IMG/VR virus record: IMGVR_UViG_3300049440_000019
Location: 1 to 43,817 of that record
Length of the DNA: 43,817 bases
Origin: a virus
Reading direction: 5' to 3' (one strand)
The notes below the pieces were generated by a model that did not search any database, was not told the origin of the DNA, and saw only the letters and a program-made list of their open reading frames with translations. Both the position numbers and the translations under genes were made by a program. Of this stretch, positions 1 through 43,817 are shown piece by piece (position 1 is the stretch's first letter; each line of letters starts with the position of its first letter).

Positions 1-127
1 AGGATCCCGATACCGCTGGTGTCTCCTCTGGAACATCGGTCAATATCCGGTACAACCGGAGTGTTGGTGTCGATCCGTTCAGCAGTCCTGGATTCCTCAA
101 GCTTCTTCCGGAGATGAACAAGTCTGC
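1..127. repeat. Left copy of 127-bp terminal identity (circular closure)
   Basis: Bases 1-127 are identical to 43691-43817. The reading frame of the tail gene continues from the right copy into the left copy without interruption, so the repeat marks closure of a circular or circularly permuted genome of 43,690 bp. An overlap of exactly 127 bp is a common assembler k-mer length, so a biological terminal repeat is less likely. Confidence 0.95.
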
Positions 128-1874
128 TGCATACAGCCCATTGACTGCCGGATCCCGGATCCGAGCTGCAAGCTACATCAGTGGAAGCCTTGGGGTCAGC
201 AAGCTTTGGCTTGCTGACATGAACAATGCGGTTGTGACATCGGCAACTGTCGGAACCTCCGACGTATCGATCAACTATTCGACTACCCTGGGCGCCACTG
301 GCATCTTCTCCAACCTTGTCACATACCACGCTGCCACTCAGATAGCTGCTGTCAACTATCCGACCCTGTATGTGATGACTGCTGGAACCACTGCTGGAAG
401 CAGTGGCCTATGGAAGATCACCGATAATGGGGGGGCACTCACTGCCACCCTGATCTATGTCTCGCCAGTGTCTTTCGCATTTGCGGCCAGGGCGGAGATG
501 GTCAACTCCCGTGGGTTCATCTATGTTGCGGTGAACAATTCCCTGTGGCAACTTGACCCGAATGCTGGTGCCGCTACCGCATGGCCAGCCACTCCGGTTG
601 CTACTGTTCCAGCTGATCAGTCCATCACTTGCGTGGTCGATGGACCAGATGCCGTCTACGTCTCTGCCAACAACTTTGACAGTGGATACATCTACAAGTC
701 AACGTTCAGCAATACTGGAGTAGTGAATGGACTGACTCAGGCAGCCATCATGCCAAAGGGTGAGTTCATCAACCAGATGGCTGCATATGTTGCCACCTAC
801 ATGGTGATATCCACTAACACGACCATCAGGGTCGGAGGCTTTGCCTCTGGTGGTATCGACTATGGATCGCCCCTTGTCACCGTTCCAGCGGAAGCCGACA
901 GTCCAACAGAGCCAACTGGCCTGGGCGGAGTCGGCTTCGGGTCCATAGCATTCTTTGGATCCAAGGCTTTCGTGGGAACTCAGACCATATCGAGTCTGCA
1001 CGATGGTGCCCAAGGCACCATCTGCATTGATCTGTCTACGATACTCACGGACCAGAACACCGGATCAGTGTTCAATCCATATTCCACATGGACCTACAAT
1101 CCAGCCATCATAGGAAGGATCGACAGCGTAACCGTCGATCCCTTGGGTCGCTTGATATACAGCAGCATGGATGACACGATCCCAGGATCTCCAGTGTCAT
1201 CCTTGTGGATCCAGCATGCCAGTAACCTTATCAGCCTTGGCTACCTTGATACTGGTCGGGTCAGGTTCAACACTGTTGAGCCGAAGCTCTTCAAGTACTT
1301 CTCGGTTCGTACCCCAATTCCCCTGCAAGGAGACCTTACGGTCTCCGTTCTGGGTGATGACAACAGCTTGACCAACTACATCACCTACGGTCCGACCATG
1401 GATCCTGGCACTACGGATGTCTCTACTCCTACGCCCGTCGGCCCCAGGAACTACGAGGCCCTGAGATTCACTCTTCACAGGGGAAGCACCGATCCTTCGA
1501 TCGGTGCTGTTCTGGATTCCTGGCAGATCAAGGCCCTTCCTGGGACACTCAAGCAGAGGACCATCGTCAAGCAGTTCCTCTGCTTCAATAGTGAGAAGGA
1601 CAAGTCCGGCTCTTATGTCAAGGCTGACGACCAGTCCCTGACTCAGCTCACTGCCATCAGGCAGATGTGCCAGCGTGGAGACACTGTCACCTTCCAGGAT
1701 CTGGTGAACAACATCTCCGATCAGGTCATTATTGATGACTACCAGTTCACCATGCTGGCTCCGCCTGGCCCCAACAGGGAGAACTATGGTGGCTATCTGA
1801 CGGTCACCATGAGGACTGTTGCCGACTCTGTTCCCCCGATCTCTCAGGCTGGCTCTAGCTCTGGAGACGACTGA
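1..1874 (+). CDS. Large tail protein, 3' part (gene crosses the contig ends)
   Basis: The gene starts at the ATG at 43411 and continues through the circular junction, giving about 717 aa in all. Only the 3' portion lies here, open from base 3 to the TGA at 1872-1874. The product is rich in Gly, Ser, Thr and aromatic residues, with repeated short segments such as GRLIYSSMDD and GFIYVAVNNSLWQLD that look like beta-propeller blades. The C-terminus (about residues 630-700) looks like a compact beta domain. It follows a fibre-like gene and precedes lysis-type genes, so a tail or receptor-interacting structural role is inferred. The stop overlaps the next ATG by one base. No enzymatic motif was recognised. 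Confidence 0.75.
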   Translation, partial: DPDTAGVSSGTSVNIRYNRSVGVDPFSSPGFLKLLPEMNKSAAYSPLTAGSRIRAASYISGSLGVSKLWLADMNNAVVTSATVGTSDVSINYSTTLGATGIFSNLVTYHAATQIAAVNYPTLYVMTAGTTAGSSGLWKITDNGGALTATLIYVSPVSFAFAARAEMVNSRGFIYVAVNNSLWQLDPNAGAATAWPATPVATVPADQSITCVVDGPDAVYVSANNFDSGYIYKSTFSNTGVVNGLTQAAIMPKGEFINQMAAYVATYMVISTNTTIRVGGFASGGIDYGSPLVTVPAEADSPTEPTGLGGVGFGSIAFFGSKAFVGTQTISSLHDGAQGTICIDLSTILTDQNTGSVFNPYSTWTYNPAIIGRIDSVTVDPLGRLIYSSMDDTIPGSPVSSLWIQHASNLISLGYLDTGRVRFNTVEPKLFKYFSVRTPIPLQGDLTVSVLGDDNSLTNYITYGPTMDPGTTDVSTPTPVGPRNYEALRFTLHRGSTDPSIGAVLDSWQIKALPGTLKQRTIVKQFLCFNSEKDKSGSYVKADDQSLTQLTAIRQMCQRGDTVTFQDLVNNISDQVIIDDYQFTMLAPPGPNRENYGGYLTVTMRTVADSVPPISQAGSSSGDD

Positions 1875-2143
1875 TGGGAATAGAGTTCATACTGGCCACC
1901 CTTGTCGGGGTGGCCGGAGTCCTGGGTGCTTTCATCGGGGGTAGAAGGAACAGTTCCATAGCAGCTGACACCATCTCCATGCTTCAGACTCGCATGGATG
2001 TCTTTGAATCGGAGACTAGGAAGATACCTCCGCTTATGCAGCGGATCGCCATCCTGGAGGAGCTGGTTACCCAGCGTGCCGATGTCGAGGGAGTCAAGGA
2101 GATCGTCTTGAGGATCGAGGAGAAGGTTGATGCACTCACCTGA
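1874..2143 (+). CDS. Small membrane protein with coiled coil
   Basis: 89 aa. The ATG overlaps the upstream TGA by one base, indicating translational coupling. Residues 4-23 form one hydrophobic segment followed by GGRR, and residues about 30-88 are a charged heptad-like helix. The topology suggests a membrane-anchored coiled-coil protein. It sits two genes upstream of a holin-like gene, so an accessory lysis role (second holin or spanin-like) is possible. This is inference from topology and position only. Confidence 0.7.
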   Translation: MGIEFILATLVGVAGVLGAFIGGRRNSSIAADTISMLQTRMDVFESETRKIPPLMQRIAILEELVTQRADVEGVKEIVLRIEEKVDALT

Positions 2144-2363
2144 CTGGTTCCCCGGTGACTTCATCTATCCAGTCAACGAGGCCCAGCGAGAGGCTACACG
2201 GCATGCTCAGCGAGTCCTTAGGCTCGCTGAGACCGGAGACCTGGATGACCTTACGAGGGCCTCACTGAGGGGCTTCCAGGGCCTCTTCAAGTTGAGAGTG
2301 TCTGGTATCATGGATCATGCAACTGCCGTCAAACTCGAAGAGGTCAGACACCAACATGCCTAG
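2130..2363 (+). CDS. Small protein with peptidoglycan-binding-like motif
   Basis: 77 aa from ATG 2130, overlapping the upstream gene by 14 nt; a TTG three bases earlier is less likely. The C-terminal half (LRGFQGLFKLRVSGIMD followed by ATAVKLEEV) resembles the core of peptidoglycan-binding domain 1, where a conserved F-Q, a central G and a following D recur. A cell-wall contact role beside the holin-like gene would fit. The domain is shorter than the usual roughly 60 aa, so the assignment is tentative. Confidence 0.65.
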   Translation: MHSPDWFPGDFIYPVNEAQREATRHAQRVLRLAETGDLDDLTRASLRGFQGLFKLRVSGIMDHATAVKLEEVRHQHA

Positions 2364-2568
2364 CAAGAAGTTCATGCTCGACGCGCTTGAGCGCGTCGGC
2401 TGGGCTGCACTTTATGCAGCCATCTCGGTCCTCATTGCCATGACTACTGGCATGGCCTATGACTGGACCCCACTGCTCACCGTTGGCCTGAACATGGCCA
2501 AGGTGTTTGTAGCCCGCTATGTGGGCAATCCGGATACTGCCAAGCTCGACAAAGGAGACTCCGCATGA
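2356..2568 (+). CDS. Probable holin (r1t-like)
   Basis: 70 aa from ATG 2356, overlapping the upstream gene by 8 nt. An N-terminal amphipathic stretch is followed by two hydrophobic segments (about residues 14-31 and 35-52) separated by AYDWTP, then a charged tail containing RYVGNPDTA. The size, two short membrane segments and the tail ending near GNPDTA match r1t-type holins of actinophages. Such proteins form lesions in the cytoplasmic membrane and release the endolysin. The endolysin is in a separate place (23740). The DUF1003 protein beside it is an alternative holin. Confidence 0.7.
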   Translation: MPSKKFMLDALERVGWAALYAAISVLIAMTTGMAYDWTPLLTVGLNMAKVFVARYVGNPDTAKLDKGDSA

Positions 2569-2879
2569 GCGGCAATGACAACACTTCCGAGACCGTACGC
2601 ACCACCAGTGCGACGGCTACCACGCTGACCAACAACGACTATGACCTGCTGCTGGTGTCGCTGACTGGCGCCACTGCTGTCACCCTGCCCTCGGGCCTGC
2701 TGGTCCAGCCTGGCCGACTGTACCGCGTGTACAAGGATGCGTCGGCTCAGACTGTCACCATCACCCCGGCTGCTGGCACTGTCGATGGTGGTGCGAACAC
2801 CACTCTTGCCTCTGGTGCTGCGCACGCCAAGGCATTCCTGTCTGATGGTACCAACTGGTTCACCGTTACCGCGTACTAA
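2565..2879 (+). CDS. Small beta-rich virion protein
   Basis: 104 aa. It starts in an ATGA overlap with the holin-like gene. The product is almost entirely short beta-strand-like segments, with AVTLPSG early and ending in FLSDGTNWFTVTAY. This pattern is frequent in small phage fibre-associated or decoration proteins, in which strand-turn repeats end in SDGTNW-type motifs. It is the last gene of the rightward structural operon and is followed directly by a terminator. The exact role is unknown. Confidence 0.65.
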   Translation: MSGNDNTSETVRTTSATATTLTNNDYDLLLVSLTGATAVTLPSGLLVQPGRLYRVYKDASAQTVTITPAAGTVDGGANTTLASGAAHAKAFLSDGTNWFTVTAY

Positions 2880-2891
2880 GAGCAAGCAGAG

Positions 2892-2924
2892 AAGCGCCCC
2901 TCCTTCTGGAGGGGCGCCTTTTTG
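2892..2924 (+). terminator. Intrinsic terminator ending the rightward late operon
   Basis: A ten-bp GC stem (2894-2903 with 2908-2917) and TTCT loop are followed by CTTTTT. It lies between the convergent gene ends at 2879 (+) and 2929 (-). The minus-strand reading also has a T-rich tail (TTCTCTGCTT), so it may terminate both operons. Confidence 0.9.
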
Positions 2925-2928
2925 CATT

Positions 2929-3072
2929 TCAGGTTAGGTAGATGTAACCCCACTCCTTGCCGTACCTCATGACAGTTATCTCATTGTATTCAGAATTGAC
3001 CACCTCGAAGCCATCCGCCTTAGCGGCGTCAATGACCTCTTCGATCCCCCTGGCCCAATCTTCAGCTGTCAT
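2929..3072 (-). CDS. 47-aa hypothetical protein, last gene of the leftward operon
   Basis: The ATG at 3072 overlaps the stop of the upstream gene (ATGA), continuing the tight chain of this operon. The 47 residues begin MTAEDWARGIEEVIDAAKAD and contain a helix followed by two strands (FEVVNSEYNEITVMR), like a small alpha-beta protein. The family was not recognised. It ends five bases before the shared terminator at about 2,924. Confidence 0.7.
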   Translation of the reverse strand: MTAEDWARGIEEVIDAAKADGFEVVNSEYNEITVMRYGKEWGYIYLT

Positions 3073-3236
3073 CAGTGGCACCAGTCAATCAGTCGAGGAT
3101 GAATCTCATACTCCTTGACGATCTCCTCAAGCCTCTGGATCATCTCAGACCAGAGTCGGTCATCCTCAACATCTTGAGGAGAGTTGTGGCGAGAGACTGA
3201 GCCGACAACTTCCCAGCGCCTTGAGTCTCTTCCCAT
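3072..3236 (-). CDS. 54-aa hypothetical protein
   Basis: The start is ATG 3236 because GGTGGAG lies 2-8 bases upstream and the ATG shares a base with the TAA of the preceding mini-gene. A GTG at 3263 would lengthen it but has no ribosome site. The product has basic N-terminal residues (GRDSRR) and an acidic helix (DRLWSEMIQRLEEIVKEY). No family was recognised. Confidence 0.65.
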   Translation of the reverse strand: MGRDSRRWEVVGSVSRHNSPQDVEDDRLWSEMIQRLEEIVKEYEIHPRLIDWCH

Positions 3237-3307
3237 TACTCCACCGGCCGCATCGGACACCACTTGGTCTGATGGCTCTGACTGTCACACCACTTGCACT
3301 TGCTCAC
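3236..3307 (-). CDS. 23-aa zinc-knuckle-like micro-protein
   Basis: A very small reading frame starts with GTG 3307 in a GTGA overlap with the upstream gene and ends with TAA overlapping the next ATG by one base. It therefore fits exactly between its neighbours. The peptide begins SKCKWCDSQSHQTKWC, with C-x2-C, H and C spaced like a zinc knuckle. Coupling at both ends is the main support. Function unknown. Confidence 0.55.
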   Translation of the reverse strand: MSKCKWCDSQSHQTKWCPMRPVE

Positions 3308-3504
3308 TTCTTTGCCTCCCGCTCAAGGGCCTTGCACTGACGGGAGCAGTGAGGGAACTGCTCCTTGGTGGCGAGCTTCTCCTCGCACCAGATGCAGTAC
3401 TGGGCAGGGTTTGCCTTGGTCATTGTTCTCCCATTCGAGCAGTCCAGCTTGTGACTGGAGCTTCGGTCACACTCGGGACAGTTGACGAAACCATCCGCCA
3501 GCAT
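3304..3504 (-). CDS. Small zinc-ribbon-like protein
   Basis: 66 aa. The start ATG 3504 overlaps the upstream stop (ATGA). It contains CPEC and a later C, then CIWC and HCSRQC, giving two likely zinc sites, followed by a basic C-terminus (EREAKK). It probably binds nucleic acid or serves as a small structural zinc protein. The exact function is unknown. It belongs to the run of Cys-rich mini-genes in this operon. Confidence 0.7.
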   Translation of the reverse strand: MLADGFVNCPECDRSSSHKLDCSNGRTMTKANPAQYCIWCEEKLATKEQFPHCSRQCKALEREAKK

Positions 3505-3695
3505 CAGGGCATCCTGTTGCGTGGAATGAACCCGCCAGTTCCGACGACGCTCTGAATCTTCATGCTGTCGATCTTGGTCTCAAGTTCATGGACCTTGCGC
3601 GCCAGCTCGGCGACCGTGTCCAGGGCCTGACTCAAGGCCAGGGCCATAGCCTTGATGTCAGGGAACTCGCCGTAGCCGAGTTCCTCGAAGCCCAT
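3504..3695 (-). CDS. 63-aa coiled-coil-like protein
   Basis: The ATG at 3695 overlaps the upstream TGA by one base; a GTG one codon earlier (3698) is an alternative in a GTGA overlap. GGTGGA lies upstream. The middle section (IKAMALALSQALDTVAELAR) and following residues form a long heptad-like helix, so it may oligomerise. Function unknown. Confidence 0.65.
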   Translation of the reverse strand: MGFEELGYGEFPDIKAMALALSQALDTVAELARKVHELETKIDSMKIQSVVGTGGFIPRNRMP

Positions 3696-3850
3696 CACGG
3701 AGTTCCACCGCAGTGCTTGCAGGCCATCATCTGGGCAGTCTTCTTGATGCTGCCCTTCTCGTCCCGCTCCACCACCTTCTCGTAGTACCCCCAGTCGTGC
3801 TCTCCATTCTGGGAGTGCGTGCCCTTGCAGGGCTTGCCCTTGACGCCCAT
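3695..3850 (-). CDS. 51-aa Cys-containing protein
   Basis: The start ATG 3850 has a strong ribosome site (GGAGGAAA) and directly abuts the stop of the upstream gene. The protein has one cysteine near residue 8, H/D-rich residues, and a C-terminal C-x2-C in MACKHCGGTP. It resembles a degenerate zinc ribbon. It is tightly coupled to both neighbours. Function unknown. Confidence 0.65.
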   Translation of the reverse strand: MGVKGKPCKGTHSQNGEHDWGYYEKVVERDEKGSIKKTAQMMACKHCGGTP

Positions 3851-3961
3851 CTACTTTCCTCCGTGTATGACAGCTACCAGAATGATGAGCCCAAGAACAG
3901 TGCCCACCAGGAATAAGGCTGTCGAGAGACAGCCGCTCGGCTCCTTGCCATGTTTGGCCAT
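3851..3961 (-). CDS. 36-aa single-pass membrane peptide
   Basis: ATG 3961 has GGAGG six bases upstream. A basic N-terminus (MAKHGKEPSG) is followed by one hydrophobic segment (about residues 12-32), which ends in HGGK. The size and topology fit a small membrane protein inserted during infection. It lies just downstream of the tRNA-like element. Function unknown. Confidence 0.6.
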   Translation of the reverse strand: MAKHGKEPSGCLSTALFLVGTVLGLIILVAVIHGGK

Positions 3962-3975
3962 GTGAACCTCCTTGC

Positions 3976-4023
3976 GTGGACTGGCGGGAATCGAACCCGC
4001 CATGAACACCAGTAGCCCTGATG
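3976..4023 (-). other. tRNA-like 3' half (T-arm, acceptor, anticodon-arm-like hairpin)
   Basis: The minus strand carries a perfect T-arm (GCGGG, TTCGATT, CCCGC) followed by an acceptor-like CAGTCCA. Upstream is a hairpin CATCA/TGGTG around GGGCTAC. There is no D-arm and no matching 5' acceptor; those bases belong to the end of the upstream gene. The loop lacks the U33 expected in a tRNA. It looks like a decayed tRNA or a captured tRNA 3' end. Confidence 0.5.
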
Positions 4024-4024
4024 A

Positions 4025-4147
4025 CTAGTCTACGAAGTCGTCATCATCCTCATAGTCAAGATCGAACTCGTCAACGAACTCCATGTCGTCATACTCATCC
4101 AGGTCACCCACAAGCCAGGTTGGATCAGGCTGGTGGTAGATACTCAC
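4025..4147 (-). CDS. 40-aa highly acidic protein
   Basis: GTG 4147 lies in a GTGA overlap with the upstream stop. The C-terminal two thirds are extremely rich in Asp and Glu (DEYDDMEFVDEFDLDYEDDD). Small acidic phage proteins often mimic DNA or inhibit host DNA-binding proteins. That is a possibility raised by the composition, not evidence of function. Confidence 0.6.
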   Translation of the reverse strand: MSIYHQPDPTWLVGDLDEYDDMEFVDEFDLDYEDDDDFVD

Positions 4148-4347
4148 AGCACTTCCTCAATGTCGAACTCGATGCGAAACTGGATCTCATCACGCGCCCA
4201 GTCGCACAGGGCATCAAAGTCTTCGTCGGAGTAGGTGTCACGGAACGCCCGAAGGCGTTCCTCCATCTCACCGCCGGGCCAGTAGGGAACTCGAACCGTA
4301 TGACTGTGGGAGGAGACGGAGAACTCGATGTACTGCGGATCACTCAT
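4144..4347 (-). CDS. 67-aa hypothetical protein
   Basis: ATG 4347 overlaps the upstream stop (ATGA). The N-terminal strands (YIEFSVSSHSHTVRVPYW) precede a helical acidic half (ERLRAFRDTYSDEDFDALCD). It was not recognised as a named family. A GGAACGCC/GGCGTTCC hairpin (4242-4261) lies inside the gene. Confidence 0.65.
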   Translation of the reverse strand: MSDPQYIEFSVSSHSHTVRVPYWPGGEMEERLRAFRDTYSDEDFDALCDWARDEIQFRIEFDIEEVL

Positions 4348-4589
4348 CAGTGCATCCCCAATGCAGGTTGGCTGGGATCGTATGCCGCAACGTAGTAGGT
4401 CTGGAACTTGTAGCCAGCGGGAAGGTTCTCTTCACTGATTGATTCGTGGAAAGTTGGATCAGGAAAGAATCCATACAGCATCTCGTTGAGCCAGAGACCA
4501 ACATCATCCCTGTCCTTGGCGATTGAACCACCGAGGACTACGGTATTGCGAGTGCCGTCGTACTCATAGTCAAGGTAGACCGCGTACAC
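4347..4589 (-). CDS. 80-aa hypothetical protein
   Basis: GTG 4589 overlaps the last base of the primase stop codon. The product is aromatic-rich (YAVYLDYEYDG, LYGFFPDP, YKFQTYYVAAYD) and appears to be a small globular alpha-beta protein. It was not recognised. It lies directly after the primase in the replication operon. Confidence 0.65.
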   Translation of the reverse strand: MYAVYLDYEYDGTRNTVVLGGSIAKDRDDVGLWLNEMLYGFFPDPTFHESISEENLPAGYKFQTYYVAAYDPSQPALGMH

Positions 4590-5236
4590 TACTTGGCCAT
4601 CTCCTTGATTCGCTCCGCACCATACTTCATGTACATGCTGTTGGTATCTTCTCCATCAGGATAGTGGATGATCACTCCAGCCATTCCCAGCTCAGACTGT
4701 ACTCGCTCTCCGAACTTACGGCCAGCCTCATCGCCATCACAGAACGTGAAGACTCTACGGAAGTCCCGCAGAAGGTCAGTCCACCAGGGAAGCCATGTTG
4801 TTGCACCTGGCACTGCAACCGCCGGGATTCCAACCAGCTCGGACATGGTGATTGCGTCGATCTCACCTTCCACCAATCCTATGTCAAGCGTATCCTTGAA
4901 CATATCGGCGACGCCGTAAAGCGTCGCCTCAAGCCCCTTGGGCTTCAAGTACTTCTTGTGGTCGGGGAGAGACTTGCAGTCATGGTCACGGATGCACCTG
5001 AAGGACATGTTGACTGTACCGGCAGGTGTGATGTAAGGGATGGACAGCCTGCCCTTGAATGCCTGGTGGCCTACGACTGGATCAACTACGACCCCAAGTC
5101 CTCTTGAAAGCGCTGACTGTCGATCTATCCCCCGACCTTCCAGGTACGGAATGGCGAGATCGAGATCCCTGGCGTACGTTTCCGTTGCCAGATCCAACAA
5201 TTTCCTCTGCTCGCTTGACAGCGTCCCAGTAGCCAA
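4589..5236 (-). CDS. DNA primase, catalytic/TOPRIM part
   Basis: 215 aa from TTG 5236, with AAGGAGG only three bases upstream. It carries the catalytic half of a DnaG-type primase: GRLSIPYITPAGTVNMSFR (about residues 62-80), the Cys/His pair region CIRDHDCK, then TOPRIM motifs VEGEIDA (about 122-128) and CDGDEAGRKFG (about 166-176). The TOPRIM acidic residues E123, D167 and D169 coordinate metal for RNA primer synthesis. The zinc-finger half is encoded by the overlapping upstream frame (5082-5450). In this frame a TGA lies just upstream of the TTG. The protein is therefore made either by internal initiation or as the product of a +1 frameshift from the upstream frame. Confidence 0.85.
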   Translation of the reverse strand: MATGTLSSEQRKLLDLATETYARDLDLAIPYLEGRGIDRQSALSRGLGVVVDPVVGHQAFKGRLSIPYITPAGTVNMSFRCIRDHDCKSLPDHKKYLKPKGLEATLYGVADMFKDTLDIGLVEGEIDAITMSELVGIPAVAVPGATTWLPWWTDLLRDFRRVFTFCDGDEAGRKFGERVQSELGMAGVIIHYPDGEDTNSMYMKYGAERIKEMAK

Positions 5237-5450
5237 GGCCCTCCTTCTTCATGATGAGCTGACATGCGTTGCCCTTCATGCCGCAAGCATGGCACACATA
5301 GACTTGTTCATCGTCGGTGCGAACGGATGCTGACGCATCCTTCTCGCCATGGAAGGCGCACCTCACGGTGCGCCAACCATGACCATCCTCTATGTCATCG
5401 AAGCCATAGTGCAAGAGGATTGGGGCTATCGGAAAGCTTGGAAGATCCAT
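5082..5450 (-). CDS. DNA primase, CHC2 zinc-finger part
   Basis: 122 aa. Residues 25-65 are a CHC2-type zinc ribbon: RCAFHGEKDASASV with C31 and H34, then YVCHACGMKG with C53 and C56. This module recognises template in DnaG primases. After about residue 85 the sequence becomes Arg/Ser-rich and is the out-of-frame shadow of the TOPRIM frame, which overlaps by 155 nt. The natural product may be a short zinc protein, or it may continue into the next frame by frameshift. The ATG at 5450 lies three bases after the upstream stop. Confidence 0.85.
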   Translation of the reverse strand: MDLPSFPIAPILLHYGFDDIEDGHGWRTVRCAFHGEKDASASVRTDDEQVYVCHACGMKGNACQLIMKKEGLGYWDAVKRAEEIVGSGNGNVRQGSRSRHSVPGRSGDRSTVSAFKRTWGRS

Positions 5451-5453
5451 GGA

Positions 5454-5780
5454 TCACCCGAAGCGATGAATGACCCAGTCGTTGTCGTCATCAAACTCAT
5501 GGTCGATGAGCAGTATGACACTCTTGGGATTCATCCAGTTTGCCGATCCGACGGCTTCAATCAGCCAATCAGGATTGATGTGATTGAAGGACCCTGCCCA
5601 GATGTCGGCACAGAAGAACTTATTGCCACCAGCCCAATCCATGTTGGATCCCTCCGCCATGGTGAACTGCTGCTTCCGAATCTCATCAAGTTCAGCCAGC
5701 CTGGCGTTGACCTCAGAGAGTCGGATTCGATCATTCTCGCCACCGCCCATCAAGACTATGGCATCGGTGATGACACTCAT
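5454..5780 (-). CDS. 108-aa hypothetical protein
   Basis: ATG 5780 overlaps the upstream TAA by one base. An N-terminal charged helix (about residues 15-40) is followed by a segment with WAGGNKFFCADIW and a strand-rich end (SVILLIDHEFDDDNDWVIHR). It was not recognised as a named family. It lies between a PD-(D/E)XK nuclease and the primase, so a role in DNA metabolism is possible but not shown. Confidence 0.7.
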   Translation of the reverse strand: MSVITDAIVLMGGGENDRIRLSEVNARLAELDEIRKQQFTMAEGSNMDWAGGNKFFCADIWAGSFNHINPDWLIEAVGSANWMNPKSVILLIDHEFDDDNDWVIHRFG

Positions 5781-6217
5781 TAAATCTCCCTGAGAAAGTT
5801 AGCTATGGGATTGGGGCTATCAGAAGGCCGGGAAGATCCCTTGAGTTTCCATAGTTCCCGCTTGAGTTCATCCCGCTCCTTGCTGACGAGATCGAACTGT
5901 GCCACCAGTGATGACCACCAGTCGAGTGTCATGAAGGTAGGCCACTCGTTAACTGTCGCCGGTCCCATCCCATCGGGCCGCATGATGACAACCGGCATCT
6001 CCCCGTTGGAGTTCTTGTGAGCCTGCTTGACCCACTCCTTCGGGTTGAATGCCCGCCTGGCCTTGACCTCGATGGCGATGCCGGGAACATCGAGGATGTC
6101 CTTGCCTGACAGGCTCGCCGGGTTTCGGCGAGCATTTGCGAAGCGAGGATAGGCGCGCAGGTAGTCAGCTACCACCTGTTCGCTCTCCCTGCCCCGACTC
6201 ACGCGACTGTTGGCCAT
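5780..6217 (-). CDS. PD-(D/E)XK nuclease, Holliday-junction-resolvase-like
   Basis: 145 aa. The layout matches small PD-(D/E)XK nucleases: an N-terminal helix with conserved Glu (GRESEQVVADYLR, E11), then SGKDILDVPG (D40), then IAIEVKARR (E50 and K52), then a strand with PVVIMRPDG. These acidic and Lys residues would bind metal and cut DNA. The Hjc-like size and order suggest a resolvase or structure-specific endonuclease for recombination or for trimming replication intermediates. It sits between the helicase and primase genes. The start overlaps the upstream stop (ATGA). Confidence 0.8.
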   Translation of the reverse strand: MANSRVSRGRESEQVVADYLRAYPRFANARRNPASLSGKDILDVPGIAIEVKARRAFNPKEWVKQAHKNSNGEMPVVIMRPDGMGPATVNEWPTFMTLDWWSSLVAQFDLVSKERDELKRELWKLKGSSRPSDSPNPIANFLREI

Positions 6218-6345
6218 CAGTGCCAGCTCTTGTCAACGTCATCGAAGTACTTGACCTGCCCGCACTCGCAGACATGCATGCCGAGCTGGCCGTCATACCT
6301 GTAGATGTGGCCCTTGTCGTACACGGGGCACCTGGTGTCACTCAT
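6217..6345 (-). CDS. 42-aa zinc-ribbon-like protein
   Basis: ATG 6345 overlaps the end of the upstream gene by 8 nt, and its own TGA overlaps the nuclease ATG. It contains one N-terminal Cys (DTRCPV), His residues, and C-E-C in HVCECGQVKYF. It resembles a very small zinc-binding protein. Function unknown. Coupling on both sides supports translation. Confidence 0.65.
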   Translation of the reverse strand: MSDTRCPVYDKGHIYRYDGQLGMHVCECGQVKYFDDVDKSWH

Positions 6346-6547
6346 GAGAGAACTCCTTGACAATGGCATCAGCGGCATGCTGAAAGATCAAGGCTTTGAA
6401 CTTCTCGAAGATGTACTCGGGATCAACCTCCCGGCTAGAAATCACACTGCAAACTTCCTCGCCGAAGAAACTGATGCTGATCTGATTGGTACCAGACCCC
6501 GTGCAACTGTAGTAGTGGTAATCAAAAGCTTCTACGGTAAGGGTCAT
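6338..6547 (-). CDS. 69-aa hypothetical protein
   Basis: The start is ATG 6547, which overlaps the TGA of the upstream zinc-ribbon gene by one base (TGATG). The longer open frame upstream is out-of-frame shadow. N-terminal strands (TLTVEAFDYHYYSCTGSG) precede SFFGEEVCSV and a C-terminal helix (FEKFKALIFQHAADAIVKEF). It was not recognised. Confidence 0.65.
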   Translation of the reverse strand: MTLTVEAFDYHYYSCTGSGTNQISISFFGEEVCSVISSREVDPEYIFEKFKALIFQHAADAIVKEFSHE

Positions 6548-6636
6548 CAGAACCACGCTCCGCACTTCAGGCAGATGCGACCGGTACTGTCGGCCTGTCG
6601 GGTCTTGTCGCTCTTGCAGTTCGGGCACTTGATCAT
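6547..6636 (-). CDS. 29-aa zinc-ribbon micro-protein
   Basis: ATG 6636 shares a base with the preceding TAA, and the TGA overlaps the next ATG. The peptide holds CPNC and CLKCGAW separated by a polar turn, the exact pattern of a minimal zinc ribbon with four cysteines. It is probably a free-standing zinc-binding peptide. Function unknown. Confidence 0.7.
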   Translation of the reverse strand: MIKCPNCKSDKTRQADSTGRICLKCGAWF

Positions 6637-6746
6637 TACCACTTCTCCCTACAGGCCATGCAGAAGTGCTGTCCCTCATGGCCAGCATTGAGATCGCAGT
6701 AGCAGCCGTCTTCAGATCCGGCCCGCTTGTTCTCGCAGCAGTTCAC
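6636..6746 (-). CDS. 36-aa Cys-rich micro-protein
   Basis: GTG 6746 lies in a GTGA overlap with the upstream gene, and its TAA overlaps the next ATG. The 36 residues contain six Cys (NCC, GCYC, CMAC) and His in GHEGQHFC, so two metal sites are possible. It is similar in layout to the next upstream mini-gene (6743-6850), which suggests they are related. Function unknown. Confidence 0.65.
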   Translation of the reverse strand: MNCCENKRAGSEDGCYCDLNAGHEGQHFCMACREKW

Positions 6747-6850
6747 CAGGTCTCACCGCATTGAACGCACACATGATCACCATCGTGATCATCCTTGCGA
6801 TTACAGAGACATGTCCCATGGGGGCAGATGTCCCAACACTTGTCACCCAT
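6743..6850 (-). CDS. 35-aa Cys/His-rich micro-protein
   Basis: The start is ATG 6850, overlapping the helicase stop by 8 nt. It contains six cysteines (KCWDICPHGTCLC and CVQC) plus several His/Asp (KDDHDGDHV), consistent with zinc binding. The H-x-G-x-H-x-C-x2-C ending is shared with the following 36-aa gene. Function unknown. Confidence 0.65.
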   Translation of the reverse strand: MGDKCWDICPHGTCLCNRKDDHDGDHVCVQCGETW

Positions 6851-7691
6851 TGTTCCACCACTTCTCGTCTTCGTCGCTGGGTTGTACGATCTCACGGACC
6901 TGACCATCTTCCAGGTCATCCTCATCATCATCTTCGATGCGGAACTGAGAGGGGAAGATGGGAAGAGTGAAGGTTGTCCTACCTGAAGGATCACTTGGCC
7001 CATTGCGGTTCTTCACAATCGCGTAGTGGACGCGATTGCCCTGGATCGCCTGAGTGATGATCAACTCAGGTAGCTGATTGGCCTTGCCCATGATGGACGA
7101 CATGGGAGGGCAGGGATCACCCTTGGCACTCTCACTTGTATGGTGCACGGCCAGAAGGGCCGTGTTCCACATGCCAGCGATCTCCTTCAGTTCTGGCATC
7201 AGGCGCCAGTAGTTCTGTTCCGCGACTCCATCATGGTCGATGTTCATCAGGATGTCAACGGTGGTCAGGTGAGGATACTCGCCGAATAGTTCCCGGAACG
7301 CTTCGCCATGATGAAGGATCTCTTCAATGTCAGGCTTGCTGTTGAAGTCGAACCTGATCTTCGCCCACTGGGCCAGGAACTTGCGAGCAAGCTCAGGCTT
7401 GCTCTCCACGATCTCCTTGCTGACAGCCATGTCCTGCTGGGTCAGCATCGAGAAGACTCGATTGATGATCGTATACTTCGTACTGTCGTTCGAGATGTAC
7501 AGGCTGGGAACTCGAAGCCTGTTGTTGATGTTCAAGCTGCTGATGGTCTTGCCGGAGCCAGGGCCACCAGTCAGCATCGTGACAGCACCACGGTACAGGA
7601 GCGCCTGATGGCGCTCGAATGCCTTGTAGGGTGCAGCCAGTGGCATGGAAGATGCCATGCCTTCCATCACCGCACGATCAAGAGAGCGCAC
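6843..7691 (-). CDS. RecA/DnaB-like replicative helicase ATPase
   Basis: 282 aa from GTG 7691, chosen because AGGTGG lies five bases upstream; ATG 7712 would add seven residues. Walker A is LTGGPGSGKT (about residues 40-49), Walker B is LTTVDILMNID, and AVHHTSES matches a sensor-type motif of the RecA fold. The compact single ATPase domain without an N-terminal DnaB primase-interaction domain resembles actinophage DnaB-like or RecA-like helicases that unwind the phage fork. A very acidic C-tail (IEDDDEDDLEDGQ) may bind partners. It sits upstream of nuclease and primase genes in the same operon. Confidence 0.85.
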   Translation of the reverse strand: MRSLDRAVMEGMASSMPLAAPYKAFERHQALLYRGAVTMLTGGPGSGKTISSLNINNRLRVPSLYISNDSTKYTIINRVFSMLTQQDMAVSKEIVESKPELARKFLAQWAKIRFDFNSKPDIEEILHHGEAFRELFGEYPHLTTVDILMNIDHDGVAEQNYWRLMPELKEIAGMWNTALLAVHHTSESAKGDPCPPMSSIMGKANQLPELIITQAIQGNRVHYAIVKNRNGPSDPSGRTTFTLPIFPSQFRIEDDDEDDLEDGQVREIVQPSDEDEKWWNNG

Positions 7692-7854
7692 TAAGCCACC
7701 TGTCAAGAGCATTCTTCAGGGCAGCGTACTCGGGATACTGCTCGGGTCGATAGTCGATGGTATAGAACAGCTCCCCGGAGAGCGACTTTACATCCATCGT
7801 GCCCATCTTGTACACCACGTTGCCATCATCGTCTACGAGTCGAAGGCTTGCCAT
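7678..7854 (-). CDS. 58-aa hypothetical protein upstream of helicase
   Basis: The start is ATG 7854, preceded by AGGAGTG. Upstream in-frame sequence crosses a hairpin and is not coding-like. N-terminal strands (ASLRLVDDDGNVVYKM) precede a C-terminal helix (YAALKNALDRWLSALS). It overlaps the helicase start by 14 nt. It may be a helicase partner by position only. Confidence 0.65.
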   Translation of the reverse strand: MASLRLVDDDGNVVYKMGTMDVKSLSGELFYTIDYRPEQYPEYAALKNALDRWLSALS

Positions 7855-7868
7855 ATTCACTCCTGAAA

Positions 7869-7888
7869 GGCGGGCCCGAAGGCCCGCC
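7869..7888 (-). promoter_or_regulatory. Intercistronic UUCG hairpin
   Basis: Eight-bp perfect stem (GGCGGGCC with GGCCCGCC) closed by TTCG on the transcribed strand, followed by TTTC, and then the ribosome site of the next gene. It may act as an attenuator, a processing site or an RNA-stability element. Confidence 0.7.
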
Positions 7889-7898
7889 ACTGGATCAG

Positions 7899-8369
7899 TT
7901 ACTCGGACTTGGGGGCGATGCGAGCGACGAACTTGTGGGGGCGAGCACCATCGCCTACGGCAGTCCCGAGACCGGACCACTTGAAGGCAAGGCGAGCGCC
8001 ATCAGGGATATCGGAGAGGTCGAGGCGCATCAGCTCTGCACCGATGGCAGCGTAGTGGCCGTTCTTCTGGAGCCAGATGTTCAGCTTCGGGTAGGTCTCG
8101 ATCACGGGAGGAGTGTCCTCATCCTCCTGGAAACGAGTGACTGTGGCATTGTCCAGCTCGATCACCTGAACGGTGACCTCACGCTTCTCACCCTGCCAGT
8201 CGTTGGTCTTGACGAACGGCTTGCCGACCTTGGCGACAGTGCCGTCAACCTTGTCGCCGATGTCCTTGAACTTGAAGTTCGGGTGTCGCGGGTAGTCCTT
8301 GTCGGAACCGCCGGTCTTCTCCCCGTTCGCACGGGCGAGAGCTTCAGCGTAAAGCGGGTTGATGGGCAC
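7899..8369 (-). CDS. Possible single-stranded-DNA-binding protein
   Basis: 156 aa from GTG 8369, with GGAAGG eight bases upstream. After a 30-residue polar leader, several strands (DKVDGTVAKVG, VTVQVIELDNATVTRF, LNIWLQKNGHYAA, RLAFKWSG) have the spacing of an OB-like barrel. It follows the recombination genes and precedes the helicase, where phages often place ssDNA-binding proteins. This is an inference from predicted strand pattern and context. No signature motif was recognised. Confidence 0.6.
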   Translation of the reverse strand: MPINPLYAEALARANGEKTGGSDKDYPRHPNFKFKDIGDKVDGTVAKVGKPFVKTNDWQGEKREVTVQVIELDNATVTRFQEDEDTPPVIETYPKLNIWLQKNGHYAAIGAELMRLDLSDIPDGARLAFKWSGLGTAVGDGARPHKFVARIAPKSE

Positions 8370-8391
8370 GTAGTACCTTCCTCAATGATTG

Positions 8392-8414
8392 AATGATACC
8401 CACTGGGTATCATT
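8392..8414. promoter_or_regulatory. Perfect 10-bp inverted repeat (operator-like)
   Basis: Arms AATGATACCC (8392-8401) and GGGTATCATT (8405-8414) are separated by three bases. It lies between two leftward genes, just upstream of the GTG at 8369 and after the stop at 8417. There is no T-tract, so a protein-binding operator or an mRNA hairpin is more likely than a terminator. Confidence 0.7.
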
Positions 8415-8416
8415 GC

Positions 8417-8605
8417 CTACTTTATGGAGATGATGATCTTGGAGTCGAGGGCTACCTGGACGGAATCGATCAACTCACTGATCTCCGAATGATGCAGGTG
8501 CATCAGTTCCGGCTTGAAGAACAGCCAGTCATCCAGCCTGCGAGCGGAAGGGTCGCCTGTCAGGCGAGCCTCAGTGAACTCCTTGGCCAATGCTACAGCA
8601 TCCAT
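8417..8605 (-). CDS. 62-aa hypothetical protein
   Basis: ATG 8605 overlaps the upstream stop by one base (TGATG). It is mostly helical, with basic and acidic residues (ALAKEFTEARLTGDPSARRL) and a C-terminal strand (SKIIISIK). It was not recognised. Its position suggests an accessory role in the recombination/replication operon. Confidence 0.65.
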   Translation of the reverse strand: MDAVALAKEFTEARLTGDPSARRLDDWLFFKPELMHLHHSEISELIDSVQVALDSKIIISIK

Positions 8606-8994
8606 CAGAAGTCTGCAAAGGGGTCACCAGCGGGCTTGGCAGACTGCTCCGCCACAACCTCCCAGGGCTTGACGGGAACGGCCTCTACGGGCCGTTCCCA
8701 GGGCTTCTGGGCCCTGTCCTGAACGTCGATCACCTTGGCGTCAAGCTCCTGGATGATCAACTCTTCAGGGGCAAGGCTGGGAGCGGCCTTCTTGATCGGC
8801 TCACTCAATGCCTTGACTGCCTGGTCTCGACCATACAGGACTGCCGCCTTGAGGCTGGCATGGTAGTCACCCAGGGCAACCTCCATGTCAACATCCTTGC
8901 CCAGGAAGAGATCGGAGAACTCTTCACCGCTGATCGTCAGATGAACGTACTCCCACTGTCCAACGCTGACTGCGAATTCTGCCGAGTAGCTCAA
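8605..8994 (-). CDS. 129-aa protein with SSB-like acidic tail
   Basis: It starts with TTG 8994 in a TTGA overlap with the Cas4-like gene. The N-terminal half is strand-rich (SVGQWEYVHLTISGEEFSDL), the middle is a helix with Lys/Arg, and the C-terminus is Pro-rich and ends in DPFADF. That end resembles the acidic-aromatic tips by which SSB proteins recruit partners. It may work with the neighbouring exonuclease. A 10-bp perfect hairpin (8674-8699) lies inside the gene. Confidence 0.6.
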   Translation of the reverse strand: MSYSAEFAVSVGQWEYVHLTISGEEFSDLFLGKDVDMEVALGDYHASLKAAVLYGRDQAVKALSEPIKKAAPSLAPEELIIQELDAKVIDVQDRAQKPWERPVEAVPVKPWEVVAEQSAKPAGDPFADF

Positions 8995-9848
8995 AACGGA
9001 ATCACTCCATCCTTCTCGGGTGTGTCATAGTAGTTGGTCCGGGGGGTCTTGCCTGACATGGTGCGGCAGTTCAGGATCTGGGGACAGAACTTGCAGTTGA
9101 ACTGAGCAAGGGCAGGGAAGACGCCCTTCTGGATCTTCCGCTCCACCTCATGGTACATGGCACCCATGGACTCGGGAGTTTCCTTGAGAGTCACCGGACG
9201 CGCTTTAGGCGCGTCCGGATTGAGCATGACCCACAGGCCAGTGTAGTCGGGTCGGCCAAGACTGTAGTCCCTACCTGAACACGGAAGATCGAGAAGCTTC
9301 GACCCAAGGAGGGCCTTGTACGTCTCAAGCTGAAGGTTGTCCTTCGGCTTTGACTTACCAGTCTTCCAGTCCACGATCACTGGGCCATGCTTCTTGTGTT
9401 CACCGAGGAGGTCAGGGAATGCCTTGATGATCATCTCACATCCAGGCAGATAGCCTGTGATGTCAGGCTCTACTTCCCAGACTTCGATCTCTTCAAGGAA
9501 GTCTTCAGCCTTTTGGACACAAGCGATCGAGAGGGCAAGAGCCCTCTCTTCGATGACTGGCTCTTCCTTGGAGCCACCATGGAGCCACTTGGAAGTGTCT
9601 GGCTCGATGGCCATGAGTCGGGAGACTTCGTCATAGAAGAAGTCTTCGACGGAACGGGGAGGGTAGCCGACGGAGGGACCGAGGTATTCGGCTGACTTGA
9701 GCAGGCACTCAATGTACTTATGGACAGCAGTGCCAATAGCAAAGTACCAGGCAGGAACCGCTTCAGCATTCTTGATCCGTGACAGATAGTAGCTGCGTGG
9801 ACATGACTTGTAACTGGAGAGCGATGAGTAGCTCAAGTGATCGACCAT
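8991..9848 (-). CDS. Cas4/RecB-family exonuclease
   Basis: 285 aa. The motifs of the Cas4/PD-(D/E)XK family appear in order: SYSSLSSYKSCPRSYYLSRI (C16), GTAVHKYIE (H43), FPDLLGE (D146), VIVDWKTGKSK (D160 and K162), QLETYKALL, and a C-terminal CKFCPQILNC (C252, C255, C261). The four Cys should hold an Fe-S cluster, as in Cas4 and AddB. Such phage enzymes act as 5'-3' or 3'-5' exonucleases in recombination or end processing. A TACAAT hexamer lies six bases before the ATG, so the gene may also have its own leaderless promoter. There is no CRISPR array here. Confidence 0.88.
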   Translation of the reverse strand: MVDHLSYSSLSSYKSCPRSYYLSRIKNAEAVPAWYFAIGTAVHKYIECLLKSAEYLGPSVGYPPRSVEDFFYDEVSRLMAIEPDTSKWLHGGSKEEPVIEERALALSIACVQKAEDFLEEIEVWEVEPDITGYLPGCEMIIKAFPDLLGEHKKHGPVIVDWKTGKSKPKDNLQLETYKALLGSKLLDLPCSGRDYSLGRPDYTGLWVMLNPDAPKARPVTLKETPESMGAMYHEVERKIQKGVFPALAQFNCKFCPQILNCRTMSGKTPRTNYYDTPEKDGVIPF

Positions 9849-9863
9849 TCACTCATTGTACCA

Positions 9864-10547
9864 CTAGGGGTGGCTTGAGAATGCCCCCTTGACCCTCATC
9901 CTGTGGCACTTCAGGCAGACCCATTGCCCGACCTGCTTGCCATTGCGCTCATAGTAGGAGAATTTGCCGAACTCCGCAGTCCTTGGATGACCATGGCTGC
10001 ATGTGGACTTGACCCTTGCCCTTGCATCCCGGCAAGGGATGCAGAAGTTGATCGTCATGGGAAGTCCCTTTCGGGTGACTTCCTTCTTGCCCCAATTCTC
10101 GGGGGTCTTGGGGTGTCCATTGGAGCAGGACTTGTTGGCAGACATTGCCTTGTAGGCAATGGTCGCCTTCATGTTCTGGCATCCTCGGCACCCTTGATTG
10201 CGGATGTCTTCGATGCTCAAGATCCCATGAAGACCTTCACGGCAGATGCCTCTCTCAAGGAGTGTGGCACCTTCACGTGGCTTGAGAGGTGGCTCCTTGG
10301 GGAGCCACTTTGTCGCCTTGGGCCTTGATGACTTGGATCCGAAACGTTCTGGCATCAAGCCAGAACGTACTGACCAGAAGAGATCTTCAGTAGTAGCACC
10401 AGTCAGACATTCATGGGTGACTGGGCACTTGGAGCAGAACATGTCAATGTAGCTCTGTGCATCTTTCTTGCTACCTGGAGTCGGATCTGAATCAGGGCTG
10501 CATGTAGCGAAGTCTTTCCAGTCATCCATGTCTTTGGACTTCTTCAT
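9864..10547 (-). CDS. WhiB-like protein fused to three zinc-finger repeats
   Basis: 227 aa. Residues 8-70 carry a WhiB layout: C16, C38, C41 and C47 (C-x2-C-x5-C at the end), followed by LFWSVRSGLMPERFG, the place of the usual G[VI]WGG turn. WhiB proteins bind a [4Fe-4S] cluster and usually contact sigma factor to regulate transcription in actinobacteria. Residues 100-220 hold three repeats of C-x3-4-H/GH ... C-x2-C (C102/C120/C123, C141/C169/C172, C183/C211/C214) that resemble zinc modules of actinophage HNH-type proteins. The start ATG 10547 has GGGGAGTGA. It may redirect host transcription. The fusion is unusual. Confidence 0.75.
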   Translation of the reverse strand: MKKSKDMDDWKDFATCSPDSDPTPGSKKDAQSYIDMFCSKCPVTHECLTGATTEDLFWSVRSGLMPERFGSKSSRPKATKWLPKEPPLKPREGATLLERGICREGLHGILSIEDIRNQGCRGCQNMKATIAYKAMSANKSCSNGHPKTPENWGKKEVTRKGLPMTINFCIPCRDARARVKSTCSHGHPRTAEFGKFSYYERNGKQVGQWVCLKCHRMRVKGAFSSHP

Positions 10548-10562
10548 TCACTCCCCGTTCCA

Positions 10563-10586
10563 AGACGGCCCCCAAAGGGGCCGTCT
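10563..10586. promoter_or_regulatory. GC-rich hairpin upstream of WhiB-like gene
   Basis: Ten-bp perfect stem (AGACGGCCCC with GGGGCCGTCT) and 4-base loop in the leader of the 9864-10547 gene. No T-tract follows on the transcribed strand. It is another intercistronic hairpin of the kind found throughout this genome. Confidence 0.65.
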
Positions 10587-10786
10587 CTCTGATATATAGA
10601 CAAGTCAGGCTTGCCTTACTTTACTGTCCATCTGTTGGCGAGCTCTTGCTTACCTGGTTAGGCTGCTTGTCGTGCTCCCTTGGGGTCGCACTCGGCAGCC
10701 TTTCGGGGCTTCTTGGTTATCTTGTCTTGCCTTCGCTCTTGAGCTTATCATACGCCACCAAATCACGCAACCTCACGGTGACGTGG
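10587..10786. other. Non-coding spacer between leftward gene groups
   Basis: About 200 bases without a convincing gene. On the minus strand there is an 11-bp perfect hairpin (10772-10796, overlapping the upstream stop) and an AT-rich TATATATC that could be a -10. Several CTTGCT/CTTGCC words recur on the plus strand. Short frames of 19-33 codons exist but none has both a ribosome site and coupling. Confidence 0.5.
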
Positions 10787-10906
10787 TCACCGTGAGTAGT
10801 CAAGGGGCTTCAGATAGTGACAGGAGCAGCGACACCAGACACAGGAGCCAGGCTCTGTGGACTCATGCCTGCCCTCAAGGCAGGCCGTGCTCTTGTGATC
10901 ACTCAC
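10787..10906 (-). CDS. 39-aa Cys-rich protein
   Basis: GTG 10906 has AGGAG seven bases upstream and overlaps the end of the preceding gene by 8 nt. The sequence has one early Cys, two His, and a dense cluster near the end (SCVWCRCSCHYL), consistent with metal binding. It adds to the set of micro-proteins in this operon. Function unknown. Confidence 0.6.
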   Translation of the reverse strand: MSDHKSTACLEGRHESTEPGSCVWCRCSCHYLKPLDYSR

Positions 10907-11090
10907 CCCAGCGCTCCTGACTGAAGTCGGACCACACTCCGGGCTTAGGGCTGCACGTCCCCAGGTGGGCAACTACGGCCTCTTCAGTGAACTCCTGGAC
11001 CAACTCCCCAGACTGCTCCCGTGAGGCCGCCAGAGCGGCCTTCTTGGACCGTGCAGAGGCGGGCTTGAAGGTGCCCTTGCGATGCCTCAT
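10899..11090 (-). CDS. 63-aa hypothetical protein with basic N-terminus
   Basis: ATG 11090 overlaps the upstream stop (ATGA). The N-terminus is very basic (MRHRKGTFKPASARSKKAAL), followed by an acidic middle (ELVQEFTEEAVVAHL). It might bind nucleic acid. It was not recognised. Confidence 0.6.
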   Translation of the reverse strand: MRHRKGTFKPASARSKKAALAASREQSGELVQEFTEEAVVAHLGTCSPKPGVWSDFSQERWGE

Positions 11091-11251
11091 CGGTGCAGCT
11101 CCCTTTCAATCTCGAAGATGAACTTCCAGGTGTCACTACTGGAGCTGTGCTCGGGCTCATTGGACCAGAGGACCGCGTTGAGAATGCTCTGGAACAGATC
11201 CTCGTCAATAGTGAGAGTGATCATGCGCTTGCTGATGCTGAACTCGTTCAC
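11087..11251 (-). CDS. 54-aa hypothetical protein
   Basis: GTG 11251 lies in a GTGA overlap with the upstream gene, and the TGA overlaps the next ATG. It reads as a small alpha-beta protein (RMITLTIDEDLFQSILNAV, then FIFEIERELHR). It was not recognised. Confidence 0.65.
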   Translation of the reverse strand: MNEFSISKRMITLTIDEDLFQSILNAVLWSNEPEHSSSSDTWKFIFEIERELHR

Positions 11252-11610
11252 AGGTTCTCCTCGATCCAGTCAGCTATCTCGTTAAAGATCTTGAGTTCAC
11301 TGTCATTCATGCATGACAGCACCCTGGCCGCTTCCTCGCTGATTCCAGTGCGCTTGATCGTCTCATCAGGAAGGAAGGAGAAGTTCAGATAGGCGGCCGG
11401 GTTAATGGCATCACGGTACACGGAGAGTTCAGAACCGTAAAGGACCACCCTGACAAGAAGGCCCTTCTTTTCCTCGATGTCGCAGGCAACGCCAAGGCAG
11501 CAGAACTCGCCCTGCTTGTTTCGGAGTGCGCCTCGACCCTGTGGATACTCGCCACTTCGCAGTGCGGCAAGCCAGTCAGCCTTGAACTCAGGATTCATCT
11601 TCTGGTACAT
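11248..11610 (-). CDS. Conserved phage protein with CCLGVACD motif
   Basis: The start is taken as ATG 11610 (120 aa), with AAGGAG ten bases upstream; ATG 11619 is too close to that site. It begins MYQKMNPEFKADWLAALRSG, then QGRGALRNKQGEFCCLGVACD. This W-x-ALRSG-Y-QG-GALR ... CCLGVxCD pattern is a widespread phage and bacterial family of unknown function that I recognise from pattern only. It is the first gene of the leftward block and is divergent from the metallophosphoesterase gene 38 bases away. Confidence 0.75.
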   Translation of the reverse strand: MYQKMNPEFKADWLAALRSGEYPQGRGALRNKQGEFCCLGVACDIEEKKGLLVRVVLYGSELSVYRDAINPAAYLNFSFLPDETIKRTGISEEAARVLSCMNDSELKIFNEIADWIEENL

Positions 11611-11613
11611 GAT

Positions 11614-11642
11614 TTGCATACTCCTTCGACTGATCGTATAGT
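11614..11642 (+). promoter_or_regulatory. Promoter for leaderless metallophosphoesterase mRNA
   Basis: TTGCAT (11614-11619), 17 bases, TATAGT (11637-11642), then six bases before the ATG at 11649. Transcription would begin at or next to the A of the start codon, and no ribosome site is present. A leaderless mRNA, common in actinobacteria, is therefore inferred. Confidence 0.7.
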
Positions 11643-11648
11643 TGACAC

Positions 11649-12407
11649 ATGGCGACACGAACTGCACTCATCATTCCGGACCTACAGGTACCGCTGCATG
11701 ACTCGGAGTACGTCAGCAAGCTAATTGACGTAGCCGAGTATGTCTCCCCGGATATTCTTCTGTTCATCGGGGACCTGACTGACAGCACAGAGGTCAGTCG
11801 CTGGGTGAAGGGTCGTCCCGGTGAGTTCACGGGCAACCTTCAGGATGCCTTCGATCAGACGAAGAGCATCGTGCAGCGCTTTCGCGCTGCTGTCGGAGAA
11901 GACTGTGAGGTGATCTTGCAGGATTCCAACCATGACGAGAGGACTCGTAAGTATGTTGAGCAATATGCGCCCGCGCTGTCATCGCTGCGTTCTCTTGACC
12001 TTGAATCTCTCCTGGGTCTTGACCGAGCCAAGGTCTCATTGGTGCATGGAGTGCACGAGTTCCTACCCGGAGTGGTGTCTTTCCATGGACACGAGAGGGC
12101 TTATACAAGCATCCCGGGTCGCTGGGGACTCCTCCGAGTGGTGGAGCACGGTAAGCATATCGTCTATGGACACACTCACACACCTGGGCTGTTCGTAACA
12201 GCCCAGGGAATTGGCGAGGATCGCAAGAATCTCTGGGCCATGAACGTCGGTCACGGCATGGACATGAAGAAGGCCGAGTATCTCCAGGATGGCTATGCCA
12301 CCTGGGCTCAAGGCTTCGGGGTCATCACTCACGATGGCGTCAATGCCATGCCGGAGCTGGTCGTGGCCATGGACGGGAAGTTTCAGTTCGATGGGAGGAT
12401 CTGGTGA
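11649..12407 (+). CDS. Calcineurin-like metallophosphoesterase
   Basis: 252 aa. The metal-binding motifs of the metallophosphatase superfamily are in order: IIPDLQVPLHD (D11, in the place of the usual DxH), FIGDLTDS (GD, D42), SNHDE (N94, H95), VSFHGHE (H146) and YGHTHTPG (H174, H176). Such phage enzymes hydrolyse phosphodiesters or phosphomonoesters; a DNA/RNA end-processing or 2',3'-cyclic phosphate substrate is possible but cannot be told here. It is the first gene of a short rightward unit that lies between two leftward blocks. An 11-bp perfect hairpin (12183-12207) lies inside it. Confidence 0.88.
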   Translation: MATRTALIIPDLQVPLHDSEYVSKLIDVAEYVSPDILLFIGDLTDSTEVSRWVKGRPGEFTGNLQDAFDQTKSIVQRFRAAVGEDCEVILQDSNHDERTRKYVEQYAPALSSLRSLDLESLLGLDRAKVSLVHGVHEFLPGVVSFHGHERAYTSIPGRWGLLRVVEHGKHIVYGHTHTPGLFVTAQGIGEDRKNLWAMNVGHGMDMKKAEYLQDGYATWAQGFGVITHDGVNAMPELVVAMDGKFQFDGRIW

Positions 12408-12529
12408 TGGATGAGACCGAGGAGATCACTATCAAACTTCCAGATCTTGAGTTGTACAAGGCGATCGGATGGCTTGACCAGGGTGGAATCTTCCACGAAT
12501 TCAAGGAGGTGACCGATGGATCTCAGTAA
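12407..12529 (+). CDS. 40-aa acidic hypothetical protein
   Basis: ATG 12407 overlaps the stop of the phosphoesterase gene (TGATG). It is 40 residues with an acidic start (MDETEEITIKLPDLELYKA) and a terminal helix. It overlaps the next gene by 14 nt; the ribosome site of that gene (AAGGAGG) lies within its end. Function unknown. Confidence 0.6.
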   Translation: MDETEEITIKLPDLELYKAIGWLDQGGIFHEFKEVTDGSQ

Positions 12530-13211
12530 GATCACTCCATGGATCGACAGTGCCGCAACCTTCACATATCGGGCATATGCATCTTGGATCTCTCTTCCTG
12601 ATGTGAAGGCGCGGCTCTGGCTCTGGACCATCGAGAACGAAACCCGAGTGGATGACTATCTCAGCCAGCCGGATGGAGAGCGGATAGTCCGCTCAATCCT
12701 CTCCAAGGAGGCCCGAACCTACGCACTTAAGGAGCGCGCAGTGAGCAATGGAGTTGACCCGGCAGATCTGGCCTGGTACTCGGTCACCATGATTCGCAAG
12801 ATCCTGCCTGATGTCTTCGATTATGAGGACTGGCAGTCTTTCGAGTCAGGTGGTTCTGATGGTCGAGGCAGCAAGCCGGTCGCCAATGCGACCGGAGACA
12901 GGCTGGCCTACATCCTGGATATCAAGGGAGCACTCACCTCGCTCCAGGAAGATCATGTGGGGCTGCTCCGCGAGCACTATGGCAAGGGGGTCAGCCTGAA
13001 GGCTTGTGCTATCGCCCTCGGCATCAGTGACGACGCCTGCCAGAAGCGGCTACAGCGCGCCGTGTACGCCATCGCAGACAAGCTCAACGGAGTTCGTGAG
13101 CACGACCCCTACGAGGCTGTCAACGGGCAGTTCGACACTCGCACGAAGGGCCGCAAGGCCATGTCCAACGCAGCCGCAAGGGCTGCTACTGATGCGAACT
13201 GGTCCGAGTAA
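12516..13211 (+). CDS. Sigma-region-4-like transcription regulator
   Basis: 231 aa from ATG 12516, with AAGGAGG eight bases upstream. Residues 139-190 contain the sigma-70 region 4 pattern: a helix with LQEDHVGLLREHYGKG, then SLKACAIALGISDDACQKRL as the helix-turn-helix, then RAVYAIADKL. Region 2 is not evident in the N-terminal 130 residues, which are helical and aromatic. It could replace sigma contacts at middle or late phage promoters or act as an anti-sigma/regulator. The isolated rightward unit and its terminator fit an independently timed regulator. Confidence 0.7.
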   Translation: MDLSKITPWIDSAATFTYRAYASWISLPDVKARLWLWTIENETRVDDYLSQPDGERIVRSILSKEARTYALKERAVSNGVDPADLAWYSVTMIRKILPDVFDYEDWQSFESGGSDGRGSKPVANATGDRLAYILDIKGALTSLQEDHVGLLREHYGKGVSLKACAIALGISDDACQKRLQRAVYAIADKLNGVREHDPYEAVNGQFDTRTKGRKAMSNAAARAATDANWSE

Positions 13212-13228
13212 CTGACAGTTGGTGAATC

Positions 13229-13250
13229 GACAGGGCCGGAAGGCCCTGTC
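13229..13250. terminator. Convergent hairpin between 13211 (+) and 13257 (-)
   Basis: Nine-bp perfect stem GACAGGGCC/GGCCCTGTC with a GGAA (plus) or TTCC (minus) loop, placed exactly between convergent gene ends. The T-tract is weak on both sides (TCATCATC). The position strongly suggests a bidirectional terminator. Confidence 0.7.
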
Positions 13251-13256
13251 TCATCA

Positions 13257-13457
13257 TCACGCGTCAGGCTTGGCCTTGCGCTTGATCTCCCAGTGGGTCA
13301 CCCTGGACCCGAGAAGCGAGATGCTGATCGACAGAATCATCGCTGCAATGAATGCGAGAACCATAGGGAAACCCAGCCAGGTAGGGATCACGACTGCAAT
13401 CACCATTGCGGCAAGATTCCAGGTGATGAGCCGGAACCAGAAACCGAAGTTGCTCAC
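13257..13457 (-). CDS. 66-aa membrane protein (two segments)
   Basis: GTG 13457 abuts the stop of the upstream gene. Two hydrophobic segments (about residues 8-28 and 31-50) are separated by a Gly/Pro turn, with a basic tail (EIKRKAKPDA). It is the final gene of the leftward block from 20 kb. It may affect the host membrane or act as an accessory holin. Function unknown. Confidence 0.65.
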   Translation of the reverse strand: MSNFGFWFRLITWNLAAMVIAVVIPTWLGFPMVLAFIAAMILSISISLLGSRVTHWEIKRKAKPDA

Positions 13458-13724
13458 TTACTTCTCCATACTCTCTCCAGGATCACCACTGCCAACGAGA
13501 TGATCAAGATCCAGATCCCCAGTAGAGCCTTGAACCCGGGAAGCATCCAGAAGGGATGCAAGTGAACGCCTGACAAGGTTGTCGAACTCAACCCCGAGGC
13601 GAAAGTGCTCATCCTCAAGTTCGCCCAATTCCCGGGCAAGGTTCTCCCTCTGCCCGTACAGGGTGATGCAGACGATCAGGGTCACGCAGAGACTGATGCC
13701 CAGAAGGATCTCAGGCAACGTCAA
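13458..13724 (-). CDS. 88-aa membrane-anchored coiled-coil protein
   Basis: The start is taken as TTG 13724 (a second TTG at 13718 is possible), overlapping the upstream gene by 14 nt. The N-terminus is a single hydrophobic segment (about residues 4-23), then a charged heptad helix (GQRENLARELGELEDEHFRL). The C-terminal part is polar. Its topology resembles that of the 89-aa protein at 1874, but I see no convincing sequence match. Function unknown. Confidence 0.6.
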   Translation of the reverse strand: MTLPEILLGISLCVTLIVCITLYGQRENLARELGELEDEHFRLGVEFDNLVRRSLASLLDASRVQGSTGDLDLDHLVGSGDPGESMEK

Positions 13725-13896
13725 TCACGTCAATCAAGATGACGTGATGCCCACTGATCACGCAATTGCCGAATACCATAGATCCGCCAGTGGCAAGCAT
13801 GTCACCCATCTTGGTCAGGGCTTCATTTCTGGTAAGATCTGTATCCCAGTCAGCATTGGTGTATGACCCATCAGAGGTGCGGATTCTGATCTTCAT
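13711..13896 (-). CDS. 61-aa hypothetical protein
   Basis: The start is ATG 13896, with GAAGGG six bases upstream. Strand-helix-strand layout: KIRIRTSDGSYTNAD, then an Arg/Lys helix, then GNCVISGHHVILIDVIDVA. It was not recognised. Confidence 0.65.
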   Translation of the reverse strand: MKIRIRTSDGSYTNADWDTDLTRNEALTKMGDMLATGGSMVFGNCVISGHHVILIDVIDVA

Positions 13897-13926
13897 TCCC
13901 AACCCTTCGAGTCGTGATCAGCTTCG

Positions 13927-14574
13927 CTAATCCCAACCATCCTCGTAGTACTCCTTGATGTCAGCGTTCCTCTCGGGATAGATCTGCCCCGAGTCACGCT
14001 CCTTGAGAAGAACGCCACCCTTGTGGGTAGCGATCACCTCGAACCTGTTGGCCATTCGGAGCATGATTCGATCTCCCACCACCATGCCGATCTCATTGAT
14101 GAAGATCGACTCATGGACGGGGGGATAGTATCGCTCCTCGATCCTGGTCATCTCGTCACCATTGTCATCCAGGACAATGGATCCGAACTCATTCTTGACC
14201 TTGACCTTGATCTTCCGAGTTACGCCCTTGGGTGGATCAACCATCGTTGACCACTTCCAGAACGGGGAAGAGTGAGGCGTGAACCAGCCGTAGTCACTGT
14301 CATTGCTGACTATCCAGGCCATTTCGCGAGACCCGTCAAGCCCTATCCAGGCGACGTAGTACGTGTCCTTGGATACGACATGCCTGAAGATCTGTCCGAT
14401 CTGGAGAGGTGGCCTTACGGGCCGCCATGAGGTCATTCTCAAGTCATCCAGGGCTTTGATTGCAACCCTGGCGACCTGCTCGCTCGTAGTGCCCTCTGGC
14501 CAATCCTTGTCGATCACGGCCCGAACGGCCGTGATCTCAGCCTTCAGTGCCACGAGCGACAAGACCACTGGCAT
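13927..14574 (-). CDS. 215-aa hypothetical protein
   Basis: The start is taken as ATG 14574, overlapping the upstream gene by 38 nt; upstream in-frame sequence is not coding-like. Residues 1-45 form a helical domain (LVALKAEITAVRAVIDKDWP), and the rest is strand-rich with aromatic residues (TYYVAWIGLDG, WFTPHSSPFWKW). It ends in YYEDGWD. A 10-bp perfect hairpin (14512-14536) lies near its start. No family was recognised. Confidence 0.65.
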   Translation of the reverse strand: MPVVLSLVALKAEITAVRAVIDKDWPEGTTSEQVARVAIKALDDLRMTSWRPVRPPLQIGQIFRHVVSKDTYYVAWIGLDGSREMAWIVSNDSDYGWFTPHSSPFWKWSTMVDPPKGVTRKIKVKVKNEFGSIVLDDNGDEMTRIEERYYPPVHESIFINEIGMVVGDRIMLRMANRFEVIATHKGGVLLKERDSGQIYPERNADIKEYYEDGWD

Positions 14575-14959
14575 AGTTGTCAGCCAGGACCCAGGGGGCA
14601 CCCTCATCCTGGATCATCTGGATGCTTGACAGGTAGTAGGCAGAATCCTTGTCGATGTCGAGGATGCCCTGATCGCGAAGCGGTTCAACGTGGAGGTCGC
14701 GGGAGAAGAGTTCCTCACGTTCCGTATTGAACCACTCAATGGGAACTCCGGCCTTGCCGAGAACCCGACCGACCAGGCATCCCCACTCGCGGGTGACAAT
14801 GTAGGGCGAGCGCGAGAGGACGCCGTTACCATCACCATCAAAGCGATGGACGTACTGGCAGCCAAGGCCCACCTTCTCGTACTTGGCCTCATCTCCCCCG
14901 TTCTCGGCGATGATCTCCCGAACGAGATCCTGGGCCTTCTTGAGCGTAAGGATTTCCAC
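14537..14959 (-). CDS. 140-aa hypothetical protein
   Basis: The start is GTG 14959, chosen because GAGGAG lies five bases upstream; the longer frame upstream is not supported. The product begins with a helix (LTLKKAQDLVREIIAENGG), then C/Y/H-rich strands (VGLGCQYVHRFDGDG), then WGCLVGRVL. It resembles small phage proteins of unknown role. It is preceded by a structured 150-base leader. Confidence 0.65.
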   Translation of the reverse strand: MEILTLKKAQDLVREIIAENGGDEAKYEKVGLGCQYVHRFDGDGNGVLSRSPYIVTREWGCLVGRVLGKAGVPIEWFNTEREELFSRDLHVEPLRDQGILDIDKDSAYYLSSIQMIQDEGAPWVLADNYASGLVARGTEG

Positions 14960-14997
14960 TGGTCTCCTCTTCTCTTGACCTGCCGAATCGCAGGCAG

Positions 14998-15132
14998 GGA
15001 TGCACAGACCATGCGAGACCATCTCGCACGCCCCAATGCCGACACCACGCGGCCAGGAGAAGCGGGGGAACCGTCCCAGGAGTTATGGTTGTCTGTGCAT
15101 CCTTGTCCGCGAGCAGACCCCGAAGGGTCTGC
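14998..15132 (-). ncRNA. Structured intergenic RNA (candidate ncRNA or leader)
   Basis: The 184-base gap contains a 12-bp long-range inverted repeat (14998-15009 with 15091-15102) enclosing an inner hairpin (GCGAGA at 15013-15018 with TCTCGC at 15022-15027). Upstream of it is a TTCG-capped 8-bp hairpin (15113-15132). No gene is seen. It could be a leader controlling the 14537-14959 gene or a processed RNA. Confidence 0.45.
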
Positions 15133-15143
15133 CGCAGGCATTG

Positions 15144-15824
15144 CTAGTCGTTCCAGAAGTGCTCACCGCTGAAGTAGAACTCAGAAGAGGAGAAGTCACT
15201 CCTCTTCATAGTGCCATGTTGCTTCTCGTAGTAGGCCAGGCTCGCCCAGCTGAGGTGCCCGCCATGCACGAGGATCACCTTGTCATCAGTGAAGTAGTAG
15301 AAGACATTGCCGTCGTCCGAGATGAGCTTGTAACCCTTCTTGAACCGCTTGGGCTTCCTGACGCTGTATCCACTGACAAATTGCGACTTCAGAGTGCAGC
15401 GGACTCCGGCGGGTACGATGCCGGTTGTGCTAGTCCAGGAGTAGGCAACCCAGTCCTCGCCATCCACGGTGAAGGCCCGCTGAATGGTGCGAGCGCTGCT
15501 GGCATCATCGCTGTACCAGACAGTCCCATCCTTGAAGTCGTCGCTCACGGAGAGAGACTCCTTGAGATACTTCAGCCAGCTGCTTGTGGCAGCGCCAAAG
15601 ATGTACCTGCCGCCTTCGATGTCGATGCCAGAGGACCTGAATTCCTCATGGGCATCATTGTAGTTGCCAGTGTGCAGCTGACCGAGAATGCAATTCTCGG
15701 TCGAGTTCATGTTGAGTTTGTCGAGGTCTATCTTCTCGCGCCAGTCACTGCCGATCCATGAAAACCTGCTGGCATAGAGATCCAGCAGATCGGCACTGAA
15801 GGCGATCTTTTCCTCGATGTTCAT
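15144..15824 (-). CDS. 226-aa hypothetical protein
   Basis: The start is ATG 15824, preceded by an extended ribosome site (TTTTGGGAAGAGGGAATC). The product is aromatic- and Ser-rich with many strands (GGRYIFGAATSSWLKYL, GYKLISDDGNVFYYFTDD, KVILVHGGHLSW). It looks like a soluble beta-rich protein. No family was recognised. It is preceded by a CTCGA-loop hairpin like its neighbours. Confidence 0.65.
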   Translation of the reverse strand: MNIEEKIAFSADLLDLYASRFSWIGSDWREKIDLDKLNMNSTENCILGQLHTGNYNDAHEEFRSSGIDIEGGRYIFGAATSSWLKYLKESLSVSDDFKDGTVWYSDDASSARTIQRAFTVDGEDWVAYSWTSTTGIVPAGVRCTLKSQFVSGYSVRKPKRFKKGYKLISDDGNVFYYFTDDKVILVHGGHLSWASLAYYEKQHGTMKRSDFSSSEFYFSGEHFWND

Positions 15825-15870
15825 GATTCCCTCTTCCCAAAAGGATTGATCCATCTGAATCGGATCACAA

Positions 15871-15893
15871 TGCACTGGTTCGAGACCAGTGCA
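15871..15893 (-). promoter_or_regulatory. CTCGA-loop hairpin upstream of 226-aa gene
   Basis: Nine-bp perfect stem (TGCACTGGT with ACCAGTGCA) and loop CTCGA on the transcribed strand, just after the stop of the upstream gene. A second short inverted repeat (GATCC/GGATC) lies between it and the ribosome site. Confidence 0.7.
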
Positions 15894-15900
15894 AAGCGAA

Positions 15901-16347
15901 CTACTCAGAGTCAGTCTTGTAGACGATGGTGGCTCCATCGATCAGGCCAGCATCGGCAGCCAGAAAAGAAAGCTGATTGTGCTCAGCCTGAAGGCCGTTG
16001 AAGTTGGCCAGCAGTTCATTGTACTTCTGCTCAGCTCGATCCAGAAGATCCGAGTAGCCGTTGATGACAGACTCATTCTCGGCATTCTCGACAGCGAGCC
16101 GCTGGGCTCGCTCAATCACCTCCTGGTGCTGATCGGGGTGGATGTAGCCGACAGCACGAAGGGCTGCGGCACTGCTGGAATTCTCGCCAACAGCCCTGAC
16201 CAGATCAGCCACGGCATAGACGTTCATGTTGCCGAACTTGCCAGCGGGCTTGGTTCCAGCCTTCTCGATCCAGTTCTTCAGGTTGGTCGGATTGGCGCCG
16301 ATCTTCTTGGCGTAGTCCGCGAGACTGCTGTAGTCATCGAAGTTCAT
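15901..16347 (-). CDS. 148-aa protein with MerR/XRE-like start and coiled coil
   Basis: The start is ATG 16347, with GGGAGGAGAGAC directly upstream; the longer frame upstream crosses hairpins. Residues 5-35 (SLADYAKKIGANPTNLKNWI) look like a helix-turn-helix with an invariant-looking W at its end, followed by NVYAVADLVRAVG. The C-terminal half is a long helix (QEVIERAQRLAVENAENES) with coiled-coil spacing. A DNA-binding regulator is possible. It was not recognised as a named family. Confidence 0.6.
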   Translation of the reverse strand: MNFDDYSSLADYAKKIGANPTNLKNWIEKAGTKPAGKFGNMNVYAVADLVRAVGENSSSAAALRAVGYIHPDQHQEVIERAQRLAVENAENESVINGYSDLLDRAEQKYNELLANFNGLQAEHNQLSFLAADAGLIDGATIVYKTDSE

Positions 16348-16385
16348 GTCTCTCCTCCCATAGGCAATCCCGAGCGGGATTAGAA

Positions 16386-16408
16386 TGTGCGGCTTCGAGA
16401 GCCGCACA
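16386..16408 (-). promoter_or_regulatory. CTCGA-loop hairpin upstream of 148-aa gene
   Basis: Nine-bp stem (TGTGCGGCT with AGCCGCACA) and loop CTCGA on the transcribed strand, followed by a smaller AATCCCG/CGGGATT inverted repeat and the GGGAGGAGAG ribosome site. Confidence 0.7.
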
Positions 16409-16415
16409 AACCAAA

Positions 16416-16580
16416 CTACTCGGTCTCGTACACACCGACAGTGATGCTGTCTCCGTGATCCATGATGGTGACTGCGAACCGGTAGTTCACATCGCAATCA
16501 GTGAGCATGGAGACCATCTCAATGAGCTTGTCAGCCTCGGGGGTTCCCTTGGCCGCTCTGTCTTCCCGGATAACCCTCAT
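16416..16580 (-). CDS. 54-aa hypothetical protein
   Basis: The start ATG 16580 is in an ATGA overlap with the upstream gene. A basic N-terminus (MRVIREDRAAKG) and helix precede two strands (YRFAVTIMDHGD, ITVGVYETE). It is similar in size and layout to the next gene (strand-ending small proteins). It was not recognised. Confidence 0.65.
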   Translation of the reverse strand: MRVIREDRAAKGTPEADKLIEMVSMLTDCDVNYRFAVTIMDHGDSITVGVYETE

Positions 16581-16759
16581 ACCAAGTCCCTCTCGAAGAG
16601 TCTGATCTGATACTCCATGCCTTGCTGGTGAATCTGCACGGAGAACCGATCGGTCTTGTTGTGCTTCTTGATGCTGGCTGCGGCCTTCACGAGGGCCGCC
16701 AGGGCCTTCTCGTGAGTGTGGTGACCGGATACCACCATGACCAGCCTGCGAGGGCTCAC
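16577..16759 (-). CDS. 60-aa hypothetical protein
   Basis: GTG 16759 lies in a GTGA overlap. It begins with strands (RRLVMVVSGHHTH), then an Ala/Lys helix (EKALAALVKAAASIKKHNK), then RFSVQIHQQGMEYQIRLFE. The strand-helix-strand pattern may be a ferredoxin-like fold. Function unknown. Confidence 0.65.
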   Translation of the reverse strand: MSPRRLVMVVSGHHTHEKALAALVKAAASIKKHNKTDRFSVQIHQQGMEYQIRLFERDLV

Positions 16760-16974
16760 AGGATGCTCCCGAGCCCTTCCTTGGCCTGCTTGACGGTCCT
16801 GTAGGTCCTGCTGCTCGCATGGTCACGGCCAAGTCTCTTGTACTTGTAGCCGAGACCCTTGCCGTCAGGTTCGAAGACGACGCCGACAAGGCGTCGTCCT
16901 TCCTTCAGGTAGATCTTGCGAGTCCTGGCCTTGTCACTGCCAGCGGGGGTGGCTACGAACATGCAAGCCTTCAT
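16756..16974 (-). CDS. 72-aa hypothetical protein
   Basis: ATG 16974. It is strongly basic (TRKIYLKEGRRLVG, YKYKRLGRDHASSRTYRT). A 9-bp perfect hairpin (16876-16898) lies inside. The charge suggests nucleic-acid binding. It was not recognised. Confidence 0.65.
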   Translation of the reverse strand: MKACMFVATPAGSDKARTRKIYLKEGRRLVGVVFEPDGKGLGYKYKRLGRDHASSRTYRTVKQAKEGLGSIL

Positions 16975-16976
16975 CG

Positions 16977-17186
16977 CTACTCCATGATGCGGATGATGTG
17001 GATGACGTTGATCTCTGACGCCTCGACACCGTGAAGAGTGGCGAGATCAGAGAGCACCTTGGCCTCAATGGACTCGACCGAAGTCGAGTCGAACTTGAGA
17101 GACTTGAACTTGACGCAAGGATCGTCGCCGACGGTGTAGTCGGTGGCGAAAGAATTCCCCTTGCTGCGCCATAAGACCTTGGCCAT
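16977..17186 (-). CDS. 69-aa protein, paralogue of the upstream 61-aa protein
   Basis: ATG 17186 shares a base with the upstream stop; GTG 17189 is an alternative. It begins MAKVLWRSKGNSFATDY and ends with GVEASEINVIHIIRIME. The upstream gene (17186-17371) has the same start and a matching end (YDVPFNQVKIHKIWGM), so a tandem duplication followed by divergence is inferred. Function unknown. Confidence 0.65.
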   Translation of the reverse strand: MAKVLWRSKGNSFATDYTVGDDPCVKFKSLKFDSTSVESIEAKVLSDLATLHGVEASEINVIHIIRIME

Positions 17187-17371
17187 CACATCCCCCAGAT
17201 CTTGTGGATCTTGACCTGGTTGAACGGAACGTCGTACTCCTTGGCAACCGCCTTGGCGGATGTGTCGAAGGGTACGCTGCTCATGTCAGCAGGCTTGGCG
17301 TCGAACACATGCTCACTGAGATCACCCATGCCAACCTTCGGATGAGTGAACTGAACCTTAAACTTGGCCAT
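17186..17371 (-). CDS. 61-aa hypothetical protein
   Basis: The start is ATG 17371, overlapping the upstream gene by 14 nt. It has N-terminal strands (MAKFKVQFTHPKVG), an acidic central region, and a C-terminal helix and strand (AVAKEYDVPFNQVKIHKI). It is paralogous to the downstream gene. Function unknown. Confidence 0.65.
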   Translation of the reverse strand: MAKFKVQFTHPKVGMGDLSEHVFDAKPADMSSVPFDTSAKAVAKEYDVPFNQVKIHKIWGM

Positions 17372-17570
17372 TCCAGATCTCCACCTCGTAGTTGAACGGG
17401 AGGGAAAGGATGTGACCGTAGTAATCGTGCCAGGGGCTGTAGCCCCACACTTCGACACAATCAGGTGCCCAGTGAACGTGGTTGACCACGATCATGTCCA
17501 TAGTGCCGTCCACTCGACAGACGTAGACGACATCATGGAGCATGAGATCGTGAGACATGTACACACTCAT
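17358..17570 (-). CDS. 70-aa aromatic-rich hypothetical protein
   Basis: The start is ATG 17570, with GGGAGGGGAGAG directly upstream. Many His, Trp and Tyr residues occur (HVHWAPD, YSPWHDYYGHILSL). It is strand-rich and compact. It was not recognised. Confidence 0.65.
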   Translation of the reverse strand: MSVYMSHDLMLHDVVYVCRVDGTMDMIVVNHVHWAPDCVEVWGYSPWHDYYGHILSLPFNYEVEIWNGQV

Positions 17571-17639
17571 TGCTCTCCCCTCCCAATTCGGCTGAGTTGC
17601 CGGGAATGCCAACCTGCTAGAGGCTGACAAACCGTGGAC

Positions 17640-18260
17640 TCAGACATCCATCACATTTCGACATGGCGCATAGAGGACATTGAAGTGCTCTTCGCTGATG
17701 AGATCCCTGACCAAAAGAGCATTGGCGGCATCCCAAACAGCATTCCTGACGGAACGCTCAGCATCCCGAGCGGCGCCCCAGGTAGCATCCCAAGCGGCAC
17801 CTCTGGCGTCATCCCAGGAAGCACCTACAGCAGCGAGGTAAGCAGAACTCCAAACAGCACTTGAGTAAGTACCTGCATAAGCAGAAGAAATTGAATCCGC
17901 CTGAGCCTGCGTCAAGCCTTTCGCCTTTTCCATAAACTCGACAACCTGTTGGCCGTTCGGACCAAAAGCCTGCCATGCGGGAAGTTCCTCAAGAACCTTG
18001 AGGGTCTTGAATCCCCGCTTGCTGTCCTCCTCGGAGACCGGCTCACCTGACACCTTGAAGAGGCGGCAGGGCCACTTGCCGCCGATGAGAGTATCGGCGG
18101 CAGAGGTGGATGCGTGATACACCCACCTGGTGCAGCACTCCCCTCCGGGCAACTCCGGAAGACTTTCGCCAGTTCCGCAGATTGAGGCATAGTCAACGGT
18201 GTGACTGTAGAAGTCGAAGCCATCAACATCCACAGCCTTGAAGAACGTGGATTCATCCAT
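17640..18260 (-). CDS. 206-aa phage protein with Ala-Trp-Asp repeats
   Basis: ATG 18260 follows GGGAGGAGAGAAT. The N-terminal 100 residues (FKAVDVDGFDFYSHTVDYA, GECCTRWVYHAS) resemble a domain seen at the start of many phage and bacterial proteins of unknown role (DUF7666-like; from memory). Residues 130-185 contain degenerate A-W-D-A repeats (GAAWDATWGAARDAERSV), which are common in such proteins. No catalytic motif was recognised. Confidence 0.7.
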   Translation of the reverse strand: MDESTFFKAVDVDGFDFYSHTVDYASICGTGESLPELPGGECCTRWVYHASTSAADTLIGGKWPCRLFKVSGEPVSEEDSKRGFKTLKVLEELPAWQAFGPNGQQVVEFMEKAKGLTQAQADSISSAYAGTYSSAVWSSAYLAAVGASWDDARGAAWDATWGAARDAERSVRNAVWDAANALLVRDLISEEHFNVLYAPCRNVMDV

Positions 18261-18296
18261 GATTCTCTCCTCCCAGTCAGCCTGAGTGGCTGGAAA

Positions 18297-18319
18297 GCCA
18301 GGCGTTCGAGACGCCTGGC
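18297..18319 (-). promoter_or_regulatory. CTCGA-loop hairpin upstream of 206-aa gene
   Basis: Nine-bp perfect stem (GCCAGGCGT with ACGCCTGGC) and loop CTCGA on the transcribed strand, followed by a CAGCC/GGCTG repeat and the GGGAGGAGAG ribosome site. It is the third member of this family. Confidence 0.7.
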
Positions 18320-18330
18320 AATCTTAAGAC

Positions 18331-18438
18331 TCAGACTCTACGTGACTTGGCCTTGTTGCAGGTAGGACACCTCTTGAACTGATAGGTGCCACTTTGTGAG
18401 TCGATCCACTTGCCGTACCTATGACGATGCCACTTCAC
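18331..18438 (-). CDS. 35-aa basic mini-protein with CPTC
   Basis: GTG 18438 lies in a GTGA overlap with the upstream gene, and AGGGAGG lies nine bases upstream. The peptide is basic (KWHRHRYGKW) and has a single C-x2-C (RCPTCNKAKSRRV). It may be half of a zinc site or bind RNA. Function unknown. Confidence 0.55.
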   Translation of the reverse strand: MKWHRHRYGKWIDSQSGTYQFKRCPTCNKAKSRRV

Positions 18439-18647
18439 CCCAGGAACCTCCCTGATGCGTAACGCCTGTACTCATGGCCACTGACGTTAATCGTGGCCCG
18501 AACCGTCACTCCGTACGTACGGATGAGCTTGAGCTGATCCATATTGCCGTCTTCCTTGACGAAACGGGGAAGAGACTCAAGGATCAGCCAACCAGCACGT
18601 CTGTGACCACCTTGATCTTGTGTGGTCAGATAGACGGCCGGAGTCAT
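18435..18647 (-). CDS. 70-aa hypothetical protein
   Basis: ATG 18647 overlaps the upstream stop (ATGA). It has basic and hydrophobic stretches (GHRRAGWLILESLPRFV) and a strand-rich end (GVTVRATINVSGHEYRRYA). It was not recognised. Confidence 0.6.
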   Translation of the reverse strand: MTPAVYLTTQDQGGHRRAGWLILESLPRFVKEDGNMDQLKLIRTYGVTVRATINVSGHEYRRYASGRFLG

Positions 18648-18898
18648 TCAGCGGGGTCGCTGATGTACTCGAACTCTTCATCGCCAGTAACGACAGGCTT
18701 GAGATCGTAGATCCTGCCTGCCTTGGTTGCGATCACTTCGAGCGGTACGTCCTGGTACTCGGGATTCCCGATCGCATAGCCAATAGAGGCGTCGGACTGG
18801 GTGAGCATAGAAGTACCATCCACGAAGTGAACGCGGTACCGGGGATTGCCGTTCACGCTGTTGTTCAAGCGCTCAAGGCTTTCGATGGTATTGATCAT
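18644..18898 (-). CDS. 84-aa hypothetical protein, first gene after the 19.2-kb promoter
   Basis: The start is ATG 18898, with AAGGGGAGAG upstream; the longer frame upstream crosses a hairpin. The product is strand-rich (RYRVHFVDGTSMLT, VPLEVIATKAGRIYDL) and acidic at the end. It looks like a small beta-barrel protein. It was not recognised. Confidence 0.65.
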   Translation of the reverse strand: MINTIESLERLNNSVNGNPRYRVHFVDGTSMLTQSDASIGYAIGNPEYQDVPLEVIATKAGRIYDLKPVVTGDEEFEYISDPAE

Positions 18899-18921
18899 TC
18901 TTGCTCTCCCCTTGATCAGAG

Positions 18922-18942
18922 AGCCACGCTTTAGGCGTGGCT
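18922..18942 (-). promoter_or_regulatory. Hairpin in the leader of the 13-19 kb operon
   Basis: Eight-bp perfect stem AGCCACGC/GCGTGGCT with a 5-base loop, 24 bases before the ATG at 18898. It occupies the same relative place as the CTCGA-loop hairpins but has a different loop. Confidence 0.65.
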
Positions 18943-19227
18943 GCCCAGGAAGATGGACATCACAACTGGCATGCCCATCAACCTGAGAGAGTAGCCAACC
19001 CCGAAGGACTGGTAACCCTCTCGATTTTAGGAAGAGAAAGAGAGAACACACTATTGAGGTATCAAGGGACGATCGCTTCCTTTGGATGCTCCACTCACAC
19101 CTAGGTTCGTGCGAGCATTGTCCTCCGGGCTCACTGATTGCAGCTCAGCTAGGCGTTATCCTCATCCTTAAGCATTGGGAGCGGGGGGATGAGACCCGTA
19201 GTGCTGTGTTGCTGTCTTGCCTAACCA

Positions 19228-19256
19228 ACTCTAGTGAGTCGGTTTCTTGCTGTCAA
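19228..19256 (-). promoter_or_regulatory. Leftward sigma-70-like promoter
   Basis: On the minus strand TTGACA (19256-19251), 17 bases, TAGAGT (19233-19228). The -35 is consensus and the spacing ideal. It should drive the 18898-13257 block. The start of transcription would be near 19221. Confidence 0.8.
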
Positions 19257-19432
19257 GGCCCCTGATTTGCGAGCTTGGCCGTGTTTTAGCCCCATGAGGG
19301 GTGACTGGCTACGCCATACGCATTCAGTTGCCTTGCTGCATCCACTGTAGATGGATGCCAGTCTTTGGGTCAAGGCCCAATCTCAGGCTTGCTAGTGCCT
19401 GTGTTTGGTGCCCCTTCCCTCTGACACCTCAA

Positions 19433-19461
19433 ACACTACGGGTTTTGAGGTAACCCCTCAA
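19433..19461 (-). promoter_or_regulatory. Second leftward promoter candidate
   Basis: TTGAGG (19461-19456), 17 bases, TAGTGT (19438-19433) on the minus strand, about 205 bases upstream of the main promoter. It may provide tandem transcription into the same leader. Confidence 0.55.
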
Positions 19462-19527
19462 GCACTTCAAGGTAACCAAAAGGTCTCAGAATGATTACCA
19501 TGTGACATTGTACTAGTTCTTGTGAAA

Positions 19528-19547
19528 GAGAGCGCCTGAGCGCTCTC
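19528..19547 (-). terminator. Hairpin after the 20100-19562 gene pair
   Basis: Eight-bp stem GAGAGCGC/GCGCTCTC with TCAG loop, followed by TTTC on the minus strand, 14 bases after the stop at 19562. It is probably the terminator of the two-gene unit. Confidence 0.65.
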
Positions 19548-19561
19548 CTCCTACTCAATAC

Positions 19562-19822
19562 TCACGATGCTGATCCATCGACCATCTTCTTGGCCTTCAA
19601 GTACTCGGAGACCGAGTCATTGAGGTGCTTCCAGGCCCCAGAGGTGTCCTTCTGAGCGCTCTCACGCTCACCCTGGTCATACAGGCCGTACCTGCGCTCC
19701 GCGTCCCTCAGTGCCTGCCTCCTGCCATCCGGGCTTGAGGCACTGCTCCAACCGATGAACTGGTTGGCACTGATCAGGATGTAGCGCTTCTCATGAGGCA
19801 CGAGGAAGAATCCTCGTGTCAC
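19562..19822 (-). CDS. 86-aa hypothetical protein
   Basis: GTG 19822 lies in a GTGA overlap with the upstream gene. It has an N-terminal strand region (GFFLVPHEKRYILISANQFI), a basic helix (DGRRQALRDAERRYG) and a terminal acidic helix. It was not recognised. The gene pair 20100-19562 is its own small unit. Confidence 0.65.
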   Translation of the reverse strand: MTRGFFLVPHEKRYILISANQFIGWSSASSPDGRRQALRDAERRYGLYDQGERESAQKDTSGAWKHLNDSVSEYLKAKKMVDGSAS

Positions 19823-20100
19823 TGCACATACCAGGGCTCAGCGGAAAGGTCACCAGACAGACCCGACTCCCAGACCCACGAGTAGCTGGTGCAGCCACGG
19901 TCGTGGAGCTTGCCCGTCATAACGGCCTCCACGCAGCACTCCTCCCACGCATCGAACGGGGAGTGGAAGAGGCAGAAGTGCTGACCATCGAAGGTGTGAG
20001 CAGCCTCGGATCCGGTGCCGCAGTCCTTGAACTGGCAGGCCGATCCCGGCTTGGCGAGCGTGAGCCTGCCATCCGCCTTCATGCGCTCGGCGTAGGTCAT
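19819..20100 (-). CDS. 93-aa Cys/His protein
   Basis: The start is ATG 20100, with AAGGAG eight bases upstream. It has a cysteine/histidine-rich middle (SACQFKDCGTG, HTFDGQHFCLFH), suggesting a zinc site, then ECCVEAVMTGKLHDRGC. It lies beside the origin-like region, so it may be an early regulator. Family unknown. Confidence 0.65.
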   Translation of the reverse strand: MTYAERMKADGRLTLAKPGSACQFKDCGTGSEAAHTFDGQHFCLFHSPFDAWEECCVEAVMTGKLHDRGCTSYSWVWESGLSGDLSAEPWYVQ

Positions 20101-20202
20101 GCTGTGCTCCTTCCTGGTGTGGTGTCGATGGGCATACTCAACCACACTTCCCCGCCTTTAATCAATACCCAATCCAGACCAATTTCCCTTTGAATCCAAG
20201 GC

Positions 20203-20223
20203 GCCAGCCCTTCAGGGGCTGGC
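20203..20223. terminator. GC hairpin at the start of the non-coding region
   Basis: Eight-bp stem GCCAGCCC/GGGCTGGC with a 5-base loop followed by TTTCC on the plus strand. It may insulate the leftward gene pair from readthrough or act as an mRNA 3' end. Confidence 0.55.
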
Positions 20224-20333
20224 TTTCCAAGGTGATCCCAGTCTTACTGGCAATCATGTTCAACAAGGCTCCATGTAAGGGGTGAAATGATGCATCGGTC
20301 CTTACATGAAAGCCCATGTTCGCAAGTGTTGGA

Positions 20334-20361
20334 ACGTGTGCGCATGTGTGCGCGCGTGTAC
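20334..20361. other. 28-base alternating purine-pyrimidine tract
   Basis: Every base from 20334 to 20361 alternates purine and pyrimidine, with a GCGCGCG core. Such tracts can form Z-DNA under negative supercoiling. It lies beside the iterons. Confidence 0.8.
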
Positions 20362-20396
20362 TAGCACATCACCAATCGCGGGTCAATACATACTCG

Positions 20397-20444
20397 GTAT
20401 GTACCAGGCTATGTGCCAATGTATGTACCAAGGTATGTACTACG
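20397..20444 (+). repeat. Four tandem 12-bp iterons
   Basis: Units begin at 20397, 20409, 20421 and 20433, with core GTATGTAC in units 1, 3 and 4 and CTATGTGC in unit 2, each followed by a CCAGG/CCAAT/CCAAG-type spacer. An inverted near-copy (ATACATACTC) lies just upstream. Exact 12-base periodicity suggests cooperative binding of an initiator or repressor. Confidence 0.75.
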
Positions 20445-20453
20445 CCCCCCTTT

Positions 20454-20486
20454 GTTGAACATTCAACCTTCAACAGACTGTTGAAG
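20454..20486. promoter_or_regulatory. Paired operator-like sites with GTTGAA/TTCAAC half-sites
   Basis: GTTGAA-CA-TTCAAC (20454-20467) is followed by CTTCAACAG-A-CTGTTGAAG (20468-20486). Four copies of the same half-site occur within 33 bases. This is a likely dimeric-repressor or initiator site. Confidence 0.65.
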
Positions 20487-21000
20487 CAGCCCATCCGCCC
20501 TCCTTCTCGTCACACTGACGATAACCTTGTGAACATGTGAATGGTCTAGACCACTATGTATGGGCATGCATGGTCATGTATACCTATGAGTTAGGTTAGG
20601 CTACCCTGACCATGGCCAGTATGCCCCATCATGTCATGCTATGCCCAGGCAAGCCAGGCAAACCGGACATCACAGTCAGACCAGGGCAGGCTGGGGCAAA
20701 GCTACCCGGGGCATACTTAATCGGGCGCGGTAGTGGGGTGTGAGTCCCCTCAAATATCCTGCATAGTCTATGTAACCTACGTCACATCCTATATAGTCAG
20801 GACCCGAAGGACCCTTGTCCCACATGGCCCCTAACTCCTTTGCCAAACCTTTACCAAAATACTTGCTGGACCCACGTCCAAAAAAGGGCTAAAATCAACA
20901 GTATATATAGTGAGGGAGAAAGTTTCGCCAGCAGGGGCCGGTGTAGGCCACCAGAGGCGTGGGTGCGAAGCTTGATCCTAGGGACGACGGAGATGTCCTG

Positions 21001-21029
21001 TTGACAGATCTCACGAAGTGTGATACACT
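21001..21029 (+). promoter_or_regulatory. Rightward promoter for the terminase/structural operon
   Basis: TTGACA (21001-21006), 17 bases, TACACT (21024-21029). This is the best sigma-70-type match in the region and points toward terminase, about 330 bases downstream. Three hairpins lie in the leader, so readthrough or attenuation is implied. Confidence 0.8.
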
Positions 21030-21080
21030 TCCAATCTCTGTTTACAGGTTATCTATGTCTATCTCTAGGTACTCTAGATA

Positions 21081-21100
21081 GCAACCCCCTTAGGGGTTGC
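21081..21100 (+). promoter_or_regulatory. Leader hairpin 1 (GCAACCCC/GGGGTTGC)
   Basis: Perfect 8-bp stem with CTTA loop, 50 bases after the promoter, followed by TTACATGT. It may be a weak terminator or attenuator of the late transcript. Confidence 0.6.
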
Positions 21101-21146
21101 TTACATGTCTACTCTAGGTAAACAGGGTTAAACAGGTTAACCTAAG

Positions 21147-21171
21147 AGAGCAGCCCTTGAAGGGCTGCTCT
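21147..21171 (+). promoter_or_regulatory. Leader hairpin 2
   Basis: Ten-bp perfect stem AGAGCAGCCC/GGGCTGCTCT with loop TTGAA. No T-tract follows. It is a second structured element in the terminase leader. Confidence 0.6.
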
Positions 21172-21240
21172 GACTAGACATGTCAGTTCTGGTCTAGACT
21201 GACCAAGACTGTCCCTTACGGGAATCCTCTCCCCGTTCAA

Positions 21241-21266
21241 AAAGCCAGCCCCGAAGGGCTGGCTTT
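21241..21266. terminator. Leader hairpin 3, terminator-like on both strands
   Basis: Eleven-bp perfect stem AAAGCCAGCCC/GGGCTGGCTTT with a CGAA loop, flanked by A and T runs so that either strand could terminate weakly. It lies 98 bases before the terminase ATG. Confidence 0.65.
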
Positions 21267-21363
21267 ACTGTTACCACCTTTTTGATCCTGCGTCTGAACC
21301 AGGGATCACAACCCTTCGGGTTGGTTCACCTGGTTTATACCTAACTCAGCCCGAAAGGCTTTC

Positions 21364-23268
21364 ATGGCCATCATCCGCGAACTCACCCAACCAGAGAAGA
21401 AGCGGGCCTACCTCAAGCTCCGCCAGGCTGGCGTGAAGTCGGGGGTAGCTGCCCAGGAAGTTGGCATCACGCCTCAAGGCGTGAGTGCCTGGCGTAGGTC
21501 TGATGCGGACTTCCGCGAGGCTGATCAGAGGATCAAGCTGGTTCGCCTGGAGGATCAGCCCGAGGCGAACCAGAACATGCCGAGCTTCCCAGAGTTCTGC
21601 ATGAAGTACCTGGATACCCAGTTGTTCAATCATCACCTCCAGTGGCTCGATCTTCTGGAGGATCGTGAGCCCAGGAACTTGCACCCGAACCAGACGTACA
21701 TCAAGGGTGACAACGAGAACATCCTGATCAACACTCCACCTGAGCATGCGAAGTCAACCACCATCACGGTGAACTACGTGACCTATCGGATCTGTGAGGA
21801 TCCGAACATCCGTATCATCATCGTGTCCCAGACTCAGGAGCTTGCCAAGCGGTTCCTTGTGGCGATCAAGGATCGCCTTGCAGGGCAGAACCTGAACTAC
21901 CGCAAGCTCCAGATCGACTTCGCGCCGGACGGCGGGTTCGACAAGAACTCGGCATCGTGGAGTGCCAATGCCATCTATGTCTCCTCGAACCTTCGCGACT
22001 CTGGTGAGGCGACTCCTTCGGTCCAGGCCATCGGGATCAACGGCCAGATCTATGGGAACCGTGCAGACCTGGTCATCATGGATGACTGTGTGACCGGTAA
22101 GAACGCCCACGAGTACCAGAAGCAGATGGACTGGATCCAGCGAGAGGTGTCCAACCGCCTCTCGCCTGGTGGCAAGATGCTCCTGGTGGGCACTCGGCTT
22201 GCTCCTACTGATCTCTATGGTGAGATCATCAAGGGTGACTACTACGGGGACGAGGAGTCCCCGTGGACCTATCTGTCTCAGCCTGCTGTTCTTGAGTTCG
22301 ATGAGGACTCGGACAAGTGGACTACTCTGTGGCCTCGCTCCAATCGTCCCCCCGTTTCGGTGGCTGGCAGGGCCTTGAGCCAGAAGGACAAGGATGGCCT
22401 CTATCCTTACTGGACTGGCGCCGCTCTCAAGAAGCGGCGCGCCAAGATGTCTCCCAGGAACTGGGCCCTTGTCTACCAGCAGGAGAGGATGGTCGAGGAT
22501 GCCATCTTCACCCAGAATGCTGTTCTGGGATCTGTGGATGGTGCCCGTGCACCTGGCCCCATGGGTGGTGATACGGTTGACGGCCGACCCAATGGCATCG
22601 AGGGCTGCTATGTGGTGGGCGGTTTCGACCCTGCCATGACCGGCCATAGTGCTGCCATTGTGATTGCCATGGACCGGCGCACTGGTGTGCGCTGGGTCCT
22701 TGATGTATGGACCAAGGCAAACTGCAAGCCTGACGACCTCTTTGACAAGATCAAAGAGTGGACAGTGAAGTATCGCATGAACGAGTGGCGTATCGAGAAG
22801 AACGCCATGAACCTCATGGTGACGCAGAACCGGGAGATCCGGAGCTTCCTGGCAACCAGAGGTTGTCTTCTGAGGGAGCACTTCACTGGATCCAACAAGT
22901 GGGACAGTGACTTCGGTGTAGCTTCCATGTCCATGCTGTTCGATGGCTGGGAGAACAAGAAGCAGTTGATCAGGCTTCCGCGCAAGAGCGCAGAAGGCGT
23001 CAAGGCTCTGATCGAGCAGCTGACTACTTGGGAGCCTGATCCACCTGGCACCAGGACGAAGCGCAAGACCGACTGCGTGATGGCCCTATGGTTTGCTGAG
23101 ATCCGCTGTCGTGAACTGGTAGATGAACTCAGCCAGAAGGAAGAGCACCATATAGCCAACCCTTGGTTGACAGAGCGAGACCGCAACAAGCAGGCAGTGA
23201 TCGATCTTGACTACATGGCACAGTCTGCGATGCATGGAGACTCTACGATGAACTGGTGGTCGGGGTGA
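21364..23268 (+). CDS. terL: Terminase large subunit
   Basis: 634 aa. Residues 24-47 (VKSGVAAQEVGITPQGVSAW) look like a small-terminase-type helix-turn-helix fused to the N-terminus. The ATPase has a variant P-loop NTPPEHAKST (about 123-132) and Walker B ADLVIMDD (234-241). The nuclease has FDPAMTGHSA (D422), RIEKNAMN (E478) and TKRKTDCVMA (D570), the acidic triad of the RNase-H-like fold. It powers DNA packaging and cuts the concatemer. No separate small terminase was found, so the N-terminal helix-turn-helix may serve DNA recognition. The ATG is preceded by AAAGG within a small hairpin. Confidence 0.95.
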   Translation: MAIIRELTQPEKKRAYLKLRQAGVKSGVAAQEVGITPQGVSAWRRSDADFREADQRIKLVRLEDQPEANQNMPSFPEFCMKYLDTQLFNHHLQWLDLLEDREPRNLHPNQTYIKGDNENILINTPPEHAKSTTITVNYVTYRICEDPNIRIIIVSQTQELAKRFLVAIKDRLAGQNLNYRKLQIDFAPDGGFDKNSASWSANAIYVSSNLRDSGEATPSVQAIGINGQIYGNRADLVIMDDCVTGKNAHEYQKQMDWIQREVSNRLSPGGKMLLVGTRLAPTDLYGEIIKGDYYGDEESPWTYLSQPAVLEFDEDSDKWTTLWPRSNRPPVSVAGRALSQKDKDGLYPYWTGAALKKRRAKMSPRNWALVYQQERMVEDAIFTQNAVLGSVDGARAPGPMGGDTVDGRPNGIEGCYVVGGFDPAMTGHSAAIVIAMDRRTGVRWVLDVWTKANCKPDDLFDKIKEWTVKYRMNEWRIEKNAMNLMVTQNREIRSFLATRGCLLREHFTGSNKWDSDFGVASMSMLFDGWENKKQLIRLPRKSAEGVKALIEQLTTWEPDPPGTRTKRKTDCVMALWFAEIRCRELVDELSQKEEHHIANPWLTERDRNKQAVIDLDYMAQSAMHGDSTMNWWSG

Positions 23269-23576
23269 AGTTCTCTGAGCGAGCAGCCGACCAACTGGCG
23301 AAGGTGATGGGGTCATGGAAGTTCGTAGTTGGTCAGGCCCTGTTTCTTGCTGTGTGGTTTGCTGCCAATGGTTTGTTCGGAAGCTCGGCCCCAGATCCAT
23401 ACCCGTTCATCCTGGCCAACCTGATCATGAGTGCTCAGGCAGCCTTCGCAACCCCGATCCTGCTGATGAGCCAGAACCGCGCTGCATCTGCCGATCGTTC
23501 GACAATAACCTACGACCTAGGTGTTGACCGAGAGTCGCTTGAGATCCTCAAGCGCATTGAGGAGAAACTCAAGTGA
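23265..23576 (+). CDS. DUF1003 membrane protein
   Basis: 103 aa from GTG 23265 in a GTGA overlap with terminase. It contains GSWKFVVGQALFLAVWFAAN, PDPYPFILANLIMS and LLMSQNRAASADR, the recognisable pattern of DUF1003 proteins, with two membrane segments and a terminal helix. It lies two genes before the endolysin, so a holin-like role is possible. DUF1003 function is otherwise unknown. Confidence 0.8.
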   Translation: MKFSERAADQLAKVMGSWKFVVGQALFLAVWFAANGLFGSSAPDPYPFILANLIMSAQAAFATPILLMSQNRAASADRSTITYDLGVDRESLEILKRIEEKLK

Positions 23577-23743
23577 CCGAACGCATTGCGCACTGGGTGA
23601 GTGATGAGGATCATGCACTCCCCGCCGACTCCTATCATGATGATGATGGGCGAGTTTGGAATCGCATCGACTGCCAGTGTGGTGCCGAAGGTGGCTGCTG
23701 GAAGACTAGGATTGATGGCAAGATGGAGATTGGTATCCGATGA
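23573..23743 (+). CDS. 56-aa Cys-containing protein
   Basis: GTG 23573 lies in a GTGA overlap and its TGA overlaps the endolysin ATG. The sequence is acidic in the middle (SYHDDDGRVWNRIDCQCGAE) with three Cys (CQC, GGC). It is a small metal-binding candidate. Function unknown. Confidence 0.65.
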   Translation: MTERIAHWVSDEDHALPADSYHDDDGRVWNRIDCQCGAEGGCWKTRIDGKMEIGIR

Positions 23744-24516
23744 ACCTGCTCAACCGTTCTTACTTCGGCTGGCCGCCCTCTGCGGCCAGTGACCAGTCTT
23801 CCACCCTTGGCACCAAGGTGCACTACGAGGGCACCCCAGTCCACGTGGCCAGTGATCACAACCTGTGCATCCAGGAGTGGAAGAACATCCGGGAATCCCA
23901 CCTTGCAAACACCAAGGAAGGGTACGTGGACATTGCTTACAACTTTGGCGCATGCCCTCACGGCTATCTGTTCGAGGGTCGGGGGATCGGTAAGGAGACT
24001 GCTGCCAACGGCAACCAGACTCTCAATCACGCCCACTACAGTATTGTCGGTCTTGTTGGTAGTGATGGTGATATCACTCCTACTGATCTGATGCTCGGTG
24101 CGATCCGTGATGGCATCGAGCTGCTTCAGCGCAATGGCGCTGGCAGCGAGATCAAGGGTCACCGTGACGGCTACTCCACTGGCTGTCCTGGCGATGCACT
24201 GTACGCCTGGGTCCAGAAGGGTGCCCCTCGACCTGGTGGTTCTCCAGTTCCCAAGCCGGTCCCTGGCCCCACTCCTCCCCCGACCCCGAATCATCCTTGG
24301 CCTGGCGTCTATGTTGCCAACGGTGCCAGTGGTGACATCGTGCGTACCATTCAGGCGCGCCTTGCGGCGCGTGGTTGGAGTATCTCAGTTGATGGCCAAT
24401 TTGGTCCGAAGACTGACAGTGTGATCCGCCAGTTCCAGGCGGAGAAGAATCTTGGGGTTGACGGTATTGTCGGTCCCGCTACGTGGTCTGCTCTGTGGAA
24501 TGCGCCGATCACGTGA
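23740..24516 (+). CDS. Endolysin: N-acetylmuramoyl-L-alanine amidase with PG-binding domain
   Basis: 258 aa. Residues 20-155 resemble the Amidase_2/PGRP fold: KVHYEGTPVH (H28), AYNFGACPHGYLFEGRG, NHAHYSIVG (H97 or H99), GHRDGYSTGCPGD (H141 and C149 as zinc ligands). A Pro-rich linker (165-188) follows, then a peptidoglycan-binding repeat (GDIVRTIQARLAARGW, VDGQFGPKTDSVIRQFQ, VDGIVGPATWSALW). It cleaves the amide bond between muramic acid and the stem peptide at lysis. It is located early in the rightward operon, away from the r1t-like holin. Confidence 0.92.
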   Translation: MNLLNRSYFGWPPSAASDQSSTLGTKVHYEGTPVHVASDHNLCIQEWKNIRESHLANTKEGYVDIAYNFGACPHGYLFEGRGIGKETAANGNQTLNHAHYSIVGLVGSDGDITPTDLMLGAIRDGIELLQRNGAGSEIKGHRDGYSTGCPGDALYAWVQKGAPRPGGSPVPKPVPGPTPPPTPNHPWPGVYVANGASGDIVRTIQARLAARGWSISVDGQFGPKTDSVIRQFQAEKNLGVDGIVGPATWSALWNAPIT

Positions 24517-24713
24517 ACGAAGTGCATGACATACTGAAGTATTTTGCTTACTCACATCTGCCGGAGCGACTTCAGCAGATATCTGAACCGCTCTGCAACG
24601 TGGCCCTTTGGGCAGCTGATGAGCTTGATGGCCCAGAGCTTTTGGCTGGACTCCGCAAGCTCCTTGAGGCCAAAGACTGTTTTGTCAGGGCTAAGGTAAG
24701 TCAGGAGTCTTGA
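24513..24713 (+). CDS. 66-aa conserved actinophage-type protein next to endolysin
   Basis: GTG 24513 lies in a GTGA overlap. The pattern ILKYFAYSHLPERLQQISEP and LRKLLEAKDCFVRA is a small helical protein often found next to endolysin or portal genes in actinophages (recognised from memory). The role is unknown. Its stop overlaps the portal ATG. Confidence 0.75.
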   Translation: MNEVHDILKYFAYSHLPERLQQISEPLCNVALWAADELDGPELLAGLRKLLEAKDCFVRAKVSQES

Positions 24714-26515
24714 TGGCTCGAACTCTTGAGGAGATTGCCCGAAGGGTCAAGGCTCTCAAGGATGCGAATCGTGAGCGTGATCAGCGTCATCGTGACGTTC
24801 ACGATGTTCGCAGTGGAGACATTTCCACAGTAATCCCAGGGTCCATGCCTGATGCATGGCCCAAACCTGTTGTTGCCAACATGATCGACTCCACTGCCCG
24901 TGATACGGCTGAGGTCATGGGGCAGATGCCCAGCATCAACTGCACGAACTCACTTCAGACTAGTGACCGTAGCAAGAAGTTCTCCAGTAAGCGCACCAAG
25001 ATGGCCAATCACTATGTGATAGCCAGCCATCTGCCAGCTGGTGAGCAGGTGAAGTTCAGTGATCACTACAACTCTTACGGCATGGCTGTCTACTCGGTAG
25101 AGCCTGACTTCGATACCAAGACTCCTATCCTCCGCGTCGAGAATCCCATGGGAGCCTATGCTGAGGTTGATCTGTTCGGTCGCCTCAAGTCCTACTCGCG
25201 CTGCTGGCGCGAGGAGGCCATTACCCTGGTATCCAAGTATCCGAGTCTGATGCGTACCCTGAGGAAGCAGAACCCTTCAGGCTATGGGGATGACGAGAGC
25301 TGGGCTGAGCGTGAGATCGAAGTCTGCAAGTACATGGATGACGATCAGATCGTCATGTATCTTCCGGCTCACAGCAACCGCCTGATCGACCAGATGGAAA
25401 ACCCCATGGGCAAGCTGATGGTGTCTATTGCCATCCGTCCATCGTTCGACCATGAGATTCGTGGTGCCTTCGATGATGCCATCTGGGTCTACTTGGCAAA
25501 GAGCCGAATGGCCATGCTTGGCCTTGAGGCTACCGAGAAGGCTGTGCGAGCCCCTCTTGCCGTTCCTCGTGATGTTCAGCGCATGGTGTTCGGTGGTGAC
25601 TCCATCATCCGCACTGATAACCCTGACAAGATCAAGTATGTCGGTATCGACATGCCGCAGTTCGCGGCCCAAGAGGCCCAGAACATGGAGCGTGAGCTTC
25701 GTCTTGCGACTCGCTCTCCAGAGTCCAGGACTGGCAGTGTCAGTGCGAACATCATCACTGGCAAGGGGATCGAAGCCCTTCAGGGGGGCTTCGATACTGT
25801 CATCACTACTGGCCAGCAGGTCATAGGTATGGCACTCAAGAGGGCTCTTGAATACGCCTTCGAGATGGATGAGAAGCTCTGGCCTACTGAGAAGAAGACC
25901 ATTCGGGGGGTAGTCCAAGGCGCTCCGTTCGAGGAGACCTACATCCCCTCGAAGGACATCGGAGGCAACTATCTTGTCGATGTTGCCTATGGCTTTGCCG
26001 CTGGACAGGATCCGGCACGGGCCATCGTTGCCATGCTTCAGCTTCGAGGAGACAACCTTGTCTCCCGTGACTTCGTCATGCGACAACTGCCGATGGAGAT
26101 CGATGTTGTACAGATGCAGACACAGATCGACAATGAGCAGTTCGAGGATGCGTTGAAGGCTGGACTCCAGGGATTCATGCAGTCAATCCCCCAGATGGCT
26201 GCACAGGGCATGGACCCGATGGATTCCATTCTCAAGGTTGCCGAAGTCATCAAGCTCCGCGAAGCTGGTCAGCCGATCCATGAGGCGATCCTCAGGGCAT
26301 ACAAGCCCAAGGAGGCCCCACAAGGGGCCCAGGAGGCTGCTGCACCCCAGGGTCAGCCAATGACACCAGGAGCACCTGGACAGGCGCCTAGGGGCGCCCT
26401 AGGGGCCCAGGGTGGCCCCACTGGAATGGATATGATGCAGCTCCTCTCCAGCATGAAGAGCACGGGCGGACAGCCCGTGATGACCTCACGAACCAGGCGA
26501 CAGGTACCCATCTAG
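24713..26515 (+). CDS. Portal protein
   Basis: 600 aa from ATG 24713, with AGGAG upstream. It is a helical N-terminal domain, a strand-rich middle (VEPDFDTKTPILRVENPMGA), a wing-like segment (DDQIVMYLPAH), and a C-terminal helical stem followed by a Pro/Gln/Gly-rich tail (about 545-600) typical of portals. It forms the dodecameric gate at the capsid vertex through which DNA is packed. Size, position after terminase and domain order support this; there is no short diagnostic motif. Confidence 0.85.
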   Translation: MARTLEEIARRVKALKDANRERDQRHRDVHDVRSGDISTVIPGSMPDAWPKPVVANMIDSTARDTAEVMGQMPSINCTNSLQTSDRSKKFSSKRTKMANHYVIASHLPAGEQVKFSDHYNSYGMAVYSVEPDFDTKTPILRVENPMGAYAEVDLFGRLKSYSRCWREEAITLVSKYPSLMRTLRKQNPSGYGDDESWAEREIEVCKYMDDDQIVMYLPAHSNRLIDQMENPMGKLMVSIAIRPSFDHEIRGAFDDAIWVYLAKSRMAMLGLEATEKAVRAPLAVPRDVQRMVFGGDSIIRTDNPDKIKYVGIDMPQFAAQEAQNMERELRLATRSPESRTGSVSANIITGKGIEALQGGFDTVITTGQQVIGMALKRALEYAFEMDEKLWPTEKKTIRGVVQGAPFEETYIPSKDIGGNYLVDVAYGFAAGQDPARAIVAMLQLRGDNLVSRDFVMRQLPMEIDVVQMQTQIDNEQFEDALKAGLQGFMQSIPQMAAQGMDPMDSILKVAEVIKLREAGQPIHEAILRAYKPKEAPQGAQEAAAPQGQPMTPGAPGQAPRGALGAQGGPTGMDMMQLLSSMKSTGGQPVMTSRTRRQVPI

Positions 26516-26516
26516 G

Positions 26517-26669
26517 ATGATCGATCACAAGTGTCAGTACGCTGAAGCCATCGGGCGTAAGCCCGAGTGGCAGACTGACGAGAATGGCAAGACAGTCTGT
26601 GTCTTCTGCCATGTAGATAAGAACCCAGTGATTGCTGAGAAGCCAGCAGTCAAGACCGTAAGGAAGTAA
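26517..26669 (+). CDS. 50-aa zinc-ribbon-like protein
   Basis: ATG 26517. It contains one Cys (HKCQY) and C-V-F-C (TVCVFCHVDK), so one zinc site is plausible, with a basic tail (VKTVRK). It is downstream of portal. Function unknown. Confidence 0.65.
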   Translation: MIDHKCQYAEAIGRKPEWQTDENGKTVCVFCHVDKNPVIAEKPAVKTVRK

Positions 26670-26671
26670 GT

Positions 26672-27016
26672 ATGGCTACTGATGGTATGACTGTTGACGG
26701 CTCTCAGATGCCCGGTCACCACGACATGAACGCTCAGGCTCCAAGCCTGGACACTGCCGGTGCCTATGAGGGCGACCTGAAGGGTGAACTGTTTCCGCAG
26801 CACCCGAAGGTTGGTCCCTGGTATTCGCTTGCTGGTGATGCTGCTGAGCCTTGGGAGCTTTCCGTTCTTGAGTCGCACTCCACTGGCGACACTCGCCACC
26901 AGACTGTCACCAAGTCTCCGGAGTGGCAGAGCACCATCGTCACTACGACTGGTGTGACTCGCGGTGTCGGGACGCCTGAAGGCGGCCCTGAGACTCTTGG
27001 CCTTCCGAACCACTGA
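26672..27016 (+). CDS. 114-aa hypothetical virion-associated protein
   Basis: ATG 26672. Polar and Gly/Thr-rich, with many His/Trp/Ser residues (MPGHHDMNAQAP, PWYSLAGDAAEPW) and TTTGVTRGVGTPEGGP. There are no membrane segments. It lies among structural genes, so a minor virion or head-closure role is possible. It was not recognised. Confidence 0.6.
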   Translation: MATDGMTVDGSQMPGHHDMNAQAPSLDTAGAYEGDLKGELFPQHPKVGPWYSLAGDAAEPWELSVLESHSTGDTRHQTVTKSPEWQSTIVTTTGVTRGVGTPEGGPETLGLPNH

Positions 27017-27024
27017 GGATTGAT

Positions 27025-27267
27025 ATGGATGATGACGACCTGGAAATTGAAGTGCTGACTCCTCAGCGTCACAATCGCTGGGCTGTCATCGTTCCAGCCT
27101 TGGGCTTCATTGCAGAAGCAAGTCGAGCGTTCAGTGAAACCTTTACCGCATACACAATCTATGCGGCGCAGCATGGCATGCAGAAGCATTACGACCAGCA
27201 GTTCAAGGGGGTGATCAGTAGTGGCTATTCCGGTGTCAGGTCCGGGGAAGTTTTCCCAGAGGACTGA
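27025..27267 (+). CDS. 80-aa hypothetical protein
   Basis: ATG 27025. An acidic start (MDDDDLEIEVL), then a helix (FIAEASRAFSETFTAYTIYA). It overlaps the next gene by 47 nt. It was not recognised. Confidence 0.6.
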   Translation: MDDDDLEIEVLTPQRHNRWAVIVPALGFIAEASRAFSETFTAYTIYAAQHGMQKHYDQQFKGVISSGYSGVRSGEVFPED

Positions 27268-27643
27268 CAAGCAGCCTCTTCGGTCTGTTCCCAATGCCGA
27301 CTATGGCGAGCAGACCGCATACAAGCAGCTCCAGCAGGACGCGCCTATGGCCGCGTCCCCTGATGTTCCTGCTGGTCAGAGCATGGACTTCTCCAGCCTC
27401 TTTGGCAATCCTGCTGGTCGAGTCATTCCCATGGGTGCTGACTCTACTCAGCCCAATGTTCCCGTGACCAATGGGGCAAGCATGGGGGCGGGGGTAGGAA
27501 CTGAAGCTCTCGGGCTTCAGTCGAGCCAGACCGATGTTCAGGGGATGGCTGCTTCACTCCCCGTTCTGGAGTTCTTTGCCAATCAGCCGAATGCCTCATG
27601 GGCACTGCGCAATGCAGTGCGTCAGATCAAGGGGAACATGTGA
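27221..27643 (+). CDS. 140-aa Gly/Ser/Met-rich hypothetical protein
   Basis: It starts with GTG 27221 after a G-rich site. Low-complexity polar regions (MGADSTQPNVPVTNGASMGA) and a C-terminal helix (VLEFFANQPNASWALRNA). It may be a flexible virion protein. It was not recognised. Confidence 0.6.
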   Translation: MAIPVSGPGKFSQRTDKQPLRSVPNADYGEQTAYKQLQQDAPMAASPDVPAGQSMDFSSLFGNPAGRVIPMGADSTQPNVPVTNGASMGAGVGTEALGLQSSQTDVQGMAASLPVLEFFANQPNASWALRNAVRQIKGNM

Positions 27644-27828
27644 ACGATGTCCCTCCGGCCTACATCTACCCGGGTCAGGCGTTTGATGAGATGGGTTCAC
27701 TGTTCGCCATCATGCCCAACTATCCAAGGCTTGCCTTCGATCTGGCCAACAGTCCAGGCTCCAGTGATGTGACCAATATGGTTACACGATCTGTCATGCA
27801 GTCCAATGTAGACCCTTACGGAGAATGA
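27640..27828 (+). CDS. 62-aa hypothetical protein
   Basis: GTG 27640 lies in a GTGA overlap. Contains NDVPPAYIYPGQAF and a helix. It directly precedes the 1,608-aa gene. It was not recognised. Confidence 0.6.
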   Translation: MNDVPPAYIYPGQAFDEMGSLFAIMPNYPRLAFDLANSPGSSDVTNMVTRSVMQSNVDPYGE

Positions 27829-27829
27829 C

Positions 27830-30800
27830 ATGAGTACTCCAGCTCCGCAGCCTGGCTTTGCACCAGCGCCAGTCAACTCTACGGAGTGGAACTCTCAGCA
27901 GATCGAGGCTGCTGCACAGGCTCAGCAGCAGGCCATCTCCTACCGTGCCAGCGACCCTCAGTCCATGTTCGACTGGATCCCCGACTGGATCAAGAAGCCT
28001 GTTGAGTGGGCTGGATCCAAGGCTTACTGGGTATACAGCAATGTGGTATCACGCCCCTTGACTACGGCGCTTCTGGCGCCGGAGATTGCTATTGCCAATG
28101 GGAACACCAATCCCTTCAGTGGCAACACCTGGGACCAGGCATACCAGGATGCCAAGCATGTCTCTCCTGGTCAGGCGTTCTATCTTGGTGCCAAGGATCT
28201 TCTCTTCTCTGCTGACAGTAAGGCGGCCCTCAAGGCCGACCTGATCCAGGCTGTACCTCAGCAGCAGAAGGACATCTTCGGGAAGACCATCACTGGTCCC
28301 AACCTAAATCAGACCGGCATCATCTGGGACAACCCAAGTGCAGTGCAGCAGTACTTTGACCACGGTGCACAGAAGTGGATCAGTGGCGGTCTTGATGCCG
28401 CCACCTCTTGGTATGTCGATCCACTTGTCATGGGCGGTCAGGCTCTTGGTGCCGCTCGTGATCTGGCCTATGTGCGACCAGCACAGCAGACTGCCAACCA
28501 GACCTTTCTTGGTGCAGCGATCAAGGATCTGAGCAAGGGCAAGTTTGGTGTTCCGCAGACTGTCAACAACATTGACAGGAACCTCCAGTCCTCTGCCTTC
28601 AGTGCCATGGGCGACATGATCATGAAGCAGAAGACCCAGCTTGGGACTGCTGCTGGTCAATATGGTTCGACCTTCGAGGATTGGGCGTCTCGCCAAGCAT
28701 GGGCTAAGAACTCTTCTGATAGTGGTGCACTCGCTGCACAGCTTGGCAAGGCAACCGACCGTGGTGAGGTCAATCAGATTCTTGCCGTATCACTTGGTGA
28801 TGAGAATGCCATTCAGCAGCTGTCTGCCAAGAATGCAGACCTTGGTGCCATGGCTACCATGCTTCAGCGACAGAAGCAAGGACTGATCTCCAACTTCCCA
28901 GCCAACCCAAATCCTGGGCAGGCTGCGCTTCAGGCGCGGCAACTTCAGGATATAGCTGACCAGATGGGAAAGATCGACAATCAGACCAGCCGGATCAGCC
29001 AGAAGCTCGATCTGTCGAATGCCATGAAGTCTGGCATGTACTTCAATCCGACCCTGTCTCCAGTGATGTCGCAGTTCGGTCAGTTCGGTCGGAATCTTCA
29101 GCTGAAGAAGTTCAGTGAGAACGGTTTCTCCGCCTCCCTCCTGTACAACAACTTGTACGTTCGTCCGGTTCGAGTCCTGACTGGTGCCACATGGAATGAT
29201 GTTCGCGCCCCTGGCCACATCGACATCCATGCAAATGACTCGCACGTAGCACTTGACGCCAGCCTCGACCAGTCGAAGGTTTTCACTCCGACCGAGCGCC
29301 AGCAGATGGTCAGCAACTACATCGGCCTGGATTCCAGTCAGCGTGGTACATACCTTGATGTCCTGGATCGCACAGCCGTTGGCCGCATTGCCCAGAAGTA
29401 CGGACTCTCTGACGACCAGGCATCCGCCCTCTACTCACAGCTTGGTGGAATGAAGGGTGCGGCCCGCGATGGCCGCATCTATTCGACCGCAACGATCAAT
29501 ACCGCAAGTGGTGCGGCCATTCGAGCTGACCAGGTAGATGAGGCTGGCAACCTGATCGGCGTATCTCCGATCCTGACCAGCCAGCTTGAGAACACCCACA
29601 TCATGACCGACTTCGAACACTTCGACAAGGTACTCAAGTACAACGGCGGAGCGTTCAAGAAGCTGTTCAATGAGCAGGAGATCCAGCAGCGGGCTAGGGT
29701 TGCCGGTCCACTCAATGCATCCGATGTACAGCAGGCACAGGCTCAGGCCATCCAGGGTGTTCCATCTACCCTCATGGGCAAGCTTTACGGGGCAACCGAA
29801 GTGGGCTCTGACATGGCTGAGCTTATGGGCAAGCTCTGGAAGTTCAATACTCTGCTGCGCTTGGGCTACGGCCCTCGCGCCATCGCCGATGACTTCATGG
29901 GCCAGGCTGCGCGCTTTGGTGCATTCAGCCTTTTCGGTGAGCGGACCCTTCAGGCTGGTCATGCTCAGGCTGTTCGTCGCTGGAACTCAATCCTTGGCGA
30001 TCCGACTGGATACGAGCAGCAGCTTGCATCCATCGATTCTGGCATCAGCGTCCTGAGTGATCGTGCAGCCAGGCACCAGGAGAAGATCGATCGAATCAAC
30101 TCCTACCTACCGCCTGCCACTGACTACACAGGTACTGGCGCCAAGGGGCGCCGCCAGTTCAACCAGCGAACCAATGAACTCCAGGCAACGCAGCAGAGGT
30201 TCCAGGACACTCAGCAGCAGCTCGAATCACTGAAGCAGTACAGGAACAAGATCGGGGAGACGAAGAACGCCCTCGGTGACAACTACGTCATCATGCCCGA
30301 TGGCACTGCCTTCCCCCGTCCATATGAGGGCCCTCAAGGGGCCCTCTTCAAGGACCTGAATACCGGTCGTCGCACCATTGACACTGTCATGGGTGGTACC
30401 TCTTCCAGTCTCTGGAATGCCTATCGCTCAGGTGACTGGCGGGTTGTATCCAGGGATCAGCCAGAGCAGCACCTGTCCGCATGGCTGAAGGATGTTCAGT
30501 ACCAGATCGGCAATGACAAGGCTGCCATGCAGGCAGTCAAGGGCAAGACCAAGGGTGAACTGGAATCCTGGCTGGGAACACCTGAGGGGCGTGCCTATCG
30601 CAAGGAGTCTCCGATCAACAACATGTCTGATGCTGACATGGCTGATCGGATCGTCTCCCATGTTGATCACTACCTTCCGATGCACACTCCGCAGGCTGTC
30701 GCCCTTCGCCAGGCCGTTGCTGATGGTGCCGAGGATTCGGTTGTCGCCTCTCGCATGCGGGATGTAGCTGCTGCCGATCGACCTGATGTCCAGTCCGCTG

Positions 30801-32656
30801 GCCTTGAGTATGCCCTTGGAAAGGGCGACACCCTCAAGTCTCTCGACAACATCATGACCGGCTGGTACAAGACCATGAGCCAGATGCCAGCAGAGATCCT
30901 TTCCAGGAATCCGTTGTTCTTTCAGCTCTACCGTCAGCATGTCAGTGAGTTGTGGTCTGGCGCAATGGATCAGGGAATCACCAAGCTGACGCCTCAGCGT
31001 CAGCAGCAGATGACAGAGCGAGCCCGACAGCTCGCTCTGAAGGATGTCAAGAAGTTCACCTTCAACATGGACTTCGAAACCAAGCTTGCCCACTCCATGC
31101 GGTTCGTATCCCCGTTCTTCGGTCCGATGCAGGAGTCGTTCACTCGATGGGGCAGGATCATAGCTGACAAGCCTGACGTTGTTGCCCAGGCTGCCAAGAT
31201 CTACAGCTCTCCTATTCGCATTGGCAACGCCGTGGATCAGAATGGCAATCTAGTAGACGGTGATGGTTATGTCACCAATCCAGATGGAACCAAGACTCTG
31301 GTATCCAAGTCGGATATGCACCTTCAGTTCCAGATCCCCACCTGGGCACAGAAGGGCCTTGGCCTGGATGGTGGCACTGTTGTTGACATGCCGATCAACA
31401 CCCTGAACCTTGTACTCCAGAATGATCCCTGGTTCAATCCAGGCACTGGACCTTGGGTCCAGGTGCCTGCCAACTACGCTGCTCTGAGAAGCAACCCCAC
31501 CATGGGTGACACTCTCAAGAAGTTTGGCATCCTACGGAATGTTCAGCAGAACAGTCTCTCCCAGCTCTCTGGTTCAATGCCTAAGTTCCTTGGTCAGGTT
31601 CTCAGTACTGACGTAGAACAGCAGCAGAAGGACATGCTACAGATCATGCAGGCCGAAGACTACAAGTTCAAGAATGGCATGCGGAGTACCGAGCCAACTT
31701 GGCAGGAAGTCAAGGACAAGGCTGAGCATGGCTCGCTCATGCGAGCCATGATGAAGACAGTTCTTCCTGTCAGTGCCAGCTTCAAGGATCCCTATCAGTT
31801 CTTCAGGGATCGGTACAGTGAGCTTCAGCGAACTGATCCCAAGACTGCCGATCAGGTCTTCCTGGCCAAGTATGGTGACGCTGCATTCGCCTTCACTGGA
31901 GCTATCACCAAGTCAGGTAAGGGACTGCCAGCCACGGCCGAAGCCGTGATGGCAGACAAGAAGTACTCCTACCTGACCGATCAGTTCCCGGAGCTTGCTT
32001 CTCTGATCGTTGGTCCATATGGCGAGGGTCAGTTCAGTCAGACTGCCTATACTCAACAGCTTGTCTCTGGCGAGCGGAAGGTTCAGTCTGCACAGGATGC
32101 CATGAACCAGGCTGAGGCGAATGCCGGATGGGCAACCTTCGGGAAGTACATGAACAAGATCACTGCTGATCTGTATCAGGGTGGATTCAAGACCTTCCAG
32201 GACAAGGGGGCCGAAGGCTTGGATGCCAAGCGCAAGGCCGTCATTGCCATGCTCTCCACTCCAACCCTGCCCAATGGCAAGAACAATCCGTACTACAATG
32301 CCCAGTTTAGCCAGCAGTACAACACTGTCGATCGGACAAAGGACAATCGCATGGCTGATGCCATGCGTCAGATTGTCACTGAAGGCAGTCTCATCAATGA
32401 TCCCATGCGATCTGATATTCGAAGCCTTGCTTCATATCTCACGTACCGAACTGCCATGCAGACGGTTCTTGCCAACCGCAACAAGGCTGGTGGGTCTGCT
32501 GACATCAATGCCAAGCAGAACGGGGACCTGAAGCAGATCTTCCACAATATCACGATGGACATGGTAGAGAAGGACACCAGGTTCCAGTCACTGCATGACA
32601 GGTTCCTCTCGCGGGACATGTTCAACCACTACGATCCAGCTCTTAGTCAGGGGTAG
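27830..32656 (+). CDS. Giant virion protein (probable internal/ejection protein)
   Basis: 1,608 aa, the longest gene. It has no cysteine at all, few Trp clusters, many Gln/Ala-rich helices (QQLESLKQYRNK, RAARHQEKIDRIN), and no membrane segment. A central region (FNTLLRLGYGPRAIADDFMG) and late segments recur as amphipathic helices. It is not a classic tape measure: no long uninterrupted coiled coil and no adjacent chaperones. Between portal and capsid, and followed by an NlpC/P60 protein, it may be stored in the head and ejected with DNA. This is inference. Confidence 0.6.
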   Translation: MSTPAPQPGFAPAPVNSTEWNSQQIEAAAQAQQQAISYRASDPQSMFDWIPDWIKKPVEWAGSKAYWVYSNVVSRPLTTALLAPEIAIANGNTNPFSGNTWDQAYQDAKHVSPGQAFYLGAKDLLFSADSKAALKADLIQAVPQQQKDIFGKTITGPNLNQTGIIWDNPSAVQQYFDHGAQKWISGGLDAATSWYVDPLVMGGQALGAARDLAYVRPAQQTANQTFLGAAIKDLSKGKFGVPQTVNNIDRNLQSSAFSAMGDMIMKQKTQLGTAAGQYGSTFEDWASRQAWAKNSSDSGALAAQLGKATDRGEVNQILAVSLGDENAIQQLSAKNADLGAMATMLQRQKQGLISNFPANPNPGQAALQARQLQDIADQMGKIDNQTSRISQKLDLSNAMKSGMYFNPTLSPVMSQFGQFGRNLQLKKFSENGFSASLLYNNLYVRPVRVLTGATWNDVRAPGHIDIHANDSHVALDASLDQSKVFTPTERQQMVSNYIGLDSSQRGTYLDVLDRTAVGRIAQKYGLSDDQASALYSQLGGMKGAARDGRIYSTATINTASGAAIRADQVDEAGNLIGVSPILTSQLENTHIMTDFEHFDKVLKYNGGAFKKLFNEQEIQQRARVAGPLNASDVQQAQAQAIQGVPSTLMGKLYGATEVGSDMAELMGKLWKFNTLLRLGYGPRAIADDFMGQAARFGAFSLFGERTLQAGHAQAVRRWNSILGDPTGYEQQLASIDSGISVLSDRAARHQEKIDRINSYLPPATDYTGTGAKGRRQFNQRTNELQATQQRFQDTQQQLESLKQYRNKIGETKNALGDNYVIMPDGTAFPRPYEGPQGALFKDLNTGRRTIDTVMGGTSSSLWNAYRSGDWRVVSRDQPEQHLSAWLKDVQYQIGNDKAAMQAVKGKTKGELESWLGTPEGRAYRKESPINNMSDADMADRIVSHVDHYLPMHTPQAVALRQAVADGAEDSVVASRMRDVAAADRPDVQSAGLEYALGKGDTLKSLDNIMTGWYKTMSQMPAEILSRNPLFFQLYRQHVSELWSGAMDQGITKLTPQRQQQMTERARQLALKDVKKFTFNMDFETKLAHSMRFVSPFFGPMQESFTRWGRIIADKPDVVAQAAKIYSSPIRIGNAVDQNGNLVDGDGYVTNPDGTKTLVSKSDMHLQFQIPTWAQKGLGLDGGTVVDMPINTLNLVLQNDPWFNPGTGPWVQVPANYAALRSNPTMGDTLKKFGILRNVQQNSLSQLSGSMPKFLGQVLSTDVEQQQKDMLQIMQAEDYKFKNGMRSTEPTWQEVKDKAEHGSLMRAMMKTVLPVSASFKDPYQFFRDRYSELQRTDPKTADQVFLAKYGDAAFAFTGAITKSGKGLPATAEAVMADKKYSYLTDQFPELASLIVGPYGEGQFSQTAYTQQLVSGERKVQSAQDAMNQAEANAGWATFGKYMNKITADLYQGGFKTFQDKGAEGLDAKRKAVIAMLSTPTLPNGKNNPYYNAQFSQQYNTVDRTKDNRMADAMRQIVTEGSLINDPMRSDIRSLASYLTYRTAMQTVLANRNKAGGSADINAKQNGDLKQIFHNITMDMVEKDTRFQSLHDRFLSRDMFNHYDPALSQG

Positions 32657-32658
32657 AT

Positions 32659-33486
32659 ATGGCAGTTCCGAATCCGAGCCCAGGCGTCACCATGCCGCCT
32701 CAGGTTCCAGGTTCTGGCAGTGCTGATGACACTGTCAATGCCTTTGCCAATTCCTCCCCCGTTCAGACTGCTGGATCCAAGCCGACTACGGCATTCAACA
32801 GGTTTGGTCCACTGTCGAATCCGAGTCGCTTCTATATGAACGATGAGACGGGGCCGTCTCACGGCCCCGTCATTACTCAACCTGTAACGGATATGAGTAA
32901 TGAGTACTACAACTGGACTGATTCTCAACGCCAGAGCTTCAGGAACAAGCTCGCTCTCATTGACAAGAATGCCCTGACTGCTCCCGATGCGCAGATCGCA
33001 TCCACCTGGGGAGACTACGTACAGCAGTCTGCAAACTACTTTGCAGCTGGTGCTACAATCTCCCCGTGGGACATCCTCGCCAAGGACATCTCAAGCCGGA
33101 CTGGTGGTACCGGCTCTTTGGCCGGTACCAAGACTCAGACTACCAAGGATGTTCAGCTCACATCTGCTCCAGATGCCAATGCGATCTTCCATACTGCCGC
33201 TCAGTCCCTCCTGGGAAGGAGGGCTACAGCAGATGAGGAGGCCGCCTTCAAGGCGGTCCTCAATGAGCAGGAACAGAACAACCCGACCAATGCTACGATC
33301 TCCACCACCACTGACGATCAGGGTAATGTGGTCAATACCAGTCGCACTACCTCTGGCGGATTCAGTGCAGCCGCTGCACAGCAGCTCGCCCAGCAGCGAG
33401 CCGAGCAGAGTGGTGACTATGCCAAGTACCAGGCTTCTACCAGCTACTTCACTGCAATGATGCAGGCTCTCCAGCGAGGATACTGA
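32659..33486 (+). CDS. 275-aa virion protein, ejection-cassette member
   Basis: It starts at ATG 32659, two bases after the upstream stop. The first 80 residues are Pro/Gly/Ser-rich; then a helical middle (SQRQSFRNKLALIDKNAL, DEEAAFKAVLNEQEQNN) and a terminal Ala/Gln helix. No Cys. A 10-bp perfect hairpin (32847-32871) lies within. The role is inferred from context only. Confidence 0.6.
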   Translation: MAVPNPSPGVTMPPQVPGSGSADDTVNAFANSSPVQTAGSKPTTAFNRFGPLSNPSRFYMNDETGPSHGPVITQPVTDMSNEYYNWTDSQRQSFRNKLALIDKNALTAPDAQIASTWGDYVQQSANYFAAGATISPWDILAKDISSRTGGTGSLAGTKTQTTKDVQLTSAPDANAIFHTAAQSLLGRRATADEEAAFKAVLNEQEQNNPTNATISTTTDDQGNVVNTSRTTSGGFSAAAAQQLAQQRAEQSGDYAKYQASTSYFTAMMQALQRGY

Positions 33487-34790
33487 TGGCTACCAGTGGT
33501 CAGGATGTCGTCAACTATCTGAAGCAGTTCCTTGGAACGCCGTACCAGTGGGGGGGGAATAGTCTCAGCAGTGGCATCGACTGTTCCGGCCTGCTCCAAC
33601 AGGGCTTTGCCCACTTCGGAATCAAGATCCCGCGAACCACCTACGACCAGATCGGGGAAGGGAAGTCCATCGACCTGGATCACCTTCAGGTGGGAGATGC
33701 CGTCTTCTTCGATACGGATCCGAACACCAAGGGCCCTGACCACGTAGGTATCTACATCGGCAACGGCAAGATGCTCCAGGCCCCACACACTGGCGATGTG
33801 GTCAAGGTCACTGATATCACCCAGTCGTACTGGACCAGCAAGTTCATGGGTGGCCGCAGGTTTGATGGAGTCGATGGTGGTGGACCGTCCAATCAGGACT
33901 GGTCCACCCAGACCCCAGTAGAGAAGAAGCTTAGCCCTCAGGACATGGCGGCCCAGTATGGCTGGGCCTACTCATTCCTGAACTCCGACCCAAGCCTGAA
34001 GAATCTGTTCAACCAGGCAGTTGATGGTAGCTGGACCAATGACAAGTTCCAGGCTGAACTGAAGAACACCGACTTCTGGCGAAGCAACAGTGATACTGCA
34101 AGGCTTGCCCTTCAGCAGAAGACCAGTGATCCAGCTACGTGGTCTGCCACTATCGATGCCAACAAGTTTGCCATCTCCGATCTGGCCAGCAAGATCGGAG
34201 CAGCTGTCCCAGACAGCATGCTCCCTAAGATCGCTGAGCAGATGGCCATGACCAACATGAATGAGGACCAGCTTCGGCAGGTCCTCGCTGGCTACATCGA
34301 CTTCACCAAGAACGGTACACTCACTGGTGAGGCTGGCATGTATGAGCACACTATGCGTCAGTACTCTGACTCCATGGGCGTTGACATGAACCAGCAGTCC
34401 ATCAAGAACTATGCACAACTGATGGTCAAGGGATTGTCTACCCCACAGGACTTCCAGAACTTCATCAAGGAGCAGGCCACCTCCGCGTTCCCAGCCTTCC
34501 AGAAGCAGATCCAGGCTGGGCAGACCATGCAGAACATTGCCAATCCCTACATCCAGCAGATGGCTCAGAGCCTTGAGATCAACCCGAACTCCATCAACCT
34601 CAAGGATCCTACAATCCTTGCCGGTCTCAACGGCATAGACGCCAGTGGCAAGCCGACGGGCAAGAACCTTGTTGACTTCCAGGATGTACTCCGTGGTGAC
34701 CCTCGCTGGGGTCAGACCCAGCAGGCCCAGGATAAGGTCATGAACATCGGCAGGACGGTACTTCAGAACATGGGGGTCATAAGTGGCTGA
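33486..34790 (+). CDS. NlpC/P60 peptidase fused to a repeated virion domain
   Basis: 434 aa. Residues 5-125 are an NlpC/P60 cysteine peptidase: GTPYQWGGNSLSSGIDCSGL (catalytic C33), PDHVGIYIGNG (H86) and QAPHTGD (H101). It would hydrolyse peptide bonds in peptidoglycan stems, helping local wall penetration at infection. Residues about 155-434 are a helical domain closely related to the whole 287-aa product of the next gene (e.g. DPSLKNLFNQAVDGSW vs YPELKNLFNEAVAGEW). C33 is the only cysteine. The starts and stops of this cassette overlap. Confidence 0.85.
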   Translation: MATSGQDVVNYLKQFLGTPYQWGGNSLSSGIDCSGLLQQGFAHFGIKIPRTTYDQIGEGKSIDLDHLQVGDAVFFDTDPNTKGPDHVGIYIGNGKMLQAPHTGDVVKVTDITQSYWTSKFMGGRRFDGVDGGGPSNQDWSTQTPVEKKLSPQDMAAQYGWAYSFLNSDPSLKNLFNQAVDGSWTNDKFQAELKNTDFWRSNSDTARLALQQKTSDPATWSATIDANKFAISDLASKIGAAVPDSMLPKIAEQMAMTNMNEDQLRQVLAGYIDFTKNGTLTGEAGMYEHTMRQYSDSMGVDMNQQSIKNYAQLMVKGLSTPQDFQNFIKEQATSAFPAFQKQIQAGQTMQNIANPYIQQMAQSLEINPNSINLKDPTILAGLNGIDASGKPTGKNLVDFQDVLRGDPRWGQTQQAQDKVMNIGRTVLQNMGVISG

Positions 34791-35646
34791 TACCAATGAG
34801 ACAGCACAGTCATTCGGACTGTCGATGGCATTCCTTGATGCCTACCCCGAACTGAAGAACCTGTTCAATGAGGCAGTTGCAGGTGAGTGGACTGCCGACA
34901 AGTTCCAGTCCGAGTTCAGGAGCACCCAGTTCTATCGGACCAGGACTGACAAGCAGCGCACCACTACCATACAGATGTTCACTGACCCAGCTACCTATGG
35001 CCAGGCGTGGGGAGATGCCCAATCCCATGTGCGTCAGCTCATGGCTGATGCTGGTGCCAATGCCAGCGACTGGGGAGTCATCAATCAGGTTGCCAAGCAT
35101 ATCGTCTTCGACAACTGGAATGATGAACAGCTTCGCAACCAGATTGGCCAGTTCGTAGTCTTTGACTCGAAGGGCAATGCAGGTGGCAAGGGTGGCGTCA
35201 CTCAGCAGGATCTCAACTCTTATGCCTACAGTATGGGAGTTCAGAACTCCAATCAGTGGATGCAGACGGCCGTAAGGGCCGTCGCATCTGGTACCAAGTC
35301 GGAGCAGGACTACAAGAACGACATCATGTCACAGGCCATTGCAGCCTTCCCTCAATATGAGAAGCAGATCCGTTCCGGCATGAGCCTTCAGGATCTTGCC
35401 CAGCCCTACATGCAGAGCATGTCGCAGATCCTTGAGATTGCTCCAGGCTCCGTGAACATGTTCGATCCTACGATCAGGAAGGCCATGAGCTACAAGGATC
35501 CAAGCGGCCAGCAGGCCGCTCAGCCATTGTGGAACTTCCAGAACGACCTTCGTCAGGATCCACGATGGAGTCAGACCCAGAATGCTCAGGATGCGGCAAT
35601 GGGTACAGCGCATAAGGTACTTCAGGACTTTGGGATGGCATACTGA
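34783..35646 (+). CDS. Paralogue of the NlpC protein C-terminal domain
   Basis: 287 aa from GTG 34783, overlapping the upstream gene by 8 nt. It aligns over its length with residues 155-434 of that protein: LFNEAVAGEWTADKFQSEF, QLRNQIGQFVVFDSKGN, DLAQPYMQSMSQILEIAPGS, WNFQNDLRQDPRWSQTQNAQ. No Cys. Probably another component of the same internal or tail-tip complex. The tandem copy arose by duplication (inference from alignment by eye). Confidence 0.75.
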   Translation: MADTNETAQSFGLSMAFLDAYPELKNLFNEAVAGEWTADKFQSEFRSTQFYRTRTDKQRTTTIQMFTDPATYGQAWGDAQSHVRQLMADAGANASDWGVINQVAKHIVFDNWNDEQLRNQIGQFVVFDSKGNAGGKGGVTQQDLNSYAYSMGVQNSNQWMQTAVRAVASGTKSEQDYKNDIMSQAIAAFPQYEKQIRSGMSLQDLAQPYMQSMSQILEIAPGSVNMFDPTIRKAMSYKDPSGQQAAQPLWNFQNDLRQDPRWSQTQNAQDAAMGTAHKVLQDFGMAY

Positions 35647-36545
35647 TGGCTGACAATCCGACCAAGGTCAAAGGAACTCCTGCCACCAATCCAGGGGATT
35701 GGGCCGACACTCTCACTGGCGATCAGCGCAATGCCTTCATCACCCTGAACAATCTGTTCACGGGCTATGGACTTGGGAGCTTGGCTCCCAAGATTGCCGA
35801 CTACATCAAGAACGGCTACAGTGCCGATACGATCAGCATCCTGCTACAGCAGACCGACGAGTACAAGCAGCGCTTTGCCGGAAACCAGATCAGGCAGGAC
35901 AAGGGCCTTCCCGTTCTTTCCCCCGCTCAGTATCTTGCAACCGAGTCGAGCTATCGTCAGCTCATGGCTCAAGCTGGTCTTCCTGCTGGATTCTATGACC
36001 AGCCAGATGACTTCACCCAGTTCATCGGCAAGGATGTAAGTCCTACCGAACTGAAGAGCCGAGTGGATTTGGCCAGCCAGGCTACTGCCCTGGCTGATCC
36101 CAACTACAAGCAGGCGCTCCAGAGCATGTACGGCATCGATGATGCCCACATGACTGCCTACTTCCTCGATGAGGATCGTGCAGTTCCCCTGCTTCAGAAG
36201 CAGGCAGCTGCTGCTCAGATCGGGGCAGAGGCACTGAAGCAAGGACTTCAGATCTCCGGCAAGGCTGAAGACTATGCGACTGCTGGTGTCACCCAGCAGC
36301 AGGCTGCCCAGGTCTATGGCAACATCGCACAGCAGTTGCCAAGCTACAGCCAGATCGCTACTTCCTTCGGCGAGAATGTCAACCAGGCAACCTTTGAGCA
36401 GGCTGCATTCGGTGGTGCAACCCCTGGCCAGGAGAATGCACAGAACCAGCTTGACCGACTTGCATCCTGGAACAGGGCTCGCGCATCCGGTTCTGTAGGT
36501 AGTGCACAGCGCACACTTGCGCAAGCTGGTCGCGGACAAGTATAA
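35646..36545 (+). CDS. 299-aa virion protein, ejection-cassette member
   Basis: It starts at ATG 35646 in an overlap with the upstream TGA. Helical, Gln/Ala-rich (LQKQAAAAQIGAEALKQGLQ), with no Cys. It has weaker resemblance to its neighbours (LFTGYGLGSLAPKIADYI; DEYKQRFAGNQIR). The end of the gene holds the tRNA promoter. The ejection-complex role is inferred from the cassette. Confidence 0.65.
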   Translation: MADNPTKVKGTPATNPGDWADTLTGDQRNAFITLNNLFTGYGLGSLAPKIADYIKNGYSADTISILLQQTDEYKQRFAGNQIRQDKGLPVLSPAQYLATESSYRQLMAQAGLPAGFYDQPDDFTQFIGKDVSPTELKSRVDLASQATALADPNYKQALQSMYGIDDAHMTAYFLDEDRAVPLLQKQAAAAQIGAEALKQGLQISGKAEDYATAGVTQQQAAQVYGNIAQQLPSYSQIATSFGENVNQATFEQAAFGGATPGQENAQNQLDRLASWNRARASGSVGSAQRTLAQAGRGQV

Positions 36546-36546
36546 T
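36517..36546 (+). promoter_or_regulatory. Consensus promoter for the tRNA cluster
   Basis: TTGCGC (36517-36522), 18 bases, TATAAT (36541-36546). The -10 is perfect. It overlaps the end of the 299-aa gene and points to tRNA-Pro 65 bases downstream. It may also feed the capsid genes past the terminator. Confidence 0.8.
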
Positions 36547-36610
36547 GAAGTGAGGGGATCCTTGTATCCCCACTTTGGCATTGCAACCTATCACGCCAAT
36601 GCCAAAGTAT

Positions 36611-36684
36611 CTCGCAATAGCTCAGTTAGGCAGAGCGCTGGTTTTGGGAACCAGAGGTCGAAGGTTCGAATCCTTCTTACGAGA
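36611..36684 (+). tRNA. tRNA-Pro (anticodon UGG)
   Basis: Acceptor CTCGCAA/TTACGAG (one C-A mismatch), D-arm GCTC...GAGC, anticodon arm CTGGT-TTTGGGA-ACCAG with anticodon TGG, T-arm GAAGG-TTCGAAT-CCTTC. CCA is not encoded. It is a complete cloverleaf. Confidence 0.85.
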
Positions 36685-36692
36685 CTACCCGC

Positions 36693-36717
36693 GTGGGTTC
36701 GATTCCCACTCCGCCCA
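36693..36717 (+). other. Orphan tRNA 3' half
   Basis: A T-arm (GTGGG-TTCGATT-CCCAC) and acceptor strand TCCGCCC plus A follow tRNA-Pro directly, but no 5' half or matching GGGCGGA occurs nearby. It looks like a tRNA 3' end acquired alone, as attachment-site cores often are. Confidence 0.55.
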
Positions 36718-36805
36718 TGACGATGGGGTTGCGGATATGGCATGCGGGCTGAACGACCAGGTAGCACCTGGACTCAACGAATTGCGGATCGCGCCCGCAT
36801 CCATC

Positions 36806-36880
36806 TCCTCTGTAGCTTAGTGGGCGAGAGCGCCGGTAAGGGTACCGGAGTAGTGAGTTCGAATCTCACCAGAGGAGCCA
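36806..36880 (+). tRNA. tRNA-like gene with abnormal anticodon loop
   Basis: Perfect acceptor TCCTCTG/CAGAGGA, D-arm GCTT...GAGC, T-arm GTGAG-TTCGAAT-CTCAC and encoded CCA. The anticodon arm CCGGT/ACCGG has a 6-base loop AAGGGT and no U33, so the identity cannot be assigned. The acceptor resembles tRNA-Asn/Thr types. It is either a decayed tRNA or a tRNA mimic. Confidence 0.6.
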
Positions 36881-36935
36881 GTCAACAGATCCACCGGCCC
36901 TGTTGCTGTAACTCAAGACCGGTAGAATGAGTCTA

Positions 36936-36960
36936 GGCCACGCTCCCCGGCGTGGCCTTT
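36936..36960 (+). terminator. Terminator after the tRNA cluster
   Basis: Eight-bp stem GGCCACGC/GGCGTGGCC type (GGCCACGC with GCGTGGCC) and 6-base loop, followed by TTTA. It ends the tRNA transcript before the scaffold gene. Confidence 0.75.
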
Positions 36961-36999
36961 AGCGTTCGCTCTCACATCAAAAGTTAGGGAGAAGTCGTC

Positions 37000-37458
37000 A
37001 TGAATGACGCATGGGGCAACATCGATGAGAACGAGAACCTGAACAACGGCCCGAAGCCACTTCGAGATGCTTACGAGGCGCAGAAGAAGGCGAACGATGA
37101 GCTGATGAAGCGACTGGTAGCCCTTGAGGCCCAGGCCAGTCGCAATGTCGCAGCTGATCTCATCGAGTCCCAGGGAGTGGCCCGCTCCGCAGCCAAGTAC
37201 TACACGGGCGAGCCTGACCCTGAGAAGGTTACCGCATGGGTCAATGACCTTCGCAGCGCTTTTGGCGCTGCCCCGGAGCAGGATGCACAGCATGTTGAGC
37301 CTGTACTGAATTCTGACGATCAGGCCAAGTACCAGAAGATTCTCAACGCTGGTGCCAACTCTGCTCCGATCGGCAACATGGAGGCTGCTATGGCAGCTAT
37401 CAATGATGCCTCTTCTACCGCTGAACGAATCGCAGCGTTCAACCGCTTGAGCGGGTGA
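37000..37458 (+). CDS. Probable capsid scaffolding protein
   Basis: 152 aa directly upstream of the capsid gene, with AGGGAGAAG before the ATG. It is acidic at the N-terminus, has a long helix (PLRDAYEAQKKANDELMKRL) with coiled-coil spacing, then NAGANSAPIGNMEA and a C-terminal helix. Position, size, acidity and helix content match scaffolds that shape the procapsid and then leave. There is no protease domain. Confidence 0.75.
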   Translation: MNDAWGNIDENENLNNGPKPLRDAYEAQKKANDELMKRLVALEAQASRNVAADLIESQGVARSAAKYYTGEPDPEKVTAWVNDLRSAFGAAPEQDAQHVEPVLNSDDQAKYQKILNAGANSAPIGNMEAAMAAINDASSTAERIAAFNRLSG

Positions 37459-37516
37459 CGATGCCCTCCCTTAGGATGTGAGTTAGATAGCTAACGCTTT
37501 TACTGGCACTCTGGCC

Positions 37517-38482
37517 ATGGCCAACCTGGTCCAGACTGCCTATGACCGTGAGCTTGAGTTCGCACTGCGCGCTCAGCCGATGTTCCGTCGGGTCGCCGAC
37601 AAGCGACCCGCCCAGCAGGCTATGCCTGGTTCGTCTGTCGTGTTCGAGATCTACCAGGATCTCGCTCAGCAGATCACCCCGCTCAATGAGCTGGTTGACC
37701 CTGATGCCGTTTCGGCGGGTAACCCGACTACTGTTTCGGTTACCCTGAACGAGTATGGCAACTCGATCCTGGTCAGCAACAAGCTCGATCTGTTCTCCTT
37801 CACCGACATCACTGCCGGTCTGGTCAACCAGGTTGCGTGGAACCTGATCGACTCTGTTGACCTGATCGTTCAGAATGTTCTGGCTGCTGGCACCCAGACT
37901 GTCCGACGGAACCCGGGCACTGGTGCTATTACCTATGGTTTCGGCACCACGCCGACTCAGCCTACCGCGCTGAACACCATCGACAACTCCACGAACTCCC
38001 TGTTCTCCAGCACTGTCGCACGGTTCTCTGTGGCGAAGCTTCGGGCTAACAAGGTTCACCCGACCACCAACACCTACTACACGGCTTACATCCACCCTGA
38101 GATCAGTCACGACCTTCGGGCCGAGACTGGTTCTGCCGCCTGGCGTGACCCGCACAACTACAGTGCGGCTGACAACATCTGGATGGGCAACATCGGCGAG
38201 TATGAGGGTGCGGTCTACCTTGAGACTCCTCGCGCTCAGAATGTCCAGTCCGGTGCTGGTGCCGGTGCCACCCAGACCCGCGTGTACAACACCTACTTCG
38301 CTGGCCAGCAGGCTCTTGCCGAGGCTTGCGCGGAGGAGTTCCACACCATCCGTGGTCCGGTGGTTGACAAGCTGACCCGCTTCCAGCCTCTCGGTTGGTA
38401 CGGTGTGGCTGGCTGGTCCCTGTACCGTCCCGAGGCTCTGATCGTTGCTCAGACCTCCTCCACGGTTCGCCCGAACGCGTAA
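37517..38482 (+). CDS. Major capsid protein
   Basis: 321 aa. It follows the scaffold and is itself followed by a strong terminator, as expected for the most abundant product. The sequence has the HK97-fold (N4-gp56-like) style: N-terminal helix (TAYDRELEFALRAQPMFRRV), E-loop (SVVFEIYQDLAQQITPLNEL), long spine helix (GLVNQVAWNLIDSVDLIVQN) and a P-domain with YTAYIHPEISHDLRAETG. No strong ribosome site is seen upstream of the ATG, which is odd for an abundant product. Confidence 0.85.
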   Translation: MANLVQTAYDRELEFALRAQPMFRRVADKRPAQQAMPGSSVVFEIYQDLAQQITPLNELVDPDAVSAGNPTTVSVTLNEYGNSILVSNKLDLFSFTDITAGLVNQVAWNLIDSVDLIVQNVLAAGTQTVRRNPGTGAITYGFGTTPTQPTALNTIDNSTNSLFSSTVARFSVAKLRANKVHPTTNTYYTAYIHPEISHDLRAETGSAAWRDPHNYSAADNIWMGNIGEYEGAVYLETPRAQNVQSGAGAGATQTRVYNTYFAGQQALAEACAEEFHTIRGPVVDKLTRFQPLGWYGVAGWSLYRPEALIVAQTSSTVRPNA

Positions 38483-38493
38483 CACCTTTGATT

Positions 38494-38519
38494 GGGAGGC
38501 CCTTCGGGGCCTCCCTTTC
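38494..38519 (+). terminator. Terminator after the capsid gene
   Basis: Nine-bp perfect stem GGGAGGCCC/GGGCCTCCC with TTCG loop followed by TTTCTTC. Partial termination here would set capsid above the downstream head and tail genes. Confidence 0.85.
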
Positions 38520-38542
38520 TTCATGCTCAGAGAGGCTGGAAC

Positions 38543-38725
38543 ATGGCTGCACCACTTCAGGTCGGCTCGACTGCTGTCATCTACTACGCCAAGGGTGACA
38601 ATACCCAGGGTGAACTTGAGGGAACTGTTGTCACCCTCGCCACTCAGTATCTTGAGATCTCGACTGGTAGCGGTCTCGATATCTGCATCGGCTGGGCTCG
38701 GGTCAATGAGGTTCTGGTGAGCTGA
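38543..38725 (+). CDS. 60-aa small head protein
   Basis: The start is ATG 38543, with GAGAGGCTGGA upstream. It is strand-rich (VGSTAVIYYAKGDNTQGELE, ISTGSGLDICIGWARVNEV), compatible with a small beta-barrel decoration protein next to capsid. It was not recognised. Confidence 0.65.
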   Translation: MAAPLQVGSTAVIYYAKGDNTQGELEGTVVTLATQYLEISTGSGLDICIGWARVNEVLVS

Positions 38726-39051
38726 TGGCCCTATGGCATTTCGCTACGCCGGATGTTCCGAGGGAAACACCCTTCGCCTGGAATCCCCTCATGGAACGGT
38801 ACGGCATGCCTCGTGGCGTGACCGTCTACCAGACTGCTCCAGGTCCGAACTACACCACCAAACGGTACGGTTCCTATACTGATGAGCTTGGGAGTGCCAA
38901 CCTGCCAGCACAGCCAAGCAATCCAGAGGTTCAGGTTACCGGCCTGAACACTTTCCGTGGTGGCTATGACTGGATCGTGGATGATGCCACGAAGGCAGAC
39001 CTTATCAACTCTGGCATTGGGATCACCAATGCGAACTTTACGCCTGCATAG
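38725..39051 (+). CDS. 108-aa hypothetical head/neck protein
   Basis: ATG 38725 overlaps the upstream stop. It contains many Pro, Tyr and Trp (WHFATPDVPRETPFAWNP, GVTVYQTAPGPNY) and ends with TKADLINSGIGITNANF. It may be a head-completion component by position. It was not recognised. Confidence 0.65.
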   Translation: MALWHFATPDVPRETPFAWNPLMERYGMPRGVTVYQTAPGPNYTTKRYGSYTDELGSANLPAQPSNPEVQVTGLNTFRGGYDWIVDDATKADLINSGIGITNANFTPA

Positions 39052-39059
39052 GAGATCTC

Positions 39060-39236
39060 ATGGCTAAGCCGAACAAGAAGGCGCCACTTGGTGAGGGTGG
39101 ACGCTTTGCCGCAGTGGCCAAGGCTGCTGGCGGGGGAGAGAAGGGTGCGGCTATTGCTGCCGCTGCCGGTCGCAAGAAGTATGGCAATGCGAAGATGGCC
39201 AAGATGGCTGCCGCTGGTAAGAAGAAGGCCAAGTGA
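39060..39236 (+). CDS. 58-aa basic Ala/Lys-rich protein
   Basis: The start is ATG 39060, with GGAGAT upstream. It begins MAKPNKKAPLGEGGRFAAVA and ends in Lys/Ala runs (GRKKYGNAKMAKM). A small basic GGRF-type protein recurs near actinophage head genes; histone-like DNA packing or capsid binding is possible. Function unknown. Confidence 0.7.
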   Translation: MAKPNKKAPLGEGGRFAAVAKAAGGGEKGAAIAAAAGRKKYGNAKMAKMAAAGKKKAK

Positions 39237-39517
39237 TGTCTGACTTCCGATACAAGCAGAGCTATGAGCAGCAGTACTACCCCAGCAAGAATCCCAAGCC
39301 AGCTGAGCCCATGTCTGGCTATCCCTGCAAGGACTACTGCTGCGTCGGTGCCTCTCCTGGTGGCACCGACAACCGTCACATGTGGGATGAGAAGGCTGGT
39401 CTGGATCAGATCGTCAAGGCTGAAGCCGATCAGGCTACCCATGGCTACATGAACAGCAACCACGATAGCCAGAAGCAGGGTGTCTACGCAACGAACTCGG
39501 TGGGAGACTATGACTAA
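39236..39517 (+). CDS. 93-aa hypothetical protein
   Basis: ATG 39236 shares its first base with the preceding TGA. It has N-terminal aromatic residues (DFRYKQSYEQQYYPSK), two cysteines near PCKDYCCVGASPGGTD, then many His/Asp. Metal binding is possible. It was not recognised. Confidence 0.6.
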   Translation: MSDFRYKQSYEQQYYPSKNPKPAEPMSGYPCKDYCCVGASPGGTDNRHMWDEKAGLDQIVKAEADQATHGYMNSNHDSQKQGVYATNSVGDYD

Positions 39518-39755
39518 GTGCCGCACTGGGTGTGTCACCCGGAATCACAGGTCTTACGCTGAGTGCGCCCGTGGACTTCAGATCAACACTGGACTTGACC
39601 TTACCTTCGGCCAGAAGAAGTGGGATGCAGAACTGAGCGCTTACCGCTCAGCTCGCGCTCAGGGTATCCAACCAGACGGTACCACCATGGACAAGGTGGA
39701 GGCTGCATTCAGGAAGAGCGACGCTTCAGGCGTCGCTTATGGGAGTGATCAGTAG
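39510..39755 (+). CDS. 81-aa conserved phage protein with Cys-rich start
   Basis: The start is ATG 39510, overlapping the upstream stop. The pattern CRTGCVTRNHRSYAECARGL, then KKWDAELSAYRSARAQGIQP, recurs in actinophage head regions (recognised from memory): C-x3-C with a nearby H and C as a zinc site, then a helix. The role is unknown but is probably head-tail related. Confidence 0.75.
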   Translation: MTKCRTGCVTRNHRSYAECARGLQINTGLDLTFGQKKWDAELSAYRSARAQGIQPDGTTMDKVEAAFRKSDASGVAYGSDQ

Positions 39756-40150
39756 TGGCTCAAGTCAATGTTGCACTCAATGATGGCACCAATACTGCTG
39801 CCATTGCCAATGACAGCCTGAAGATTACCAACGGCCAGACCACTATGACCCAGACGCTCAACCTGAGTGGCGCGGTCTCCGCATCCAACCCTGGCACTAC
39901 TGTTGATGCTGGTTCCTCGAAGGCCAACTGGACTGGATTCACCACGGTCACTGGAACGGTTACCGGAACTCTTGTCCTTGAACTGTCCCTTGACGGGGTC
40001 ACCTTCATTTCCAGTACCGTCACCACTTCCGTTGGTGCCCCTGGAAACTTTCCCCTGTACAACATCGGCCGTCCGGCGCGCTATGCACGTGTGAGTCTCA
40101 ACTCCGGTGCTGGCACTGGAACTGTCGTATCGAATATGATGGCGGCATAA
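39755..40150 (+). CDS. Beta-rich virion protein, copy A of a duplicated pair
   Basis: 131 aa from GTG 39755. Strand-rich, with TVDAGSSKANWTGFTT, LVLELSLDGVTFISSTV and GRPARYARVSLNSGAG. The next gene shares all these segments, so they are tandem paralogues. The fold resembles carbohydrate-binding-like beta-sandwich modules of phage tails and fibres. It was not recognised by name. Confidence 0.7.
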   Translation: MAQVNVALNDGTNTAAIANDSLKITNGQTTMTQTLNLSGAVSASNPGTTVDAGSSKANWTGFTTVTGTVTGTLVLELSLDGVTFISSTVTTSVGAPGNFPLYNIGRPARYARVSLNSGAGTGTVVSNMMAA

Positions 40151-40635
40151 TGGCTGAACAGCGCGTAATCGTAGAGGGGACATACGGAAACATTCCTCTC
40201 CCCGTTTCCGTTACAAGCTCCCCGAGTACTCCAAGTTTTGTGCAGATCACTGATGGCACCAATAGCGTTGGTGTTGCGCCTGCCTCAGGTGGCAATCCAT
40301 CAGCCCTGGTTACCACTGATGGATTCATCAACCCGGCCACAACTCTCAATGCTGTAACTGCCAACACCACTGGTACATCCATTGATGCCGGTTCGGCTCA
40401 GTCCAACTGGTTGGGCATTGCCGTTGCCACTGGCTCCCCGACTGCCGGTACCCTCACTCTTGAGTTGAGTGTTGATGGCACCACCTTCGTCAGCAGTACT
40501 GTGACCGCAAGTGTTACTGCTGCTGGTAACTTCCTTCTCGCAAGCACTGGTCGTGCTGCTCGCTATGCACGTGTCAGTCTTACTGGACTTGCCGGTTCGA
40601 TCACCCTTACCGTCAAGATGATGGGTGCTGACTAG
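40150..40635 (+). CDS. Beta-rich virion protein, copy B with N-terminal extension
   Basis: 161 aa. The C-terminal 95 residues match copy A (SIDAGSAQSNWLGIAV, LTLELSVDGTTFVSSTV, GRAARYARVSLTGLAG). An additional N-terminal segment (VEGTYGNIPLPVSVTSSPS) is new. A structural or receptor-contact role is likely. Confidence 0.7.
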   Translation: MAEQRVIVEGTYGNIPLPVSVTSSPSTPSFVQITDGTNSVGVAPASGGNPSALVTTDGFINPATTLNAVTANTTGTSIDAGSAQSNWLGIAVATGSPTAGTLTLELSVDGTTFVSSTVTASVTAAGNFLLASTGRAARYARVSLTGLAGSITLTVKMMGAD

Positions 40636-41186
40636 TGAGTCAAGTCAATGTGAACATTGACAACCAGCCCATTGGGATGATTCCCCAGAAGGATCCGTCC
40701 TACAGGGGAGTCTATGACTTCGGCATTACTGATGTCATCGGCATTGTTGCTGCCAACAACTATATGACGATTGTCAATCCGGTCGGCTCCGGCCGACTGG
40801 TTGTCCCGACTGGCATCTTCATCAGTTGCTACATCGCAAGTGGAGCTTCTTCTACCAGGAACTCTCTTCAGGGTCTCACTGCCACCGCCGTAAGCGGTGG
40901 CACTCTGGCATCATCTTCTGCTATCACCAAGTTCGACAGCACATATCCGAATGCAGTTGCCGAGGTGAGGAGTGGCAGTGTCACCGCTACTCCTGGGTCC
41001 AATGTCTTCAACTCCCCTCCCCCGATTGGGCCTACTGCCGCAACTTACGTGCACTCGGTCGGCTATGGTGCTTCGACTGGTGCTGGCGGATTCTTCTTAC
41101 GACCAGGCGAGGGCCTGGTCTTTCGTACTGCTACCGGGAATATCAACCAAACCTGGAACATGAGTATCACCTGGGGTGAGATCTAG
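40635..41186 (+). CDS. 183-aa beta-rich virion protein
   Basis: GTG 40635 overlaps the upstream stop. The first residues (SQVNVNIDNQPIGMIPQ) recall the start of copy A (AQVNVALNDG). Strand-rich, with RPGEGLVFRTATGNINQTW at the end. A 9-bp hairpin (40880-40902) lies inside. Probable tail or fibre-associated protein. Confidence 0.65.
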   Translation: MSQVNVNIDNQPIGMIPQKDPSYRGVYDFGITDVIGIVAANNYMTIVNPVGSGRLVVPTGIFISCYIASGASSTRNSLQGLTATAVSGGTLASSSAITKFDSTYPNAVAEVRSGSVTATPGSNVFNSPPPIGPTAATYVHSVGYGASTGAGGFFLRPGEGLVFRTATGNINQTWNMSITWGEI

Positions 41187-41560
41187 TGCTATACAATCCG
41201 ATCAACGTCAACAATGGTGACTTCATCCACGGTGATGCCACTGCCACTGGCAGTGTCGTTACCATTCCAGCAAACAAGTGGTTCTCTGTGAGCATTCAGC
41301 TTTCGGCGAGCGTCACGATTGCTGGTGCTGCTACTCCACGAGTCATCTTCAATACTACTGGGTCCAGTGGATTCTTCCCACCCAATGCAAATGCCGTGGT
41401 TGCGCGTCTGAGTATGTCTGGTCTGGCTCTTGTCAGCGTTCAGTCTGATGGAACCATGGAGTTTGCCGGATACTCTGGCAACAGCAGCATCTCTCTGGAC
41501 TTCAACTCTGGTGGTGCAAGTACCGCTTCCTGCATCATCAACGGATATACGATGGGCTAA
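41186..41560 (+). CDS. 124-aa beta-rich virion protein
   Basis: GTG 41186. Strand-rich small protein with SVVTIPANKWFSVSIQLSAS, Gly/Ser turns and GYSGNSSISLDFNSGG. It resembles the three preceding genes in composition. Structural role by position. It was not recognised. Confidence 0.65.
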   Translation: MLYNPINVNNGDFIHGDATATGSVVTIPANKWFSVSIQLSASVTIAGAATPRVIFNTTGSSGFFPPNANAVVARLSMSGLALVSVQSDGTMEFAGYSGNSSISLDFNSGGASTASCIINGYTMG

Positions 41561-41563
41561 CCG

Positions 41564-42481
41564 ATGGCTGTCACGCTAGGCGACCTGAAGGGTCGCATCT
41601 CACAGTTGCTTCAGGGCTATACTCGCAACCAAGAGCAGATCGCCTGGCTGTCAGCTCCGATGCTAGCAACTGACACAAGCTTCACTGTTGACTTGAGTGT
41701 GGCTGATCAGGTTTCTCGTGGACTGGTTGAGATTGGCAATGAACTCATCCTTGTCAACACCTACAACCGGACCACTGGTCTGGTCAACATTGCCGCTGGT
41801 CTCAATGGCCGTGGTTCCGAGAACACCACGGCCGCTACTCATGCCATCAATGACATCATCACGATGGATCCTGACTTCCCTAATCAGCGGATCACAGAAG
41901 CCATCAACGATACGATCCAGGCAACCTATCCGGATCTTTATGTGATGGCCTCATACGAGTTCCCTAAGGTTGCAGCTCGCTACGAGTATCCGATGCCAAC
42001 CGATTCGGAGGATGTCTTCCGAGTTACGGTTGACACGATCGGTCCTTCTCGTGTCTGGTTCCCTTCTCAAGCTTGGCGATACAATCCTCAGGCATCGACT
42101 CAGCCGATCGATGGATCGGCTACTGGCAAGTCCCTCCAGATCATGGACTTCATTGTTCCAGGTCGAACCGTTCGAGTCATGTATTCGAAGAAGCCTGGCC
42201 AGCTTGTCAGTGATACCGATGACTATGAGACCACTGTCGGATATCCAGAGCGAACCATTGACATGATCCAGTATGGAGCCGTAGCACGGCTCCTGTCGGG
42301 GGTAGAGTCAGCACGCCTCCAGCAGAAGAGTGTCGAGTCCACCGAGCGTGCTCCGCTTGTTCCTACTGGTGCTGCGTCCAACGCCTCCCAGTATTTCTGG
42401 AAGATGTACCAGCAGCGCATGCAAGAGGAAGTTGACCGACTTCACCAGCTCTTCCCCACCTATCAGACGTTTTTGGCGTAA
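41564..42481 (+). CDS. Head-tail adaptor-like protein
   Basis: 305 aa. The N-terminus (LGDLKGRISQLLQGYTRNQE) and TEAINDTIQATYPDLYVM are typical of connector/adaptor proteins that bind below the portal. A beta-segment (GLVEIGNELILVNTYN, GRGSENTTAATHAINDII) resembles part of the adjacent fibre gene. C-terminal helices include FWKMYQQRMQEEVDRLHQL. Adaptor is a reasoned guess; a tail-tube-like ring is also possible. Confidence 0.6.
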   Translation: MAVTLGDLKGRISQLLQGYTRNQEQIAWLSAPMLATDTSFTVDLSVADQVSRGLVEIGNELILVNTYNRTTGLVNIAAGLNGRGSENTTAATHAINDIITMDPDFPNQRITEAINDTIQATYPDLYVMASYEFPKVAARYEYPMPTDSEDVFRVTVDTIGPSRVWFPSQAWRYNPQASTQPIDGSATGKSLQIMDFIVPGRTVRVMYSKKPGQLVSDTDDYETTVGYPERTIDMIQYGAVARLLSGVESARLQQKSVESTERAPLVPTGAASNASQYFWKMYQQRMQEEVDRLHQLFPTYQTFLA

Positions 42482-42489
42482 GGATACCA

Positions 42490-43401
42490 ATGGCTCAGAG
42501 CCGCTTCTACAGTGCGACCGCCCAGCCAACGGTACTCACTGCCAACATCACCCCATCACAGACGACCATCTCGGTTCAGCAGACTGTCGGGTTCCCCGTC
42601 AATACGCCGTACATTCTGGCCCTTGGATACAACAGCCCGAGCGAAGAGATCGTGCTGGTCACCAATCAGGCTGGCACGACTCTCACCGTTACCCGCGCGT
42701 ATGACGGAACTGCTGCCACCAACCACAGTTCCGGTGATCCCGTCCGTCATACATGGACTGCCATGGATGGCAATGACAGTCGAGCCCATGAGGGCTCGAC
42801 CTCTGGGGTTCATGGGGTTGTCGGCAATGTGGTGGGAACCACTGACACCCAGACCCTTACGAACAAGACTCTCACCTCCCCGACCGTCTCTGGTGCCACC
42901 ATCAGTGGCACCTTCAGCGGCAATGTGAACTGGGCAAGCAATCAGGCATTTCTCAGTGGAGCCTCTTTCGGGGGCTCTGGCCAGGCATTCCTGAACTCCT
43001 CTGGCATCATGACTGCCTATCCGTCCACTGCCATCACTCCGTTGTGGGTTTCAAGTGGGACCTCTCCATCAGTCGGCAATGGCACTCTTACCGGTGAGTA
43101 CTACCAGTTGGGCAAGATGGTGTGGATCAACATCGTCCTTACCCTTGGGTCCACTAGTACCATTGGAACTGGCAACTACACCTTCTCCGTCCCATCTGCT
43201 CCTGCCGCCGTGAGTCGTGGTGCTGGTAGCGCACGACTCTTCAAGGTATCAGGTGCCAATGTGGTCTTGTCTCCATGGTTCTCAGCTGGCAATACTATCA
43301 CTCCGGATACTACTGCCGGAGCTAGCTTTGCCTCAACCAACTGGGGCACTCAGTCCGCTGGTGACCAGTTGACTTTCTCGATTGTCTACAAGTCTGTCTA
43401 A
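42490..43401 (+). CDS. Tail fibre / receptor-binding protein
   Basis: 303 aa. Residues 117-130 (TTDTQTLTNKTLTSPT) are the signature repeat of many phage tail fibres. The N-terminal domain (AYDGTAATNHSSGDPV, EGSTSGVHGVVG) is also common in fibre proteins. The C-terminal 150 residues are strand-rich with LGKMVWINIVLTLGS. It likely trimerises and contacts the host surface. A 9-bp hairpin (42779-42800) lies inside the gene. Confidence 0.8.
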   Translation: MAQSRFYSATAQPTVLTANITPSQTTISVQQTVGFPVNTPYILALGYNSPSEEIVLVTNQAGTTLTVTRAYDGTAATNHSSGDPVRHTWTAMDGNDSRAHEGSTSGVHGVVGNVVGTTDTQTLTNKTLTSPTVSGATISGTFSGNVNWASNQAFLSGASFGGSGQAFLNSSGIMTAYPSTAITPLWVSSGTSPSVGNGTLTGEYYQLGKMVWINIVLTLGSTSTIGTGNYTFSVPSAPAAVSRGAGSARLFKVSGANVVLSPWFSAGNTITPDTTAGASFASTNWGTQSAGDQLTFSIVYKSV

Positions 43402-43410
43402 GGGGTTCTC

Positions 43411-43817
43411 ATGGGTTTCGGAACCCTTATCCAGCGAATCACATACAAGATCAGTGGCCGGAGCGCTGCAAGCTCCGGCCTCTATACTCCATCTACCTAC
43501 GTCTATGACTATGCAGTTGGTGGAACTCCGTTCATGTCGGCGACAGCTGATCAGCGTCCCGACACTGAGAAGCCTGTAGGCCAACGCAAGCAGCAGTTCG
43601 ACAACTTCAAGGATCCCGGTGAGTACAGCCTTGATCAGTGGTGGCTTCGCTCCCAGAACTCCTTCACCGGTGGAGCCGGTGTCCTCTACCAGGATCCCGA
43701 TACCGCTGGTGTCTCCTCTGGAACATCGGTCAATATCCGGTACAACCGGAGTGTTGGTGTCGATCCGTTCAGCAGTCCTGGATTCCTCAAGCTTCTTCCG
43801 GAGATGAACAAGTCTGC
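43411..43817 (+). CDS. Large tail protein, 5' part (continues at base 1)
   Basis: ATG 43411, preceded by AAGGGG. Open to the end of the window and in frame with the segment at 1-1874 after circular closure, giving about 717 aa. The first residues (MGFGTLIQRITYKISGRSA) are followed by strand-rich sequence (YDYAVGGTPFMSATADQ). A 9-bp hairpin (43456-43480) lies inside. See the 1-1874 entry for the rest. Confidence 0.85.
   Translation, partial: MGFGTLIQRITYKISGRSAASSGLYTPSTYVYDYAVGGTPFMSATADQRPDTEKPVGQRKQQFDNFKDPGEYSLDQWWLRSQNSFTGGAGVLYQDPDTAGVSSGTSVNIRYNRSVGVDPFSSPGFLKLLPEMNKS
43691..43817. repeat. Right copy of 127-bp terminal identity
   Basis: This is identical to bases 1-127. It should be counted once when the genome is circularised. 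Confidence 0.95.

Follow-up and report, generated by a model that had tools for sequence, protein, structure and literature searches.

RNA viruses are known for genome-scale ordered RNA structure, in which an excess of secondary structure extends through coding sequence. Intrinsic transcription terminators, including the U-lacking 'I-shaped' and bidirectional terminators of GC-rich Actinobacteria, are much smaller elements, formed by a short GC-rich stem with a C-G closing pair and a loop of 3–8 nt, with A before the stem and T-rich positions after it. In Streptomyces clavuligerus, 353 of 535 highly structured transcript ends lack a U-rich tract and thus form the commoner structured class (PMC8269248), and in E. 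coli ribosomes repress terminators located late in the coding region (PMC4824070). Many perfect inverted repeats also occur in conserved coding sequence of the mitochondrial genomes of Nematomorpha, where palindromes of up to 284 bp are kept together with protein function (PMC6649704). Template switching during replication can likewise yield perfect stems and compensatory changes, and inversion of the loop is a published signature of it (PMC8794818).

The DNA analysed here, all 43,817 bases of a virus record and referred to as the window, carries many short hairpins, most of them inside genes. These share with RNA viruses a genome-wide excess of structure in coding sequence, but in this dsDNA phage the excess is limited to perfect Watson-Crick stems that are short and enclose loops of 3–7 nt. 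They resemble intrinsic terminators in stem, loop size and closing pair and, when all clades are pooled, in the A before and the T after the stem, and the hairpins between genes fit that type well; unlike terminators, however, they lie mostly deep in genes, number dozens per genome, show weak T enrichment and have a stem length fixed by lineage. In contrast to the long mitochondrial palindromes, the phage hairpins have stems of 7–11 bp and loops that are short and follow a defined grammar. A literature search found no paper on hairpins in the Beephvirinae, the subfamily to which the window is related, and the main text of the paper on Abafar, a virulent podovirus of the same group, mentions neither hairpins nor terminators (PMC11536984).

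Genome organization of the phage

The window is a podovirus-like genome whose closest named relatives are the Streptomyces Beephvirinae Immanuel3, WRightOn and JXY1. The plus strand carries the late genes, which start with the terminase (21364), reach the end of the window and continue to about 2.9 kb, and the early module, on the minus strand, occupies most of 2.9–20 kb and encodes a primase, a RusA-like resolvase, a DnaB-like helicase and a PD-(D/E)XK nuclease. The primase shows up as two minus-strand ORFs (4589–5008 and 5082–5450), which may reflect a split gene or a frameshift; in Immanuel3 and WRightOn, too, the annotation DNA primase falls on two ORFs, which overlap in those phages. The window has two tRNA sequences (36611–36685, 36806–36880), one tRNA-Pro and one tRNA-like with an abnormal anticodon, in place of the tRNA array of Immanuel3 and WRightOn, which comprises more than 20 genes, and tRNA was the sole match in an Rfam search. 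The gene at 27830–32656(+) encodes a conserved 1608-aa protein of unknown function (phrog_10618, without a Pfam match) that, among annotated phages, is confined to Streptomyces phages of the window's group. Genes were called with a simple purpose-made caller. At least two real genes escaped it, and some of the hairpins labelled intergenic are therefore in fact coding.

Hairpin excess in the window and in related phages

An earlier note on this DNA had listed 14 perfect inverted repeats as lying in genes on both strands. All 14 are present and perfect, and 13 are genic, two of them (5355–5374 and 10344–10368) once the gene list is corrected; the remaining hairpin, at 43456–43480 (9 bp stem, loop of 7), falls outside the called genes. 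Those in minus-strand genes are 4242–4261 (8 bp, with a UUCG loop on the mRNA strand; gene 4144–4347), 5355–5374 (8 bp; the primase-like ORF 5082–5450), 8674–8699 (10 bp, loop 6; gene 8605–8994), 9194–9218 (10 bp, loop 5; the PD-(D/E)XK, Cas4-like, nuclease gene 8991–9848), 10344–10368 (10 bp, loop 5; a WhiB-like ORF, 9864–10547), 14512–14536 (10 bp, loop 5; gene 13927–14553) and 16876–16898 (9 bp, loop 5; gene 16756–16974). On the plus strand lie 12183–12207 (11 bp, loop 3; a metallophosphoesterase gene, 11649–12407), 30326–30346 (8 bp, loop 5; the gene of the 1608-aa protein), 32847–32871 (11 bp, loop 3; gene 32659–33486), 39717–39737 (8 bp, loop 5; gene 39510–39755), 40880–40902 (9 bp, loop 5; gene 40650–41186) and 42779–42800 (9 bp, loop 4; a tail-fibre-like gene, 42490–43401). 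The stems that were compared have no sequence in common, and a shared loop or flank is found only in small intergenic sets, so the hairpins do not form a dispersed repeat family of the REP/BIME type.

The earlier list is far from complete, since stems of 7 bp or more number 131 in the window. Among them are 80 perfect stems that have at least 8 bp and loops of 3–7 nt, where chance would give 3; of these 80, 58 lie within genes. With loops of 3–8 nt there are 82 such stems, against 4.65 in dinucleotide shuffles, and 20 stems of at least 10 bp, against 0.22, a chance value close to the 0.2 estimated earlier. Shuffles of synonymous codons do not reproduce the hairpins either: the called genes hold 56 stems of at least 8 bp (5.7 in shuffles) and 13 of at least 10 bp (0.33), and in 16 large genes the corresponding counts are 31 (2.58, with a maximum of 5 in 40 shuffles) and 9 (0.05). 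The excess, which is thereby confirmed, is limited to loops of about 3–7 nt; in the window, mirror repeats and loops outside this range, longer ones included, stay at background level or close to it.

Relatives of the window were collected as 120 loci in IMG/VR (numbered here with the prefix L), found with its terminase and capsid. Stems of at least 8 bp are in 4- to 34-fold excess in all 120; in round terms, the window and its relatives have dozens of in-gene hairpins, 10 to 25 times the number due to chance. With a 7 bp minimum stem, the ratio to expectation is 7–9 in the relatives, 1.2 in phiC31-like phages and 1.8 in unrelated nuclease-bearing phages; at 8 bp or more it is 0–1.1 in R4, D29, T7 and Bacillus phage Page (Pagevirus), and 2–3 in lambda, phiC31, a human-gut phage contig and ct2KA10, the last with 50% capsid identity. 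These counts are not independent, as the sequences are related and identical hairpins only were collapsed. With the excess present in every relative and slight or absent in the controls, the trait belongs to the window's lineage; it is not found in distant capsid relatives or in Streptomyces phages generally.

Stem length, turnover and spacing

Stem length differs between lineages, the preferred value being 7 bp in some, 8 bp in Immanuel3 and 9–10 bp in others. In coding sequence, the stems of L028–L032 end at 7 bp (73 of exactly 7 bp, 11 of exactly 8 bp) and those of the Immanuel3 group at 8 bp (49 of 7 bp, 43 of 8 bp and 11 of 9 bp), whereas those of L018, L020–L023, L063, L065, L068 and L072 reach 9–11 bp, with loops of 5–7. 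These differences are highly significant (chi-square 155), with a p-value made optimistic by the relatedness of the sequences, and stem length agrees between regions of a contig that are mostly distinct, with about 6 kb shared by the paired loci. A trans-acting reader, either a phage protein or the host polymerase complex, might recognise the in-gene hairpins throughout the genome by the length of the stem rather than by its sequence, the required length drifting from 7 to 10 bp between lineages; this idea is less likely than not.

The positions of the hairpins turn over fast, and at 70–80% identity the full stem was kept by 100 of 1,291. On polarised branches the break rate of in-gene stems was about 0.8 times that of controls, and breaks in intergenic stems were about a tenth as frequent. 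Compensatory double changes in the stems of related phages nevertheless number 29, against about 2.5 expected, which together with the codon-preserving shuffles supports the earlier proposal that structure rather than sequence is selected. In one relative (L055), a G-C pair of hairpin 39717–39737 has become A-T by change on both sides, and an 8 bp hairpin with an altered loop remains at 42779–42800; in another (L135, 80% identity), hairpin 5355–5374 has the same stem and differs in the loop alone, and 8 bp of hairpin 9194–9218 are retained. A further site lies in the terminase gene (21364–23268, plus strand), near hairpin 22418–22440 (8 bp stem, loop of 7), where many relatives have covarying hairpins of 8–11 bp at the same place and arginine codons change along with the facing residue (CCT with AGG, CCG with CGG, ACG with CGT). 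The covariation score of this structure is 0.196, against 0.087 in shuffles (none of 500 as high) and 0.05–0.15 for slid versions of it. A one-base length difference inside a hairpin was also observed between L045 (28581) and L051 (11615), with perfect stems in both phages; this stretch is annotated as CDS in the JXY1 record (L051).

Hairpins occur roughly once per 300–600 nt and are spaced more evenly than at random, with a pair correlation of 0.25–0.96 below 350 nt and near 1 beyond. A search for a regular period found none, just short-range avoidance.

Loop grammar and flanking sequence

Stems are GC-rich (0.72, against 0.62 in long-loop controls), as in the stable hairpin of an intrinsic terminator. 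Inside genes, 61% of closing pairs are C-G against 33%, and 52% of loops have Y..R ends against 16%. Chance hairpins of 4–5 bp, matched by locus, served as background for odds ratios, which are 2.9 (z 16) for C-G closing, 4.7 (z 20) for T..G loop ends and 2.6 (z 11) for C..A loop ends. These preferences imply that the in-gene sequence must fold. The RNA nearest-neighbour energy model agrees with a preference for C-G rather than G-C as closing pair, the DNA model does not, and the Y..R ends are predicted by neither set of parameters.

Loop ends are mostly alike on both strands except that T..G is favoured over C..A in the mRNA sense (OR 1.69, z 4.6 overall; OR 2.68, z 6.0 for pentaloops; matched by locus). 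Hexaloops show no such bias. Against background, the bias of pentaloops is found both in late plus-strand genes (OR 2.9) and in early minus-strand genes (OR 3.7), and thus tracks transcription, not the genome strand. The flanks of in-gene hairpins are enriched for T at +1 to +3 (OR 1.41, z 7.7) and for A at −3 to −1 (OR 1.32, z 6.5); the reverse order, with A downstream and T upstream, shows no enrichment in genes. This is the flank order of terminators that are read in both directions. The effect grows with stem length and holds overall but not in every clade, as it is clear in the window's own (T OR 1.42, A OR 1.36), about 1.1 in long-stem clades and absent in L028–L032. The statistics were refined over several analyses, and modest effects such as UNCG loops in genes and flanks in single clades need care. 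The doubt that this brings is far from touching the excess, the loop grammar or the differences in stem length. The sense bias of the loop ends and the A/T flanks favour RNA, and the hairpins probably act as RNA, with both strands read.

Intergenic hairpins of terminator type

Between genes, many hairpins belong to the host type of intrinsic transcription terminator. UNCG loops occur on the sense strand in 51 cases against 4, T is found at +1 in 56% and makes up 45% of positions +1 to +3, and the Y..R loop ends and C-G closing pairs are shared with the in-gene hairpins. The canonical example, a 10 bp hairpin followed by CTTTTT at 2894–2917, lies between the convergent late (plus) and early (minus) modules and was the clear case in a terminator scan of positions 1–20000 of the window, which listed few of the hairpins described here. 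Two others of terminator type have UUCG loops, one at 38494–38515 on the plus strand, directly 3' of the major capsid gene (37517–38482), and one at 7869–7888 with a TTT tail on the minus strand.

Other intergenic hairpins share short sequences. Unlike stems at 15871–15893, 16386–16408 and 18297–18319 have the same loop, TCGAG, which reads CTCGA on the gene strand, and AACTACTCRG follows two of these hairpins at equal distance (15899, 16414); the three may form a small family of elements in leaders or close to promoters. The sequence CTCCCCGTTC(C/A)A directly precedes two non-genic hairpins with different stems (10551–10586 and 21229–21266), and has no other exact copies in the window.

In-gene hairpins depart from the canonical terminator in that no tract of several U follows their stems directly, the T enrichment at +1 to +3 being limited to the OR of 1.41, and in that they are not placed at the ends of transcription units, with most stems lying in genes and no general clustering near stop codons. 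A loop profile trained on the intergenic hairpins found the in-gene loops not terminator-like and without a sense bias, a bias that the background-matched test of loop ends did detect.

Possible function and alternatives

The in-gene hairpins belong to a selected and folded set of short hairpins, lineage-wide and both within and between genes, and those in genes may be a weaker form of terminator without the full U-tract. RNA polymerase would pause or terminate at them on antisense, read-through or uncoupled sense RNA that ribosomes do not follow closely; on normal mRNA, translating ribosomes would override them. They would probably be read on transcripts of both strands, and such two-way reading would explain why in-gene stems do not tolerate G.U pairs. 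We assign this reading a probability of roughly 0.4. Among the functions suggested in the earlier note, an effect on RNA polymerase fits best, given the mRNA-sense loop bias and the A-upstream, T-downstream flanks; cruciforms, priming signals and packaging signals are not supported. Against an action on RNA polymerase stands that the lineage-specific stem lengths are not obviously predicted by it; the weak and uneven A/T flanks, the in-gene loops that the profile finds unlike terminators and the hexaloops free of sense bias also count against it.

An artefact of composition, codon usage or gene calling is scarcely credible: the genes missed by the caller do place some coding hairpins among the 'intergenic' ones, but an excess of about tenfold or more survives both types of shuffle, the controls with long loops and with mirror repeats, and an analysis confined to large genes. 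Chance and composition are ruled out by the same shuffles and controls. A mutational origin without function, in which template switching at replication perfects imperfect inverted repeats, would account for Watson-Crick stems, for the compensatory double changes and for the fast turnover of positions, and one exact inversion of a hexaloop (CCTGAA/TTCAGG) on identical stems was found between L010:799 and L037:2173, at 97% identity. Loop inversions are not, however, more frequent than under shuffled pairing (1 exact against 1.0), pair-making substitutions are raised for transitions only and not for transversions, so that gains follow ordinary transitions, and the mechanism leaves the even spacing, the lineage-specific stem length, the loop-end grammar and the A/T flanks unexplained. 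Template switching is thus a minor source at most, and as the whole explanation quite improbable.

The remaining alternatives are functional, and both are unlikely. A role at the DNA level, in which single-stranded DNA folds during replication and forms, for example, priming or helicase-loading sites along both strands, finds its players in the primase and DnaB-like helicase that the phage encodes; it also agrees with the enrichment of C..A loop ends, which are T..G ends seen from the opposite strand, with the mutual avoidance of hairpins below about 350 nt and with a genome-wide stem length per lineage, such as a co-evolving reader would give. It fails to predict the mRNA-sense bias of pentaloops in both gene orientations, and the preference for C-G over G-C closing fits the energy model of RNA but not of DNA. 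The restriction to Watson-Crick pairs in genes, where G.U fares no better than A.C, was considered a pointer to DNA and has been withdrawn, because intergenic terminators avoid G.U too despite their clear RNA marks; the lack of G.U in genes therefore neither separates DNA from RNA nor by itself shows two-way reading. Elements that act in mRNA other than on RNA polymerase, such as sites where exoribonucleases are blocked, RNA is processed or ribosomes pause, would share the preferences of folded hairpins, the mRNA-sense loop bias and the even spacing at the observed density, but predict neither A just upstream and T just downstream nor the enriched antisense-type loop ends.

Implications

A dsDNA phage lineage with 80–130 selected hairpins per genome, mostly inside conserved genes, is unusual, and no report of one was found in the literature searched. 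One caution is that structure in RNA or DNA shapes the choice of codons in these genes. If the hairpins do act on transcription, translation would work as a password, whereby only RNA followed by ribosomes escapes, and the phages would have a general way of silencing antisense and read-through transcription.

Follow-up and report, generated by a model that had tools for sequence, protein, structure and literature searches.

This locus raises the question of what is served by four 12-bp direct repeats lying in a long non-coding gap of a viral genome, repeats that a preliminary description had proposed as a candidate origin of replication. The window analysed here is the whole stretch of 43,817 nucleotides of IMG/VR record IMGVR_UViG_3300049440_000019. 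The array occupies positions 20397-20444 on the plus strand, with units resembling GTATGTACC(A/G)(A/G)G that start at 20397 (GTATGTACCAGG), 20409 (CTATGTGCCAAT, the variant unit), 20421 (GTATGTACCAAG) and 20433 (GTATGTACTACG). Upstream of these, on the minus strand at 20386-20393, is an inverted near-copy of the unit, GTATGTAT, which together with unit 1 reads TACATAC-TCG-GTATGTA. The gap holding the array measures 1,263 bp and runs from the first small leftward gene (19819-20100, minus strand), which begins with an ATG at 20100 preceded by the ribosome-binding site AAGGAG, as read from the sequence, to the gene for the terminase large subunit (TerL; 21364-23268, plus strand). A family search with the small gene gave no significant match. 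The four units, one of them variant, the inverted near-copy and the 1.26-kb non-coding region of the preliminary description were all confirmed.

The window amounts to a near-complete genome, in permuted form, of a relative of the Beephvirinae (cluster BF), which are podoviruses of Streptomyces. Its permutation is evident from one gene that is divided over the two ends of the window (114-1874 and 43411-43817). TerL, the product of the first late gene, shares 66-67% amino acid identity with that of Stella and other isolates and, together with much of the gene map, matches the cluster BF phages, the late and early modules being collinear. In the closest relative, the contig locus L006, TerL is 96% identical to that of the window.

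Judged from homology, the gap holding the array is the meeting point of the physical genome ends. When the two ends of each record were compared directly, seven isolates had terminal repeats of 253-276 bp; the same comparison gave 396 bp with a different start for Abafar, which was left out of this set. For FlowerPower and sister phages, a published terminal repeat measures 253 bp (PMC9753666). With a slash marking the end, the isolates read GTACA/ at the left in five of seven cases, GTATA/ in Dennebes and GGACT/ in WRightOn, in each case followed by GTCCC (GTCCT in RosePharie), and GTG/AGTCCC at the right. The window holds both the expected left-end core and GTG/AGTCCC, at the expected spacing. 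The core of its left junction, GTACTA (20437-20442, plus strand), falls within unit 4, and because it is invariant in all eight aligned sequences and is followed by a C-rich run, we infer a left end near 20441/20442, inside unit 4, which would on the same grounds be partly cut-site sequence. A second GTACTA at 20358-20363 is a less likely left end, since the C-rich run is missing there. The right end would fall at 20742/20743, in GGGGTGTG/AGTCCCC (GGGGTGTG/AGTCCC at 20735-20748), and homology to the seven isolates thereby predicts a direct terminal repeat of ~301 bp (20442-20742, plus strand), present in the contig as a single collapsed copy. The window shares with the termini of cluster BF (FlowerPower, Stella, Manuel and others) the succession of early genes, terminus and TerL, the left-end core and the right end GTG/AGTCCC, whereas its predicted repeat is longer than the reported 253 bp.

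The internal repetition of the array is by itself only moderately surprising. It is the best tandem repeat in the window (TRF score 62; next best 41), and at period 12 none of 200 dinucleotide shuffles got to 27 of 36 adjacent matches; with any period between 8 and 24 allowed, 5 of 200 shuffles showed an equal fraction of matches, and repetition alone is not conclusive because 4 of 60 shuffles attained a TRF score of at least 62. An independent and stronger test came from related phages, where visual inspection first revealed doublets, with 12-bp spacing, of a unit like TTTGTACCA. A matrix was built without the window and without the isolates, and then applied to them; four of the sequences that went into it (L066, L071, L151 and L152) had been picked up by scanning for the doublet pattern. 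Scored in this way, the array reached 26.2, 23.8 and 22.7, whereas the next-best window site scored 11.1, and none of 300 window shuffles matched the array.

The relatives' matrix detected 12-bp-spaced doublets, with GTTTGTACCAAG as their consensus, close to the terminus in 12 of 34 related loci and in 5 of 8 isolates, so the 12-bp periodicity that had been suggested as something to look for in related phages does recur, albeit patchily: L006 lacks the repeats. In a genome-wide matrix scan, a single outstanding doublet, non-coding and near the terminus, was seen in each of six genomes, namely the window (its array), WRightOn, FlowerPower, Manuel, Abafar and Dennebes; this uniqueness holds for these six whole genomes, the contig loci consisting of the TerL-proximal flank only. 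The same scan found no doublet in Stella, Immanuel3 or RosePharie; in Immanuel3 the corresponding position is occupied by another direct repeat. Shuffle tests covered the window and four isolates, leaving Abafar aside, and the observed doublet score was reached by 0 of 100 shuffles each for WRightOn, FlowerPower, Manuel and Dennebes. With leave-one-out scoring, 13 of 35 TerL loci (window included) scored 15 or more, a rough fraction given near-duplicate loci (for example L014/L017/L018/L019/L041) and some loci with little upstream DNA. L039 and L045, neither of them in the training set, are among the 13, and spacings other than 12 scored lower in the positive loci. The orientation of the doublet varies between phages, as does its distance from the left end, which was read only where that end is recognisable (it is not clear in, for example, L013/L028 and L152). 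In the window the array adjoins the left end, whereas the doublet lies ~158-233 bp to its left in doublet-bearing isolates with a defined end, ~55 bp to its left in L007, up to ~270 bp to its left in L023 and ~25-50 bp inside the repeat in L030. Units 1-3 belong to this recurring element, which resembles a DNA-binding site and has its largest copy in the window. Compared with relatives, the window array has three units where two are usual, plus a fourth whose sequence also serves as the conserved cut-site core.

We put a probability of roughly 45% on the array being bound cooperatively by a DNA-binding protein and serving, most likely, as an operator in leftward early transcription. A phage or host protein would recognise TNTGTACCA as a monomer, and monomers would bind side by side on the 12-bp direct repeats, an arrangement suggested by direct repeats with one spacing. 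Lying at the left boundary of the terminal repeat and upstream of the leftward early genes, the array would control a leftward early promoter in that stretch. Computation showed the repeats, their 12-bp-spaced recurrence close to relatives' termini and, through homology, where the terminal repeat begins; we infer protein binding, its cooperativity and the transcriptional output. The patchy presence of the element, its changes of orientation and its substitution in Immanuel3 are as expected of an operator in turnover, rather than of an obligatory cut signal, and the enrichment of regulator-type palindromes around the array, described below, was also counted in favour of an operator. Directly beside the array, on the minus strand at 20358-20386, there is a weak promoter-like sequence, TTGACC-N17-TAGTAC, which has a -10 element without the final T and was not among the matches of the consensus promoter scan. 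A good leftward promoter match, TTGACA-N17-TAGAGT, was observed at 19228-19256 on the minus strand, with an rRNA-leader-like TTGANNNCTCAATAG downstream of it.

Among the points against an operator, integrase, HTH_17 and MerR-type genes were looked for in the window genome and none was found (there was no PF00589 match, while positive controls were detected), and this search identified no candidate for the array binder. The head-to-tail operators of Streptomyces BldC (PMC5859096) resemble the array: in both, the direct repeats vary in number and could accommodate asymmetric monomers next to one another. However, the BldC repeats, AATTNNNN(C), are 9 bp long, whereas those of the array are 12 bp long with the core TGTACCA, and BldC was rejected as the binder on this misfit of repeat length and core.

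The uniqueness of the doublet and its nearness to the cut site fit packaging too. Under this somewhat unlikely alternative, terminase, probably its small subunit, recognises the repeats and thereby positions the cut for the left genome end. The window array runs in phase into the conserved core GTACTA, doublets fall between ~270 bp to the left and ~50 bp to the right of the left end where both can be placed, each of the six genomes scanned in full has a single site, and a small early protein of Dennebes is annotated as terminase small subunit. However, the array is not conserved alongside terminase in close relatives, and an obligatory terminase signal is disfavoured by the finding that L006 lacks the repeats despite its 96% identity in TerL; the small subunit of L006 might differ from that of the window. 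Moreover, the cut core is also conserved in doublet-free phages, the doublet flips its orientation from phage to phage, and direct repeats running into the cut core proved not to be a group-wide feature when 17 phages were tested (combined p = 0.25). The gene at 15901-16497, which has a weak match to PHROG 141 (E 0.033), was considered as a terminase small subunit and set aside, as no relatives turned up in viral contigs.

It is quite improbable that the units are initiator iterons of a replication origin, and the array is more probably a control site. Like iteron-type origins, the array is made of short tandem direct repeats in a long stretch of non-coding DNA, and it recurs in relatives. In contrast to such origins, neither an initiator gene nor an AT-rich element was found, and the array is patchy among close relatives, being absent from L006, Stella, Immanuel3 and RosePharie. 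As in the preliminary description, no initiator gene came to light, here in Pfam and PHROGs scans of early ORFs, many of which encode unknown proteins. The local GC content (0.52-0.53 in 1-kb windows, against about 0.55 elsewhere) reveals no AT-rich stretch, and the helicase and primase genes are 13-15 kb from the array. The earlier view of an initiator- or repressor-type array between divergent gene blocks can be retained for the type of binding array, the non-coding setting and the 12-bp recurrence, but not for the origin label, given that the region would be the genome-end junction, with unit 4 as the left-end core.

It is very improbable that the repeats are, or once were, arm-type sites bound by a tyrosine recombinase. 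The pattern TTTGTACCA-N3-TTTGTACCA matched at least 118 genome-contig stretches, many of them outside long open frames; in L272 an integrase gene lies 93 bp from a TTTGTACCA doublet, and viral contigs had 46 stretches at spacing 12 as against 8 at spacing 13. Yet the scans of genome and viral contigs were partly dominated by repetitive coding sequence, the viral spacing effect coming in part from the codon phase of repetitive proteins. Integrase arm sites were rejected because the window genome has no integrase and, of ten neighbouring proteins that were tested elsewhere, just one was an integrase. In many unrelated bacteria, among them Streptococcus, cyanobacteria and Balneolaceae (L227-L341), we also observed non-coding TTTGTACCA doublets at 12 bp. 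Four TTTGTACCA units were seen at L126:144-187, near the left end of a contig encoding a Phi29-type SSB. A fortuitous, functionless short tandem duplication beside the cut site is just as improbable, since the only moderately rare internal repetition and a cut core that accounts for unit 4 are set against the independent relatives' matrix, with its 0 of 300 shuffles.

Further right, in the TerL leader, a promoter-like TATATATAGTGAGGG is followed by a structured RNA element (20902-20969, plus strand), identified by alignment and compensatory changes. The element, which comes after TATATATAG and has the layout AGCAGG-stem-ACCAGAGGCRTRG, is common to thirteen sequences: the window, L006, L007, L008, L009, L010, L011, L013, L016 and L020-L023. 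Its inner helix pairs in 13 of 13 sequences, with both sides changed in three of four pairs (variants GACC/GGTC, GGCC/GGCC, ACCC/GGGT and GGTC/GACC). A first, hand-written outer helix was paired in only 42% of cells, whereas the RNAalifold outer helix (columns 10-15 with 51-56) pairs better but was itself fitted to this alignment. No Rfam family reached its gathering score over the element, and a leader function such as antitermination can only be guessed at.

The terminus also holds sites resembling those of host regulators, all on the plus strand of the window. Within the terminal repeat, a motif search found a DasR dre-like palindrome, TGGTCTAGACCA (20542-20553; consensus A(G/C)TGGTCTAGACCA(G/C)T, PMC4398421), an iron-box-like site of DmdR1/DtxR type, TTAGGTTAGGCTACCCTGA (20591-20609), with two mismatches to the search consensus (for published DmdR1 sites, see PMC7174319), and a palindrome, TTCTCGTCACACTGACGATAA (20504-20524); just to the right of the repeat is a Crp-like TGTAACCTACGTCACA (20771-20786). 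When motifs were counted in 36 terminus regions (50 kb) and compared with the mean of 20 dinucleotide shuffles, we found the DasR core 15 times versus 0.1 (in four regions, two of them near-identical), the iron box 11 times versus 0.2 (8 of 36 regions), the Crp motif 49 times versus 2.75 (29 of 36), the palindrome TTATCGTCANNNTGACGATAA 11 times versus 0.15 (10 of 36) and a BldC-site-like CAAANCGGACAT 42 times versus 0.55 (14 of 36), while scaled counts outside the termini, in the window and seven isolates, were 0 to 1.2. These ratios overstate the evidence, because motifs and thresholds were chosen after seeing examples and the motifs were counted in the sequences from which they had been picked; the match to the published DasR and DmdR1 consensus sites is independent of this bias. 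Among relatives, the dre-like TGGTCTAGACCA was also seen in L011, L014 and L018, iron-box-like sites in L006, L007 (three copies), L009, L010, L011, L016 and L020, and a Crp-like TGTGAN6TCACA just right of the terminal repeat in many. The window's terminal repeat contains, in addition, short CATGYAT-type repeats of 10-bp period (20555-20583; TRF period 10 at 20556-20578), and CATGYATNNN repeats were noticed by eye in the middle of the terminal repeat of many relatives (L008, L013, L014, L025, L026).

More speculatively, and in our view unlikely as a whole, the terminus could be a hub at which global regulators of the host dock (DasR, DmdR1/DtxR, Crp and perhaps BldC), with the array as a further operator of this kind; early transcription or the handling of the genome would then be tuned to the nutritional or developmental state of the host. 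If host proteins do bind these regulator-like sites, infection would be linked to GlcNAc, iron and cAMP signalling in the host. A guessed origin is replaced by a probable terminal-repeat boundary and a recurring 12-bp element, which may be tested in cultured phages, for example Manuel on S. lividans.
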